Positions 1-64,000 of a DNA stretch of 64,000 nt are shown piece by piece. The stretch is taken from the NCBI GenBank assembly GCA_019828595.1, contig JAHQRK010000013.1, forward strand, positions 1,829,501-1,893,500, in the 5' to 3' direction. The DNA is from Aphanomyces cochlioides. Taxonomy: Eukaryota > Oomycota > Saprolegniomycetes > Saprolegniales > Verrucalvaceae. How positions within the stretch are numbered: the stretch's first letter is position 1; each line of letters opens with the position of its first letter. The position numbers and the translations under genes were made by a program. The notes beneath the pieces are model-generated. The model did not search any database and had not been told where the DNA came from. It saw only the letters and a list, made by a program, of their open reading frames with translations.

Positions 1-180
1 GCTTCGATTTCAAAATTCCAAATTTCGCGGCTGTTTAGAACGCCATTCGTATAATTTTAAATAATATCATTGGGGTGCTAAAATTATTTTAAATGGTTTT
101 AAAATATAATTCTAAACTTAAAATCTATGTTTTAAACCTGTTTTTTATGTCATGAACAGCTGATATTTAAAAATATTTAA

Positions 181-548
181 GGGCCCGTCTGGATGCCACC
201 TATTATTGAGTTAATTCGCAATATTTTGATCAATTATTGCATAATTTTGATTATCGCATAATGCACTGTCTGGATGCCAAATATTGCATAAATTTTATTG
301 CAATAATTTATTTCAAAACAGGCCAAATATGCAATAAATAATATTCTACTCAAAGTAGAATATTTTCCCCAATATCGTATAATCCACACAAATTCCCAAT
401 GATTATTTTATTTTCGTGCGAATCCAGACAGTCCGAAATTTTAATTATCGTGATATTATAATATGTGGTTTGTATTATTTTGACCAAAATACAAAATATC
501 ACATAACGAATTTTCACAATATTTTTTATTTGGCATCCAGACAGCCCC
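181..548. mobile_element. Tourist/Harbinger-like MITE with TAA target duplication
   Basis: The two ends form an 18-bp terminal inverted repeat matching at 16 of 18 positions: GGGCCCGTCTGGATGCCA at 181-198, and the complement of 531-548. TAA lies immediately outside both ends (178-180 and 549-551). A 3-bp TAA duplication with a GGGC-type terminus is what PIF/Harbinger (Tourist) MITEs leave. The inside is AT-rich and non-coding. Two further copies of the GTCTGGAT core lie inside in opposite orientations, near 266 and 421, so the element may be nested or carry subterminal repeats. Confidence 0.75.
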
Positions 549-904
549 TAAAAATAGAAAGTGGACATAATGTATTTAAAAAATGTTATAAAAAGATCTC
601 AGAGGGATTGCAGCCTTGACAATAATGACAAGTAGCAAGCTCTTAAGAGTTAATATGGCGAGCGAATATCCTTAGCTATTACAGCTAGTGCGATGGGATG
701 GACACTCGCAGGATTTGTTAAATTAGATGTACTGAAGCCAAGCACTCCCATTGTTGAAGACATGAGCGATCACACTGTCGAAGTCATGCCGCTTTGGGGA
801 TGACACCCTCGAAACACATCGCGGGCTGTGAAGGGCATGGATGGTCATCCTGAAAAGTCTGCAGTTGTGGGCGTCGTTGTACAACAAAATGTCGGTATGA
901 TTTT

Positions 905-1185
905 AGAGCACGCCCAACGCAGCAACGCTAGAATTTAGCGTTCTAGCGTGGCAAATTCAAGCCCAACGGTACTACGCTAAAAATAGCATGTTACGAAATT
1001 CTTACATGCACGCTATAATTGAATTTCGATGCCATACTGTCCTGAATGGCATACATGTAGGAGATCACCGTTGGGCTTGCTCCCATTGTCAGGCAATAAT
1101 CACGCCAAATTTCGAGTGAGTAACGCATGCTTGATTGGATTTAACGTGATGGACTTCTGTAGCGTGGTCGCGTTGGGCATGCTCT
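905..1185. mobile_element. MITE-like element with nested inverted repeats
   Basis: AGAGCACGCCCAACGC at 905-920 is matched in inverted orientation at 1170-1185 (15 of 16). Inside it, CAAGCCCAACGGT at 958-970 has a perfect inverted partner at 1067-1079. The inner and outer arms share the GCCCAACG core. No gene is encoded. A TTT on both flanks could be a 3-bp target duplication, but this is weak in T-rich DNA. Confidence 0.55.
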
Positions 1186-1476
1186 TTTGTAAACTTCTCA
1201 CGCAATAATTCCAGTCTTCCCTGTAAGGTTTTGCCATGGGTTTTGTTGCTTCCCAGTGTTGCAATCTCGCTTAGCAAACGCTGCACCCATACACAGTTCT
1301 TGGATTTCCAGTACGTACTTACTACTACATCAGATCGGTTATTTTACTCGTGGCTTTTTTTTCGTCAAACCAAGCGAACAAAGATGGCAGTGCAAATAAC
1401 ATTTTCTCCTCTCACGGGTTTCATGAACAGAGTAACAGCATAACTCATGCAGTTGTCCTCCAACAAGAGCAATTAC

Positions 1477-1671
1477 CTGAGAAGAAGGGTTAGCCTATTC
1501 TTTTTTGCCACACCTGTTCTAAACTTAACTTAGAAGGGTTTGTCTCGACGGGGGTCGGCGGGGTCGGGGTTGCGGATTTCCGCAACCCCTTAACATAATT
1601 ATCCGGATAACTCATTTAAAGTAGAATTAGAATAGATTTGTAAAAAAGAATAGGCTATCCCTTCTTCTCAG
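1477..1671. mobile_element. Short MITE with 8-bp target duplication
   Basis: CTGAGAAGAAGGGTTAGCCT starts a terminal inverted repeat of about 30 bp that is matched at 1642-1671 with one mismatch. GCAATTAC occurs directly outside both ends (1469-1476 and 1672-1679), a perfect 8-bp target duplication as made by hAT-like transposases. The interior is G-rich and non-coding. The stretch 1680-2228 that follows contains nothing I recognise. Confidence 0.75.
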
Positions 1672-2228
1672 GCAATTACTCTCCTCCAACAACGTCGCAG
1701 TCGCACCCAAGTCCAATAAGCGGAGGCTGCAATGGAGATAACGTTATCGCAAATCGCGTCTTTCCACACGCAAATATGATCTCTTCCCTTAAAAATACAT
1801 CATGCTCTACACATTGCAGACCTGGCTATGGACATCCATTGTCGTTGGCTCTCTTGCTGTTTTGGAGGCGATAACGCATGCAAAAACAATCAGGGATAGC
1901 CAGGACGATCACATCAAGCGCTATCCAAAATGAGCTCTGGGGGGAATTCAAACCGGGGAAAAGCTAGCCTTTTCTTGAAATATCAAGCGATGGAGTCAAG
2001 GGGGTCGTGTTTCCCTCCATAATTTTGACCGCTGTTGTGTGCACCTATTGTTACATCGTGTGGTTCACACACTCCAGATGTCCATCAAGTCATCCGGATA
2101 ATGCACCAAACTGAGAACTGGGACGCGATCTTCAACGAAGCCAAGTCGAAACCTTGTCAAGTGCCAGTTGGTCTGACCCTCTCATAAACCAGCTTGCTGT
2201 GCGAATTCACACTTTTGGTTGAGCTCTG

Positions 2229-3332
2229 ATGATGCTCGCCATTGTCTTTGGGGCTGCAGCTGCTGCTGCGTTTGTCTTGCACTGGATTGGCATGCGAGCT
2301 CCGTCTCTCCGAACAATTGTCTTTGAGCTCCTGGCCCGTATCAAAGGCATTCCTGTCGTCTGGATTGACCAGCCTGCCCTAGCAGCTGTGGTATTGAAAG
2401 CATCGTCAATCAAGGGTGAGTTCCTCGAGAGAACCTTTTCAACACCAGCATGGGCACCCGTCATTTCAATGGAGTCCGTGGATGACCCAGAGTGGACTGA
2501 CATGAAATTGCACTTGGTCACTCTTATGAAAGCTTTGCCCCCCACTACGCAACTCGAGGAGATTGCTCATCGAGTTACACAAGATTACACGGCCAAGCAT
2601 GACAGGGTCGACGCAAATGGACTGGTTTGGATCAGCATTGCAACGTTTTACGAGTGGATCTTTCAACGACCCTTTCCAACTTCTTGTAAGTTTGTGTGTG
2701 ATGCTACTTGGGAATGGCGAAAAGAAATTGCAATCAAAGGGCAGGGCGACATGGCTCTCAAACTCCGAACGGTTGAGTGGATCGTGGATGAAGTCCAGAA
2801 CACCCCCGAGCTGCATGGCCTCTTTGGAGATGCATGGCATGAGCCAGAGTACTACTCATTGCTCCTCCAGCCATTCTTCATCTCTCCGGCGATCAATATC
2901 TCGGATATTGCCGTGACCATTCAAAAACTACATCGTCCTGATATACCTCTGGCCACAACTATCAACCTTGCAATTGACACGGCCCATCCTTTTGTCCTCC
3001 TCGAACGATATCTCGAGCATGGCGTGTCAAACCCATTGATTGAAATTGCTCCCGGCACGCATGCCTTCATACCAGTGGATGTCATGACGACAGACAACGT
3101 TATTCGATTTGGAGCAGGGCCTAGAAAGTGCCCCGGAGCTCACGTTGCGATGGCATGTATGGCTGGCATTTTCACTCGTGACTTTGTTGAAAGCCCAAAA
3201 TTCCAACCCTCTGTCGGCCATTTATATTCTGGTAGAGATCAAGATGGACAAGAGACGATGAGCGAAACTCTCTATCAAGTCACGCAAGTTTTGAAAGCCT
3301 GTTGGCAATCTTACCTTCAAAGAATAAAGTGA
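2229..3332 (+). CDS. Short cytochrome P450-like protein
   Basis: A single uninterrupted frame of 367 residues starts at the first of two adjacent ATGs. Residues 294-303 read FGAGPRKCPG, a perfect fit to the P450 haem-binding loop F-x2-G-x-R-x-C-x-G, with Cys301 as the expected haem-thiolate ligand. An arginine-containing stretch followed by a PGT turn (about 252-282) fits the segment just before the haem loop. A hydrophobic alanine-rich N-terminus (residues 1-20) could be a membrane anchor or signal peptide. The protein is about 130 residues shorter than usual P450s, and I cannot find a clear helix-K ExxR motif, so it may be diverged or catalytically altered. The substrate is unknown. A GTAAGT at 2687 lies inside the open frame and could be a splice donor, but no intron is needed to keep the frame. 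Confidence 0.75.
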   Translation: MMLAIVFGAAAAAAFVLHWIGMRAPSLRTIVFELLARIKGIPVVWIDQPALAAVVLKASSIKGEFLERTFSTPAWAPVISMESVDDPEWTDMKLHLVTLMKALPPTTQLEEIAHRVTQDYTAKHDRVDANGLVWISIATFYEWIFQRPFPTSCKFVCDATWEWRKEIAIKGQGDMALKLRTVEWIVDEVQNTPELHGLFGDAWHEPEYYSLLLQPFFISPAINISDIAVTIQKLHRPDIPLATTINLAIDTAHPFVLLERYLEHGVSNPLIEIAPGTHAFIPVDVMTTDNVIRFGAGPRKCPGAHVAMACMAGIFTRDFVESPKFQPSVGHLYSGRDQDGQETMSETLYQVTQVLKACWQSYLQRIK

Positions 3333-3633
3333 CAAAAGAATAAAAGAACGATGCACATAGAGTTGCTGTTATGCCAAGGAAACGTCTGGACAACCGCCGA
3401 TGCCAATCTTCTGCTGCAGAGATATCCCACACGGCATGACAGCTTGCCCGATTTGTAGTTAATACAAGTAGAATAGACATTTGATTTGTGCGATATTGTC
3501 TCCAACATATTTCAATGCACAAAGGACGATGGACATTTCAACCATGTGAGTCCATTGGCCTTAAACAATGGTACGGAGAGGAAGATCAACCATAAGGATT
3601 TTGGATGACTCGACTTGTCAAAGACATAAATAT

Positions 3634-4728
3634 TCATGATAAATAAGAGGAACTACTCGCAACAATGTGTCCTTGACGAGATTTGCTTAATGATTTCATG
3701 GCAGAGCACGCGTGGTTGCGAGGTTTGATCAACCCACAAACGCAGCATTGACGGCGTATCAATTCATCGTCATGGTGAGTCAAGTATGCAAGGACATCAG
3801 CATGGCCATTTGCTCTTGCACCAACCACTGCTTTCGATGTGCAACCTTCAGCTCGGTTGGCATGCAAGAATTGAACAACTTTCAAATGGCCATTGATCGC
3901 AGCTACGTCCATCGCTTGCATCCAACTGCCCACACGTGGCTTGCTCATATGCAGAAATTCAAGCACGTCCAGGTGGCCATTTTGTGCAGCACCAGCGACA
4001 GCTTCGGAGCCCCATCCTTCGGTTCGATGTTCATGTAGCCACTGAACTACTTCCAAATGACCCATGGTAGCCGCTCCGTTGATAGCTGCACGTGTACATC
4101 CTTCAATGCGATTGGCATGAAGAAATTTCACGATTTCCAAATGTCCTGAAGTTGCTGCACCATCCATGGCTGCTGATGTGCATTCATAGATTTGCCCATT
4201 GTGCAAATAGTTGACGATTGCCAGTTGTCCTGAAGCTGCAGCAGTGTCTAGCACGTTGATCGAATAATAACGAGGGCCATTGTCATGTAAATACTGGACG
4301 ATGTGAAGCTGCCCCTGAGTCGCTGCTGCGAGCATCGAAGACGATGACATATTCCCCATGGTTTTTTGCAGGTAAATCAATAGATCGAGCTGCCCGAACG
4401 CTGCTGCAGCAGCTTGCAAGTCTTCGGGAACTTCATTGTATTTCACTTTGAGGGAACGTAATGACTGCAATTGTCCCGAGCAGACGAAGTAATAAACAAC
4501 AAGTCGCTGGCTGTGGGGTAAGGATTCAAAGAGAAGACCCAGTCTGCTGGTTCCATAGGTTGCCAACCATGGCTTTAGGCAGCTTTCAACAATGGTAAAA
4601 TCCAAAAAGGTGAGAGGCTTGGACGATATTGGAAACCTTGCAATCGGGAGCATGTCGTGGCTGAGACCATGCTGCCATTGCACAATCGTAGTCAAGATAT
4701 CCATTGAGAGAAGTGTGGATCGGATCAT
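3634..4728 (-). CDS. Ankyrin-repeat protein with C-terminal CCxCG motif (ANK-1)
   Basis: The frame encodes 364 residues from ATG at 4728. An N-terminal region of about 105 residues (L-x2-M-D-I-L...HDMLPIA) is shared with the five other ankyrin genes here. Seven to eight ankyrin-type repeats of about 30-33 residues follow, with the A-A-x-x-G-H-L-x-V-V-x-F-L-H pattern. The C-terminus has CCVCGLIKPRNHAC, fitting C-x2-C-x7-H-x-C. Ankyrin repeats mediate protein-protein contacts, and no enzymatic domain is seen. This is the most diverged member, with a longer tail after the cysteine motif. Confidence 0.85.
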   Translation of the reverse strand: MIRSTLLSMDILTTIVQWQHGLSHDMLPIARFPISSKPLTFLDFTIVESCLKPWLATYGTSRLGLLFESLPHSQRLVVYYFVCSGQLQSLRSLKVKYNEVPEDLQAAAAAFGQLDLLIYLQKTMGNMSSSSMLAAATQGQLHIVQYLHDNGPRYYSINVLDTAAASGQLAIVNYLHNGQIYECTSAAMDGAATSGHLEIVKFLHANRIEGCTRAAINGAATMGHLEVVQWLHEHRTEGWGSEAVAGAAQNGHLDVLEFLHMSKPRVGSWMQAMDVAAINGHLKVVQFLHANRAEGCTSKAVVGARANGHADVLAYLTHHDDELIRRQCCVCGLIKPRNHACSAMKSLSKSRQGHIVASSSSYLS

Positions 4729-4734
4729 AATCAA

Positions 4735-6627
4735 GGTTGTACAATGCCGCGCTTGTGTTGTCGAGAAGAGTTCAATGTGAGAATGAGGAGAAAGATCCTG
4801 ACGACGTTTTCGAACAGTGGTGGCCGTTACAACAGGCTAATCAAGGTTGCATTCGAATGAAATCTCAGCCACAATGGAATCATGACGCCGACGGCCATCG
4901 ACATGCCGTTGCAGTGTTCGCTGACTTGTCTTTGCTCAATCCCTTGACGTTTGTCTTGGCCACGGCTGCGCTTTTCTGCTGCACTCGTCCTGACCGTCCA
5001 TTTAGAAGCTTAGTGGCTAAGATTTTTCCAAATCAAAATTTCAACAACCAATCAAATATCTCTGTGATATATTCATTGTTCCTGATTGGCTAAATCTGTA
5101 ACGGCTGCAATCTTGCCAACGACTTGAACGAGTGGCTGCAGCCGCTTGAACTAAGCATTCTGAGCCACATCCACCTATTAAAGTCACGACTTATATCTAG
5201 GGTATGCAAGCAAGGCACGGGAGATGCGCCATGCTTGCGCCATATTCGAAAGAAAGTCATTTCTGTACCTCTTTGAGGTGCTAGAAGTGAATCAACTACA
5301 TCCGCCAAGGACTCCACGTAACGGCAAAATGATAATCCAAAGGCGCCATCATTTCACGTTGCATAAACTTTCAAGGTGGCTTTGAAACACTCCGCGATTC
5401 AGCTCGCTTATTGTTCCAATACTACAGAGGCCCAATAACGCACCGAGAAAACGTCATTCAGAAGTGCGGATCCCAAGGATCTCATGCTGTCGAAATATCG
5501 TCCGTTTCTAAAATTTCACACATGTGAACTGTCTATGGCTGCCGTTGCACTCCTTGTCTAACGACGCCTCTTGGGTGTATTGGATGCGTCTCGCGGGTGT
5601 ATCATGGTTCATACCGAGATCGTAGCGCTTCACAGGCGAGAGAGACGCGGTCGACAACTCGAAACGTTGTAGGGGAAGCACCGGTGACGAGGATTCTTGT
5701 AGATTTCGAAGGAGAAAAAGATACAGCCAAGGATAAAAAGAAAGACCATGACGACACACTCAAGAGTGTCTTGCAGCGAAACGCTTCACTTCTCTCTCTT
5801 TCTTTAAAATTCTCTGTTTGCGTGCCTTGCGACGCTACTTTTTCGAAGTCGTCGTGTATCTCCGCCGGCCTTCCATCGAATTGTCCGTCGCTTGCGCACG
5901 TCCAGACACTCCAGGCGTCCAAATTCAATACTTGTCCATGGGATAATATTGACACTATGATACTAAATATTGTACTTACTGGAGTCCTACACCTATATGT
6001 ATTGTGCTTCCAAAAGAGTAAAGACTTGGATACAGTTATTCCTTACAACGTAATTTTAGGGTACAGTGCCAAAGTAATTACAATACCCGTCTATTCCCTG
6101 CATTTGTGCGATAGAGACATTGCTGAAACTATTATATAGAAATGCATACCCACAGAAATACTACAATTCGAAATAAGTACTAAACTACACCAAATGTAAC
6201 AAATTTTTGCAGAGCGCAACGAGAAGCTTGTCCAAGGCGGAATGTGTCTGAGATGATAGCTAGTCTAGCTGTGATAGGAAGAGAGTGTTGTGGGCTGGAA
6301 GAACTTGGAGGTAGAATAACTTAATGGTTGGCTCGGAATTGTCTTGGGAACGTGTCAAACAGTTTTACAACGACAGAACATGCAACGTTGCAACCTTGAG
6401 ATCGTTTGATGCGCACGTTCTACTTGAAGGACCCCGCGCGTCCTAGCTGTCTCTTCTACTTGGTTGCATGTCTTATCTTTAGTTTATCAGCGTGGTTTGC
6501 ATTATTGCAGCAACTCGGAAGATCTCTCCTTGTCGACCTGAAAGAATTGTCACAAATTTCAAATGTCATCGAGATGGCCAATGATGCATTATCTAACCTC
6601 CCGTGCTCTCGACATTCTTTCAACGAC
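4735..6627. other. Intergenic; weak F-box-like fragment, otherwise unrecognised
   Basis: No gene can be firmly supported. Plus-strand codons from 5100 to about 5260 give L-x-P-L-E-L-S-I-L-S-H-I...S-R-V-C-K-Q, which resembles an F-box helix pair. The frame is stopped on both sides, so it would be a relic. Two overlapping open frames (plus 5597-6139, minus 5602-5955) have no recognisable domain. ANK-2 has an upstream in-frame ATG at 6409 that would add 73 residues with a hydrophobic segment. Confidence 0.3.
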
Positions 6628-7647
6628 ATGGCACAAGAGACCCTCGTGTCATTTGACTTGATGCCACTGATCGCCTCATTCCAAGACGGCATCCATCATA
6701 ACATGCTCCCACTTGTCCGAGAACGAAGCGACACAGTGGTCCAAATTTTTCACGAATGGATCAATGTGCACGGCGATGCGTGGCTTGTCCGACTGCGTGC
6801 CTGTTTGCCACGACTAAATTGCGTTATCTTGAAGCACGCAGTCAGATTTGGGTATTGCCATCGCATCGATACATTTGAAATGAACGAGTTCTCGGACAAT
6901 CTCTTACAAGAAGCAGCCAGTGCGGGCCAGCTCCAAGTCATCCAGCATTTGCTCGATAGAAAGTACACCTCAGGCATTGCAAACGCCATGGAAGCTGCCG
7001 CGTCGAATGGACACCTCAGAGTTGTCGAATTCTTACACCGCCATCGATCTGACCGCCAGACAACCCGCGTGATGAATGCTGCCGCAGCCGCGGGTCACTT
7101 GGATGTCGTTCGGTTCTTGCACTTTTATCGCCGCGAAGGATGCACGACTGCGGCCATGGACAACGCTGCGGCCAATGGACATTTACACGTTGTGAAATTT
7201 CTCTTCAAGTACAGGGACGAAGGCTACACGCGGTCGGCCATCCATCTCGCGGCTGGAAATGGCCATGTTGATGTCGTCAAGTGGTTTGTCGAGAAGCGAG
7301 GCGAGCGGTGGACGTCCATGACGATCAACAATTCTGCTGCAAGTGGTCACGTGGCAGTTCTCGCGTATTTGCACAGCCGTAGTTCACGCATGGGCTGGAC
7401 CAAGCAAGCCATGGACATTGCAGCAACGAATGGACATTTGAACGTTGTGAAGTTCTTTTGGGACAACCATCGCCTTGGATGCTCCAAGCAAGCCCTTGAG
7501 GGGGCGAGAAGAAATGGCCACGCGAGCGTAGTTGCCTTCCTCGAGCGTCACAGCCAAGAGATGATCCACAGCTTGTGCTGTGCTTGCGGTTTTGTCAAGC
7601 CACTGGGCCATGCTTGCAGCCAAATTTCTTCCATTTGCAAAGCGTGA
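6628..7647 (+). CDS. Ankyrin-repeat protein with C-terminal CCxCG motif (ANK-2)
   Basis: I chose ATG 6628 because the protein then begins at the same point as its paralogues (M-x-L-x3-D-L-x-P-L-I...NMLPL), giving 339 residues. The frame is open further upstream, and ATG 6409 would give 412 residues with a hydrophobic stretch near the N-terminus. About eight ankyrin repeats follow, for example VMNAAAAAGHLDVVRFLHFY. The tail is CCACGFVKPLGHAC, the same C-x2-C-x7-H-x-C pattern as the other copies. It is a probable scaffold or adaptor protein with unknown partner, transcribed away from ANK-1. Confidence 0.85.
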   Translation: MAQETLVSFDLMPLIASFQDGIHHNMLPLVRERSDTVVQIFHEWINVHGDAWLVRLRACLPRLNCVILKHAVRFGYCHRIDTFEMNEFSDNLLQEAASAGQLQVIQHLLDRKYTSGIANAMEAAASNGHLRVVEFLHRHRSDRQTTRVMNAAAAAGHLDVVRFLHFYRREGCTTAAMDNAAANGHLHVVKFLFKYRDEGYTRSAIHLAAGNGHVDVVKWFVEKRGERWTSMTINNSAASGHVAVLAYLHSRSSRMGWTKQAMDIAATNGHLNVVKFFWDNHRLGCSKQALEGARRNGHASVVAFLERHSQEMIHSLCCACGFVKPLGHACSQISSICKA

Positions 7648-9215
7648 TAGCCGTTCACTTTATTTAAAATCCTTAACTTTATCTCGCCCTTCACGTTTAG
7701 ATGCATTGGTTTGATGCAACCTACCCAGAGAAAAGCACTGACATGGTGAAGTCACAAAAGCGAAGAATTTCTGCAGTATGGATGCCATCCATAGCTTCAT
7801 TGAAGGCGCGTCGGAAATGAAAAGCCTCTCATCCTCTTTTCCCTTCTGATTGCATCCAGCGAAGGCTCATGAGGTCCGTCTGTTGTCAATTCTACGGTAG
7901 CGCAAGAAAATAATCCACTGGAACGATGCATGGCATCCTCGAATCGAGTAGAGACACAGTGGATTGCCGTGGCACTCAAATTGAAATTTTGATAGATTTT
8001 TTGTCGTCGTCGTTCGCTTCGGCCTGGGAAGAGCGACGTCACTGTATAAATACGTCCTGGCGGCAACACCAGTCGCTTCGCTTTGTTCTCCCCGTGCTTT
8101 ATCTCGAAGAGACCGAAAATGGATTGCTCGATTGTTGCCCGTCGTCATCCACGAGACATGACCAATCCAAAACGGATTTGAAATGATTGCAACATTCCCC
8201 CAAGCTGCTTTTTTGTATAGGTACGGCAACGCGGGGATGCACGATACCGTACAGATCCCTAGAGATCTTCACTCGAGAAAGTGTAAGAAAGGCTTCAAAT
8301 CAACTCCCACGTATATTTGTGCCGCCGGACGTGTTGTCACGCAATACATGCTCGTGAATAAAATAGTTCAACTTTTTACCGCAACGAGGTGAGATAGTTT
8401 AGAACTGCGACAACGTGATCACTCTACTCGCTTCTTCTAAAGTATTCGCAGGACAGAAACCGACGGCTACACAAGCTATTAGACCCATCTATCGTGTCCT
8501 CCCAGTGTAAGCCATGAATCAAACTCTTCGCCAAGTCGTTGGTGCTGGGAATTCATATCCTTTGAAATATAATAATAGGTTACAATGAATAGTCGATAAA
8601 TATCGAATTATAGAGTTAATGTTTGAAATACCATTGCAGCTTACTCTTCAGCCCCCTAGCCACACAAACCTTCCCCCGTTGCTCCATAACCATTATATAT
8701 ACCCAACAAAAACTTGTAATTTACTGAAATCGTAATTGCGATGTCTATGTTTCCTTGGAATTGTAACATGCAACAGAATGTTCAGCAAGGCATCCATATG
8801 AGCTTACACTACGACATTGTCATTGCTTTCTCCTATTCAATCGAGCAGTAAAATCATAGTATGAGTATTACAGCGCCAATGTATCTGGCAAAGATTGCAA
8901 ACATATATACCAACATGAAACCTCTTAACATCAACAGTCTGTGATTCTCAAATAAACTCTATAAAGTTATATGTTGACAGTGAACTTTCGATGTCGACAA
9001 CTGAACTCACCAGAAAGATTGATTTACCCGTCAAAAAATTGTTGCTTCGACCTCAACAATCACTTTCTTTCGTCCTTGCTGAACTGAATTGTCTGCTGCG
9101 AAACGCGGAGGGGTCGCGTTGCCTTCTCGAGCACAACACTCATATTGTACCGTGCACATAAAACGGACGTACCGCGAAACAAAGCTCACAATTTAATTTT
9201 CCCACCATCTCACAC
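7648..9215. other. Gene-free stretch of about 1.6 kb
   Basis: The stretch holds only short overlapping open frames in both directions (for example minus 7867-8229) without recognisable domains. A TATA-like TATAAATAC is at 8044-8052. Nothing here can be supported as a gene. Confidence 0.3.
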
Positions 9216-10283
9216 ATGGTACATTTCATGATCCTGCTCTCGCGGGATATATTCCCGCTCATCACGGTGTACCAACGAGGCGTTCCTGAAGACATGGCAC
9301 CATTGTCAGTCGCTTCGTCCGATGCCAACCGCCACGCTCAGCTCCACGATTTACTCCACCAATGGCTCGTCCAACACGGACCAAGCCGTTTGCCACTTTT
9401 GTACAAATTCCTTCCTCATTTCGAGCGCATTGTGTTGCTCCATGCAGTCATGGCTGGCCAAATCCATCTCCTCTTGACCTTTGACCTCAAACAATTCCCT
9501 GAAAAGCTTGTCGACCTTGCCGCTGCGGCCGGACAACTCCAAGTTGTTCGCCACTTGCTCTCGATTCCATACACTGGTGGCATTGTCACCGCCATGACAT
9601 CAGCTGCTTCCCGTGGCCATCTCCATATTGTTAAATATTTGACCAACCATCGATCGGACCGTCAAACCACGCGTGTCATGGACGTTGCCGCGGCCAATGG
9701 CCACTTGGAAGTCGTCCGCTTTCTCCATTATTACCGCCGAGAGGGATGCACGGCTCAAGCCATAAACCTTGCTGCCGCCGGTGGACATTTGGAAGTTGTT
9801 CGATTCTTGCACACTCATCGATCTGAAGGTTGTACCAAGGCTGCCATGGACTTGGCGGCTGGAAATGGCCACTTGCACATCTTGAATTGGCTTCATGAAC
9901 ACCGCCATGAAGGCTGGACTCCTGATGCCATGACCAATGCTGCTGCCGGTGGTCACATTGAAGTTCTCGAATGGCTCGACCGATTCAAACCCCACGGCGG
10001 TCATTCCATCCATGCAATGGACGTGGCTGCTACCAATGGACACCTGAAAGTTGTGCAATACTTGCATCAACACCGCACGGATGGTTGCTCTGAAAAGGCT
10101 CTTGAGGGCGCTCGAGCCAACGGTCACACCGCCGTCGTCGAGTACTTGGAAATGTTCGCTGACGAATTGATCCACCGCATGTGCTGTGCTTGCGGCTACA
10201 ACAAACCTCTGCGGCACATGTGCACTAGCGTCGCATGTGCAGTCCCGAGGAGTCCTGCACGAAAGAAACGATGCATTTTCTAA
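9216..10283 (+). CDS. Ankyrin-repeat protein with C-terminal CCxCG motif (ANK-3)
   Basis: ATG 9216 opens a 355-residue frame without introns. The N-terminal domain (about residues 1-95: MILLSRDIFPLITVYQRGV, then a hydrophobic helical region around PLLYKFLPHFERIVLLHA) is shared with ANK-4 and ANK-6, which are the closest paralogues. Eight ankyrin repeats cover about residues 96-325. The repeats keep the GHLEVVRFLH core, and several carry a R-R-E-G-C-T linker. The C-terminal motif is CCACGYNKPLRHMC, followed by a basic tail with PARKKR that could be a nuclear signal (inference). There is no signal peptide or membrane segment. Confidence 0.9.
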   Translation: MVHFMILLSRDIFPLITVYQRGVPEDMAPLSVASSDANRHAQLHDLLHQWLVQHGPSRLPLLYKFLPHFERIVLLHAVMAGQIHLLLTFDLKQFPEKLVDLAAAAGQLQVVRHLLSIPYTGGIVTAMTSAASRGHLHIVKYLTNHRSDRQTTRVMDVAAANGHLEVVRFLHYYRREGCTAQAINLAAAGGHLEVVRFLHTHRSEGCTKAAMDLAAGNGHLHILNWLHEHRHEGWTPDAMTNAAAGGHIEVLEWLDRFKPHGGHSIHAMDVAATNGHLKVVQYLHQHRTDGCSEKALEGARANGHTAVVEYLEMFADELIHRMCCACGYNKPLRHMCTSVACAVPRSPARKKRCIF

Positions 10284-11349
10284 GAGAACCTCCAGATAGA
10301 CTATTTAAAGATCAGCGGCTACATTAGTAATAAGCAAAATAAGACAATGCAGACACTCTCCATGAGATCTCGTTTGAAACCGTCCAAGTGCAAATTCCAC
10401 CCTGCACTGCGGTGCATTCTCCACCTCCTGTGGGCACCATCAACCCGATAACTTGTGCATCTTCCAAGCCCACAAACATCTTAAACCATACATTTGTTAG
10501 CTCAAATTGCCAATGGGTGATGTAATATCGATACTCAACAGTTAGTCGTCGCTATGGATTGCAAGGCCTTCAAACTTGTTAGATATAAGAATCAAATGAG
10601 TCTAAGTCTATCAAAGTGGTTGAACACGAGGAAAGTTCACTACAACTAGGAGAACTATAGAGCAGTGTCATGTGATTGACTACGATGGACAGTACATTGG
10701 TTGACAGTACAGTTGTGTGTATTTTATATTCCTGGCTAGGATGTGATGGGTTTGACTGTGTTATGCTTAGTGCACTCACTCTCGAATTGGCCCTGAACTG
10801 AGCCTTCAACTCTATTCTCTACTGCATTCCCTGATATTCAACAAAACTACTTACGTGAAGGATTCAAATTATGTCGCCAACTGCCTAGGAATGGCCGACA
10901 TATCGTTAGTATATCATGCGTTGCAAATACGACGCGGTGCTGATCCATCTAGCACTGATAGATATTCCTTAAAAAGGCGTTAGCTGGGATAACTCTGAGG
11001 CATATCCAATCTAATATGTGTTAAACGTACTTGAGGACAAAGGTTAAGACAGGAGATTCAAAGCAATAGAAGCTTGTTTCATCGTTGTGTCCTCAACTCA
11101 TATCTTGCCACCGACCTCAATCGAAGTAACGACTGGGAAGTGTGGAAAGTATCGAGCGATGCGTCTTGAGACTCCCTCGATAGAATAGCCACGAGCTCCT
11201 TTGGCGACTTCTTGACGATACTGTACGTTGGTTTAGATAGACTGAGGCGAGCGTCCATCGCTTGACCGCGGCGACGGGCGGTTCATTCTTGAGGGATTTG
11301 TGATAAATTTAGACTTTCGTGGAGTGAAACGTCGTGACCACATCTCGGC
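10284..11349. other. Gene-free stretch before the membrane-protein array
   Basis: No coding region is recognised. At 11302-11314, GATAAATTTAGAC lies 36 bp before the ATG of the first array copy and is a weak version of the TATA-like element seen before other copies. Confidence 0.35.
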
Positions 11350-12600
11350 ATGACCAAGGTGCAAGAGCTTCGGCTTCCGACGGCGTCTGCATCCTTTTCA
11401 CGCTGGTCTGTCGCGTACAATGTCATGTTTGTGCTCAACTTGGCATCCACGGTAAGTGCTATTGAGTCTTCTCTCGTTATGGATGTGTTTCTAGCCTTTC
11501 ATGGCTTATCTGACAGAGCCCCATCCAGGCCTCGTCATTCCTATTCCTCACGCCGCGACATTTGATGACTACGTGAATGTGACGGCAGCACATTTCAGAC
11601 AACTCTTCAACAATCAAACCGTTCACGGCTACAGTCGACGAGAAATTGCAACCAATTCGTTTGGATGACGTCGAGAGATGACTATACCTTGTCAAGTTGC
11701 CCACGTCGACGCGTTTGACTACATACTTGCCATGCCAGGTAACGCATCAGCGCATCTTTTGCCTTTGGTGAATCCTCCTCTCAGCGTCAAATTACTTTGG
11801 AGATGGCTTACGGGCTTATCTTGTTGAATTTCTCACGTCAAACGCTACTGTTCGCAAGCAAATGCAACCATGGCAACGATGCCAACATGGATATGTATTC
11901 ACGATTGAGCAGAGCGAATTGTGTGTCTGGTTGGAGGAAGTGGCTATGGATCGATACATTGTCTGGACAGCCACTGCCGTGCGTGAAACATCCCAGACCC
12001 TTTTGGCCAAGTGTATCTTTCGCATCTTGCTCACTTGCTACGTTTTGTACGCGCTTTGGTGTCGATATTACAGGCATTACAAGATCCTTGTTTCCAATTT
12101 ACGACACGTTGGCGTGTCTGCAAAGTACACACGATACGAAATTGTCGTGGGAGATCCTGCGTATGCAATTTTGAGACGATCCAGTCGTGTCGCTGGCCAT
12201 GGTGATTGACATGTTGTGGGGCGTGCCATACTATGCCATCTCTCTAATATACCTCACGCAATCCCAAGACCTATGGCTATATTGCAATGGGTGCATCTAT
12301 CTCGCCCGGAGTGTAAGTCCAACTCGTGGTTGCCTCTTTGAATTTTGTCATGAAGGTATGGTATGCTTACTTTTGGATGCGAATTTTCTCTTTTATCATC
12401 AAGTGGCGTCAATGGGAAGCATCCTTTGCCCCTGCTGGCAGCACCTGTATGGCTTGCCTACTTTTTTCATGCGAATGTTTTCCTTTAGGATCAAGTGGCG
12501 TCAATGGGAGGCATCGTTAGCCCCAGTGGATCCTGAACTTTTGGCGTTGAGAACTTTTATCAACAGTAGGTCAGTTATGCTCTTCTCACTTCGGTATATT
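11350..12600 (+). pseudogene. Multi-pass membrane family, copy 1 (broken)
   Basis: Exon 1 (11350-11451) is intact and encodes the N-terminal anchor; exon 2 starts at 11495. Three lesions are visible. An in-frame TGA at 11666-11668 replaces a residue in the conserved FG-I-RRE stretch. One base is inserted near 12175 in the conserved ILSDP segment. About 92 bp of exon 4 is tandemly duplicated (12357 and 12448 onward), so the RI-F-S-F-I-IKWRQWEASFAP block appears twice. After about 12600 the homology fades, and the C-terminal exon 6 is missing. Exon 3 up to the insertion is well preserved, which suggests recent inactivation. Confidence 0.8.
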
Positions 12601-13000
12601 GTGGTATTGGTGGTAATATCATTCGCCACTCTCAAACATCAAAGACAATGGTGGCAGCACCACCCAACTAGCTCGATACATTGTCATGTTAACTCACGGC
12701 ATACATGTGTCGATTGGTCACTTTGAAATTGCACTTGTATTGATTGCCACGACGTCCCCCCAGAGAGTGAAACTTGCTGGGAAATTACATTTGTTGCCAT
12801 TTCATGCAATGCGACTCAAGAGTTAACAAGATGGATGTATTGCCCATGAACATACCGAGGAACATTTCAATGAAAAGCCAGCAGCTCATGGGACTCCAAT
12901 GAACATCAATTGCAGAACAGCACGTGATCACAGCAATGTCGTACAATCATAGCTAAAGAGCACACTCAAACCACTTGACGGGCTTGCGGCTCTTGCCAAA

Positions 13001-14614
13001 TCAGCCATCGCCATGACGGAACGGTAGGTCGAAGTGATTGAGGGCTACCTCGTAGTTGGAACTGGTGTAGGTTGTGCCAAAGTTGCTGGAGCCGTAGCCT
13101 GCCTGGCAGCTAGTGACATCGACGACTCCATCATTGGCAGAAGCGTGCTTTGACAACATAGCAACGACTTGCAGTCCAGAGTAGACACTAAGCAAACCAA
13201 TTGCACTTGTTCCACACGCAAGCTTGGACACGTGTTGAGCTCGCTTGGATTGAATTGCCTCCAAGTTGTGAACTCTGTTGGCATTGACTGTCGATTGATG
13301 CAGCAAGGACGAGTAACCAGCATTGACTGGGCATAATCCCGCCATCTTCAGCAACCCCTTGATGATCCAATCGCTCCAACTACCCGAGTTACATTTCTGG
13401 ACGAGATAGTTTGCGCTCTTACTGCCTTGTATCGGAGCAGCCAAGGAGACCCAAGTCACGCCACTCGAAAACTCGCAAAAGTTATTCACCAAAGCTGCCG
13501 ATGCAATCATGTTTCCCATCGAATGGGTCGTCAAGATGAGATCGCTGATTGTACTCCCATTGTTGCCAGATGCAACTTGCAAGGCCATGTCACAGAACTC
13601 TCGCTGAAGGCTCTCGTCGTCCCATCCACGGGTCACAGTGTCCATGTGTGCAAACTTGGTGGTGGTGCAGCAGGGAGCGTGGTCGTGGATTGCACCCCAA
13701 TAATCGGTGAAAGTGTCCGTCAATGACGCAGTAGCGTTGAGGCCAACGCCATGGATAAACAAGCATGGCTTCTGTGGTCCCTTGCATCCACAAGTTGCGG
13801 CATCGAGACTAGCTGAAACAGCAGTGCCCACAAGATTGTTGCTTTCAAGCAGTATTCTCGTTCCCAACGTTGGAGGAGCCGTACGGACCAGCGGACAGTC
13901 AAGATCAGGTGGGGCTACGATGTCTGGCACTTGATTTGGATCAGTCAAGTACTCGATCGAGATCTCGAGATCGCTTGACCGACCGAAACTCAAGTGGTTG
14001 GTGTTGGAGTTACAAAAGACGAACGTTTCGCCAGCAAAACTGAGCTTCAAAAGTTGACCAGAGCCGCATTCCATTGGCATGGATGAATCGTCAGTGACAA
14101 GGACATTTTTCACAGCCCTTGAGCTTTCCAAGCTTGCTTGCACCAGATTCACGGGGGGGGAACTTGGTGACTCGTCCAAGCATCCAGAGCGGAGGAGGGT
14201 TTCGCCAGACGAGATGGACCAGTAAGCACGATTGTCCAACAAGACGTACGTCTCCAGAACTTGGTCGTCTTGTTGAATCAATATCGCATCGAAGTCAAGA
14301 GTGGCCGAGGGACTTCCAGCAGGACGAGGGACGATGTACATGCTTACTTCGGACTTGCCTTTCCATTGCATGGACGAACGGAGAGCTTTGATGTTGACTT
14401 TAAGGCCAGGGGACTGTTGGATGTTGCTCATGATGTTCTTGACGTCAGGTTGTTTCCTCTTATTGAAGACAATGACACCGATGGCAAGACAGACAGCGCC
14501 ACAAAAGACTACAATTGCGATCATGACGCAGAAGCGAGGAAAGACGCGAGGCTTGGGTTGGTCATGACATGGAGACGGTGTAGCCGCAACAAAATCGACC
14601 GTGATATCGTTCAT
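13001..14614 (-). CDS. Membrane-anchored alpha/beta-hydrolase (lipase-like) protein
   Basis: From ATG 14614 the product is 537 residues. It has a proline-rich cytoplasmic N-terminus, one strong membrane segment (about residues 29-50), a basic stop KRKQ and a large extracytoplasmic region, so it is a type II membrane protein. The hydrolase part contains LFIHGVG (oxyanion-loop type motif) and THSMGN with the candidate nucleophile Ser near 365. Asp near 495 (NDGVV) and His near 527 (LNHFD) are plausible triad partners. Several cysteines (CGCKGPQKPC, CCTT) suggest disulphides. An in-frame ATG at 14698 exists, but a GTGAGTATAC donor and CTGCAG acceptor between it and 14614 look like a 5' UTR intron. 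The gene lies inside the membrane-protein array on the opposite strand. Substrate unknown. Confidence 0.8.
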   Translation of the reverse strand: MNDITVDFVAATPSPCHDQPKPRVFPRFCVMIAIVVFCGAVCLAIGVIVFNKRKQPDVKNIMSNIQQSPGLKVNIKALRSSMQWKGKSEVSMYIVPRPAGSPSATLDFDAILIQQDDQVLETYVLLDNRAYWSISSGETLLRSGCLDESPSSPPVNLVQASLESSRAVKNVLVTDDSSMPMECGSGQLLKLSFAGETFVFCNSNTNHLSFGRSSDLEISIEYLTDPNQVPDIVAPPDLDCPLVRTAPPTLGTRILLESNNLVGTAVSASLDAATCGCKGPQKPCLFIHGVGLNATASLTDTFTDYWGAIHDHAPCCTTTKFAHMDTVTRGWDDESLQREFCDMALQVASGNNGSTISDLILTTHSMGNMIASAALVNNFCEFSSGVTWVSLAAPIQGSKSANYLVQKCNSGSWSDWIIKGLLKMAGLCPVNAGYSSLLHQSTVNANRVHNLEAIQSKRAQHVSKLACGTSAIGLLSVYSGLQVVAMLSKHASANDGVVDVTSCQAGYGSSNFGTTYTSSNYEVALNHFDLPFRHGDG

Positions 14615-15215
14615 GCCCTCTGCAGCAGTCGTGGTGACGTGACTCCAAATCGAGAATGGGAGAGGATAATGTATACTCACTATACATATGTAGTGCATGC
14701 CACCAGCATGTGCTTTGTCACGTTGGAATCGTGGACTTTAAGATAAAGTATCGTCGGTCTTGCAGCGAAAACAGCTCATTCAGAGTTCAGAAACTTACGA
14801 AGACGGAGTATGAAGGAAGGTGTAACTCACGTCATGACGAAGGCACATGTTAATTGAAAACCAGCCGGGTACATTTGATGTCGACCGGTATAAATGCTTC
14901 TCATGGAAGTTCGACGAAGAAAACCCGAGCGCTCCATCACTCTAGAGAGTACTGTGGTAAACAACATCCGACTGCTCTAATAGAATCTTCAAGTTGGTCC
15001 CGTAGAATCGTCTTGGAGCTTGGGCTGCTGCCGCTCTGAAGAGCTAGGCGGAAGAAAATTTGAAATCATGAAGATTTACAGTACTTAGTAGTGGGAATAG
15101 GTATTGCCCCTTGCTTTAAATGTGCTGCGTATAGTTCTCGGTTGATGTTTCGATGGTCCGACCAGGTCTGCGGCAGATGAAGCCCTGCACAATATTTAAA
15201 GGCGCTGGAGCTCAA
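14615..15215. other. Spacer between hydrolase gene and array relic
   Basis: This is the promoter side of the hydrolase gene. It holds the possible 5' UTR intron (about 14623-14680 on the minus strand) and otherwise nothing I recognise. Confidence 0.3.
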
Positions 15216-15755
15216 ACAAGGTTTATGAGGTTCGACTGCCCGTGGCATCTGGATCCTCTACACGCTGGTCTCTCGCCTACAATGTCATCTCTGTGCTCGG
15301 CTTGGCGTCCACGGTACAAACTTTTCTTACTTGACTGAATCATTGGAGATATGTAGCCTTTGATGGCTTACTGAGCCACATCCTGGCCAAGGGGGGCAAG
15401 TTCCAGTTTGGAGTTCGTTTGACGACTACGTCAACGTGACCGCGACATATTTCAAACTTCTTTACCACACCACAAGAATCCTCAGTACCGAAATATTCCG
15501 CTATTTCGCCACGACGCTACTCACTGGTTTGTGTTTTGCAACACGAAGGATGGTAATACCGAGCCACGCGTTCGCCCTCTCCTTGCTTACTTGCCTGGAT
15601 CAGCAATTGCAAGATCCAAATCTTACAATTCTAAACTGCACGACGACGTATCCACCCCTGTATGCGTTCTCAACAACGAAGGCTGTGAAACGTTGATGGC
15701 CACGTCGACGAACGTTATTCATTGCGGTAATGCCAATAGCCAGTGGATAATGTGA
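15216..15755 (+). pseudogene. Membrane family, copy 2 (exon 1-2 joined to exon 6)
   Basis: Exon 1 is recognisable (RWSLAYNVISVLGLAST), but the ATG has decayed. Exon 2 runs to the Y-F-K-L-L-Y motif and then passes directly into exon 6 at the R-x-I-P-L-F position, near 15470-15490. Exons 3, 4, 5 and their introns, about 1.1 kb in an intact copy, have been deleted. The end still reads NSQWIM followed by a stop, the family C-terminus. Confidence 0.8.
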
Positions 15756-16439
15756 TTGTGTTAATGGCCTCGGGCATTAATGCCTTGGTCTTGAAAGGCC
15801 AGTAGTCGAATGGAGACGTTGATGTGGTAAAACAGGTTGAATTGAATCGCTACACTGTGCAGGTAGCTATGGCTGCTGGGGAATACACCCAAGCCTGTTG
15901 GACCAAGCATTTCTTCAGATCGTTCCATCAATTAATAATCAACCCAAAGTATATTCACTGTGTTTCCTCAAGTTTTCAAGGGTTACTATCATGAGCAATG
16001 ACATCAGGGAGTGCTTTCGAAGTATGTTCACCATTGCAACAGTACTCTAGATTTCTAACACAACAAGACTTTCAAAGCTAAACGCCTTCAAACTTAATTT
16101 ACCAGCATCTCAATAATAATGCATTCACTTGGAATATATCACTTTGCTCTTGCTACACCGACCGACCCACTCAATGAACTTGGTCAAACTCAGGTCACCA
16201 TATATATTAAAAAGATGATTACCGTCGCATTATGACTGATAGTGAACGAATACTGCTGATAACATCAGAAATTCCCATGGTCAACTGAGCTAACTAATTT
16301 GACAAGAACGACACTTTGAAGCCCATATTGATATCAGTCAACGAACCATAAAATTCTTATTACATCACTCGGCAGACTATTAATAGACTACAATTTTCAT
16401 TATCCTTTTTCGGACTCCAGGACTCTCGACGGGCACATC
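15756..16439. other. Gene-free spacer in the array
   Basis: No coding region is recognised. ATTAATAGAC near 16379-16388 lies at the position of the TATA-like element of other copies (about 55 bp before the next ATG). Confidence 0.3.
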
Positions 16440-18294
16440 ATGACCAAAGTACAAGAGGTTCGGCTACCTGTGGCGTCCGCATCTTGTACTCGTAGGTCGA
16501 TTGTGTACAACATCCTCTTTATTCTGAACTTGGTGTCCACGGTATGTTCTCCATGAGCTTTAAACTTGCCTCACATTTCGCTCAGCCTTTCTTGGCATAT
16601 CTCGCGGAGCCACTGCCAGGCTCCGCTGATGCCAGCAAACTTCCTGACTCAGCAACATTTGACGAATTTGTCAATGTCACGACAGCGTACTTTAAACAAC
16701 TCTACAACAATCAAACAATGCAGCCGGATGAAGTCAGTCGACGAGAATTACATTCAAACAGGTTTGTCTTGCGTCAGGACATGGTTTTGCCATGTGAAAT
16801 ACCCCAAGACGAAGCGGTCGACTACATGCGCCTGGTATGCAATTCTACTGCTGCCATACAACACAATTCGTTTTATTTGGTTGTAGCATCCCTGTTCTTT
16901 GGGTATGGCCAGCGATCTTTTATACATAAATTTCTCACATCCAACGCAACAAGCCGCTATCAAATCCAACCATGGCAAATGTGTCAACGCAATCTAGTGC
17001 TCACCATGACCATGAGCGAGTCCTGCATTTGGCTGGAAGAAACTGGATCAAGTCATTATAAGTTTTGGGTTGTCGTGGCGTTGTCCCCCTATCTTCAAGC
17101 CCGCGTGATCAAACTTATCTTTCGGAGCATCCTGACGGCTTATGTCACTTACATCCTCTGGTGTCGCTATTACCGCCATTATGTTATCCTGTTGTCGAAT
17201 TTACGTCACTTTGGTCTGTCATCCAAGTACACACGATATCAAATTGTTGTTGGAGATCCAGCTTATGCAATTCTAAGCGACCCAGTTCTTTCAGTCGCGA
17301 TGGTCGTTGATATGCTGTCGAGTATATTGTATTCTGCCCTTGCGCATTTGCAAGTTACTCCATTTCATGACATGTGGCTCTACACCTGCGGTTGCGTATA
17401 TTTGGCCCGAGGAGTGAGACGATGTCAGTGATATTCATTTGCCGACTGACACCTTGTAGGTTTGGTATGGCTTCTTATTCATGCGGGTCATTTCAATACT
17501 TGTGAAAACGTTTGGATGGGAAAAATCGTTTGCACCGGTTGACCCCGGCATGCTGACAATGTGTGCATTTTTGTACAATGGTCAACCTATGAGCCTTGTC
17601 GGCGGAACGCGCATGCAGTCCATTTTTCACGAAATGTGGTCTTTGTTTCTTCCTCACGAATTTCGTGAACAGGCTATTGAATGCATCACCGGTATGATAC
17701 CTTCGTTTATCTATTTTAATGACGGGTTTGGCCTTTGTAGCTGCTGTCATGGTGGTTTTAACAATGGCTATCTTGCCTTTACTATTTTCCAGGGTCTCTT
17801 TAAACTCGTGCAAGTGCCGTACATCATGAGGCTGAAATGATCCCATTAACATTGACCTAGACCAAGTGCATCCGACGACGTTAAAATTGAGAACCAGCGT
17901 CAGCACCTATACATTCAATGATCTCAAAGCTCGTATCCTACTCACACTTACCATGCAAAAGCACGTCAAGCACGAAACAGGAGGCTCTCTTCACAAGCTT
18001 TACAACAAAAATCCTCGGTACAGGAAGATCCCTCTCTTCAGCCATAGTGCTGCTGATTGCTATATCCTGTGCTTCATCGCTGATGGAACTCTCGATCAAC
18101 GCGTACGGTTATCTTTGGTTTCATGTTTGGACCGTCAAGTGCTCGATCCCAAGCATGCAATTTCAATTTGTACTTCGATGCATTCGACACCTGTCTGTAT
18201 TCTCAATAACGAAGGGTGTGCAACATTCAAGCCTATCTCCAAGGATACCCAATGTGTCCATCTTGGGAGCTTCAATTGCCAATGGGTCCTCTAG
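16440..18294 (+). CDS. Multi-pass membrane family, copy 3 (open with intron 2 retained)
   Basis: Exons by homology: 16440-16541, 16586-16834, 16887-17413, 17460-17691, 17741-17818 and 17861-18294. Exon 2 ends in a changed sequence (ATGCGCCTG before GTATGC, where paralogues have ATGCGCATGCCAG). Splicing the 52-nt intron 16835-16886 would therefore shift the frame. If that intron is retained the whole message is open and encodes 557 residues, with about 18 extra residues in the ectodomain. All other features are kept: N-terminal anchor, NVT and NNQT sequons, CRYYRHY, the VVGDPAYAILSDP core, the membrane block and the complete C-terminal domain ending QWVL. It is either a functional variant or a very recent pseudogene. 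Confidence 0.7.
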
Positions 18295-18686
18295 TCGAAC
18301 CAGAGTTAAGCCTCAACGACCAGAAACTTGAATCGACTAATCTTTCATTTAGTTGGGATGCTCTCTGCTATCGTCATGGAAGTTTGCTGGTGAGTGGTTT
18401 TTCCATTATGATCATGCTCAGCGATTTCAAATCCCTCCATGTACTTCGGCCGTTTTGTCCTCGCACCTACTTAATTCTACTCCGCTAGAAAATGTCATTG
18501 TTATCAAATACAGTTGAGTGAAGTGTACAAAATATACATGAGTGGATGCGTGGAGAACACTCAGCTCCTTCGAAATGCCCAGTATACAGATGTGGACATC
18601 ACGATTGGGCAGTAACAAGTAAAATTAGATCTAGAGTGAACACTCAACAGTCGAAACGTCAGACTTCGGACTCCTGGCTGCCATAA

Positions 18687-20492
18687 ATGACCAAAGTCCA
18701 AGAGCTCCGGCCGCCCACGGTCTCTGCATCTTGTACGCGCTGGTCTCTCTTGTACAACGTTCTCTTTGTCCTGAACTTGGTGTCTTCAGTACGTATGCTG
18801 ATGCATTATAATTTAGTCTCATTCAACTTATAGCCCTTTACCGGCGAACCATATCCAGGTTCTCTTGGTTTCAGCCGTCTCCCTACCTGGAGAACATTTG
18901 ACGACTTTGTCAATGTTACTGCGACGTACTTCAAAGAATTATACAACAACCAGACGATGGAAGTCGATGAAACATGTCGACGGGAAGTTCAGGCAAACAG
19001 GTTTGTCTTACGACGTGAGATGACACTTCCATATGAAATACCCCGAGACCATGCTATTGACAACATGGTTCGCATGCCAGGTCTTCTACAATTACATTCC
19101 TGCATATATGTGCTAACTTCGTTGAAGCGTCGCTCTTCTTTTCGTATGGACAGCGCGCATATATAGCCGACTTCCTTTCGTCCAATGCAACATCCAGAAA
19201 TCAAATGCGATCATGGCAAATGTGCCAGCACAATTTAGTATTGTCCTTGTCAATTTGTGAATCCTGCATCTGGCTAGAAGTGATGGGATCAAATCGCTAC
19301 GTATTTTGGGTCGCTGTAGCGCTTATTGCATATCCCGCGACACGGTGGATCAAGGTTGTCTTTCGGTGTTTGCTCACTGTATATGTTATTTATGTTCTCT
19401 GGACGTCACTACGTTGTCCTCTTATGGAATCTTCGCCAATTTGGTCTTTCTCAAAAGTATGTTCGATACCGAGTTGTGGTTGGCGACCCTGCGTATGCAG
19501 TTTTGAGTGGTTCGATCGTTTCTTTGGCATTCATTATCGATTTGGGATCAACTTTGTCATATTTTGCCCTCGCTCATTTGCAAGTAACCCAATATCACGA
19601 CTTTTGGGTTTATGCAAGCGGGTGTGTGTACATGTCTCGAACTGTATGAAATTGCTGTAAATTCTATCTAGGTTTGGTATGCCTTCCTGGTTATGTGGCA
19701 TCCATCGTAGTGAAGAAATTTCAATGGGAGAGCAATTTTGGTCCCGTCGATCCTGGTTTATTAGCTGTCTGTGCCATGCTATACTCGGGACCGATCGTGA
19801 GCCTTGTTGGTAGCACACATTTGGAAATCTTCATCCATGAAATGTTGTCTCTCCCTCTGTCTTACGAACTTCGTGACCAGGCCATTGAGTGCTTTCCTGG
19901 TGAGATATCTTTCACGCGATATCTCATTATGTATTTTCATAGCTGCTTCGATGTTTATATTCGCAATGGCATTTCTTCCCTTGATTTTCTCTCGATTTTC
20001 TCGTTCTTGTCGCAAGTGCAGTAGGTCAAACACAACTGGCTAAGCAAACTAAAGCCTCTAGACCGAGTGTATCCCGCGAAATTATCGAAATTATACGTCA
20101 GCGACTACAAGTACAACGATCTCAAAGCTTATATACTCATCGCACTCACGATGGAAAAACATGCCAAGTATGAAACGGGTGGCTCACTACATGAACTTTT
20201 TCGCAAAAACCCTCAGTACAGAAAAATACCGCTCTTTAGCAGTCTTGCTGCAGATTGCTTTGTCTTGTGTTACACTGTCGATGGAGAACTAGACCAACGG
20301 ATGCGACTGTCTTTGTTCTCTTGCTCTGACCCTCGAGATCGTGACCCTCGTCAAAAAGTTTCAAAATGCACGTCTGAGCATATGATGGCAATTTCAGTAA
20401 TGAACTGCGACAGTTGCAGGACATTTACGCCATCTTCCAACGATACCAAATGCATTCATCGGAGCAGCTCAAACTGTCAATGGATTATGTGA
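18687..20492 (+). pseudogene. Multi-pass membrane family, copy 4 (two frame-breaking deletions)
   Basis: Exon 1 (18687-18788) and exon 2 (18834-19080) are intact. Exon 3 begins at 19128. Near 19403 about 11 bp is missing from the conserved W-x-R-Y-Y-R-H-Y stretch, shifting the frame. Near 19697 about 4 bp is missing in exon 4 after the L-V-M residues. The frames resume correctly after each lesion, and exon 6 is complete, ending QWIM at 20492. The sequence between lesions is well conserved, so the copy was lost recently. Confidence 0.8.
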
Positions 20493-21017
20493 ACTCTTCG
20501 AGCACCCTGCAATCATTAGATCCTTTCCAAGACCTCAATATTTCTCTTGAGCTCACTCTAGAAATGTAAATAGGAAATTGAAGAAGTACAAGTTTAAGAC
20601 AATATTGTCAAATGGAGTTGTCAATTCAAAACCTCTAATTGCAAATTTGGCAATCAATCCAAGTGAAAGCATTTTTCTATCATTGAAAAGAAGCATACCC
20701 AATTGCCATTGGTGTTCGATTGTTCTTAGCGACCACAGCCTCATTGCATCACCGTCATTTGTGCATACCAGTGTCAGTTAAATTAGCCATTTACGTGAAC
20801 AAATGCAATTGAAATTAGATATGTTCATGCTATGTCGGCGAGACCAATTTTCGACGCGAAAGAAACACGCTATATGCTATGTGTCCCTCGGTTTACGAGT
20901 TCCAATTGATGGTGCAGAGTGAATATATTTGAACAACATGAAGTATGAGATGGATGACCAAAACAACAAAGATGATAGTCGTCAGTCCATGATAACAGAC
21001 GACAGGTGAAGTCTAGA

Positions 21018-21027
21018 ATAAAAATAG
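21018..21027 (+). promoter_or_regulatory. TATA-like element of copy 5
   Basis: ATAAAAATAG, 61 bp before the ATG of an intact family member. The same element occurs at a similar distance before other copies. Confidence 0.55.
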
Positions 21028-21087
21028 ACACGCTGTAACTGTTTAAACGGTATTTTCAACCTCACTTGGTTTGCCGACGGACACAGC

Positions 21088-22937
21088 ATGAACAAAGTCG
21101 AAGCGCTTCGACAGCCCAATCCATTTGCATCTTTTACACGCTTGTCAATCTTGTACAATGTAGTGTTTGTCCTGAATTTGGTGACAACGGTACACTCAGT
21201 CGTTGCGTGGTTTGAGTCTCACGTTTCTATTAGCCGTTCACAGCCTATCTCGGAGAGCCTTTTCCAAACTCCTTTGGTTCCAAGCGCCTTCCAACATGGA
21301 CTTCCTTCGACGAATTCGTCAATGAGACAACAACATACTTCAAACAATTCTACAACAATCAAACCATGCTGTATGAGACCAGTCAACGGGACGTTCAAAA
21401 CAATACATTTGTCTTACGCCGCGATATGACGCTTCCGTATGATATTCCACTGTCCGATACTACCGACTACATGATTCGCATGCCAGGTTTCAACAATGTC
21501 CCCAACTTTGTTTGCTTAAGCTTGTCCTAGCATCGCTCTTCTTTTCTTATGGCACAAGAGCCTATATCACCAATTTCCTCACGTCGAATTCAACGAAGAG
21601 AAATGAAATGAAACCTTGGCAGATGTGTCAACACAATCGATTGTTGACGTTGACATTAAGCACATCATGCGTGTGGTTAGAAGAGATCGATGAAAATCGC
21701 TATACGTTCTGGGTGACCTTTGCACTCTCAGCATTTCCCACGATCCGTTGGGTCAAGCTGATAGTCCGAGGTCTGCTTACCATTTATATATCCTATATTC
21801 TGTGGATTCGCTATTACCGCCACTACAGTGTCCTCTTGTCAAATTTACGGCAACTTGGTATGGCTCAAGTCTTCACCAGATACAAAGTTGTCATTGGTGA
21901 CCCTGCCTATACGGTATTGAGCGATACAGTGGTTTCTGTAGCCATGGTTGGAGACATATTCACGAGTCTACCATACGTTGGCCTCGCACATTTACAAGTA
22001 ACGCAGTTTGAAGATGCTTGGCTCTATATCAGTGGCTGCATGTATTTATCTCGCGGTGTACGAAAAACTCTTGTCGTCTTGGATCTCTTATGCTGAAATC
22101 GATTTTGTAGGTGTGGTATGCCCTCCTCTTTATGCGAATTATCTCGATCTTGGTCAAGAAGTGCCGATGGGAAGCCTCTTTTGCTCCCGTGGATCCTGGC
22201 CTTTTAGCTATATGTGCAACATTGTACGCTGGGCCACTGATCAGCTTAGTGGGGGGAACACATTTGGTGTGGATTTTCTATGGCTTGTGGTCTCTCTTTC
22301 TCCCGCGCGATCTCGGCGATCAAGCTATTGAAAGCGTGTCAGGTATTCAGAATTTTGTGTGAAGCACTAAAATGAACTCGTATAGCTACGACAGTTATTG
22401 TTCTGACGTTGTCGAGTCTGCCATTGATCTTTTCTCGCCTCTCACCCACAAGGCTTACGTGTGGTATGGGCTGCATGTGTTATAGTGTCATTGAATTTTT
22501 GTTTAGGTCGAGTGCATCCAATTATGTCATCGATACGAAGCGTCAGCGACTACAAATATAATGATCTCAAAGCAATGCTCTTACTTGGACTCGCTCTTCA
22601 CGAGAAACCAAAACACTCTACTGGTGGCTCATTTCATGCACTATACAAAAAGAACCCTCACTATCAGAAAATTCCTCTGTTTAGCCATCGTGCTGCAGAT
22701 TGTTTTGTCTTGTGCTACATAAATGATGGAACTCTCGATCAAATGGTGCGGCTATCTCTCCTGTCCTGCTTGGATCGTATATCACAAGATCCGAAGCATG
22801 CTATTTCAAGATGTACGTCGGTTCATTCCACACCTGTCTGCGTGCTCAGCAATGAACCTTGTGCCTCATTTATTCCAACCTCCAGTGATGCCATATGTAT
22901 TCACATGGGCAGCCTAGATTGTCAATGGATCATGTGA
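21088..22937 (+). CDS. Multi-pass membrane family, copy 5 (intact, 539 aa)
   Basis: Six exons splice cleanly: 21088-21189, 21234-21486, 21531-22057, 22111-22342, 22386-22460 and 22507-22937. They total 1620 nt. Introns are 41-53 nt with GT-AG ends and fixed phases (0, 1, 0, 1, 1). The protein has an anchor (about residues 19-42), then an ectodomain with NET and NNQT sequons and a C-x-C-x pair (QMCQH, CVWLEE). Six to eight membrane segments follow between about 175 and 390, with RYYRHY and VIGDPAYTVLSD in between. The last 143 residues form a conserved C-terminal domain (DYKYNDLKA, IPLFSHRAADCFVLCY) ending CQWIM. I do not recognise the family. Topology suggests a surface protein with an inward or lumenal C-terminal domain. 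Confidence 0.85.
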
Positions 22938-23381
22938 TTTCATCGTCGTTTTAATATTCTTGGAAGAGATTTGCTTGCGACTCTGTCTTGGTGATATTTG
23001 ACTGTCTCTTGTTGCTAGATTGTGGTTATAACCAAGATCTATGGCCTTTCAGTCCCTCAGTTGGAAATTTAAGCTTTGTTTAAAGCCTTTTGTATTGTGA
23101 AATTAGTGCATTACCTCTGATCAAAGGAATAATCAGTACTGAGAGTTTCAGATTGATCGAAGCAAGAGACTATGAAGTCGTAGAACAGTGTTAACTTGAC
23201 TTTGTTGATCTTGTGAGCACCGATCTTTACGTGGAAAGCGCTTCAACTCATTTGAGAAGCACTCAACTACAATAAATTTTATTGCTCACTCACGCGCGAA
23301 TAGATTCTTAAGATAAAAATAGACGCAAAGAAAACAAATCAAACGGCCTGAGCACTGCCCCTGGCATACCAAGAGGTAGCC
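22938..23381. other. Spacer between copies 5 and 6
   Basis: No gene is seen. The TATA-like ATAAAAATAG is at 23313-23322, 59 bp before the start of copy 6. Confidence 0.4.
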
Positions 23382-25142
23382 ATGACGAAAGTCCAAGACA
23401 GCGGGAGCACATAGCCTCTGCATCTTGCACTCGTTGGTCAATCTTTTTCAACGTCGTGTTTGTCCTAAACTTACTATCAACGGTACGTTGGATAGCTTTT
23501 TGAGCAGGCTGACTGTCTTCAGCCTTTTTTAGCTTATCTAGGAGAGCCTTTCCCAGACTCTTTTGGTTCCAGACATCTTCCTGACTGGATAACCTTTGAC
23601 GAATTTGTAAATGTGACTACCTCCTACTTCAAACAATTATACAACAATCAAACAATGCGGCCTGACGAAGCTAGTCGACGCGACATTGAGAATAATATGT
23701 TTGTCTTACGTCATGATATGAAATTCCACAAACCGAAATTATAGACTACTTGATCAGCTTTCCAGGTATTGACTATGTCTGTGCAAAACGTTTTCTGAAT
23801 TTAATTGTAGCATCATTCTTCTTCTTGTACGGCACTCCAAATCTCGTGATTAATTATTTCATGTCGAACGCTCCATTCCGTCAAAATATGCAGCCTTGGC
23901 AAATGTGCCAGCACAATCGTTTGTTGGGCTTGACATTGAGCAGATCTTGCATCTGGATGGAAGAAATCAGCTCCAACTGCTACACAGTTTGGGTCACCGT
24001 TGCGTTCTCGGCATTTCCCGAGGCACGTTGGGCAAAGATCATCGGTCGAATTCTTCTCACCATATATATTCTTATGTGCTTTGGACTCGATATTACCGTC
24101 ACTATTTCGTCCTCTTATCCGATTTACGACAATTGGGCTTGAGCCAAAAGTATAATCGATACCATGTTGTGGTTGGCGACCCTGCATATGCAATATTGAG
24201 TGATTTGATTGTTTGTGTTGCCATAGTTGGAGATATGTTTTCGAGTTTATCATATATTTCACTGGCACATTTACAGGTGACACAGTTCCATGACACTTGG
24301 CTTTACATCAGTGGCTGCCTGTGTTTGTCTCGTGGTGTAAGTGTATTTATCACCAAATGTTGTGACCAAAACTTTGGCTTGTTGGTCTGGTATGCATTTT
24401 TGTTTATGCGAATCCTTTCGATTTTGGCTAAGAAGTATCGATGGGAAGCATCGTTTGCTTCTGTCGTTCCCAGTTTACTAGCAATCTCTGCATTCCGTAC
24501 TCGTACTCGGGGCCAGTTGTGAGTCTGATGGGTGGAACGCGAATGATTTGGATATTTTACGGCATGTGGTCAGTCTTTCCACCGTATGAACTTCGGGATC
24601 AAGCTATTGAATGTGTATCAGGTATTGAATTTTCGTACTTCACCTACGTGAGTGCTGAATTTAGCTGCTACTACAATATGATAATTCTGACGCTGGCTGG
24701 CCTACCTTTGCTGTTCTCACGACTTGCTCTATCTTGGAACAAACACCGTAAATCTCGTACTCCAATAAAATTATTAACTTCCATGTGTTCTAGACCGCTA
24801 TTGCTTATAAAGTCAGCGAATCGAATCGCCAGCGACTACAAGTTCAACGATCTGAAGGCTTATTTTCTCCTCACTCTTACCATGCAAAAAGATGTCAAAC
24901 AATCGACTGGAGGCTCACTTCATGAACTTTGCTGCCAAATGCCTCAGTACAGAAAAATTCCACACGTTTATCATTGCTCTCATGCTTGGATCTGCATTTG
25001 GACGATCGCAAACAATTAATTTTAAAATGCACGACGTCGCAGTCGTCGCCAGTGTGCACCTTTGGCAGTGGATCATTTATTCCAATTTCCAACGAAACTA
25101 AATGCATTCACCTCGGCAGCTGAATTTGCTAATGGATTATGT
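23382..25142 (+). pseudogene. Multi-pass membrane family, copy 6 (many lesions)
   Basis: The ATG is at 23382, but one base is missing near 23394 in exon 1. Exon 2 lost 13 bp between two TAT repeats near 23718. Exon 3 lost one base near 24073, just before the conserved W-T-R-Y-Y-R-H-Y. Exon 6 is internally deleted after K-I-P near 24960, and the family stop is recognisable at 25142. Each segment is still clearly homologous to the intact copies. It is certainly non-functional. Confidence 0.85.
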
Positions 25143-25997
25143 GAAAACTTCATGGGGTGAACGTTTTCCTGTCGATTCACATTTGGTGGCTTGCGAAGAA
25201 TTTTGATTGATCAAACGCCCCATACAACGACAGCAATCGAATGCTAGGATAACAAAGGCACCGACTCAACTTTTTTCTTTGCGTAGAATTGAGCGAAAGA
25301 CTCGATGATTCATGCTTTGTTACAAGCCTCATCAAAACTCCAATGTCGTTGTTACCGAGTACTTGTGACGAGCTTTGTCGTAACCTTTGGTGGGCATATC
25401 ATTGTGCTTATGGTGAAGAGAGATTCCATCTCAGAAATTGAAAAGGCTGTCAGGGTGTGGCTAGATATAAATCTTGTGAGCAGCAGTGGAAATGTATTCA
25501 TTTAAACGAAGATCGGTCTTACTTTGCTGTATACGCTGACTCATCGTGATCACCTGATTCCGAAGTGATCCCCTTCTGCGGTCAACCCGTGTATCAATCT
25601 CGCTGAGGTCTTTTGTTCTTATCAATTAGTAGGACTCAATTCTCCACTAACAAGATGCTACCTCCAACATGCTGCCAGATGACAAGTTCTTTAGTGTGTT
25701 GATATCCTACGTGTCAATTGGGAATTAACAATATCTATTACAGACTGTCAAACGAGACGCTATTAATGGTAAACTAACAATTGGAACGTGAATGTGACGA
25801 AATCTTTTTCATCATCATCAGCCCCAACAACATTTGTTTCAATCTGGCTCCGAAGCATTCTCTGTGCAGTGTTTACACCAAACTTGAACAGTTTGATAAC
25901 CAGTGAACAAGCCAGACAGAGGCAAAAATTGATCCTCGAGTTGAGGACAAAGGCAAAACGACTGAAACGTAAAGCTGTCGCGCGAAACAAGCGCGGC
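25143..25997. other. Spacer between copies 6 and 7
   Basis: No independent gene is recognised. The frame of copy 7 is open upstream of its ATG back to 25788, adding about 70 residues that end in a lysine/arginine-rich helix. This could be a chance open frame or an N-terminal extension. Confidence 0.3.
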
Positions 25998-27927
25998 ATG
26001 ACTAAAGGCCACGAGGTACGACGCACCGTGGCCACTGTTTCGTACACACGTTGGTCAATTGTGTACAATGTGATTTTTGTGCTGAGCTTGGTGTCTACGG
26101 TAAATACCTCCTGCAACTTCGAGGGTCTCACTGTTGATCTAGCCTTTCATGGCTTATCTAGGAGAGCCTTACCCAGGCCCTGTAGGCCCCAGACATCTTC
26201 CTGAATGGAACACTTTTGAGGAATTCGTCAACGTCACAGCGTCGTACTTTAAACAACTATACAATAACCAAACTATGGAAGAGGATGAAATGAGTCGACG
26301 GGAAGTACAGATGAACATGTTTGCCCTACGCCGTGATTTGACGCTGCCGTATGAAATACCAAAAGATCACACTGTCGACTACATGATTCGCATGCCAGGT
26401 TTGAATATGAATTTTAATTGTATATGCTGAAGCTAGGTGTAGCCGCTCTCTTCTTTTCGTATGGCCAACGCCACTTTGTCTCAAATTTCCTCATGTCCAA
26501 CGTAACAAGTCGCAATCAAATGCAGCCTTGGCAGATCTGTCAACACAATCGGCTCTTAACCTTGACTATGAGCGAATTTTGCATCTGGCTGGAAGAAGTT
26601 GGAGCAACCCGATACATCTTTTGGGTTGTAATTGCGTTGTCGGTCTATCCTGAAGTCCGATGGTTCAAGCTGTTTACTCTCGGGTTATGTCATCTATGTG
26701 CTCTGGGCACGTTATTACTGTCATTATATTGTCCTCAAATCCAACCTTCGTCAGTTTGGTTTATCGCCAAAATATACGAGTATGAAGTTGTCGTTGGTGT
26801 TCCAGCGTATGCAGTATTGAGCGATCCAGTTGTTTCAGTCGCCATGGTCCTTGATATGCTATCAAGTTTGTCATATTTTGCCCTGGCGCTTTTACAAGTT
26901 ACACAATTTCAAGAGGCTTGGCTGTATATTTTTGGCTGCGTGTATTTATCCCGTGGGGTACGGCGAGTCTACCCAAACAGTGATGATCAATTTGAAATGC
27001 AGGTGTGGTGCGCTTTCCTATTCATGCGCATTTTTTCAATTTTCGTCAAGAAGCGACGTTGGGAAGCTTCTTTTGGGCCAGTTGATCCCGGATTATTGGC
27101 CATTAGTGCATTTGTCTACACGGGACCTCTTGTCAGTCTTTTGGGGGCCACTCGCATGGTGGGGCTCTTTTATGTTCTATGGTCTATCTTTCTCCCGGAC
27201 GAGCTCCATGACCAAGCTATCGAATGTTTTTCAGGTTTGATACATTATGATGGTACCTCGAATGATACGCGTTTCAGCTAGCACCATGATTGTCTTCACA
27301 TTGCAACATTACCCGTGGCCTTTTCTCGGCTTTCGTTATCATGGATCAAATGGAGTATGAGGCAAATAATTGAATCATGATTGAATTATTTCCTGTCTAG
27401 ATAGCAGACGTCCAGCAATGGCGGCCAAAAAACATTTCAGCGATTACAAGTACAATGATCTGAAATCTTATATCCTTCTCGCACTGACTATGCAAAAACA
27501 CGAGAAACATGCCACTGGTGGCTCAGTTCACGAGCTTTACGAAGAGAGTCATCATTATAGAAATATCACGCTCTTTAGTCATCGAGCTGCGGATTGTTAT
27601 GTCTTATGCTACACAAGTGATGGAAGCCTCGATCTACGTGTTCGTCTGTCATTGCTGGCTTGTTTAGATACAAATGACTACGACCCCAAGAACGTGGTTG
27701 TACTGTGCACTTCAACACATTCCACGGCTTTAGGGGTTATCAACCATGAAGGCTGTGCAACATTTTCACCAAGGTCCGGAAATGTCAAGTATATTCATCT
27801 AGGCAGTTCAAATTGCCCCAGACCCCGCCGTCGCAACAACCGAAAGAATTCGCTCCACCTGCACGACGAACCACAGTCGCTAAAGCCAACGAGCATTTAC
27901 TTCTCCTACTGTCCATGGATAATGTAA
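25998..27927 (+). pseudogene. Multi-pass membrane family, copy 7 (compensated indels, C-terminal insertion)
   Basis: Exons: 25998-26099, 26143-26398, 26443-26957, 27003-27234, 27278-27354, 27401-27927. Exon 3 is 12 nt shorter than normal. An 11-nt loss near 26690 and a 1-nt loss near 26785 cancel out, so the frame stays open but about 33 residues, including the RYYRHY motif, are read out of frame. Exon 5 is one base short, which breaks the frame before the C-terminal exon. Exon 6 carries a 96-nt in-frame insertion (27817-27912) between the conserved SNC and PWIM. I call it a pseudogene because of exon 5, although long stretches remain open. Confidence 0.75.
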
Positions 27928-27949
27928 TCTTTGAAGGAAAATATTTCTA

Positions 27950-28599
27950 CTCTTTTCCTGCTTTATGCAGTTTTGTTGGCCTCGCGGCGTCCTCTTGCCA
28001 GTGGTGGACCAATATTGAGCTTGAATTTCCTTGAAAGAACCGGCGCACATGATGAATTACATGAGTGCGGCCAATCTAAAAAGGCAAATGTCTTAATTGT
28101 TGTTGTGATAGTTTGAGAGCTTCCTATGCTTTCTTTTTTGTCCAGATTTCTCAACCTGCAACCTAGACAGAATACGCCAACTAAATTCGCAAATCTTTCA
28201 ACGGAGTGTGACTGATTTCATGTACAACGACATGACTATTCTTTTGCTTGCACTGACTTTACGAAAGCAAGCTAAGCGATTGACTGGTGGCTCTCTTCAT
28301 AAGTTGTATCAAGAGAGCGCACGGTACAGAAAATTCCACTCTTTAGTCACCGTGCTGCCGACGGTAATGTTTTGTGCTACACGGGCGATGGCGTTCTCGA
28401 CCAAAGGGTTCGACTTTCTCTACTCTCTTGGCTTGATACTCAAGACCATGATTCCAACATTGCAATTATAAAGTACTTTTCGATGCATTCGACTTCTGTG
28501 TGCACCATGCACAAAACGAGTTGCGATAAATTACCACTAGTGACCAACGATACCACAATTATAAGTGTTGGCATTTTCAATTGCATATGGATAATTTGA
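27950..28599 (+). pseudogene. Membrane family relic (mainly exon 6)
   Basis: From about 28208 the C-terminal domain is recognisable (F-x-YNDM, RLTGGSLHKLYQE), with a frameshift near 28340. A second frame continues from 28372 (CYTGDGVLDQRVRLSLLSWL) to a stop at 28599. The 250 bp before it show only faint exon 4-like similarity. There is no exon 1, so this is a fragment left by deletion or unequal exchange. Confidence 0.65.
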
Positions 28600-29042
28600 T
28601 CCCTCCATGAAGCTGCTAAGCTATCATTCAACTTGATGCAATTTTTGAACGTTTACAAAATTATATCTTTGTTGTTGACACTCGTAAGATCTTGTGTAGT
28701 GTACTTCATGATATTGATACTTGAGGATGCTCATTAGCTCTAGCTGATTGTATTGCTACGTCGATTTTATCAAAACGAGAGCAAAGTTGAAGACGGAGTG
28801 TGAATCGTGCAACTTTAACCAATCCAGATTATAAAAGGGCCAGAAGCATCCCTGTTTGCGATGATACCCAGCCCAACAATAAAGAAAGTTACACCTTGGC
28901 GAGTTTTGAGGGAAAGTTCGATTTACCCTGGATTTGTGAGGAAGTTAGTTGAGCATAAGATGAAATGGATAGGCTAGCAAGCAGTTAGATATCCGAAAAG
29001 CCAGCAAAAATAGATGAAATATAACGTTGAGTAGAGTCAAAC

Positions 29043-30861
29043 ATGACGAGGGTGTATGACAGCAGACCTTCCATGGTGTCTGCATCTTGCACGCGCTGAT
29101 CCATGGTGTATACTGTCATCTTTGTCCTGAACTTGGCGTCCACGGTACGGATCTTCACTACGGTGCTGCAATTTGATGGGTTCATCTAGCCTTACATTGC
29201 ATATTTTACGGAGCCTCGTCCTTGGTCAAGTTCCCTCAATCGAACTTCCTCCGTGGACTTCCTTCCAAGACTACATAAATGTGACGACTGCATTTTTTCA
29301 AGAAATCTACAACAATGACAGTATGAATCTTCATCATTCTCTAATTCGGCAAGATATCATGACCAACACATTTGGATTTCGATACGAATTGAATTTGCCG
29401 TATGAGGTCTCGGACGCAACGACTCTAGACTACATCATTACAATGCCAGGTACTTCCTCCTACTCATTACATTTCGCTGAATCCAAATCAGCGTCAATCT
29501 TTTATGGACCGGGTATCAATTATTTCATGACAGACTTCTTGACAGCAAAGGCAAATGTGTCAGCACGATCGCTTTGTGGGCCTGACCCTCAGTGAATTTT
29601 GCGTGTGGTTAGAAGAGACAGAATCAAATCACTACATTATGTGGGCTGCGGTTGCTCTGGTGGACTCCCCGACATCATCGTGGGCAAAGCTTGTCTTCCG
29701 AAGTGTCCTGACGAGCTACATATTGTACGTACTCTGGGCTCGCTATTACTATCATTACTTTGTTCTCTTGTCCAATTTACGGCACATTGGACTACCTCCC
29801 CATCAACACGCTCGATACAGAGTTGTGGTTGGCGATCCTGCGTACACCATATTGAGTGACCCAGTTGTCTCGCTTGCTATGGTTGTGGACATGTTATGGG
29901 GCATGTCATACGTTGCTTTAGCTCTGCTACACGACGCAGTTTCATAACGTTTGGCTCTATGCGATCGGTTGCATATATTTGTCGCGATGTGTACGACGAT
30001 CAGCTCAAATTGGACTCTCATTTTGGTATAATAGGTGTGGTGTGCTTACCTTTCAATGCAAATTTTCTCGGTGGTCCTGAAGTGGCGTCGCTGGGAAGCA
30101 GCATTTGCTCCAGTTGATCCTGGTCTTTTGGCGATTTGCGCCTACATCTATTGTGGGCCTGTCGTGAGTATCATGGGATCGACTCGTGCGGTGTGGATCT
30201 TTTATGCCTTGTCATCACTTTTTGAGCAGCAACATCGTGAAGCTGTTGAAGCTATTGCATGTAAGTATGATGTCGTCGATTGACTCACAATTGCATTGAT
30301 GTAGCTGTAATTGCATTCATATTGATCATGTCAAGCCTCCCTTTGGTATACTCGCAAATGTGGGCCAAGTGCCACAGATACAGTACGTTTAATGTTTTCG
30401 CTTATGGTCATTGCTGTTGTCTCTAGATCGAATTCGTCCAAGAAGACGCCATTCTCGAAGAAGTTCATTGAGCAAAAACTCTCAAGGACGGTTTAGTGAC
30501 TGCAAGTACAACGGCGTGAAGGCGAATGTCCTCCTTGCATTCACCTTACAAAAAGCTGCCAGAAGATCGACTGGGGGTCTCTATACAAGTTATACCAGAT
30601 TTATCCTCATTACAGAAAAATGCCACTCTTCAGCCATCGCGCAGCTGATTGCTTTGTCCTGTGCTACACAAGTGATGGAACTCTCGATCAACGCGTGCGA
30701 CTATCGTTGAACTTTTGGTTAGACCAACGACTCCACGGGCCGAGGTATGGCATTGTACGATGCAAAACGCTGCACACGACATCTACGTGTGTTATCCACA
30801 ATAGGGCAACAACGACAAGTGTATTCATATAGGTAACTCAAAGTGCCAATGGCTAATGTAA
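29043..30861 (+). pseudogene. Multi-pass membrane family, copy 8 (nonsense and frameshifts)
   Basis: Exon 1 begins at 29043 but has TGA at 29097-29099 where all other copies have the TGG of the R-W-S motif. Exon 2 has a one-base shift near 29180-29230. In exon 3 about 39 bp around the usual N-A-T...MQPWQ region is missing, and a 2-bp loss occurs near 29932. Exons 4 to 6 are recognisable (IFSVVLKWRRWEAAFAP; MPLFSHRAADCFVLCYTSDG) with more shifts, and the copy ends QWLM at 30861. CAAAAATAG at 29005-29013 is its promoter-like element. Confidence 0.8.
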
Positions 30862-31514
30862 TACATCACTGCCTTACCTACGTATTACACTCCAAAAGAG
30901 TTGTCCATGATATATTACTCCACGGAGTTCCTCCTTCAATTTGTCATATTTCTCTTCATATCTGTGGCATATCCTCAGCCGTCTGCAACCAGTTGCATGA
31001 GCGGATGATGTAAGTATTGTACACCGTTGGCATCAAGCTCACGACAAAGAATACATTGAATTCGACTTACCAACGGGTACAGTGCGCTGACGCTGGTTTA
31101 GATGTTACATGTCTTGGCCATGCTTTGTTGCGGACAATGGCTATTTTTGTCCAACAAATCAGTCGCCGTCCTTAGCCTCAGTTTCTTTGATTCTTATTAA
31201 CGTGGGTTAGAAATGCGTACTGTGGACGTGGAGATCGTGGCAATGATTTTGTTATCGTTCTCCGTAATTCCAAACTGTTCAGCTGATAAATTTCTTTGCA
31301 TATGTATAACGAAATTGAAATTGATGATTTTGTCAAGTGCGTACTCTTTATGCCTTCAAGAACTTATGATCTAAAGTGAACCGCTGTAAGTTTCAACTAT
31401 AAAAATAGATGCATTCGCTGTCTACGAAACTACACAGAATCATTTTGTTATTTGTTATTTCGCAGTAAAGTTACACTCTCTCGGCGGAACTACACAGAAC
31501 CAGAGTTTGTTGGT
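30862..31514. other. Spacer with TATA-like element, no gene
   Basis: Nothing coding is recognised. TATAAAAATAG at 31398-31408 matches the array promoter element and lies 107 bp before the ATG of the next relic. Confidence 0.35.
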
Positions 31515-31705
31515 ATGACCAAAAATCGAGTGTCTGTAGCTCATGGCTTCAGCATCGTTAACCCACTTGTCGATGTTGTACAATGTCATCTTCGTGCTGA
31601 ATTTAGCGTCAACAATAAATTCCTATTGTGATGTCACTATGTCTTACAAACTTGCTTAGCCTTTCATGGCCTATTTGACCGATCCACTCCCAGGCCATTT
31701 GAATC
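31515..31705 (+). pseudogene. Membrane family relic (exon 1 and start of exon 2)
   Basis: ATGACCAAAAATCGAGTG and the following L-Y-N-V-I-F-V-L-N-L-A-S-T segment are exon 1 with a small frame change. The normal splice donor GT is replaced by AT after the last codon. The start of exon 2 (AFMAYLTDPLPG) follows at about 31664 and then breaks off into unrelated sequence up to 32094. Confidence 0.7.
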
Positions 31706-32094
31706 TATTTCATATCTCGTGCATTCAATTTCATGTCTTGAGTATATATTAATGCAGTAGCCCTTGTATTCAAATTCGTGCTCATGCAAAAATTGAGTAA
31801 AGATGCCTCTATTTATGCCGGGGGGCTGGACTTCCCTCTTTGGGAGACGATGGTCGGCCTGATATTCTATTCAAACTGGAAATTCATCCATTCGGAGTAC
31901 TCTGAATCTCTTCTCGACAGTTTATTGAGAGTGTCATTCACAGAGTCGTTGCGACTTACGTAGAGGTTGTCATATTCGATTCATTTACCGGTACGTCCAG
32001 CTGATAAACGACTGGATGGCTTGAAAATTGGTTACGGGTCCAAAAATAGTCCTTGGGAAGCTAAGCTCTGCATGTCCATGACCTTTTTTCTCGT

Positions 32095-33383
32095 ATGAAC
32101 AAGGTGCAACAAATTCGCCTGCCCACAGCAGCAGCTTCATGCTCTCGCTGGTCACTTGCATATAATGCCCTGTTTGTGATGAGCTTGGCATCGACAGTAC
32201 CACCTCGTTAGATAAGTAGCTTATCTTTCGTTGTTTGTTGACTATTTACGTGTTATTCGTACTCTGGAATCGATACTACCGACATTTTATCACCTTACTG
32301 AACAATCTACGACAGATTGGCCTGTCACAACAGTACGGTCGGTATAAAATTGTAGTTGGGGACCCGGCGTATGCGATTTTGAGTGACCCAGTAGTCTTTC
32401 TGGCTATGGTGATTGACAGTTTATGGAGTTTGTCGTATATTGCTGTGGCTCTCATTCAGGTAACTCAGCTCCAAGATATATGGCTATACATCAGTGGCTG
32501 CACGTTGTGTATGTGCTACGACTTTTTCTGCTTCTCACATTTTAATATAGGTGTGGTATGGTTACTTGTTTATGCGAATTCTTTCTGCCATCGCCAAGAA
32601 ATATCAGTGGGAGGCGTCCTTTTCTCCGGTCGATCCAGGTTTCTTGTCCATTTGTGCCTACATTTACGCTGGGTCAATCGTGAGTATCATGGGAACAACG
32701 CAATTGGTACAGATATTTCATGTTCTGTGGTCTTTGTTTCTCCCCGAGGAGATGAAACACCAAGCAATTGAAGGAATCACTGGTAATTCATCTTGCCTTG
32801 TCTGAGATCTCATCTATTCTTTTTTAGCTACAGTTTTCGTGTTTTTCATCCAGGCATGTATTCCCTTGATATTCTCTGGACTATTTAAGTGGCCAAAATG
32901 CAGTATGTATAACTCTCGCTGTTTTCCATAACATCATGCCACCTAGTACGAGTACGAGTTTACCCAGTTCATACCATTCGGCGTCGCGCCAGCGACTACA
33001 ACTTCAATGATCTAAAAGCTCGTATCCTGTTAGCAATCACGCTTGAGAAATCAAGCAAGCATTCAAGTGGAGGTTCGCTGCACAATCTATATCGGGAGAA
33101 TCGGAAGTACCGAAAACTGCCGCTTTTTAGTCATCGTGCGGTTGATTGCTGTGTATTGTGCTACATAAGCGATGGCACACTTGACCGACGAGTGCGACTG
33201 TCATTGCTCTCTTTTTTGGATACACAAGAACGGAGCCCCAAACACGTCATAACAAAGTGTAGCTCAATGCACTTGACAGCTGTCGGTGTTATTAATCACG
33301 AAGCCTGCGCCATTTTTGGCTCACGATCGAAGGATTCTAAGTACATCCATCAAGGTAACTGCAATTGTCAATTGCTCATGTAG
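32095..33383 (+). pseudogene. Multi-pass membrane family, copy 9 (ectodomain deleted)
   Basis: Exon 1 (32095-32196) is perfect. About 25 bp later the sequence resumes in the middle of exon 3 at L-L-T-I-Y-V-L-F-V-L-W, so exon 2 and the first half of exon 3, the whole extracytoplasmic part, are gone. The remaining exon 3, exon 4 (from 32551), exon 5 and exon 6 are well kept, and the end reads NCQLLM with a stop at 33383. The leftover intron 1 is too short to splice (about 23 nt), so a fused product is unlikely. AAAAATAG is at 32042-32049. Confidence 0.8.
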
Positions 33384-33939
33384 TCTGAATGAGTTACAAT
33401 TACGGTTCATCGTTCTTGGGGGTCGCAGAAAAATACAATTTGCCAATTAAAAAAATAGCTGCCCAGTGCTGTTGATGTCTTTACTAAAAGGTACTTCCGA
33501 GAATTGAGTCAATTATCAAGCAATAAATGCATGGTAAACCAAAACCAACTCCCTAACTTTGGTATGATATTTCTTCATTCATCGTGTTGTCTTCGAATAT
33601 AGCTTCTCTTTGAACTTTGTGTGGAAATGTCCTGTGTGTGCTGATTATCCGCGACGAACGTGTCTTCGAGAGAGTTAAGTTCGGAGCTTCTCAAAATTCA
33701 ATAAGAATATACAAAAATGCAACGAGCCGTGGCAGACAACCATCCAAAAAAGATACCATTTCCTTTAAAATACACTTTTAACAGTTACGTCATGCCAATT
33801 GATTAATGTATACGTAGTAGCTCACTGCAGCCAGAAAGTTTTACTGTTAAAACTGGAAACGATTTATCATTTGTCTCGAGTCAAAGGGATCAATGCAAGT
33901 TTCTTGACGTATACCTAGTAGACAGAAAGCGAAATAGAA
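33384..33939. other. Spacer, nothing recognised
   Basis: AT-rich sequence without a supported gene. Confidence 0.3.
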
Positions 33940-34290
33940 CATTATTTTGTATTCTTCGCTAAGTTGACCGATATAATTGTCAGTGTGGAGTACGTTGGCA
34001 TTGCTTTTAGCAGTGCCACGTAATTCGAAGACTTTTGCGATACATTATCGGTAATTTGTATTTATCTTGTGGCGTATGCAATCACGGTGAATATTCGTTG
34101 ACTTTATCCTGAATTTTAGGCTTGTCTGTGGCGTTGCTATAGACATCTGAAGCTTGAATACCACCACTGCGTCACAAGGGAAGCATTGAAAGCGATCCCT
34201 TTCGTCTTATAAAGTGCATGAGGAAAATTTATCGCCCACTTTTGTGGTGGGCCTTCATGTCTGACCCTTATATTGTCGTAAACAGAAGGA
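33940..34290 (+). pseudogene. Membrane family relic (end of exon 3, start of exon 4)
   Basis: The plus strand from about 33967 reads D-I-I-V-S-V-E-Y-V-G-I-A-F, close to the membrane segment after the SDP motif in copy 10, followed by a decayed T-x-F-E-D and I-C-I-Y-L. A donor-like GTATGC and an AG before a decayed exon 4 start follow. No frame is open. Confidence 0.5.
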
Positions 34291-34668
34291 TTATTTTGTA
34301 ATGTGACGAAGCATGTCGAGTGTCCCTACTTCGTTTCTGTATTTGATATCAGATTATCAGTCAATATTTTGGCAAATGTTCTTGACAATATTACTGAATG
34401 CCAAACCATTAACTTTGAAGTTTCGTGATTAAACAGTCCAATCAATTTTGCTGACTGAGTAAGTGCTTCATGAATTCGCAGGTCGTTGTTTTCTAGGGAT
34501 AAAATTTTTAGCAAGGACATTTAATCCTACAGTAAATAGGTTAGGCATGTTGGGTGATGAATAAATACTCTGGGTGATGAATAAATACTCTAAATCGTTA
34601 ACGTTACAGTTCCATCGAACATAAATAGACCTTCAGTTGTGTTTACCGCCGCCCCGCATTTGCATAGG

Positions 34669-36515
34669 ATGACCAAGGTCCATGACTTTCGACATCAAAG
34701 AGCGTCTGCAAGTTTTACCCGCTGGTCGGTCGCATACAACACTCTCTTTGTACTCAATTTCGTATCATCGGTAAGTCGTTATCAAGATAGGCTTTCGTCG
34801 ACAGGCTATACTAGCCGTTTTTGGGCTACCTAACAGAATCCCCGCCTTGGCTTGTTGCGTCAAGTGGATTGCATGAATCGAGATCATTTGATGCCTTTCA
34901 GAACGAAACTGCTGCATACTTTCAACTCCTCTACAACAACGACACGATGCAAGCTTTCATCCAGCGAGACAATATTGCCAACACATTAGGAATACGGCAA
35001 GAATTGACTTTGCCGAATGAAACACCTCGTGCTGATACCGATGACTACTTGATACGAATGCCATGTAATTCCGATGACCTATAATTTAGCTCTTTACACC
35101 GTGTGTATAGCTTCAGCCTTCTACTCGTCTGGCACTAGAACTTTTTTTATTGATTTTCTGACGTCCAATGCAACCCAACGCAATCGGATGCAGCCATGGC
35201 AACGGTGTCAACACACTTAAATATGCGGGGTGAAGTTAACCGAGTCATGTATCTGGTTGACCAGGACTGAAGAGGACCAATATATACTTTGGGTTGGTCT
35301 GGCACAGCTGGACTTTCCAATATTTTGTTGGCTCAAATTTATCTTCCGATGTTGCCTGACAAGTTATGTCATCTCTGTGCTCTGGACCCGCTACTACTGC
35401 CACTACGTTATCCTCCTGTCCAATTTACGGCACATCGGGCTCTCTCCAACATATGCTCGATACCAAGTTGTGGTTGGCGATCCTGGATATTCAATATTGA
35501 GCGATTCAGTCATATCTGTTGCCATGGTTGTAGATATTTTGGTTAGTGTTGGGTACGTTGGCATCGCTCATCTCAAAGTGACACAATTCCGTGATGCGTG
35601 GTTGTACATTACTGGTTGCTTGTACTTATCTCGAAGTGTATAAAGTCTGAGATAGATATTCTTCGAATTATACTCCCATTGTAGGTTTGGTTTGCTTACT
35701 TGTTTATGCGAATACTTTCGATAATTGTGAAGAAGTATCAATGGGAAGCATCGTTTCCCCCATTTGATCCTGGATTATTGGCCATTACAGCTAAAATTTA
35801 CTGTGGACCTGTCCTAACTATCATGGGAACAACACGCTTAGTACAGCTCTTGCGTCTTATGTGGTCTCTTTTCCTACCAGAGCATTTCCAAACTCAAGCC
35901 ATTGACGGTGGCCCAGGTGTGATTTCTCTGCGACTATTGGATTTTATTTTCATGATATCGTAGTTATGGCTATGGTTATAATGCTGTTTGCAAGCCTACC
36001 TTTGGCTTTCTCCCGACTGAAATGCAAGTGGCCTACAATTAGTGCGTACACAAATATATCAACAATCTATATGTTTTCTTCTAGGTCGAGTGCATCCTTC
36101 AAATCGACTGCAATGTGCTGTGAGCGAACACAAATTTAATGATCTCAAGGCATATGTATTCTTGGCACTCACTATGCAGAAGCAAGCTAAACATTCAACG
36201 GGAGGCTCTCTCTACACTTTATATCAGGAAAACCATCGGTACAGAAAAATCCCTCTCTTCAGCCATCGTGGAGCGGATTGCTTTGTCTTGTGCTACACAA
36301 GTGATGGCTTGCTGGATCAAAGTGCTCGACTCTCATTGATTACTTTCTTGGATACACAAGATCAGGACGCCGAGCTAGCAATTCCAATATGCAAGTCAAA
36401 CCATTCGATGGCAGTGAGCATAATCAACAAACAAGGCTGCGAATCGTGCACATCACTGTCCAAAAACACCAAGTGCATTCATACTGGCAGCTCGAATTGT
36501 CATTGGGTCATGTAA
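34669..36515 (+). pseudogene. Multi-pass membrane family, copy 10 (single nonsense codon)
   Basis: All six exons have the standard boundaries: 34669-34770, 34815-35064, 35111-35637, 35685-35916, 35964-36041, 36085-36515, total 1620 nt as in the intact copies. The only lesion I see is TAA at 35218-35220 in exon 3, just after the QRCQH motif. Everything downstream is in frame, including NATQR, RYYCHY, VVGDPGYSILSD and the C-terminal domain ending CHWVM. Either this is a very young pseudogene, the base is wrong, or the codon is read through. ATAAATAG at 34621-34628 is the promoter-like element. Confidence 0.8.
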
Positions 36516-37102
36516 TCAATATTCGAAGTTGAGTGGTTTATGTCATTTTAACAAAATTTTGAAAAATTACAACCGAAACGACGGCCAAGTTTATCGTCAA
36601 AAACTAAGTTGGTTTGCTCCTTTCAATATGCGCTCACCTCAAGCACCTTCATCTCCACAAGACAGGGAAGGTTGGTTTGTGGATGTCACGTGTGGTCCAG
36701 GATTGGAAGTGAAAAGTGATATATATTCTGGCGGTCGCTCGAATCTTTTAATGTACCAATCGATTCAGTGATGGGGTAGTGTTTATTCAAAAACAAAGTC
36801 ATACTAGTATTGAACTGCGGTGACACAAAATTAACACGGACTTGTCAATCTGACCGTTCAATCACTTCGACATCGTCGTCAGAGAAGTTTAGTCAGAAAA
36901 GTCAGCCCGAGAGTAGACACACATTACCCGAAAACTCTCTAATTAGAGAGTTTTCGGAGACCATTGTAACAAATTTGATTAAACATATCAATGAGGCTTG
37001 GCTGATTTCAATTTTTGCAAATTAAACTCAACGTTACCGCACAAAATGACCCACAGTGGGGCACTTGAGCGACGGACGCAGACTCTCCACACCTTTTACA
37101 GC
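36516..37102. other. Spacer with perfect palindrome
   Basis: No gene is recognised. A 30-bp perfect palindrome lies at 36928-36957. The short open frame 36529-36771 has no known features. Confidence 0.35.
36928..36957. repeat. 30-bp perfect palindrome
   Basis: CCGAAAACTCTCTAA is followed directly by its exact reverse complement, with no spacer. It could be the joined ends of a transposon, a protein-binding site, or a cruciform-forming sequence. Confidence 0.8.
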
Positions 37103-38160
37103 ATGGCAAACGTGCATGAAGTAAGACAGTCAGTGGTGTCAGCGAGATGCACTTTCTGCTCAATCACTTCCAATATCATTTTTACGCTCAATCTGGTGTC
37201 AACAGTACCAAGTGGAAATACTCTTAATCTTTTCACTGGGTCAATCTAGCCTTTCTCTGCGTATCTGACAGAACCACTGCCTTGGTATGTTGGTCCAAGT
37301 CAATCGCCACAATCGGCAACTTTTGAGATCTATGTGAATGCGACGACTACATATTTCCAACAATTCTACAACGATGAGACTATGACAGGCTAGAATCGGT
37401 GAGATCCCTCCACCAACACGTTTCGCACAAGGCAAAAAATGTTCTTGCTTTTTGAAGCATGCTCAGCTATCGACTACTAGTACATGATTCGTATGCCAGT
37501 TAGTGCTACACTTCATTTTCTCAAGAAGTCTACAGCACCACACTCGAGGTGATCATGTATTTGAAGTTGAACTGGGACCTCATGAGCCAAGGGAACATCT
37601 CACAAGCCATCAAGTTGTCCAAGGCTACCGAAAAGGATCTTAGACGTCGCAAAGCTCTCTCACGATAACATTATATTGAATATTGACAATGATTGATTGT
37701 CTTGTGTGCATTATGACCAAATCAGACGAGGAAAACTACACTGTGTGGGTTGCTATTGGTCTCCTCGACTCACCTGCGTCTTGTTGGATAAAATTTGTTT
37801 ACCGTTGTTTGCTGACAAGTTACTTGGTACGTATGCTCTGGACTCACTGCTACCGCCATTTTGCAACTCCATGTCGAATTTACATCAAGTTGGTATGTTA
37901 CCAAAGTTTGTGAAGTATAGAATTGTGGTTGGTGACCCCGGGTGGGCGATTCTCAGAGCCCCATCGTCTCAGTTGCCATGGTTATCGACTTATTGGACTG
38001 CCTTGGATATTTCGGCGTGGCACTGATTAAAGTCATGCTATTCCATGATATTTGGTTCAGCATCACCGGTTGCAACTACTTGTCCCGCGCGGTAGTTTGT
38101 TCAAGATGTATCGTCCTTGACTGAGCCTTTGATACTTGGTATGGTATGCTTACTTGGCCG
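37103..38160 (+). pseudogene. Multi-pass membrane family, copy 11 (heavily decayed)
   Basis: Exon 1 (37103-37204) is open but diverged (two cysteines near the anchor). Exon 2 starts at 37251 (PFSAYLTEPLPWYVG) and hits TAG near 37391, then decays. The region 37510-37690 is not homologous to the family and looks inserted. From 37725 exon 3 resumes (EENYTVWVAIGLLDSPASCWIKF), with frameshifts around 37890 and 37960. Traces of exon 4 occur near 38140, and exons 5 and 6 are absent. Confidence 0.75.
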
Positions 38161-38515
38161 GTGTTTTGGTCAGGGTTTGCCGAGAAAGTTGGATCAATCT
38201 AACGACCCCATCTGAATGTCCTCCATGACTTCGACTGTTGTTGATTGATAAGCTCTCAAGCAAGTTGACTCGTCTTGAATGTCACCACGTGTGCCGATGA
38301 ATAGCTATAATTGAAATTGCAGGCAAAGTGACTCGTCATCAAGACAAAAGTTAAATGTAAGGTAGCTCAAATCCTGAAATTCAGGGGGAAAGATTTACTT
38401 CATCTTACTCTAGTCTTCATACACTTCCTGTTGACGAATGGCTACAAGATCCAGCCATTTATCTTCATGCATCACCGAATTGATGAGTCTGGAACCAAAC
38501 GTCCCTGGTCTAGGG

Positions 38516-38525
38516 ATAAAAATAG
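38516..38525 (+). promoter_or_regulatory. TATA-like element before a relic copy
   Basis: ATAAAAATAG, 48 bp before the decayed ATGACCAAAGTTCG of a relic. The following TCCTTGGGA is shared with the element at 32042, which supports common ancestry of the upstream regions. Confidence 0.5.
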
Positions 38526-38573
38526 TCCTTGGGATATCATAATAAATAACGCTGTCGCCAGATCTCTTTGCAG

Positions 38574-38930
38574 ATGACCAAAGTTCGACTTCCCATCGTG
38601 TTGGACTAGCTTTTGCCATTCCTCACGGGTCTGGCTTGCCTTCATGGAATTCCTACGAGGCCTTGAAGTATGCATCTTGTGAAAGACTCCTGTTGATGCA
38701 AACTCTATCAAAGTTAGGGTGGCCTATGCAGCGTTGAAATAGCCTGAACGCATCGTTGGGTCTTGGATAATTTTTGTATTCTGCTATCCAGCGCAAATTA
38801 ATTTCAGTGATCCCGAGGTGTCTTTTTGCTGTGGGTCTGGGCACTTTATCTTTGATGTATATTCGCCTCTATCACCTGACTCAGTTTCACGACGCTTGGA
38901 GAACGTTACAAGCCGTTAAAATAGGCAGCA
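38574..38930 (+). pseudogene. Membrane family relic (exon 1 start and exon 3 pieces)
   Basis: ATGACCAAAGTTCGACTTCCC at 38574 is a truncated exon 1. At about 38845-38905 the translation L-M-Y-I-R-L-Y-H-L-T-Q-F-H-D-A-W matches the loop after the fourth membrane segment of exon 3. The sequence between is not recognisable. Confidence 0.55.
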
Positions 38931-38976
38931 AGCTTGGAAGTTGTTCAACGCCACTGACTCCCTGCTCACTCATAGC

Positions 38977-40827
38977 ATGACCAATGTTCAAGAAATGAGG
39001 CTGCCGACGGCATCCGCATCGTGTACAACATGGTCGATCATTTATAATATCGTTTTTGTGTTTAACCTAGTGGCGACGGTAAGCAAATCTTAATGTACTC
39101 TCGATAATCCTACCTGTCAATCTAGCCCTTATTTGCTTACCTGACAGAGCCCGAACCTTGGCATGTTGGTCCAAGTCAATTACCAAGAACAACAACTTTT
39201 CAAGAGTTTGTGAATGCGACCACTGCTTATGTTCAAAGGCTATACAATAACGAAGCCATGCAAGGCTCCTGCCGACGAGATATCGCTGCTATTACGTTTG
39301 GCATACGACGAGAAATGGCCCTGCCATTTGGATTATCTTAGGCGAAGCTATCGACTACATGATTCAAATGCCAGGTATGCTCATTGTCCTCAAAAACTCA
39401 CGCAATCCGAAGGGTCCTTCTTTTTTAGCAGTGGGTTGAGAGTATTCATGATGGACTTCCTTTCATCTAATGCAACCGTTCGTGATAAAATGCAGCCGTG
39501 GCAGCAATGTCAACGAAGCATTTTATTAGGCATGGACGTGTGTGAATTGTGCACCTGGCTAACGAAAACAAAAGAAGATCACTACACAGTGTGGACCGTT
39601 GGTGTTATTATCGACTCCACATCGTATTGCTGGATAAAATTCGTTTTTCGATGTTTGCTGACAAGTTATATATTCCATGTGCTATGGACTCGCTACTATT
39701 GCCACTACATTATCCTTTTATCCAACTTACGCCAAATCGGTCTGTCCCCAGAGTTTGTCAAGTATAAAATTGTTCTCGGTGACCCCGCTTATGCCATTCT
39801 AAGTGACCCCATCGTATCAGTTGCCATGGTTGTTGATATACTAGGCACACCTGGGTACTTTGGTCTGGCTCTGTTTAAAGTGATGCAATTTCAAGACGTG
39901 TGGGTCTACGTCACTGGTTGCCTCTATTTATCACGAGGGGTAACCTCTACAAATTTTTGTATCGAGGCTAAATTTTCAGCTGTAGGTCTGGTACGCTTTC
40001 TTGGTCATGAGACTTCTTTCGTTTTTGATTAAAAAGTATCGGTGGGGGAGATCGTTTCCCCCCGTCGATCCAGGTTTTTTGTCAATGTGTGCGAAAATCT
40101 ACAGCGGACCAGTCATCAGTATCATGGGAACAACACGCTTGGTGTGGGTCTTTTATGTTATGTGGTCGTTATTCCTTCCAGAAAATCTCCAAGGTGAAGC
40201 AATAGAATGCGCCTCAGGTACACAAAATGTTTGCGTCGATATCAGACTATCTCTTGGTCATAACAGGCGTGGTTGTGATCATCTTGGTCATGTCGAGCCT
40301 TCCAATACTTTTCTCTCGACTTACATGCAAATGGCCTCAATGCAGTATGCACTCCGATTTCGCCATTTTGCTAAATCTATCTTCTAGGTCGAGTACACTC
40401 AATAAACATTATTCAAAGAGCTGTGAGCGACTACAAATTCAATGATCTCAAGGCATATATCCTTCTTTCATGTACAAAGAAAACACGTGCCAAGCATTCG
40501 ACTGGGGGAACCTTCCACTCACTGTACCAAGAAAACCCGCGGTACAGAAAAATTCCGCTGTTTAGTCATCGTGCAGCCGACTGTTTTGTCTTAAGCTATA
40601 CCAGCGATGGCTCTCTTGAACAAAGCGTTCGCCTGTCGTTATTCTCTTGCTTAGATACACAGGACCAAAACCCCAAACTTGCGATTTCCACATGCAAATC
40701 AGCTCGTACGACTGCGGTGGGAAGGATCAATAATAAAATTTGCAAAGCCTGTCAAAACATCGCACCTCAACGCACGAACTCCAAATGCATCCATCTTGGT
40801 CATTCTAATTGTCAATGGGTCATGTGA
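38977..40827 (+). pseudogene. Multi-pass membrane family, copy 12 (one frameshift in exon 2)
   Basis: Exon 1 (38977-39078) is intact and exon 2 starts at 39126. One base is missing near 39331-39341 (P-F-G-L-S then TAG, instead of P-F-x-x-P-x-G-E-A). Exon 3 uses an AAG acceptor and is open through VLGDPAYAILSDP to YLSRG. Exons 4, 5 and 6 are intact, and the C-terminus ends CQWVM at 40827. Only this single lesion separates it from a complete gene. TTAAAATAGG near 38917 is its promoter-like element. Confidence 0.8.
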
Positions 40828-40879
40828 CAAAACTTCAGTCAAATGTTTATACGTCCACACGCAAATCGTTGACTAGTTT

Positions 40880-41010
40880 TGAAATATTGATGACATTCAT
40901 ATGCCAGGTAATTGTTCATCATTTGATTCTTTTAGCGTCAAGTTTGGCTTTGGCATGAGAATAAATCTACTCGTCCAACATATGGCTGCCAATTTAACTG
41001 GCAATTAATA
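40880..41010 (+). pseudogene. Membrane family relic (exon 2/3 junction)
   Basis: GACATTCATATGCCAG then GTAATT is the end of exon 2 with its donor. TTTTAG then CGTCAAGTTTGG is the exon 3 acceptor and start (A-S-S-x-G), which decays after about 60 bp. Nothing else of that copy remains. Confidence 0.55.
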
Positions 41011-42140
41011 AACGCCTGTGTGCAAAGTCGTCAGCGGTTATACCAAGCAAGTGTGAGAAGTTAGTGTCTATAGATCAAGAGACTGGACAAGCTACGCATG
41101 TTGGGCCGCTAACATTCAGTTCTAGAGCTTCCAACATCTTTGATCAAAATTTGACTGACTACGATCCGTGTCTTTTATGTGGTTTGGGTTCACAACTCTC
41201 ACACGACGATACCCTCTTGATCAGCTTACACCAGGCTAATCTGTGCCCAAAGATTACTCGCTGTGATTTGAAGTGATCATATTGTATCACTGATATAGTT
41301 GTCAACATGCTGGCCAATATTAGATGAATGGCTGTTGCGTGCATCGAAGAAATGGAATGTGAAGTCGTTTCACTCAATATTTCTGATCCATGTCATAAGG
41401 AGTGTATAGCCTCCGAAAGATTGCTCTGTGGCAGATTAATTAAGTTTAGGCGGGTGTGTTGACCCCGAGTTTCAGGCCCTATGTGATCACATACTCATTA
41501 CAAAGCGATGCAATGTTACTCAACACATCTGGTCGTATATACTTATCACAAGGAGAATAGAGCTTCCGAAAGATTGTTCTGTGACTGATTTATAAAGGTT
41601 TGGCTGGTTTGTTTTCGTCATAAAGCGTAGAATCCATGGCGCTTGGATAAACTTTTATTGGGAACTACTGATAGGACGATTCGACCCTGACATCTTGGGG
41701 ATCAGTGTAACAAATTGTTGTTGATCTAACTGGGCGCTTTAGCGAAGAACAGTTACTGTGTGGTCCCTAGCTCTTTAGTCTCCTCTCCGAGGTAAAGCAA
41801 TAAAAGGTGTCGCAGGAACTATTAATTTGCACCAGTAGTTCGTAGACGTGACTTCCCTCCAACTGCCGCTAGGTCCGATGTAATTTAGTAGAATATATAA
41901 CATGTTGCGTTTTCTGGACAGTTTTGTCTAGACTGGTCGTCTTGTATGCGCAGAAACGTGCGCTAACATTCACACGACTATGAAAATACTTCAAATTTGT
42001 TGCTCTAGAGCCTTCCGTGAACTGCGCGGGACATTTCACATGTTGGGGCATGTACTCGCAGCTCAAAGGAGCTGCGTTAGCTGACAAGGAACAACAAGCT
42101 AGGAACGAAATCGAAGTATTCGTTACCGATGGTTGCAAGT
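41011..42140. other. Spacer with a direct duplication
   Basis: No gene is recognised. About 45 bp at 41394-41438 is repeated with changes at 41558-41602 (core CCGAAAGATTG), both followed by similar TTTAGGC/TTTGGC sequence, indicating an old duplication with a 164-bp offset. Confidence 0.4.
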
Positions 42141-42151
42141 TATAAAAATAG
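42141..42151 (+). promoter_or_regulatory. TATA-like element of copy 13
   Basis: TATAAAAATAG, 46 bp before the ATG of an intact family member. This is the best match to a canonical TATA box in the array. Confidence 0.6.
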
Positions 42152-42197
42152 GAACCTGTTCAGCGGGGAGACTTCAGAGTGCGGCCACTCACATAGT

Positions 42198-44050
42198 ATG
42201 AGTAAGGTTCAAGAGATCCGAGAACCAACACCATCGGCGTCCTGTACACGTTGGTCGATCGCGTACAATATCATTTTCGTGCTCAATTTGGCTACAACGG
42301 TATGAGCTCCTCCGTATTCAAGTTGGCAATCACGCATACAATGTAGCCCTTCATGGCGTACCTGACAGAGCCGCTGCCTTGGCATGTTGGTTCAACTCAA
42401 TTGCCTCAAACAACATCCTTTGACGAGTTTGTCAATACGACTTCGGCGTTCTTTCAACACATCTTCAACAACGAGACGGCGCAAGGTCAAAGTCGACTTC
42501 ATAGAGCTACCAGTTCATTTGGAATATGGCGGGAAATGACTTTGCCGTTTGAAATACCTCAGTCGAATGCTATCGACTATATCATTCACATGCCAGGTAG
42601 TCTTGATCACCTCAATATTTGCTCATCCATGATATATAGGGGCCACCTTTTTTGGCGCTGGATTGAGAGCATTCACGATCGACTTCCTCGCGGCAAATGC
42701 AACCAGTCGTGACCAAATGCAACCTTGGCAGAAATGCCAACGCAACCTAATATTGGGTTTGGAAGTGGGCGACCTGTGCATCTGGCTGAAGAAGACCAAG
42801 GAAAATTTCTACGCGGTGTGGACTGCCGCTGCTATCTTGGACACTCCTGCGACCTGTTGGGCTAAATTCGTGTACCGAAGTTTGTTGACCTGCTATGTCC
42901 TCTACGTTCTCTGGACGCGCTACTATCGTCATTACATTACCCTCTTGTCGAATTTACAACAATTCGGCTTGTCCCCAAAGTACACGCAGTACAGAGTCGT
43001 GATTGGTGACCCTGCGTACGCAATCCTCAGCGACCCATTCGTGTCTGTGGCCATGGTAGTCGATATGTTGTCCAGTGTTTCGTACATTGGCATTGCTCTC
43101 GTCCAAGTGACCCAATTCGAAGATCTTTTGCTTTACACAAGTGGTTGCATCTATCTGTCTCGCGGTGTAGGCCAAATCAAATCCGATGCATAAAAGGTTG
43201 AAACCTTCATTTCTAGGTCTGGTATGCTTACTTGATGATGCGAACCCTTTCGTTTGTCGTCAAGAGGTGTGGATGGGAAGCATCGTATCCACCAGTCGAT
43301 CCTGGTTTCTTGGCTATCAGCGCTTACATGTACTGTGGGCCTGTTGTGAGCATTTTGGGGACAACGAGCTTGATATGGCTCTTATATTTTATGTGGTCCA
43401 TATTTCTCCCTCAAGCTCTCCAAGATCAAGCGATCGAAGCCATCACAGGTATCGTAAATAATGCTATATTATCCCAGATTACGTCGATTCATAGCAATTG
43501 CAGTATTGTTTATCGTGATATCAAGCCTTCCCATAGTCTTCTCACGGCTGACGACAAAGTGGAGGCACCGGAGTAAGTATTGAGTACATACTCAAGACAC
43601 GAATAATTCGTTTTGTTAGTTCGAATCCATCCAAGCAATGCTGGGGGTCAAAACGTGAGCGACTACACCTTCAATGACATGAAAGCGTATATTCTCTTGG
43701 TGTTGACGATGCAAAAGCAAGCAGTGTATGCCACAGGAGGCACTTTGCACAAACTGTATCAAGAGAATCCTCGATACAAGAAAATTCCGCTCTTTAGCCA
43801 TCGAGCTGCTGACTGCTTTGTCTTGTGCTACACTTCCGAGGGTCATCTCGGTCAACGTGTTCGACTATCTTTGCTCTCTTGCTTGGATACAAATGACTAC
43901 GATCCCCAGAATGTGATTGTCCAGTGTAAAGCCGTACACTCGACGGCTGTTGGGGTTATCAACCACGAAGCATGTGCATTGTTTGGGCCGATTTCCAAGA
44001 ATGCCAAGTGTATACATCTCGGGAGCTTCAATTGCCCATGGATCATGTGA
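42198..44050 (+). CDS. Multi-pass membrane family, copy 13 (intact, 539 aa)
   Basis: Six exons: 42198-42299, 42347-42596, 42640-43166, 43217-43448, 43495-43572, 43620-44050, total 1620 nt with no stop. Residues 1-34 (exon 1) include most of the first membrane segment. The ectodomain (to about 174) has NTT, NET and NAT sequons and conserved C-Q-R...C-I-W cysteines. RYYRHY is at about 211-216, VIGDPAYAILSDP at about 238-250, and membrane segments lie around 175-195, 197-212, 250-275, 294-312, 325-365 and 372-390. The C-terminal domain (396-539) contains DYTFNDMKA, a T-G-G turn, IPLFSHRAADCFVLCYTS and ends CPWIM. I do not recognise any known family. Membrane location is supported by sequence; function is unknown. 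Confidence 0.85.
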
Positions 44051-44542
44051 CCTGGCAAATTTCACAAGGAATTTGGTTGACTTTCCACGGACTAGGACTG
44101 GTAACATTTGCAGCAACACATTTGGCTTCTGTTTTGCCCTTGTGCAAGTTTCGTTCTCCTGTCGGGAAGCTCTGTTACAAGGTTTTCATTTGCCTCAACT
44201 CCTGTCGCAAAACTAAGTTCTAAGTGAATACCAACTACATATCACCGGGAGTAAATTTCGGGACCCAACGAAGCCATCTTGCCATTGACGTCACACTAAA
44301 GCTCCAGGGGTATCCTGCCTTCAAAACTGCGTACCTTCGGTGGGACAGTTTGAAACCAGGACTGCTCTTGTAGCCCCGTTACTGCAGAGCAACTCCCACT
44401 TTGTTTACGTCGACTTCGAAAGATCGAAGATCGAGGACAAGACTGAAATAGGACAAGTGAGCAATGAATCCAGCGAATCGCATGTGTAAAAATAGATTCT
44501 GCAAGCACTGGACAGTCGTAACGCTGGTAGACTTGTCATCAC
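44051..44542. other. Spacer with promoter-like element
   Basis: No gene is recognised. TAAAAATAG is at 44487-44495, 48 bp before the next ATG. Confidence 0.4.
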
Positions 44543-46409
44543 ATGACCAAGGTCCAGGAAATTCGACGACCCATGTCTCCAACGGCAACCTTTACTCGCT
44601 GGTCGCTCGCTTATAATGTCATCTTCGCCCTGAACTTAGCGTCTACAGTACGTTGTTCCCTCTTTTCCTCGAATGGACTCACATGTGATCTCGTCCTAGC
44701 CATACATGGCTTACCTTGCTGAGCCACATCCTGGTCTTACTGGATCGAGTCAACCCCCTCCATTTACTTCTTTCAAAGACTTTGTCCACGTGACATCCAA
44801 TTACTTTAAACCTCTCTACAACGACTCGATGCCTCTACGTAGAGTCAGTCGACGAGATTTTACGAGTAATACGTTTGGAATCCGTCGCGACATGACACTG
44901 CAGTATGAAATACCTGATGGCGACATGATTGACTACATTATTCGCATGCCAGGTAGTACAACACAAGTCACTGCTGCTGGTTTACATAACCAACGTATGT
45001 AGCATCGCTCTACTATGGACAAGGCTTGCGATCTTTTCTTGTTGATTTTCTTGCCTCCAATGCAACCACTCGCAATCAAACCCAACCATGGCAATTGTGT
45101 CAGCACGGTCAAATTGTTGCGATTGATTTGAGCGACTTGTGTGTTTGGGTCCAAGCAACCGCCCAAGAAAGCAGCTACACCGTGTGGGCAGTGACAGCAG
45201 TCTTAGAAACTCCCGAGTCGTGCTGGGCAAAGTTTGTCTTTCGAACGTTGCTCACTATCTACGTCTTGTATGTTCTCTGGGCTCGCTATTATCGCCACTA
45301 CGTCATCCTGTCGTCCAATTTACACCAAGTGGGCATTTCTCCCCAGTACAATCGATATAAAATCGTCGTGGGTGACCCTGCGTATGCAATTTTAAGTGAT
45401 CCAGTCGTGTCTGTTGTTATGGTCGTCGATACATTATGGGGCGTCTCGTATATTGCTGTTGCTCTGATCCAAGTGACGCAATTCCAAGATGTTTGGCTGT
45501 ACGTTAGTGGTTGTGTGTATTTATCTCGTGGGGTATGCACTGAATCATCTTTCAAATGTTCTCTTCTCTTCTCTAGGTCTGGTTTGCATACTTATTTATG
45601 CAAATCCTCTCGGCCATGGTCAAGAAATGGCGATGGTAAGCGTCGTTTCCTCCAGTTGATCCTGGTTTCTTGGCCATTACTGCCTACATCTATTGCGGTC
45701 CGGTCGTAAGCGTCATGGGGACAACGAGATTAGTGTGGCTCTTTTATGAATCATGGTCTCTTTTTCTTCCTGAACCCCTTCAAGGCCAAGCAATCGAAGG
45801 AATCACCGGTATGACATGATTTCAGCTAATTCTTGCTTAATCTCTTGTTGCTAGCGGTGACGGCAATGTATTTAATTCTATCAAGCCTGCCTTTAATCTT
45901 CTCACGACTAACCATGCAGTGGCAAAAACTTCGAACGTGCATTTGCCTCTATCCACCCTCATCAAATTCTAGTTCAAGCTCGTTCGACGAAAATTCGACC
46001 TGGTGTGAGTGATTATTCGTTTAATGACATGAAAGCCCACGTTCTTCTCGCAATGACGATGGAAAAGCACACCAAGCGCTCCATAGGCGGGTCTCTTCAC
46101 GAATTATATGTAGAAAGTCCCCACTACCGAAAGCTTCCGCTCTTTAGTCATCGGGCTGCTGACTGTTTTGTCGTGTGCTACACTAGCGATGGAAGTCTCG
46201 ATCAACGTATTCGATTATCGTTGCTATCCTGGTTCGATCAACAAGTTGACGATCCCAAGTTTGCGATATCTAAATGCCCGTCGATGCATTCGTCTGCAGT
46301 TTGCTACATCAATCAAGAAGGTTGTCCTGTCATTGCCCCTAGTCTTCGACTCGTCAATTTATTCACTTGGGCAGTTCAGAGTGTCAATGGGTCATGTGAT
46401 CCCTTGTAA
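44543..46409 (+). pseudogene. Multi-pass membrane family, copy 14 (nonsense plus late shifts)
   Basis: Exon 1 (44543-44647, one codon longer), exon 2 (44700-44952) and exon 3 (45003-45532, one codon longer) are intact. Exon 4 begins at 45577 and has TAA at 45637-45639, where paralogues have GAA in R-W-E-A-S. The same change creates a GTAAGC donor-like sequence. The exon 5/6 junction is off by one base, and a one-base shift near the end of exon 6 replaces the last residues, so the frame closes at 46409 instead of the usual QWVM stop. It is a recent pseudogene at the right end of the array. Confidence 0.8.
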
Positions 46410-46935
46410 GATTTATGAAATTTTAGAAACCATGGTCCACAAGTCGCTGAAGATGATAGTTGAGGTCATAAATCGACTCCAAATTGTCTGAATGAGACCT
46501 GATATATGCCTTGACGAAATTTGAGAGATTAAATGGACGCGATACTATGTATCTTTGAAATGTGTTGTAATTTTGCCGACGATTATGGCGATTTCCAATC
46601 CATCCCCAATAATTGGTGGCTACTTGATCCATGGAAATTTCCCCAGCGAATCCAAAACGCAATTTTGCAGCCTGGAGACACTTACAGCGCGTTTTATTCC
46701 ATGATGCTGAGCTGCAAGCTTGCAAATACTGGTTTCCCCCAGGAATCCCCCATGCCCCATGCCCCTTCAATTCCCCCTCGTCAGCAAGGGTACCATGTCG
46801 TCGTGTATTGAAAATACTCTAGTACTACAATCTGTCGATGATGTCAGGACGCTTGTTGATGACTTTAAATATTTATTCTACTTTTTAAGTTAATGCTACT
46901 ATTGCTACAGGTCATCTTAAATATCTTCTTGCGTT
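46410..46935. other. Spacer between array and ankyrin genes
   Basis: Short overlapping frames only (plus 46533-46811, minus 46423-46770), without recognisable domains. Confidence 0.3.
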
Positions 46936-48003
46936 CTAAAGACGCACTACTCGTTCGACGCACATGTGGTTGCGGAGTTTCATGTAACCACAAGTGCAGC
47001 ACATGCGGTGGATCAGCTCGTTGCTATGGGCTTCCAAGTATTCGACCACTTCTGTGTGGCCGTTAGCTCGGGCTTCTTCGAGGGCTTTCTCAGAGCAACC
47101 GTCTGTGCGATGTTGGTGCAAATATTGCACAACGTTCAAATGTCCGTTTGCAGCTGCCACGTCCATGGCGTGCATGGAATGACCACCGTGGGGTTTGAAA
47201 CTGTCGAGCCATTCAAGGACTTCGACGTGGCCACTAGCGGCAGCGTTGGTCATGGCATCTGGACTCCAGCCTTCATGACGGTGTTCGTGGAGCCATTCCA
47301 AGATGTGTAAATGGCCGTTGCCGGCGGCCAAGTCCATGGCAGCTTTTGTGCAACCTTCTTGACGATGGCTGTGCAAGATTCGGACGACTTCCAAATGTCC
47401 ATTGGCAGCCGCTTGATCCATGGCTTGTGTCGAGCAGCCTTCTCGGCGGTAGTAATGGAGAAAGCGAACAACGTCCAAGTGACCATTCGCCGCGGCAGTG
47501 TCCATGAGGCGTGTCGTTTGACGTTCAGATCGATGGTTGGTCAAGTGTTTGACAATGTGGAGGTGGCCATGGGAAGCCGCTGAGGTCATCGCGGTGAGGA
47601 TACCAGCAGTGTATGGAAGCGAAAGCAAATAGCGCAGTACTTGGAGTTGTCCTGCATCAGCGGCAATGTCGACGAGTTTTTCAGGGAATTCTTTCAGGTC
47701 GAACGTCTTGAGGAGGTTGATTTGGCCAGTCGTGACTGAATGGAGCAATACAATGCGTCGAAAGCTGGGCAGAAATTTGTACAAGAGTGGCAATCGTTCC
47801 ATGCCGTGGCATGCAAGCCATTGCTGAAGCAAGTCGCGGAGTTGTGATTGTTTGTGATAAGCTGCTGCCAGCGGCGCCATGTCTTCCAACACGCCAGGCT
47901 GGTACGCTGTGATGATCGGTAGGATGTCGCGGGACAAGAGGATTGATGGGACCATGGGTGTCGGGCGAGATAAATTAAACAATGCGACTTTGACGGGAAG
48001 CAT
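46936..48003 (-). CDS. Ankyrin-repeat protein with C-terminal CCxCG motif (ANK-4)
   Basis: The frame encodes 355 residues from ATG 48003. An internal ATG at 47955 aligns with the start of ANK-3 and ANK-6 (M-x-P-S-I-L-L-S-R-D-I) and would give 339 residues. Eight ankyrin repeats are regular and very close to ANK-6 (AAANGHLEVVRILHSHRQEG type), and the tail is CCTCGYMKLRNHMC. It lies just right of the membrane array in the opposite orientation to ANK-3 on the left side. Confidence 0.9.
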   Translation of the reverse strand: MLPVKVALFNLSRPTPMVPSILLSRDILPIITAYQPGVLEDMAPLAAAYHKQSQLRDLLQQWLACHGMERLPLLYKFLPSFRRIVLLHSVTTGQINLLKTFDLKEFPEKLVDIAADAGQLQVLRYLLSLPYTAGILTAMTSAASHGHLHIVKHLTNHRSERQTTRLMDTAAANGHLDVVRFLHYYRREGCSTQAMDQAAANGHLEVVRILHSHRQEGCTKAAMDLAAGNGHLHILEWLHEHRHEGWSPDAMTNAAASGHVEVLEWLDSFKPHGGHSMHAMDVAAANGHLNVVQYLHQHRTDGCSEKALEEARANGHTEVVEYLEAHSNELIHRMCCTCGYMKLRNHMCVERVVRL

Positions 48004-48203
48004 CTTGACGATCCATCCACGAACGATGGAATGTTGGTGTCGAGAAGCTCACCAGCGTCCCGTTGCAGCAATGAAATGCACTCTCCTTTTTTGGAGACTC
48101 TACGACGGCAACACATCAACACTTGATTCAAAATTTACGTGGTCATCGCTTTCCGTTGTAATCACAACAAGATCACCAGCAAAGAATAATATTCCGCTCA
48201 AAA

Positions 48204-48238
48204 GTGCAAAGTGCTTTTTGAAATAGTGCACTTTGCAC
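48204..48238. repeat. Hairpin (11-bp stem)
   Basis: GTGCAAAGTGC and its exact reverse complement are separated by 13 bases. It may be a regulatory site or a transposon end; no function can be assigned. Confidence 0.6.
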
Positions 48239-48352
48239 GCCAACATCTTTAGGCTCTCATTGTACTTGAATGACGTTATCCTCTAGCTTGTAGAACAACA
48301 GCGAAAGCTTTCCGCAGAGTGCTCACTTGGCTAGTTTTCCTCGGATTGATTT

Positions 48353-48385
48353 CAATATTACACGTTACACTTTAGTGTAATATTG
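48353..48385. repeat. Hairpin (11-bp stem)
   Basis: CAATATTACAC and its exact reverse complement GTGTAATATTG are separated by 11 bases. It is 115 bp from another perfect hairpin, so both could belong to one small element. Confidence 0.6.
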
Positions 48386-49473
48386 ACATACAATGCTCCC
48401 CCAGTTATTTAACGTTGATAGTGCAGTTTATAGTACGTTTTCTAAAGGGGATAGAAAGGAAAGAGGTTTGTTGTGCCTTATCTCCGCATGTCTTGTATTG
48501 CTGAGGACGGGATTGCGCGGCGGAACCTGCTTGGCACATACGATTGATCAAAATTATCGCTCAGAATATTGGCGTGTGTGTGTGGATAATTTGAGGTGAA
48601 AGCTGGACTAGCAACATTTTCTCACCTTGTTGACGACGAGAGAGGCAAGCTCTCTTTGATTCGAAGTCGCGGGAAGAACCACGCGGTCGGCCAATTCATC
48701 CAAAAGAAAACCCACAGCAGTGCATTTTTGGTGTGTCAACGGACTCATTTAACCCACCAAAATAGAACAAAAGTGCCAAGCAGCCAGCCTGACGACTGTA
48801 ACTAGATTTGCGTTATTACAGACGTCGTCGAGGAATGAGCCTTAAGCATGATACAGACATCTCGAGAGGTGGAGCAACAAGTCGATCGTGATGGATTCGT
48901 CGCCTGTCTCCTGAGGAATTCACGTGTGAAAATTTCCCCTCCGTTGTCGCATCGTTGTACGCATTTGATTTGGATTGTGATTAGCTAAAATCAAGTTGGA
49001 GGTTGGTCTCGATTGGTGCGTCGAGTCCAAGCGTCCAGTTCCAATGTCAAGCTGCTCCTTGGGGGGCTTGGACGTACATATCTCGGTGCTGCTGCAGAGG
49101 CTGCAGATGAATCCATGGAGAATTCACTGTCCGCCGCTGGGACACACTCGAGAAACTTGACGGCAAAAATATTACGTGGGCCAATCTGGATTCGTGCAAA
49201 AAATGTCCAAAAGTTTACACTGTTGGACTCGTGGCTGGTGAAGGTCGTCCAACTCCCAACGCAAAAGTTGTCCAGCGTGGGCCTCGTACACCGTAGCGAC
49301 GGGGCCGACGGGAGGCTTTCAAGGGCTTTTTTATGTATTTCGAGCCTGTGGATCGCTGCGCTATGCATGCTACTGTGTGCTTTCCTTCCCGAGGCTGAAA
49401 ACGCATTGAATCGAGGACATTTCAAAGTTGTTAATGTACATTTTTACTAGAGTACAGGCTGATTTTACAACGT

Positions 49474-50478
49474 TTATGTGGAGCGACAGCCATGGTCGCG
49501 AGGCTTCATGTAGCCACAGACACAGCATGTCGAATGGACGAGGCCATGGAGATTGAGGAAGTTCACAATATCCAAATGACCGTTTTCTATTGCACCAGCC
49601 TCGCCTTCTTCCGTGCAGCCAACGCGACCATGGTCATACATGTATGACACGACTTCGAAATGGCCATTGGTCGCTGCAGCATCCATTGCTTGCATTGTGA
49701 AACCATGGCGTGGCTTACGCTCGTTTAAATACTTCAAAATGACCAAGTGGCCGCTGCTAGCTGCTGTGGTAATGGTATCCGAGGTCCAGGTAGCATGCAA
49801 ATGCTCGACAAAGAATTGGACGATGTGTAGATGACCGTTTGCTGCGGCTAGTGTGATGGCTGCCTTGGAATAATCTTCGGGTCGGTATTTGTGAAGGAAT
49901 TCCACAACATCCAAATGACCACCGGCCGCAGCTAGATCCATGGCGGCGGTGGAGCAACCTTCGCGGCGGAAGAAGTGCAAAAATCGAACGACGTGGATGT
50001 GGCCATTTGCTGCAGCGGCGTCCATGACGCGGTAACTTTGGCGCTCTGTTCGATGGCGATGCAAATACTCTACGACTTTCAAATGACCATTCGCTGCTGC
50101 TGCTTCCATCGCTGTGGCAATACCAGCTTTGAAATTGATTGATAATAAATAGCAAAGCACTTGGAGCTGACCGCAAGCGGCAGCGATGTGTACAAGATCG
50201 TCGGTAGCATCTTCTAGGCGTAAATCTCGTAGTAGAGCCAAGTGGCCTGTGGTGACGGCATGGAGGTGTGCGACTCGTTGCATCGCTGGAACGCACATAA
50301 ATAACAGGGGGAGGCGAGGAAATCCGTGGACGGCAAACCATTGACCAAAAGCAATCTGAACAAGAGCGGGGGAATCAACTAGGCGAGCTAAGGGGAGCAT
50401 GTCAAAGTAGATACCACGTTGATAGCCCGTGAGTTGGAGGAAAAGATCGCAGCAGAGGAGGACTGTTAGGGCTGCCAT
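49474..50478 (-). CDS. Ankyrin-repeat protein with C-terminal CCxCG motif (ANK-5)
   Basis: ATG 50478 gives 334 residues without introns. The N-terminal domain starts M-A-A-L-T-V-L-L-C-C-D-L and shares the F-DMLPLARL motif. About eight ankyrin repeats follow, the most regular being AAANGHIHVVRFLHFFRREG. The protein ends shortly after CCVCGYMKPRDHGC, so the metal-knuckle-like motif is nearly C-terminal. The gene follows ANK-4 on the same strand. It is more diverged from ANK-3/4/6 and closest to ANK-2 in its repeat linkers. Confidence 0.9.
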   Translation of the reverse strand: MAALTVLLCCDLFLQLTGYQRGIYFDMLPLARLVDSPALVQIAFGQWFAVHGFPRLPLLFMCVPAMQRVAHLHAVTTGHLALLRDLRLEDATDDLVHIAAACGQLQVLCYLLSINFKAGIATAMEAAAANGHLKVVEYLHRHRTERQSYRVMDAAAANGHIHVVRFLHFFRREGCSTAAMDLAAAGGHLDVVEFLHKYRPEDYSKAAITLAAANGHLHIVQFFVEHLHATWTSDTITTAASSGHLVILKYLNERKPRHGFTMQAMDAAATNGHFEVVSYMYDHGRVGCTEEGEAGAIENGHLDIVNFLNLHGLVHSTCCVCGYMKPRDHGCRST

Positions 50479-51489
50479 CACATTCTAGTATTGAGTGGAA
50501 AATTCGGAAATAATTTTTCTCCATCCTTGTTGGGGCAAAGTTGAAATCACGTTACAAACGTCGTCTCGAGTTCGTCCACGGGCAACTTTTTCTGGGACAG
50601 CATGGGGACAACGTGATCAAACGCTTGGGTAAGTTGATCCAGTAGCCACGTTGCAGGTGTATGCATTTTCCATGCAACAATGAACCACTAATTCAGTCAT
50701 TTCAGTGGATTTCACATCGATTTATCGTGACTTGATGGTCTTGATTTGCTAGGGCCATCGCAATCATTTGAATTGTTTTTGTACATTTTGGTCACCACGA
50801 CAAAATAAGTTGAAATGTTTTCCGAGGGGAGAATGTTGGTGTTGGCCTTGACACGAAAGTGAATGTCAGTGTATTCGCATCTTGAACAACTTGTAGAAAG
50901 ACTGCAGGGTTCGACTTGAAATACACTGCATTCGACGCACGATTTGACAATCAGTTGGGGATTCTCTACACAACTTTTAAGGAAATCCACACAATGTTGG
51001 CAAGTGCATACGTAGTGAAGATGGTATCTGCTGTCGAATTGAATTTTCTCGACATTGTAGGAAACAAACCAAACAGACTTCAAGTTGCCAGCTCTGCTTG
51101 AAAACCCTGGGAGAGTCTCTGAATATACGTTACTAGAATGGAGCTAGATTCCGAACGAGTTTTACCAAGCACGATTGTAGTGGGGGTCAGTTGGGGTAGA
51201 TACTAAAGCTCACAGGAGGCAGATTTGGTGTCTTGTTTCAGAGCCATCAATTATTGGCAACATCCCTTGGTGCTTTGTGGTCAAAGTTTCAAGCATGCTC
51301 TGAGGAAACTGTGCGAAAAATTTTTAGTCTCGATCTTGTTTCAACAGATTTTTGCCACTGAAATTTTCAGCGAGAGCAATTAGTTCTCGATAGTTTTCTT
51401 AGTTTGCCTCAATTGTGGTTTTCAAGAGCGATTGATTTGTTGAGGTAGAGTTTGGTGAAGGGATTCTTTTTTCATTCAACAAGTGGCAC
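50479..51489. other. Intergenic; one unassigned cysteine-rich frame
   Basis: The minus frame 50712-51083 (123 residues) contains YVCTCQHC, SCVECS and C-S-R-C pairs that resemble a zinc-binding fold. It may be only a chance frame or part of a spliced gene, since an alternative ATG near 51057 with a GTATGC donor is also possible. No promoter or homology supports a choice. Confidence 0.25.
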
Positions 51490-53941
51490 TTAGCCCATAT
51501 ACACATCGTTCGACCGTGCAATTGCTTGGTTCAATTTGCTCTCGAGGCGGATTGTTTCATCTGCACGTGGCTGCGCAATCTAAGAGAAAGTACATGAAAA
51601 GCGAAACCACAATTCAAAGAATGTACCTCAACTGGGACATCGTACACGTAAGTGTCGCCAGCAGAATCGCCAACCATCAATCGCTTGCCATCAGCAGTCC
51701 AACGCACTTTGTTCAGGGCACGTTCGCTCACTTGAACCTCGGCCACGGGAATCTAATTCGGAAATTTCAGCTGGCTATCGTCATTGAGGTCATTACTTCA
51801 GAATCTTGACTGATATTCCACACACTAGCCTTGCCAGAGCCATCGGCAGTGGCAAACAACCCTGGGTGAGTTGGTGACCATCGAATGTCGTAGACATAAT
51901 CGTTTGCAGGTTCAAAGGACATGATGGGTCTGCCTCCACTCTAAATCGATGTAAGTAAACTAGCAAAGTTACAGAACTTTTACCTTTTGGCTCCACAAAC
52001 GACAACTCCAATCAACAGATGAGGTCAAGAGGAGAACATCTTGATGGTGGGGCAATGTTGGATGGAATTGCATAGAAGTAACGGGGCCAAAGTGGGATTG
52101 GTCTTTGGATAGTGAAGACACCATGACTTCACGCGCTTTTGAGGGGTCACCAGCATGCAATTCATCCAATTGGGCCGTCCAAACATCGCCCGACTCTAGA
52201 ATAATCTTGAACTTATCAATTCAAGGGGGAAATACCTGTTCCAATTGCAAAAGCATTTGTTGGATTTTGCGAATGCTTTTGAAACGCCATAGACGTAATA
52301 GGGACGGCCATTCTTCGCGTAGAGGCTGTCGCGGTAGCTACGTTGGCAGCAGATGACGTTGCCGCAGGTCCAGCAACTCGCAAATCCAACACATCCATCG
52401 GTGCGTGCAGCTGATTCATATTCCACACGCACATACGCCCGTCCGTACTTGCTGAGACCAAGCTAAAACCCATTATTTTGAGTCAGTTGAATTCTAGAAA
52501 ACACAACCTGAAGGAGCTTTTAGTGCCCACAACACTCATAGAGTATATCGGATGCGTATGTCCACCGACAGCGGACAAAGTCGTTTTTTGCACTGGGCTG
52601 TGCTTGGCTCGGGTATCCCAAAGGACTACCTATGTCAGTTCGTTAAGCTTTAGGATTGTAAAGTTTGAAAGATCAAGAACCTGGCCAGAGTATGTGCCAC
52701 CGACGAGTAAATGTCGATCAAATGGATTGAAGCATGCACTCATAACCTTCGACAATCTCGTAAGCCCAAAAAACATCGAAAAATTGGCTCACTTGAGAAT
52801 GGCAGGTAAATTTATACTCTGGATGGGATGGGAGATTGCTCGACCAGAGTAGAACAACGCCTTCAGCGTCAGAAATGGCATCTTGCATCGACCAGTCCGC
52901 TGTGTCTTCATCTTCCAAGTACCCTCGGGCGTTATAAGCTACCAGCGAGAGCTCCTACAGGACGGTTGAGTCCTTTCGAGTAGTGAAAACAACGTTATAG
53001 AAGGGTGAGATATCAATATCAGTGACTGCACGGCCTTTGGTCCATTTGGCATCGCGATAAATGTGGGCCAATTTAAGAGTGTGTTGGCTTCCATCATTCG
53101 CTCCATCGGCATCACCCAAGTCGGCATCTTGGCTGTAATCCTTCATAACATCGAACGTGCTGGCTTGGATCAAGGCTCGCTCCATCACACGGCCAGATTT
53201 GCTCAAAAACTCGTCCAAATCTACACAAAGGTACCATAAGCCTCATGAAATGTATGCTGGTGCTTACCGGAAGAAAGAAACAGTTTCTCGCGTTCTTCCT
53301 TTGACAAGCGAGGTGGCTGAGCTTCAGTCTTAGCATGTTTTCGAGGGGACGTTGCTGGTTGTAATTTCACAGGCGAGTTCGCTGGTTCGGGCTCGCTCGT
53401 ATCAATATGCACCGAGAGTTGCGCCTATCACCCACGACACGTCAGCTACACCAACAAAACTGGATATTTTACAGGGGTCGATTCCATTGGAAAATCTTCG
53501 GGATCCATCCCCGTGGCTTTGTCATACGTTTCCACTTGAATAGGCAAGATATCGACGACGCCGACTTGCGCAACCTAGAGATTGTTTTGAAACCCCGTCG
53601 GTTGATGAATTAGTACAGTCGAAAGTTGGGCCATTTTCTCCGCCAAAGAGAGGCCTGGAGGAGGTGCGGACGTCTCCACGGCTGTCATATCAACATCAGG
53701 CTCCTTTTGTTTCTCTTCGTCGAGAATCGTCTGCAAGAAATCTTGAAACGGTGCAGCAGGTGGGGCAGCCGTCACGACGTCACTTGCTTCCCTAGGCAAA
53801 TCCAAACCGTAAGATCCAGCAGTAGTCGATGGAATTGTACTTGAGGTTTGCTTTACGACGTCGGATCTCTTCTAGCTTTCTCTTCTTGGCCTCTAATTCC
53901 GCCGCATGCCTCGCGCGCGTCACTTCCCGAGCGTCCATCAT
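51490..53941 (-). CDS. Cytoplasmic dynein 1 intermediate chain
   Basis: Thirteen exons on the minus strand splice to 1911 nt, 636 residues: 53841-53941, 53617-53791, 53473-53574, 53268-53424, 52994-53220, 52793-52954, 52681-52746, 52508-52629, 52236-52462, 51984-52195, 51797-51940, 51627-51752, 51490-51579. All introns are GT-AG and 39-51 nt. Residues 1-33 are a charged coiled coil ([13 protein letters not shown]), as in metazoan intermediate chains where it binds p150 dynactin. A low-complexity linker follows, then [14 protein letters not shown] (matching the LC8/Tctex-proximal VDFLP segment). The C-terminal half is a WD40 propeller with family signatures such as [20 protein letters not shown] and [15 protein letters not shown]. 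It scaffolds dynein heavy chains with light chains for minus-end transport. Confidence 0.95.
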
Positions 53942-54582
53942 CAAAATCTGTGGAGGATTTTCCAAATGGCAGGGAATCCGGATATTAGATATCATATCCG
54001 GATACGGATAAATGACCAAATCAACCTCCAATCCACTTTGCGACAGCTTCATCAGCAGAAATGACAACATTTAGATGCTCCAACTCCAAGAATTAGATGT
54101 TACAGCCGCGAATATGGAGCCTTCGGTCGCATCTTGCATAGGCTGAAGCTGGCAAATGTATGATTTGTTTTAAATTGGCTTCGTGTGCGTGATTTTTATG
54201 TTCTTCAGCGACACATAACAATGTTGTGGATTGTTTGCTTCTCGCTTTCGGTATGCTGGTGAAACAGCGTATTGGTGCATGTGGGGCGTTGAGCTCGTGC
54301 GATGGTTGATAAGTATAATATCCTCAATAAATGAAGTGGTCATCCATAAACTCGGATCGGGCTAAAAAACCCGCAGAACCAGAAGCAGGTATGAATCGAA
54401 ATGTTGCATTGTAGTGCCACATGAGAACCTCAACAATACCGTTCAAGACGGTCCATCTACATCACGAGGCGCACTTCTAGAAATGTCTTTCTTCATCTTT
54501 TAGCTGTGGATTTAGCTCTGTTTATCTTGAGTCTGTACTTGAATACAAGACAAACACCTTGGGACTATTGCCGGTGATATTT
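53942..54582. other. Spacer between dynein gene and secreted-protein gene
   Basis: This is the promoter side of the dynein gene and the 3' side of the gene to its right. No further gene is seen. Confidence 0.3.
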
Positions 54583-55415
54583 TCACGGTGAGGTCGACGT
54601 GTCATTTAGGAGAAAGACCGATGACGAGGCAGCAGTCGAGCCTGCGCTATCGCCTTGCTGCTTGAACAACTGCAGGTAGGCATCGTCGACTGGAGGCAAA
54701 TTTTTCAATGGTATGCTGTAAGGCATGAGGTCGTAATTTTGATTGACACTCAAGCGGGGATCGCCACTAAAAATTTGTCATAGTAGGGGTAGTGAAACTT
54801 CGCACTGCGTACCGTCTTGGAGGTAAGTTCACTTCCTCATTGCGGTAAGCACGACCAGGTTGACGAAGGGCTTTCATCGTCGGGTCTTCTGCTGAACATG
54901 TCGTGTCACTTGGGCAGCAGCCATCCACGCATGGAGAGTCTGGAGGAACCACAGCAGTCTTGGCAAAGATTTCAGGCCGCACTCCATTATTTGGCGTGTA
55001 GTCTCCGACGCGGTACGTGCAATAGCCAGCTTTGCAATAACCCTTGCGAGTACAGGCAGTCATGACTTGCTTCCGCTGAGCAAACGAGCAACCGATACGT
55101 ACAAGGCACTCGCCCATGTGACTATATCCGTCAGAGTTATCCACGAGAGCACAATATACCTGTAACATGGACATGTGAACCGAGTCAAGTCTTTGTAATG
55201 GGCAAGGCAGTTCATTTTGCAATTTGTCACGTCGGTAGGCGAGCAACCTATCGAGAGTGTCAATATATCTTAAACTTATGGATGATGCGTCCACCATCTG
55301 CGAGTGGTGTGAGCTTGGGAAGCGCGGTCTAGAGAAAGTTAGATTAGCTCCCGTATTGCTCTACCTGTGAAGCTACGAGAGGAACGAGCAACGCTGCCCA
55401 AGTACACGATAGCAT
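54583..55415 (-). CDS. Secreted cysteine-rich protein, 221 aa
   Basis: Five exons: 55365-55415, 55295-55328, 55160-55247, 54813-55121, 54583-54766 (666 nt including stop). All introns are GT-AG, 36-47 nt, and all phases match. Exon 1 encodes a typical signal peptide (MLSCTWAALLVPLVASQ). The mature part has about 18 cysteines, including NCKMNC, CPCY, CTRKGYCKAGYC and CVDGCCPSDTTC, and a serine/threonine-rich end. I do not recognise the family. Secretion and disulphides are inferred from the sequence. In a host-associated oomycete such proteins can be wall proteins, adhesins or apoplastic effectors, but nothing here decides that. Confidence 0.75.
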
Positions 55416-56698
55416 GACCAGAACAGTTTCAGAGTAAGATATTAATAGTCCTGCGACGTAGAATGGGCAACAACAATTGATCACGAGTAGTTCACAACCC
55501 AGAGAGTGCGTCTGTATGCTGGATTGCTTGACGACAGCCGACAAAGTGCAGTCAAGTATCTCCCGACAAAGTGACGCAAACCTCATAGTCTATTATCAAG
55601 TGGCTTTAGCTTCAAGTCCGTAAGCTGCTGAAGACGTTCACCAATTCGTTGAATCTGTTTGAAGCATATATGTGCAAACCTGGATTGAGTACACACCCGT
55701 TGAGCGATCCAAGGATAAAAGAAAAGTGGCATAATAGTACATGCTCTGCTGCAAACACACTGAGGCAATCAGACTACTAGATGCCGTCAAGCTAACGTTA
55801 TACCCAGGGTCTTCTAGTTCTTGCCTAAACAATCCATTTCGAACGTAGTTTGTTGTCTGATAGATTCTTCTTCTCATAGCTTTCGCGGTTGAGGAATTCC
55901 TTGCATTCCACGCTTCATTGTGATCGTGCTAATGTCTGTTGGTCAAGGTGATAGACATTTGAAACTTGTGAGAATATTTGACTTCACCTCTTCAAGATCT
56001 CGAAAAGCGAAATGCAAGCACTAAACGATTCGCAATCGATCCGACGTGCTCGAGACAAGCTATCTGTCGCAGACAAAGAACACCAAATTGTTTCGACCCC
56101 CTCGAAACGCATCCAGCATGTCGCCTACTGAGCTTATGATTGTTCTTGCCCACGTCAACGTCAGAATGTCAAACAATCACGCACCCCCCTCGTGAATTCC
56201 AAGCACGTTGCGACAACTTGAGAGAAATTTGAAGTGTACTGGCGTCAAGTTCAGAGGTAGAGGAAAGAGCATGGTTCTCCGGTCGCGTAGCCTCGTTCTC
56301 TCGTCAAAGCATGGCCTCCCGAGTGGCTGCTGTAGAGGTAGCTGTGGGTTGTAACCGACAGCAAACTCTCAACAATGTCTCTCTCCTTGATAACCTTAGA
56401 ACGATCTATCAAACACTCTGGTCATTTCATCCAGAGAGCATCTACTGACAGGGTGCGCTTTTCTTGGAAAATGGATGATTGTCGTCGTACTTACTGTACT
56501 ATGCGATCTTCGTCGCCTTTCACTTGTCACGTACAAACTTTTGTTCAGTCTTCTTCGTAGCACGCCAGGGCGTAAAGTGAAAAGTAGACGCTTTAGCCAC
56601 AAGAGTTGTCGTGCTTTATTCTGCCCCTCTAAGACTTTGATAGCTTTCTATCTCTCACTTCAGCGACGACGACTGAAATTCTTGCATTTCATTGTACC
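55416..56698. other. Intergenic, no supported gene
   Basis: Open frames on both strands (for example minus 55638-55877) lack recognisable features. Confidence 0.3.
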
Positions 56699-56944
56699 AA
56701 ATGCAGTCCAAAGCCTGTCCACCGCGTGGTAACTGGTCTGCATACGAGGGTACTTGTACAGGTAGCGCTTTCACCAACGCAGCTCAACAAGCAGGCAATC
56801 CCAACAGTTGTCTCGACGACAATTTCTTCAAGCCATTTTTTTGCTCCCAATGGCGTTGTTACTTGCGACTACATTGGCTGGCGTTGTCGCAGCGCTCGAC
56901 AGAGTTGTCCTCGCCGTCAAACATGTCTCGCTGCTGCGACCTAG
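56699..56944 (+). pseudogene. Possible relic of a cysteine-rich protein gene
   Basis: Reading from ATG 56699, the frame gives KACPPRGNWSAYEGTCTGSA and continues to NFFKPFF. After a run of seven T at 56836-56842 the coding-like reading continues one frame over (APNGVVTCDYIGWRCRSARQ, then SCPRRQTC) to a stop at 56944. Cysteine spacing is coherent across both frames, so one base in the T run probably breaks a formerly continuous exon. No signal peptide is seen within it. I do not recognise the family. Confidence 0.4.
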
Positions 56945-57030
56945 AGCCGCGTTTGAATCCATGGTGTGATCAATGCGATCGGTGCATAAGTCCTCATTCT
57001 GAATTTTTCCATCTTCTTCACACATCCATC

Positions 57031-58044
57031 ATGATACCGTCCGTCCTCCTATCTCGAGATATCTTGCAGTTTATTAGTGCATATCAACCTGGTGTATTGG
57101 AAGACATGATGCCACTCGCTACAGCCTTTCAAAAGCCCAGCAGTCCTTCTCAACTCGACGATTTACTTCACCAGTGGCTAGCTCACCATGGACTAAGCCG
57201 TTTGCCGCTCTTGTACAAGTATTTGCCACATTTTGAGCGCGTTGTGTTGCTCCATGCAGTCACGACAGGCCAAATCGACATCTTGCTGACGTTTGAACCA
57301 TTGTCGGAATGCCCCGATAAACTCGTCGACGTTGCGGCTGCTGCAGGTCAACTCCAAGTTGTTCGCCACTTGCTCTCGATTCCATACACTGCTGGTATTG
57401 CCACCGCCATGACGTCGGCAGCATCGCATGGCCACCTTCACATTGTCAAGTACTTGGCCAACAATCGATCGGACCGTCAAACGCCGCGAGTCATGGACGC
57501 GGCCGCTGCGAATGGCCACTTGGAAGTCGTCCGCTTTTTGCATTACTACCGCCGGGAAGGATGCACGACACAAGCCATGGATCAAGCGGCTGCGAATGGA
57601 CATTTGGAAGTTGTGCATTTTTTACACACACATCGACAAGAAGGATGCACGAAATCTGCCATGGACTTGGCGGCTGAAAACGGCCATTTGCACGTCTTGG
57701 AATGGCTCCACGAACATCGCCAAGAAGGATGGAGTCCAGATGCCATGACGAACGCAGCGGCTAGTGGTCACGTCAAAGTTCTAGAGTGGCTTGACAAATA
57801 CAAACCCCATGGTGGTCATTCCATGCATGCGATGGACGTGGCAGCTTCGAATGGACATTTGAAAGTTGTGCAATATTTGCATGAACATCGCACCGACGGA
57901 TGCTCCGAGAAAGCTCTTGAAGGCGCTCGAGCAAATGGCCATGCAGATGTCGTCGAATACTTGGAAACCCACAAGGACAAGTTGATCCATCGCATGTGCT
58001 GCACATGTGGCTTTATGAAACTCGTCAACCACGAGTGCCTCTAG
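57031..58044 (+). CDS. Ankyrin-repeat protein with C-terminal CCxCG motif (ANK-6)
   Basis: The frame is open from 56692, but ATG 57031 aligns with the start of ANK-3 and ANK-4 (M-I-P-S-V-L-L-S-R-D-I), giving 337 residues. Eight ankyrin repeats cover about residues 95-320, with the R-R-E-G-C-T and Q-E-G-C-T linkers seen in ANK-4. The protein stops right after CCTCGFMKLVNHECL. The upstream extension belongs to the relic at 56699-56944 and is unlikely to be part of this protein. Confidence 0.9.
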   Translation: MIPSVLLSRDILQFISAYQPGVLEDMMPLATAFQKPSSPSQLDDLLHQWLAHHGLSRLPLLYKYLPHFERVVLLHAVTTGQIDILLTFEPLSECPDKLVDVAAAAGQLQVVRHLLSIPYTAGIATAMTSAASHGHLHIVKYLANNRSDRQTPRVMDAAAANGHLEVVRFLHYYRREGCTTQAMDQAAANGHLEVVHFLHTHRQEGCTKSAMDLAAENGHLHVLEWLHEHRQEGWSPDAMTNAAASGHVKVLEWLDKYKPHGGHSMHAMDVAASNGHLKVVQYLHEHRTDGCSEKALEGARANGHADVVEYLETHKDKLIHRMCCTCGFMKLVNHECL

Positions 58045-58532
58045 TCATCTAGCCTACCGGTAGCTAGATACAACCTTGTACAATATAAAGAGGATAACAT
58101 AGACGACAAATTGAAACAATAGTACTTCCAAACAAAAGAAAATAGTGCATTCGAAACAGCTTATAAGAGCGCGTTCAGGTGCCAGTTAACTCCTTGCGGT
58201 ATATATTCAAGGAAAATGTTGCGCAATCATGTACTTTGTACCTTCTCAATAAAACTCCAAAGTTATGCAATATAGTTTTACCCAATCAATGTAAGATCCA
58301 AGAATGTTAAACCAATGATATCCTACGCAAGTGGATACACCGGTACGTTTCTCATATGAGGATAAGAATATTTCTGGCCAATACTGTCTTTTTGATCAAA
58401 ATCGACGAAATTTGTGTGATCAATCTGGCAATAGTGAATTCAAGTATAATCGGAAGGTACATGAATTAATGTGTGTGTGTTTTGTGTGTGTTTTAAACAA
58501 ACTCTGGACTCTGATTGGCTGGTTCGATTTGG

Positions 58533-58578
58533 TGATTGATTCAAAGTTCAGCCAAGTTCGGAAATTTTGAATCAATCA
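58533..58578. repeat. Hairpin with 13-bp stem
   Basis: TGATTGATTCAAA at 58533-58545 pairs perfectly with 58566-58578 across a 20-base loop. Confidence 0.6.
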
Positions 58579-58996
58579 GACAATATAATCATCGTTTGAT
58601 AACCATTTTCCGAGATATTTGATTGGCTAATTCAATGACATTTTTACTAAACAGTCCCAGGTGAACTTTAATAAACCAGAGTATAGCCCCAATGTTACAC
58701 TCAACAACTATTAAAAGTATAAAACATAAACCACAGGATACAAATAAATATTTCGTGAACAATAGTAAAGCGTGACGCATGAATATTTGGGGGGATAATA
58801 GAGTAAATGGTAACGTACAAAATACTTTTTTTGAAAGTACAATCTCCGAAATCTCTCTCCTTGACAGTCGTCAACATTGACGTTGAACTATCTATTGAAG
58901 ACCGCTTACGCTTTGGCGCAGTCTCCTGAGGACTAACAAATACAGAGCGATTTTATATGTTACTATGATATTGTGATTTCCGTCCAAATTTGCCAA

Positions 58997-59025
58997 TTTC
59001 AGGCGATATTTCCAATCGCCTGAAA
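58997..59025. repeat. Hairpin with 11-bp stem
   Basis: TTTCAGGCGAT at 58997-59007 pairs perfectly with 59015-59025, loop 7 bases. GATTGGCT motifs follow downstream near 59042 and 59080. Confidence 0.6.
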
Positions 59026-59347
59026 ATCGTCCGGACAATATGATTGGCTAAAAATAATTTTACTATCAATTGATTGGCTGAAAACTGACCTAAGTTTGTG
59101 AGAGAAAAGCTGCAAATCTCAAGTCATCTCTATGACTCTAAACAACCTTCCACAGCGACCCCACCTCGAAGAGAACTCCACGTCATTCAGCTCTCCTCAC
59201 GTTGAGCGTACAACAAGTGGAGAGCCCTCTGGCCTCGCCAGCGCAGCGACGAAGCTTCGTCGATTTCGTGTACCATCCCGATCAAGAAGGTCAAAATAAC
59301 CTTCTAAAATTGATATTTGTATTATATTTCGAAGGTCCGGCGATTTG

Positions 59348-59374
59348 CCGGCGATTGATTCAACCAATCGCCGG
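59348..59374. repeat. Hairpin with 10-bp stem
   Basis: CCGGCGATTG at 59348-59357 pairs perfectly with 59365-59374, loop 7 bases. It is similar in design to the hairpin at 58997 (GCGAT core). A 16-bp palindrome, CGACGAAGCTTCGTCG, lies about 90 bp upstream at 59247-59262. Confidence 0.6.
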
Positions 59375-59541
59375 AGTAGAAAGCACAATATATAACCTGT
59401 AAACAGACGACATTGGTTGACATGAAGTTGAATGCAAATCACATTCAAATCCCGCTTTCCCTCCTTGAGACTCGTGAGTGATATGTCTTGAACTCCAAAA
59501 CCTTATTTGATTGAAGGGTTTAGAAGGTTTAGGTCATTGGT

Positions 59542-59697
59542 CGATTTTTTGTCTTTTTTATGGGATTCTGTTGTTTCCTCAAAGTCTTTTTTTATTTTGT
59601 TGGATTCTTTGATTGGCTCTATGTCCTTTTTATTTTCATTAATATCTTTGATTGGCTCCAAGTCATTTTTTGTTTTATCGGATTGTTTGATTGGTTC
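59542..59697 (-). repeat. 39-bp tandem repeat, four units (13-residue repeats)
   Basis: GATTGG recurs at 59611, 59650 and 59689, giving a 39-bp period. On the minus strand each unit reads as 13 residues of the type EPIKxSxKxKKDx; the fourth unit is diverged. The frame is open for about 65 codons. It may be a fragment of a repeat-containing gene or a minisatellite with a chance frame. Confidence 0.7.
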
Positions 59698-60375
59698 CAT
59701 GTCTTTTTCTGAATACGGGTCTAAAAGTAGATATTTATATCCTGCTAAAATGTATATTTGTTCTTACCCATGATAAAATATATTTTGTTTCCACAACTGA
59801 ACTATTAAAATTAATATTTTCAAGAATCGGTGATGTCGACACCAAAGAGATCCACAGGCACAGGCACACAAAAAACCAAAGGACACAAGTAGCAAAGCAG
59901 CACAGCGTATAGTAGAATAAACCTCACAAATTCGACTTCTGTACGACAGCTCTGTAAGCTCGATTATCACCCTTCAAGGAATGTAAAGACACTGGTGTTA
60001 GATTATTGCTTTTAGCAACCTATCACAATCTCCAGTGCAATCACAAACAGTGAATTTAACGAGAACAGCTCTAATAACGTTATTCTACAGTACTAGTCGC
60101 GTGTGGAAAATCACGAGTTTCCACCGGCCGGACGCACCAGCAGCTTGCGGGTGCACCAAAAACCAAATGAGATCAGATGGCTGTGCTGACTCCTGCTAAA
60201 AAAACATAGCTATTTTAAAAATTAGTTCAATAGTTATTTAGTCCGTCTATTACTTCGATAAAGTAAATTAAATAGAATAGTAAACTTTTTTCGATTGAGT
60301 TAACTATTTAATCTTGACAACACTTGATAAAGTAAATTTTGAATTTAATTAAGCGAGTGGGACAGGCAAGATGAC

Positions 60376-60506
60376 AACAGGACAACTTCCCGACAAGCAC
60401 CACCCAAATCTTCACCCTGACGCAGTCATGAGACTGCGAACAGGACAACTTCCTGACAAGCACCACCCAAATCTTCACCCTGACGCAGTCATGAGACAGC
60501 GAACAG
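60376..60506. repeat. 63-bp tandem repeat, two units plus start of a third
   Basis: The unit starting AACAGGACAACTTCC at 60376 recurs at 60439 with two mismatches, and the first five bases occur again at 60502. The period is a multiple of three, and the minus strand is open through both copies. It lies about 65 bp outside the left end of the transposon. Confidence 0.85.
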
Positions 60507-60742
60507 TTCATATTAACTGTACTCGATAGTCTATAAATAGAAATATCGAAGTATTCGATTTTTGTATTTACAGTGTTAAATAAACTTATTATTGTCGATT
60601 TGGTTCAAATTTCCGGACCCTGCACAATCGAATCTCGCAGGCTGCGAGGTTTGACGAATGTCGCTGATTGGCTGATTATTTCAGATCGATTATGATTGGA
60701 TAATTTCACGCGCCAGAATATTTGTCAGTTGGAAAATTGTCC

Positions 60743-61746
60743 ATGAGTGCTGAAGCCCGACTTGCCGCGGATTGTCCTGCAAGGAATACCAGATCTTCGC
60801 AAACCTCCTCGCAGCACTCTCAAGACAACCCCTGCAACGAATCAAGCTTTCTTTATGAGCTGACACTTGAGCCGCTCTTGAAAGACACAGTGGGTCAACG
60901 CAACTCCTCAGCAACCAAGTTGGGCACATTTGTTTGTGGTGGCTCCACTTGGAGTGAACTCAAGTCCAAGATTTTCCAAAAATTCAAATCCAAGTCAGTT
61001 GCAATTGCAAAGCGAGACGACGATGGGAATTGGACATCAGTTCAAAGCGCAATCGATGAATCATACTTCGACAAGATTTTTGCCTTTCGCAATGAAGGCC
61101 ACACAAAAAAGATTGAGAGTGAATCGAGAATGAACGATTGGATTGCGTCCATGCGCAACACCAAACTGACGCTTTTCGTTTACAAATATGGAATTGAATT
61201 GGCTACAAAAGATCACTTCACAGAATTTTCTAGCAGCTTAGTGGAACCGAAAAATGCAGATCGGTCGGGAGCTCCTGACGAGGCTACCATCCGCGAATAT
61301 GTCGACAAATTGAAGAAGACATGGGAAAACACTTGGCAGGCAGACTATCCCATTTGGCGTATTTGGGCCAACTATATTTTACGTCCACCTCGTCTGTCGT
61401 GGGAGTCACGTGTGCGTGAATTTCCACCCCTCAGGTGGTCACACGGCTGACTCCAAACCCCGCAGCACCTGATGCACGAATCAAACGAGCTCGCTTTTCC
61501 CTCAGAACTCGTGTGGATGTCATTGACGGATCATTGCTTGAATTAGAAGAATTCAAGAAACTGATTTTTACTAGATTGCGTGCATTTGAAGACATGTTAA
61601 TGGCGAAACGCGAATCGATCATCGCTATGGAAGCCGACTTACCGCCTGTTGAAAGCGATGAAATTCCTGGAGGTGGACTGAGCGATATGGAGAATGTTCC
61701 AGATCAAGATCATGATTATGGATTAGAGGACATCGATTTCAATTAG
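60743..61746 (+). CDS. Accessory protein of the Tc1-like element (unrecognised)
   Basis: From ATG 60743 the frame runs to 61450. A second frame, open from 61420, continues from about 61435 to a stop at 61746. Joining them needs an excision whose length leaves remainder 2 on division by 3; the only GT-AG pair nearby removes just 23 nt (61412-61434), so a frameshift is equally likely. Part 1 has a serine-rich N-terminus, then a folded-looking region (L-x-V-Y-K-Y-G-I-E-L, W-R-I-W-A-N-Y-I-L). Part 2 begins with a basic stretch (IKRARFSLRTR) and ends in an acidic tail (E-D-I-D-F-N). No known domain is recognised. It may be a DNA-binding helper of the transposase. Confidence 0.5.
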
Positions 61747-61774
61747 CTCATAAATTCCATGAATTGATCATAAA

Positions 61775-62965
61775 TTATTCCTCGGCTTGGAAATAGAATC
61801 TTAAGTCTGTGTCATCTATCACGACATTGCTAATCATGATGGAGGAGTTGTTTAAGCCTTTGCATGGATCAAATCGTCCATTATTCAACCAACCGCAATG
61901 AGAAAATACTCTCGACATGTCGAAAACTTTGAATTGCTGCATGATGTCAACCACAAAGTAAATCAAATTGCTTGACGTTCGACATTCTTTATAGTTTCTT
62001 TGAAAGGCTTTCTTGGTATATCCAAACATATACTCGATAGGGTTAAAGAATGGACAATAGGCTGGCAGAAAAATAGAAACAATGCCAGCTTGTCTGAGAT
62101 TCATAACAATGCTTGGATGACAGTGTATTTTTGCGCCATCCAAAATCCAGATTGAATTACGACCAGGATACAATGAGACTTCCCCTGAGTGAGCAAACAT
62201 GTGACAGTATTGTGCAAAGGAGTCTCGATCAAACGTTCCTTCAGTGTCATAATAGCCAAGTAAACCGTCAGCTCCAATGAAGCAAAGCAACGAAACACGC
62301 GGCTTTCGATTAAATTCGCCACGGTGGACAATTTTTTCACCTCTCATTGAAAATCCTCTTTTTCGCAACATTCCTCTGTTGTCAAAACTTACTTCGTCAA
62401 GAAATACAATGTTCCTTTGGGTCCAGTACAAGGAATCGACTTCTTCCACAAATCGACAAATATCTTGATGGTTGACATGAATTGCTCTTCTTTCCAAAAC
62501 CTTCCACGTCATGCCGTAAGCATGAATAATGGACCAAATATGGGAGACAGGGATTCCCTTTTTGAAGTGTTTTTCAAAAGCTGCTTTCGCCTCGTCAAGA
62601 AATGAAAGTGGATTCCCTCTGTAGTAAGATATGAGCCACGCTTTTTCAATCTCTGAAAACTTCCGTGCTTTGGGAGCATTGCTTCTGTTGTATGTTCCAG
62701 TTTCGTTGTACTTTTGGATCCAATTTGCGATCGTCTTCTCGTCTTTGTGATAAATCACAGCAAGCTTGCTCTTCTTCATACCAAGGAAGAAGTAACCATA
62801 TAGACAGTGCATGACTGTGTTTTCGCTAGCGTGGCGACTGACGGCAGACACAAGAAGGCTCATGTGGATGCAGAGGACGGAAGAGATGAGACTATCGGCC
62901 TTTCTGTTGTCACTTTGAAAATGGAGACAAATTTGATTTGCAGAAATATTTGTAATCTTGTCCAA
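61775..62965 (-). CDS. Tc1/mariner (IS630-type) DDE transposase
   Basis: 396 residues, uninterrupted. An N-terminal helix-turn-helix region (about 45-110, including KSKLAVIYHKDEKTIANWIQ) should bind the terminal repeats. The catalytic DDE_3 domain shows IVFLDEVSF (Asp190), ILDGAKIH (Asp276) and NPIEYMF (Glu311), with 34 residues between the second and third, i.e. a DD34E triad. It performs cut-and-paste transposition into TA sites. All catalytic residues are present and the ends are recognisable, so the element may be active or recently active. Confidence 0.9.
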   Translation of the reverse strand: MDKITNISANQICLHFQSDNRKADSLISSVLCIHMSLLVSAVSRHASENTVMHCLYGYFFLGMKKSKLAVIYHKDEKTIANWIQKYNETGTYNRSNAPKARKFSEIEKAWLISYYRGNPLSFLDEAKAAFEKHFKKGIPVSHIWSIIHAYGMTWKVLERRAIHVNHQDICRFVEEVDSLYWTQRNIVFLDEVSFDNRGMLRKRGFSMRGEKIVHRGEFNRKPRVSLLCFIGADGLLGYYDTEGTFDRDSFAQYCHMFAHSGEVSLYPGRNSIWILDGAKIHCHPSIVMNLRQAGIVSIFLPAYCPFFNPIEYMFGYTKKAFQRNYKECRTSSNLIYFVVDIMQQFKVFDMSRVFSHCGWLNNGRFDPCKGLNNSSIMISNVVIDDTDLRFYFQAEE

Positions 62966-63122
62966 TCAAATGCCTAGGCGACGATTGTGGGAGATTCGGA
63001 AAATCTCGCAAAATCGGAAAAGCACAATACACTGTAATAGTGAGACACTTTAACTTAAGATGTGATTATTGTACGCCTTGATAGTTCGTCGTTTGGATTC
63101 ATCTGGCATTTTCAAACCATCA

Positions 63123-63667
63123 ATGGCATCCTCGACGAGCCCGACGATCATTCGCGAAGCCGTGGAAGCTGACATTCCGTTGATTTACGACTTTATACAC
63201 GAGCTTGCAATGTACGAAAAGCTCGCGCATGAACATGTCGGCACCCACGACGACTTGCGCGACACGCTCTTCAAGAACAAGTACGCCCACGTCATCATTG
63301 CGTCCGTGGAAGGTCAAGACGTGGGTTTTGCGCTCTATTTTTTCAACTACTCGACATTCTTGAGCCGCGTACGTTGAAATCTCGATTGCTACGCTCATTC
63401 GTTTTGTTCTAGCCTGGTTTGTACCTTGAAGACTTGTTCGTCCGTCCGACGGTCCGTGGCCGTGGCGTTGGCACGACTCTGATGAAACATTTGGCCAACT
63501 TGGCCTTGGCCAAAGGCTGCGGTCGCATGGAATGGAGCGCTATCAATTGGAACACGCCAGCCATCAACTTTTACTTGGGCAAGACTGTCGGCGCGACATG
63601 CATGAAGGAATGGGACATCTATCGACTCCAAGGAGATAGTCTTGACCGCTTCGCGCAACAAGAATAA
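63123..63667 (+). CDS. GNAT N-acetyltransferase, diamine/spermidine type
   Basis: Two exons (63123-63368 and 63413-63667, intron 44 nt, phase 0) give 166 residues. It begins with T-I-I-R-E-A-V-E-A-D-I-P-L-I and a conserved E-L-A-x-Y-E-K-L. PGLYLEDLFVRPTVRGRGVG is the acetyl-CoA-binding motif (R-G-x-G-x-G/A type), with the YLED-x-V-R-P form typical of SAT1/SAT2-like polyamine or thialysine acetyltransferases. W-N-T-P-A-I-N-F-Y near the end is the usual C-terminal signature. Length matches the family (about 170). The exact substrate cannot be told. Confidence 0.9.
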
Positions 63668-64000
63668 GCACATTTAAAGCACCAGATTCGCTTGCCTCCA
63701 TGATCTATTACAGGACGGAATTTTGACAAAGTATAGTCAAAGATTGTAAACTCGACCAAAACAGCTTGGAACTCAAAGAATTCCGCACCTGAGTGCTCAT
63801 TTCCACAAGTCATCACAATTGAGCAATAGAGCTCTCGATGAGTGACTATCCACGTCTACAGCCATTATTGCGAAGTTGCCCACTAACAGGTCATGCTAAG
63901 CGCCCCTGTAACTGCTCCCCCAGATTCCCCCTCAGTCTGACCCTTTCCTTTCCCCTTTACCTTCCTTTAGGTTGCAATAAAACTCTCCCGATGTTGTAGC
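63668..64000. other. Downstream flank, no gene recognised
   Basis: Follows the stop of the acetyltransferase. AATAAA at 63976-63981 is a possible polyadenylation signal of either this or a further gene. Confidence 0.3.

Follow-up and report, generated by a model that had tools for sequence, protein, structure and literature searches.

Tandem array of a gene family in Aphanomyces cochlioides

Spliced protein-to-DNA alignment with a family profile located ten full-span copies, three truncated copies and three fragments of one gene family between positions 11,350 and 46,409 of the window (the whole 64,000-nucleotide stretch of Aphanomyces cochlioides DNA analysed here). All of them lie on the + strand, the first start codon of the array is at 11350, and two further bits with scores of only 60-61 were left out of the copy counts. 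Of the 13 related genes in this row, just two are clearly undamaged. The best exon-level genome match besides the query itself (E = 7.2e-87) indicates a repeat far beyond chance, and no minus-strand match was found in the window by tblastn of the family (E up to 1e-3). The spliced profile alignment and tblastn confirm the position and single orientation given to the array in a preliminary description, while its count of about 14 copies plus at least five fragments is lowered somewhat, to 13 copies and 3 fragments. The features are listed below, all copies as placed by spliced profile alignment.

11350..12579, + strand: broken, truncated copy that keeps exons 1-4 and has lost its end
15218..15752, + strand: remnant with parts of exons 1-2 and exon 6
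16440..18291, + strand: full-span copy, only the exon-2/intron-2 junction disturbed
18687..20489, + strand: full-span copy, broken by a stop and a frameshift
21088..22934, + strand: full-length, lesion-free copy with six exons (21088-21189, 21234-21486, 21531-22057, 22111-22342, 22386-22463, 22507-22934, then stop)
23382..25141, + strand: full-span copy, heavily broken
25998..27819, + strand: full-span copy, broken by frameshifts
28157..28596, + strand: fragment, extra exon 6 (C-terminal domain)
29043..30858, + strand: full-span copy, heavily broken
31546..31701, + strand: fragment covering exon 1 and the beginning of exon 2
32095..33380, + strand: copy in which a large internal deletion joins exon 1 to the middle of exon 3, with a small disturbance further on
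34669..36512, + strand: full-span copy, one in-frame stop, otherwise complete
37103..38152, + strand: truncated copy, exons 1-3, broken
38977..40824, + strand: full-span copy, one frameshift
42143..42151, + strand: TATA-like element upstream of the next copy, its core starting 52 bases before the start codon
42198..44050 including the stop (44047 without it), + strand: full-length, lesion-free copy encoding 539 aa (exons 42198-42299, 42347-42596, 42640-43166, 43217-43448, 43495-43572 and 43620-44050 with stop)
44543..46409, + strand: full-span copy, broken by a stop and frameshifts, annotated AC1031_004472

Gene structure, lesions and upstream sequences

The gene plan comprises six exons separated by five introns, each about 45 bases long and fixed in phase; where the intron places are conserved, lengths range from 32 to 69 with a median of 45 (203 introns), and all introns of the copy at 42198 are GT-AG. 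Introns 1-5 are found at fixed position and phase in 10, 10, 8, 9 and 7 of the ten full-span window copies, six of which possess all five. The corresponding numbers outside the window are 26, 25, 23, 21 and 10 of 27 full-span models, with all five present in 6/27. The structure proposed earlier, six exons with short introns in fixed phases, therefore holds for the array but not for the fifth intron outside the window, which is not fixed there.

Lesions are present in eight of the ten full-span window copies and in all three truncated ones, leaving two lesion-free full-span copies (21088-22934 and 42198-44047). The copy at 16440-18291 is arguably a third; it is annotated in part as AC1031_004469, and the public model reads straight through the disturbed junction. 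The survey thus bears out the earlier statements that only two or three copies are intact and that near-intact losses are many. Elsewhere in the genome, 8 of the 27 full-span models, which come from 20 stretches, are free of lesions and 19 are not (seven of the eight are distinct, and one of these seven lacks a clear start codon).

A six-base TATA-like core occurs at -35 to -66 in 8/13 window copies, a count made in the same 13 upstream sequences from which the core was chosen; the commonest six-base word in 100 shuffles of these 13 upstreams reached at most 6 copies, and shuffled upstreams gave the TATA-like core in 0.885 copies of 36. Outside the window the core is present in only 2/23 copies. 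The canonical oomycete initiator gave one weak match among the 13 window upstreams and was discarded as a candidate, and no Rfam match at gathering scores was found across the window.

Architecture of the predicted protein

Averaged hydropathy over 38 of 53 copies shows six hydrophobic segments with alternating charge, so that the six to eight membrane segments suggested before resolve to six, with both ends predicted to lie inside. The segments are not strongly hydrophobic (mean Kyte-Doolittle 0.94-1.84), and the number could for this reason be off by one or two. Lysine and arginine amount to 3.8 in 20, 4.2 in 41, 3.7 in 22 and 20.2 in 153 residues in the inside loops, against 10.2 in 151, 0.8 in 12 and 1.6 in 26 residues outside.

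The predicted ectodomain of about 150 residues, placed between segments 1 and 2, is enriched in sequons, with 2.47 per copy (range 0-5) at positions 46-190 compared to 1.16 (sd 0.15) in shuffled sequences, and neither C150 nor C164 is missing from any of the 38 copies with a letter there. An ectodomain with sequons and cysteines, as described earlier, is thereby supported, and so is a conserved C-terminal domain: conserved cysteine and histidine abound in the inner domain, which spans about 140 residues (C466, C499, H503, C515, H529 and C535 are kept in 94-97% of copies). Topology, glycosylation and disulphide bond are predictions from the sequence. The same glycosylation would also arise in an internal membrane.

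Within the membrane block or next to it, several polar motifs (GDP 240-242, D259, DP 321-322 and GP 334-335) are kept in 95-100% of copies, and a hydrophobic stretch lies between segments 5 and 6 at about 343-358. Such nearly invariant polar motifs could be catalytic or transport-related, and together with moderate purifying selection along the whole length they would suit a transporter or a membrane-bound enzyme acting in lipid or cell-wall metabolism, the copies having multiplied for dosage or to specialise on different substrates. However, no credible match to such families was found in Pfam or among PDB sequences, and we regard this explanation as possible, if on the doubtful side.

Similarity to known families

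The family had been called unrecognised and multi-pass, and we found no credible match to it in Pfam, NCBIfam or PDB sequences. PDB sequences gave no match at E up to 10, either with single sequences or with alignments, over the whole length and in parts. Pfam gave no match for the 539-aa protein, and the best E values for larger sets of members (0.028 with 14, 0.11 with 25 and 0.009 with 58) belong to unrelated families hit by one or two members each, which we judge to be chance. The single NCBIfam match among five proteins (E 0.24) is not credible either.

PKD2 and TRPML channels have six membrane segments and cytosolic ends, and a large outer domain separates their first two segments. The same plan is predicted here from sequence, and the hydrophobic stretch at 343-358 could be read as a pore loop, so that a highly diverged cation channel of the polycystin/TRPML type may be considered. 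The two groups nevertheless share no sequence or profile match. PKD_channel (PF08016) and Ion_trans (PF00520) match 15 and 152 places in the genome; among the places listed, which include part of the 152, none lies at a locus of the family, and both profiles are absent from the Pfam matches of family members. A profile-profile comparison gave a probability of 0.2%, but the alignment on the channel side comprised only four PKD_channel pieces of the same genome, which makes this a weak test. A channel of this descent appears very improbable. In the part of the survey consulted (PMC7399828), two PKDRR members are encoded by the majority of the oomycete genomes covered, in contrast to the roughly 80 loci of the A. 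cochlioides family.

We found no description of the family among the best-ranked papers listed in literature searches or in the consulted passages of PMC7399828, PMC8780586, PMC5907361, PMC11653986, PMC8308905 and PMC3681718. Secretome work on A. euteiches, in the section seen, excluded proteins with a predicted transmembrane domain (PMC8780586), and a family this large could therefore stay unnoticed. What emerges is a large nameless membrane protein family without known domain, common to two root-rot pathogens.

Distribution and age of the family

Roughly 80 copies or remnants of the family are located on 8 of the 94 contigs of the A. cochlioides genome. All 60 relatives returned from the protein database are from Aphanomyces, in searches each limited to scoring the 7999-8000 candidates with the most words in common, and relatives in other Saprolegniales are possible; the tree was built with 25 of these 60 proteins, and the Pfam scan covered 58. 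Multiple copies, many of them dead, might suggest a transposon protein. However, the introns are conserved, the loci are clustered on few contigs, self-comparison revealed little shared flanking DNA and no flanking inverted repeats of at least 20 bases, and Pfam gave no transposase-like domain. We rejected this candidate as exceedingly improbable.

A. euteiches orthologues at 83-91% identity exist for several window copies. For instance, the copy at 11350-12579 corresponds to P0021 (90.5% over 338 aligned positions), that at 16440-18291 to P0005 (AeRB84_014556; 86.6%) and that at 32095-33380 to P0013 (AeRB84_014560; 86% over 258 positions), the last of which still has the part deleted in A. 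cochlioides. The intact copy at 42198-44050 has a relative in P0001 (AeRB84_014562; 82.6%), and the first part of 15218-15752 best matches P0014 (AeRB84_014554; 76% over 75 aligned positions). By tag number on one contig, AeRB84_014554, 014556, 014560 and 014562 match 15218, 16440, 32220 and 42198 in order; three of them follow the array order, and the fourth, AeRB84_014554, matching a short remnant only, does so less surely. The array is therefore older than the split between A. cochlioides and A. euteiches. The birth-and-death pattern proposed before is accordingly confirmed only in part: the duplications are old, and hence recent change has been mostly loss.

Selection on the copies

Silent sites are saturated in the window copies, whose closest pair has a dS of 1.35, and these copies for this reason lie outside dN/dS testing. 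In a C14 subclade of six copies, three of which carry lesions, dN/dS is 0.36, with no difference between ectodomain (0.37, 0.28-0.48) and membrane block (0.35, 0.25-0.47). No 30-codon window in this one subclade exceeds 1, and the highest value (0.66, at 391-420) lies outside the ectodomain. Purifying selection acts in this related cluster, and other family members elsewhere in the genome look as though selection has kept them working. Pairs at dS 0.27-0.53 have dN/dS of 0.30-0.43, and the closest young pair (dS 0.126) has 0.58. The preliminary description had proposed diversifying or relaxed selection; the former finds no support in the C14 subclade, and the latter is possible for the youngest copies.

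These values also bear on the idea of surface antigens or decoys under the diversifying selection raised with the first description. Tandem copies and pseudogenes would be consistent with it, and the outer domain is highest both in per-site entropy (1.93 bits, vs 1.57 for the membrane block and 1.67 for the inner domain) and, slightly, in median dN/dS over 19-27 pairs (0.375 vs 0.31 and 0.28 in the other domains). Since dN/dS stays well below 1 throughout the windows of the C14 subclade, with overlapping domain intervals, and orthologues keep 83-91% identity between a beet and a legume pathogen, we find this idea unlikely. The abundance of lesions in and outside the array could alternatively mark a fading relic that retains little function, with intact copies as chance survivors. 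Yet lesion-free copies persist on C5, C14 and C34, dN/dS is well below 1 at dS 0.27-0.53, and the promoter-like core is kept in the majority of window copies despite saturated silent sites; a mere relic hence seems improbable.

Possible function and comparison with other families

We tentatively favour, with a probability of about 0.4, a cell-surface sensor or gated channel-like protein with six segments, belonging to an old family so far found only in Aphanomyces; surface location and a sensing or channel role are the best reading of the architecture alone. The outer domain, with its predicted glycosylation and disulphide bond, would meet environmental or host molecules, and the conserved cytosolic C-terminal domain would pass the signal on or gate a pore. 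Tandem duplication would have built the array before the two species split, followed by copy-by-copy decay during which a minority of copies stayed intact. In the C14 subclade the ectodomain gives no indication of the fast evolution expected of an arms-race recogniser, an observation that counts against a sensor.

Zoospores swim chemotactically towards roots, as stated in the part of the report consulted (PMC11653986). It is conceivable, though a long shot, that genus-specific surface sensors or ligand-gated channels let Aphanomyces zoospores or hyphae read root-derived signals, and that a repertoire of intact and dead copies differing between the beet and the legume pathogen helps to set host preference. 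A sensor would offer a first handle on root finding by Aphanomyces zoospores, and whatever the role, losses that differ between the species make natural tests possible.

Insect and nematode chemoreceptors are likewise multi-pass membrane proteins in tandem arrays with birth and death and many pseudogenes, and were compared by sequence through Pfam only. In contrast to them, the array duplications in Aphanomyces are old and common to two species, and the proteins have a large outer domain, which those receptors are not known to possess. The Tpr family of Theileria, as far as described in the part consulted, is a large parasite multigene family with unassigned function, a conserved membrane-associated C-terminal part and some interspecies orthologues (PMC10730637); the Aphanomyces family, from another phylum, resembles it in these traits by description only. 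The AeSSP small secreted proteins, in the section consulted, are A. euteiches-specific, partly clustered and without functional domain (PMC5907361), features of which clustering and lack of a domain are shared, but they are secreted and shorter than 300 residues, whereas the family described here encodes a multi-pass membrane protein of 539 residues.

Composition of the array

Aphanomyces cochlioides is an oomycete whose infection target, according to PMC11653986, is the sugar beet root. When the family profile was aligned to the window DNA by script, with introns, stops and frameshifts allowed, the members of the array at 11350-46409 all fell on the + strand and comprised 10 full-span and 3 truncated copies together with 3 fragments (two weak bits, score 60-61, were excluded). 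Both the array and the family are real. The preliminary description, with about 14 copies and at least five fragments, had counted slightly too many, and its six exons, its intron phases and its two or three intact copies were recovered by the same alignment. The copies with the fewest lesions are listed below; lesions are more numerous in all remaining array copies.

Least damaged copies by profile-to-DNA alignment
21088-22934, + strand: lesion-free copy
42198-44050, + strand: lesion-free copy
16440-18291, + strand: copy disturbed at one exon-intron junction only
34669-36512, + strand: copy with one in-frame stop only
38977-40824, + strand: copy with one frameshift only

Two annotated genes fall within the array: AC1031_004472 (P0008) was placed as four pieces at 44543-46406 (100% identity in three, 95.6% in one), and 288 of the 383 residues of AC1031_004469 (P0029) at 16553-17416 (100% identity). 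Five introns interrupt the gene at residues 34, 118, 293, 371 and 397, in phases 0, 1, 0, 1 and 1. The complete set was positioned in 6/10 full-span window copies and in 6/27 full-span models elsewhere in the genome, where the fifth intron, the variable one, is present in 10 of the 27.

An open reading frame of 565 residues (13001-14698, - strand) lies within the array on the opposite strand; it has an N-terminal membrane segment and, by reading of the sequence, a putative lipase-like serine motif, with no Pfam match. Six ankyrin-repeat genes form a second clustered family on both sides of the array, the closest pairs being 78-79% alike in DNA.

Genes flanking the array, and a transposase-like frame
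3634-4734, - strand: ankyrin-repeat gene
6406-7647, + strand: ankyrin-repeat gene
9216-10283, + strand: ankyrin-repeat gene
46936-48003, - strand: ankyrin-repeat gene
49474-50481, - strand: ankyrin-repeat gene
56692-58044, + strand: ankyrin-repeat gene
61775-62965, - strand: transposase-like open reading frame with a DDE_3 domain (domain match)

Distribution of the family

No credible match was found in Pfam, NCBIfam or PDB sequences; at sequence level the family is still unrecognised, as first noted, and as far as searched it is undescribed. Three protein database searches returned 51, 55 and 3 proteins, 60 of them distinct and all from Aphanomyces (A. euteiches, A. cochlioides, two from A. 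stellatus and one from A. astaci); this restriction is provisional, because only about 8000 candidates were scored per search. Among the best candidates scored, 123 exon-level matches to one family member and 115 to another were found in the genome; by position these group into roughly 80 loci, which lie on 8 of the 94 contigs. The grouping is coarse (11 loci in the window, against 13 copies and 3 fragments by the finer alignment), and some of the loci counted on contigs C53, C68 and C89 may be repeat assemblies of a single locus.

Twenty stretches fetched elsewhere hold the 27 full-span models, of which 8 are lesion-free; two of these are identical to each other and one (L037:2828-4699) is without a clear start codon. 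The same two diverged members occur near-identically on two short contigs (L034 and L035; 78,617 and 42,915 bases), with equally scoring matches on C89, and these occurrences on C53, C68 and C89 are perhaps haplotypes or assembly duplicates. Contig C14 carries a recent inverted duplication (L021:1341-3198 / L022:491-2348 and L020:8308-10000 / L022:3509-5381) bearing intact members, its copies identical or nearly so. Outside the genes the copies have little DNA in common, and no inverted repeats of at least 20 bases were found flanking them.

Age of the array

The tree comprised 73 rows, namely 48 of 53 copies (>250 codons; five near-identical copies dropped) and 25 of 60 database proteins. It pairs copies 11350, 16440 and 32220 (copy 32095-33380) with P0021, P0005 and P0013, respectively, each with support 100/100 and with identities of 90.5%, 86.6% and 86.0%. 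Copy 42198 groups with P0001 (82.6% identity), P0007, P0002 and P0003 (100/100); it is nearer to P0002 and P0003 than to P0001 and P0007, a branching on which A. euteiches may have two genes of this type. The remnant at 15218, too short for the tree, best fits P0014 (76% across 75 positions). P0014, P0005, P0013 and P0001 are AeRB84_014554, 014556, 014560 and 014562, all recorded with a 72,110-base contig, and their order, read from the tags alone, is that of 15218, 16440, 32220 and 42198 in the window. These orthologue pairs and their shared order suggest that the array most likely predates the split of the two species. A segment deleted in 32095-33380 is still present in P0013, and the deletion therefore occurred on the A. 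cochlioides side. For copies 18687, 21088, 23382 and 25998, the nearest of the A. euteiches proteins returned reached just 51-58%; close counterparts may have been lost in that species or may lack annotation.

Protein architecture

In the average of 38 copies out of 53 (those with at least 450 codons, near-duplicates removed), hydrophobic segments number six and lie at about 21-39, 191-209, 251-269, 282-300, 323-341 and 368-386; basic residues obey the positive-inside rule, with both termini predicted inside. Between segments 5 and 6, another hydrophobic stretch could form either an extra segment or a re-entrant loop. The outer domain (40-190) has about twice the sequons expected from composition and two cysteines in every copy with a letter at those positions. 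C466, C499, H503, C515, H529, C535 and W537 of the inner domain (397-539) are retained in 94-97% of copies, and we would only guess at metal binding. Our preferred reading, drawn solely from architecture and copy-number pattern, is that the protein may be a sensor at the surface or may be channel-like. PKD_channel and Ion_trans profiles matched many places in the genome, none of those listed coinciding with a family locus, and profile-profile comparison with four PKD_channel pieces gave a probability of 0.2%.

Upstream element

An AAATAG core lies 35-66 bases upstream of the start codon in 8/13 window copies, in six of the 13 upstreams within AAAAATAG, and at that place in only 2/23 copies outside the window; it is absent upstream of six other window genes checked. 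Controls gave 0.885 in 36 by shuffling and 0.71 with random window pieces. The motif was chosen from the same 13 upstreams; in a fairer control the top six-base word reached at most 6 across 100 shuffles. Constraint in the window subfamily is suggested, because the core is kept despite saturated silent sites among these copies.

Selection

Silent sites in the window are too diverged for dN/dS (closest pair, dS 1.35). Outside it, pairs at dS 0.27-0.53 gave dN/dS 0.30-0.43 and one at dS 0.126 gave 0.58; medians over 19-27 pairs were 0.375 for the outer domain, 0.31 for the membrane block and 0.28 for both the N-terminus and the inner domain. Among six C14 copies that form one subclade (three with lesions, one truncated) overall dN/dS was 0.36, the highest 30-codon window reaching 0.66, and the outer domain (0.37), membrane block (0.35) and inner domain (0.32) had overlapping intervals. 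Purifying selection dominates by pair, domain and 30-codon window, and the diversifying selection earlier considered for the family was not borne out in this subclade.

Subclade copies on the C14 stretches L026, L027, L028 and L029 have dS 0.45-0.70 at residues 1-180 and 0.12-0.40 from residue 181 onward, except 0.57 at 391-420, a drop which suggests that much of their 3' part was homogenised by gene conversion.
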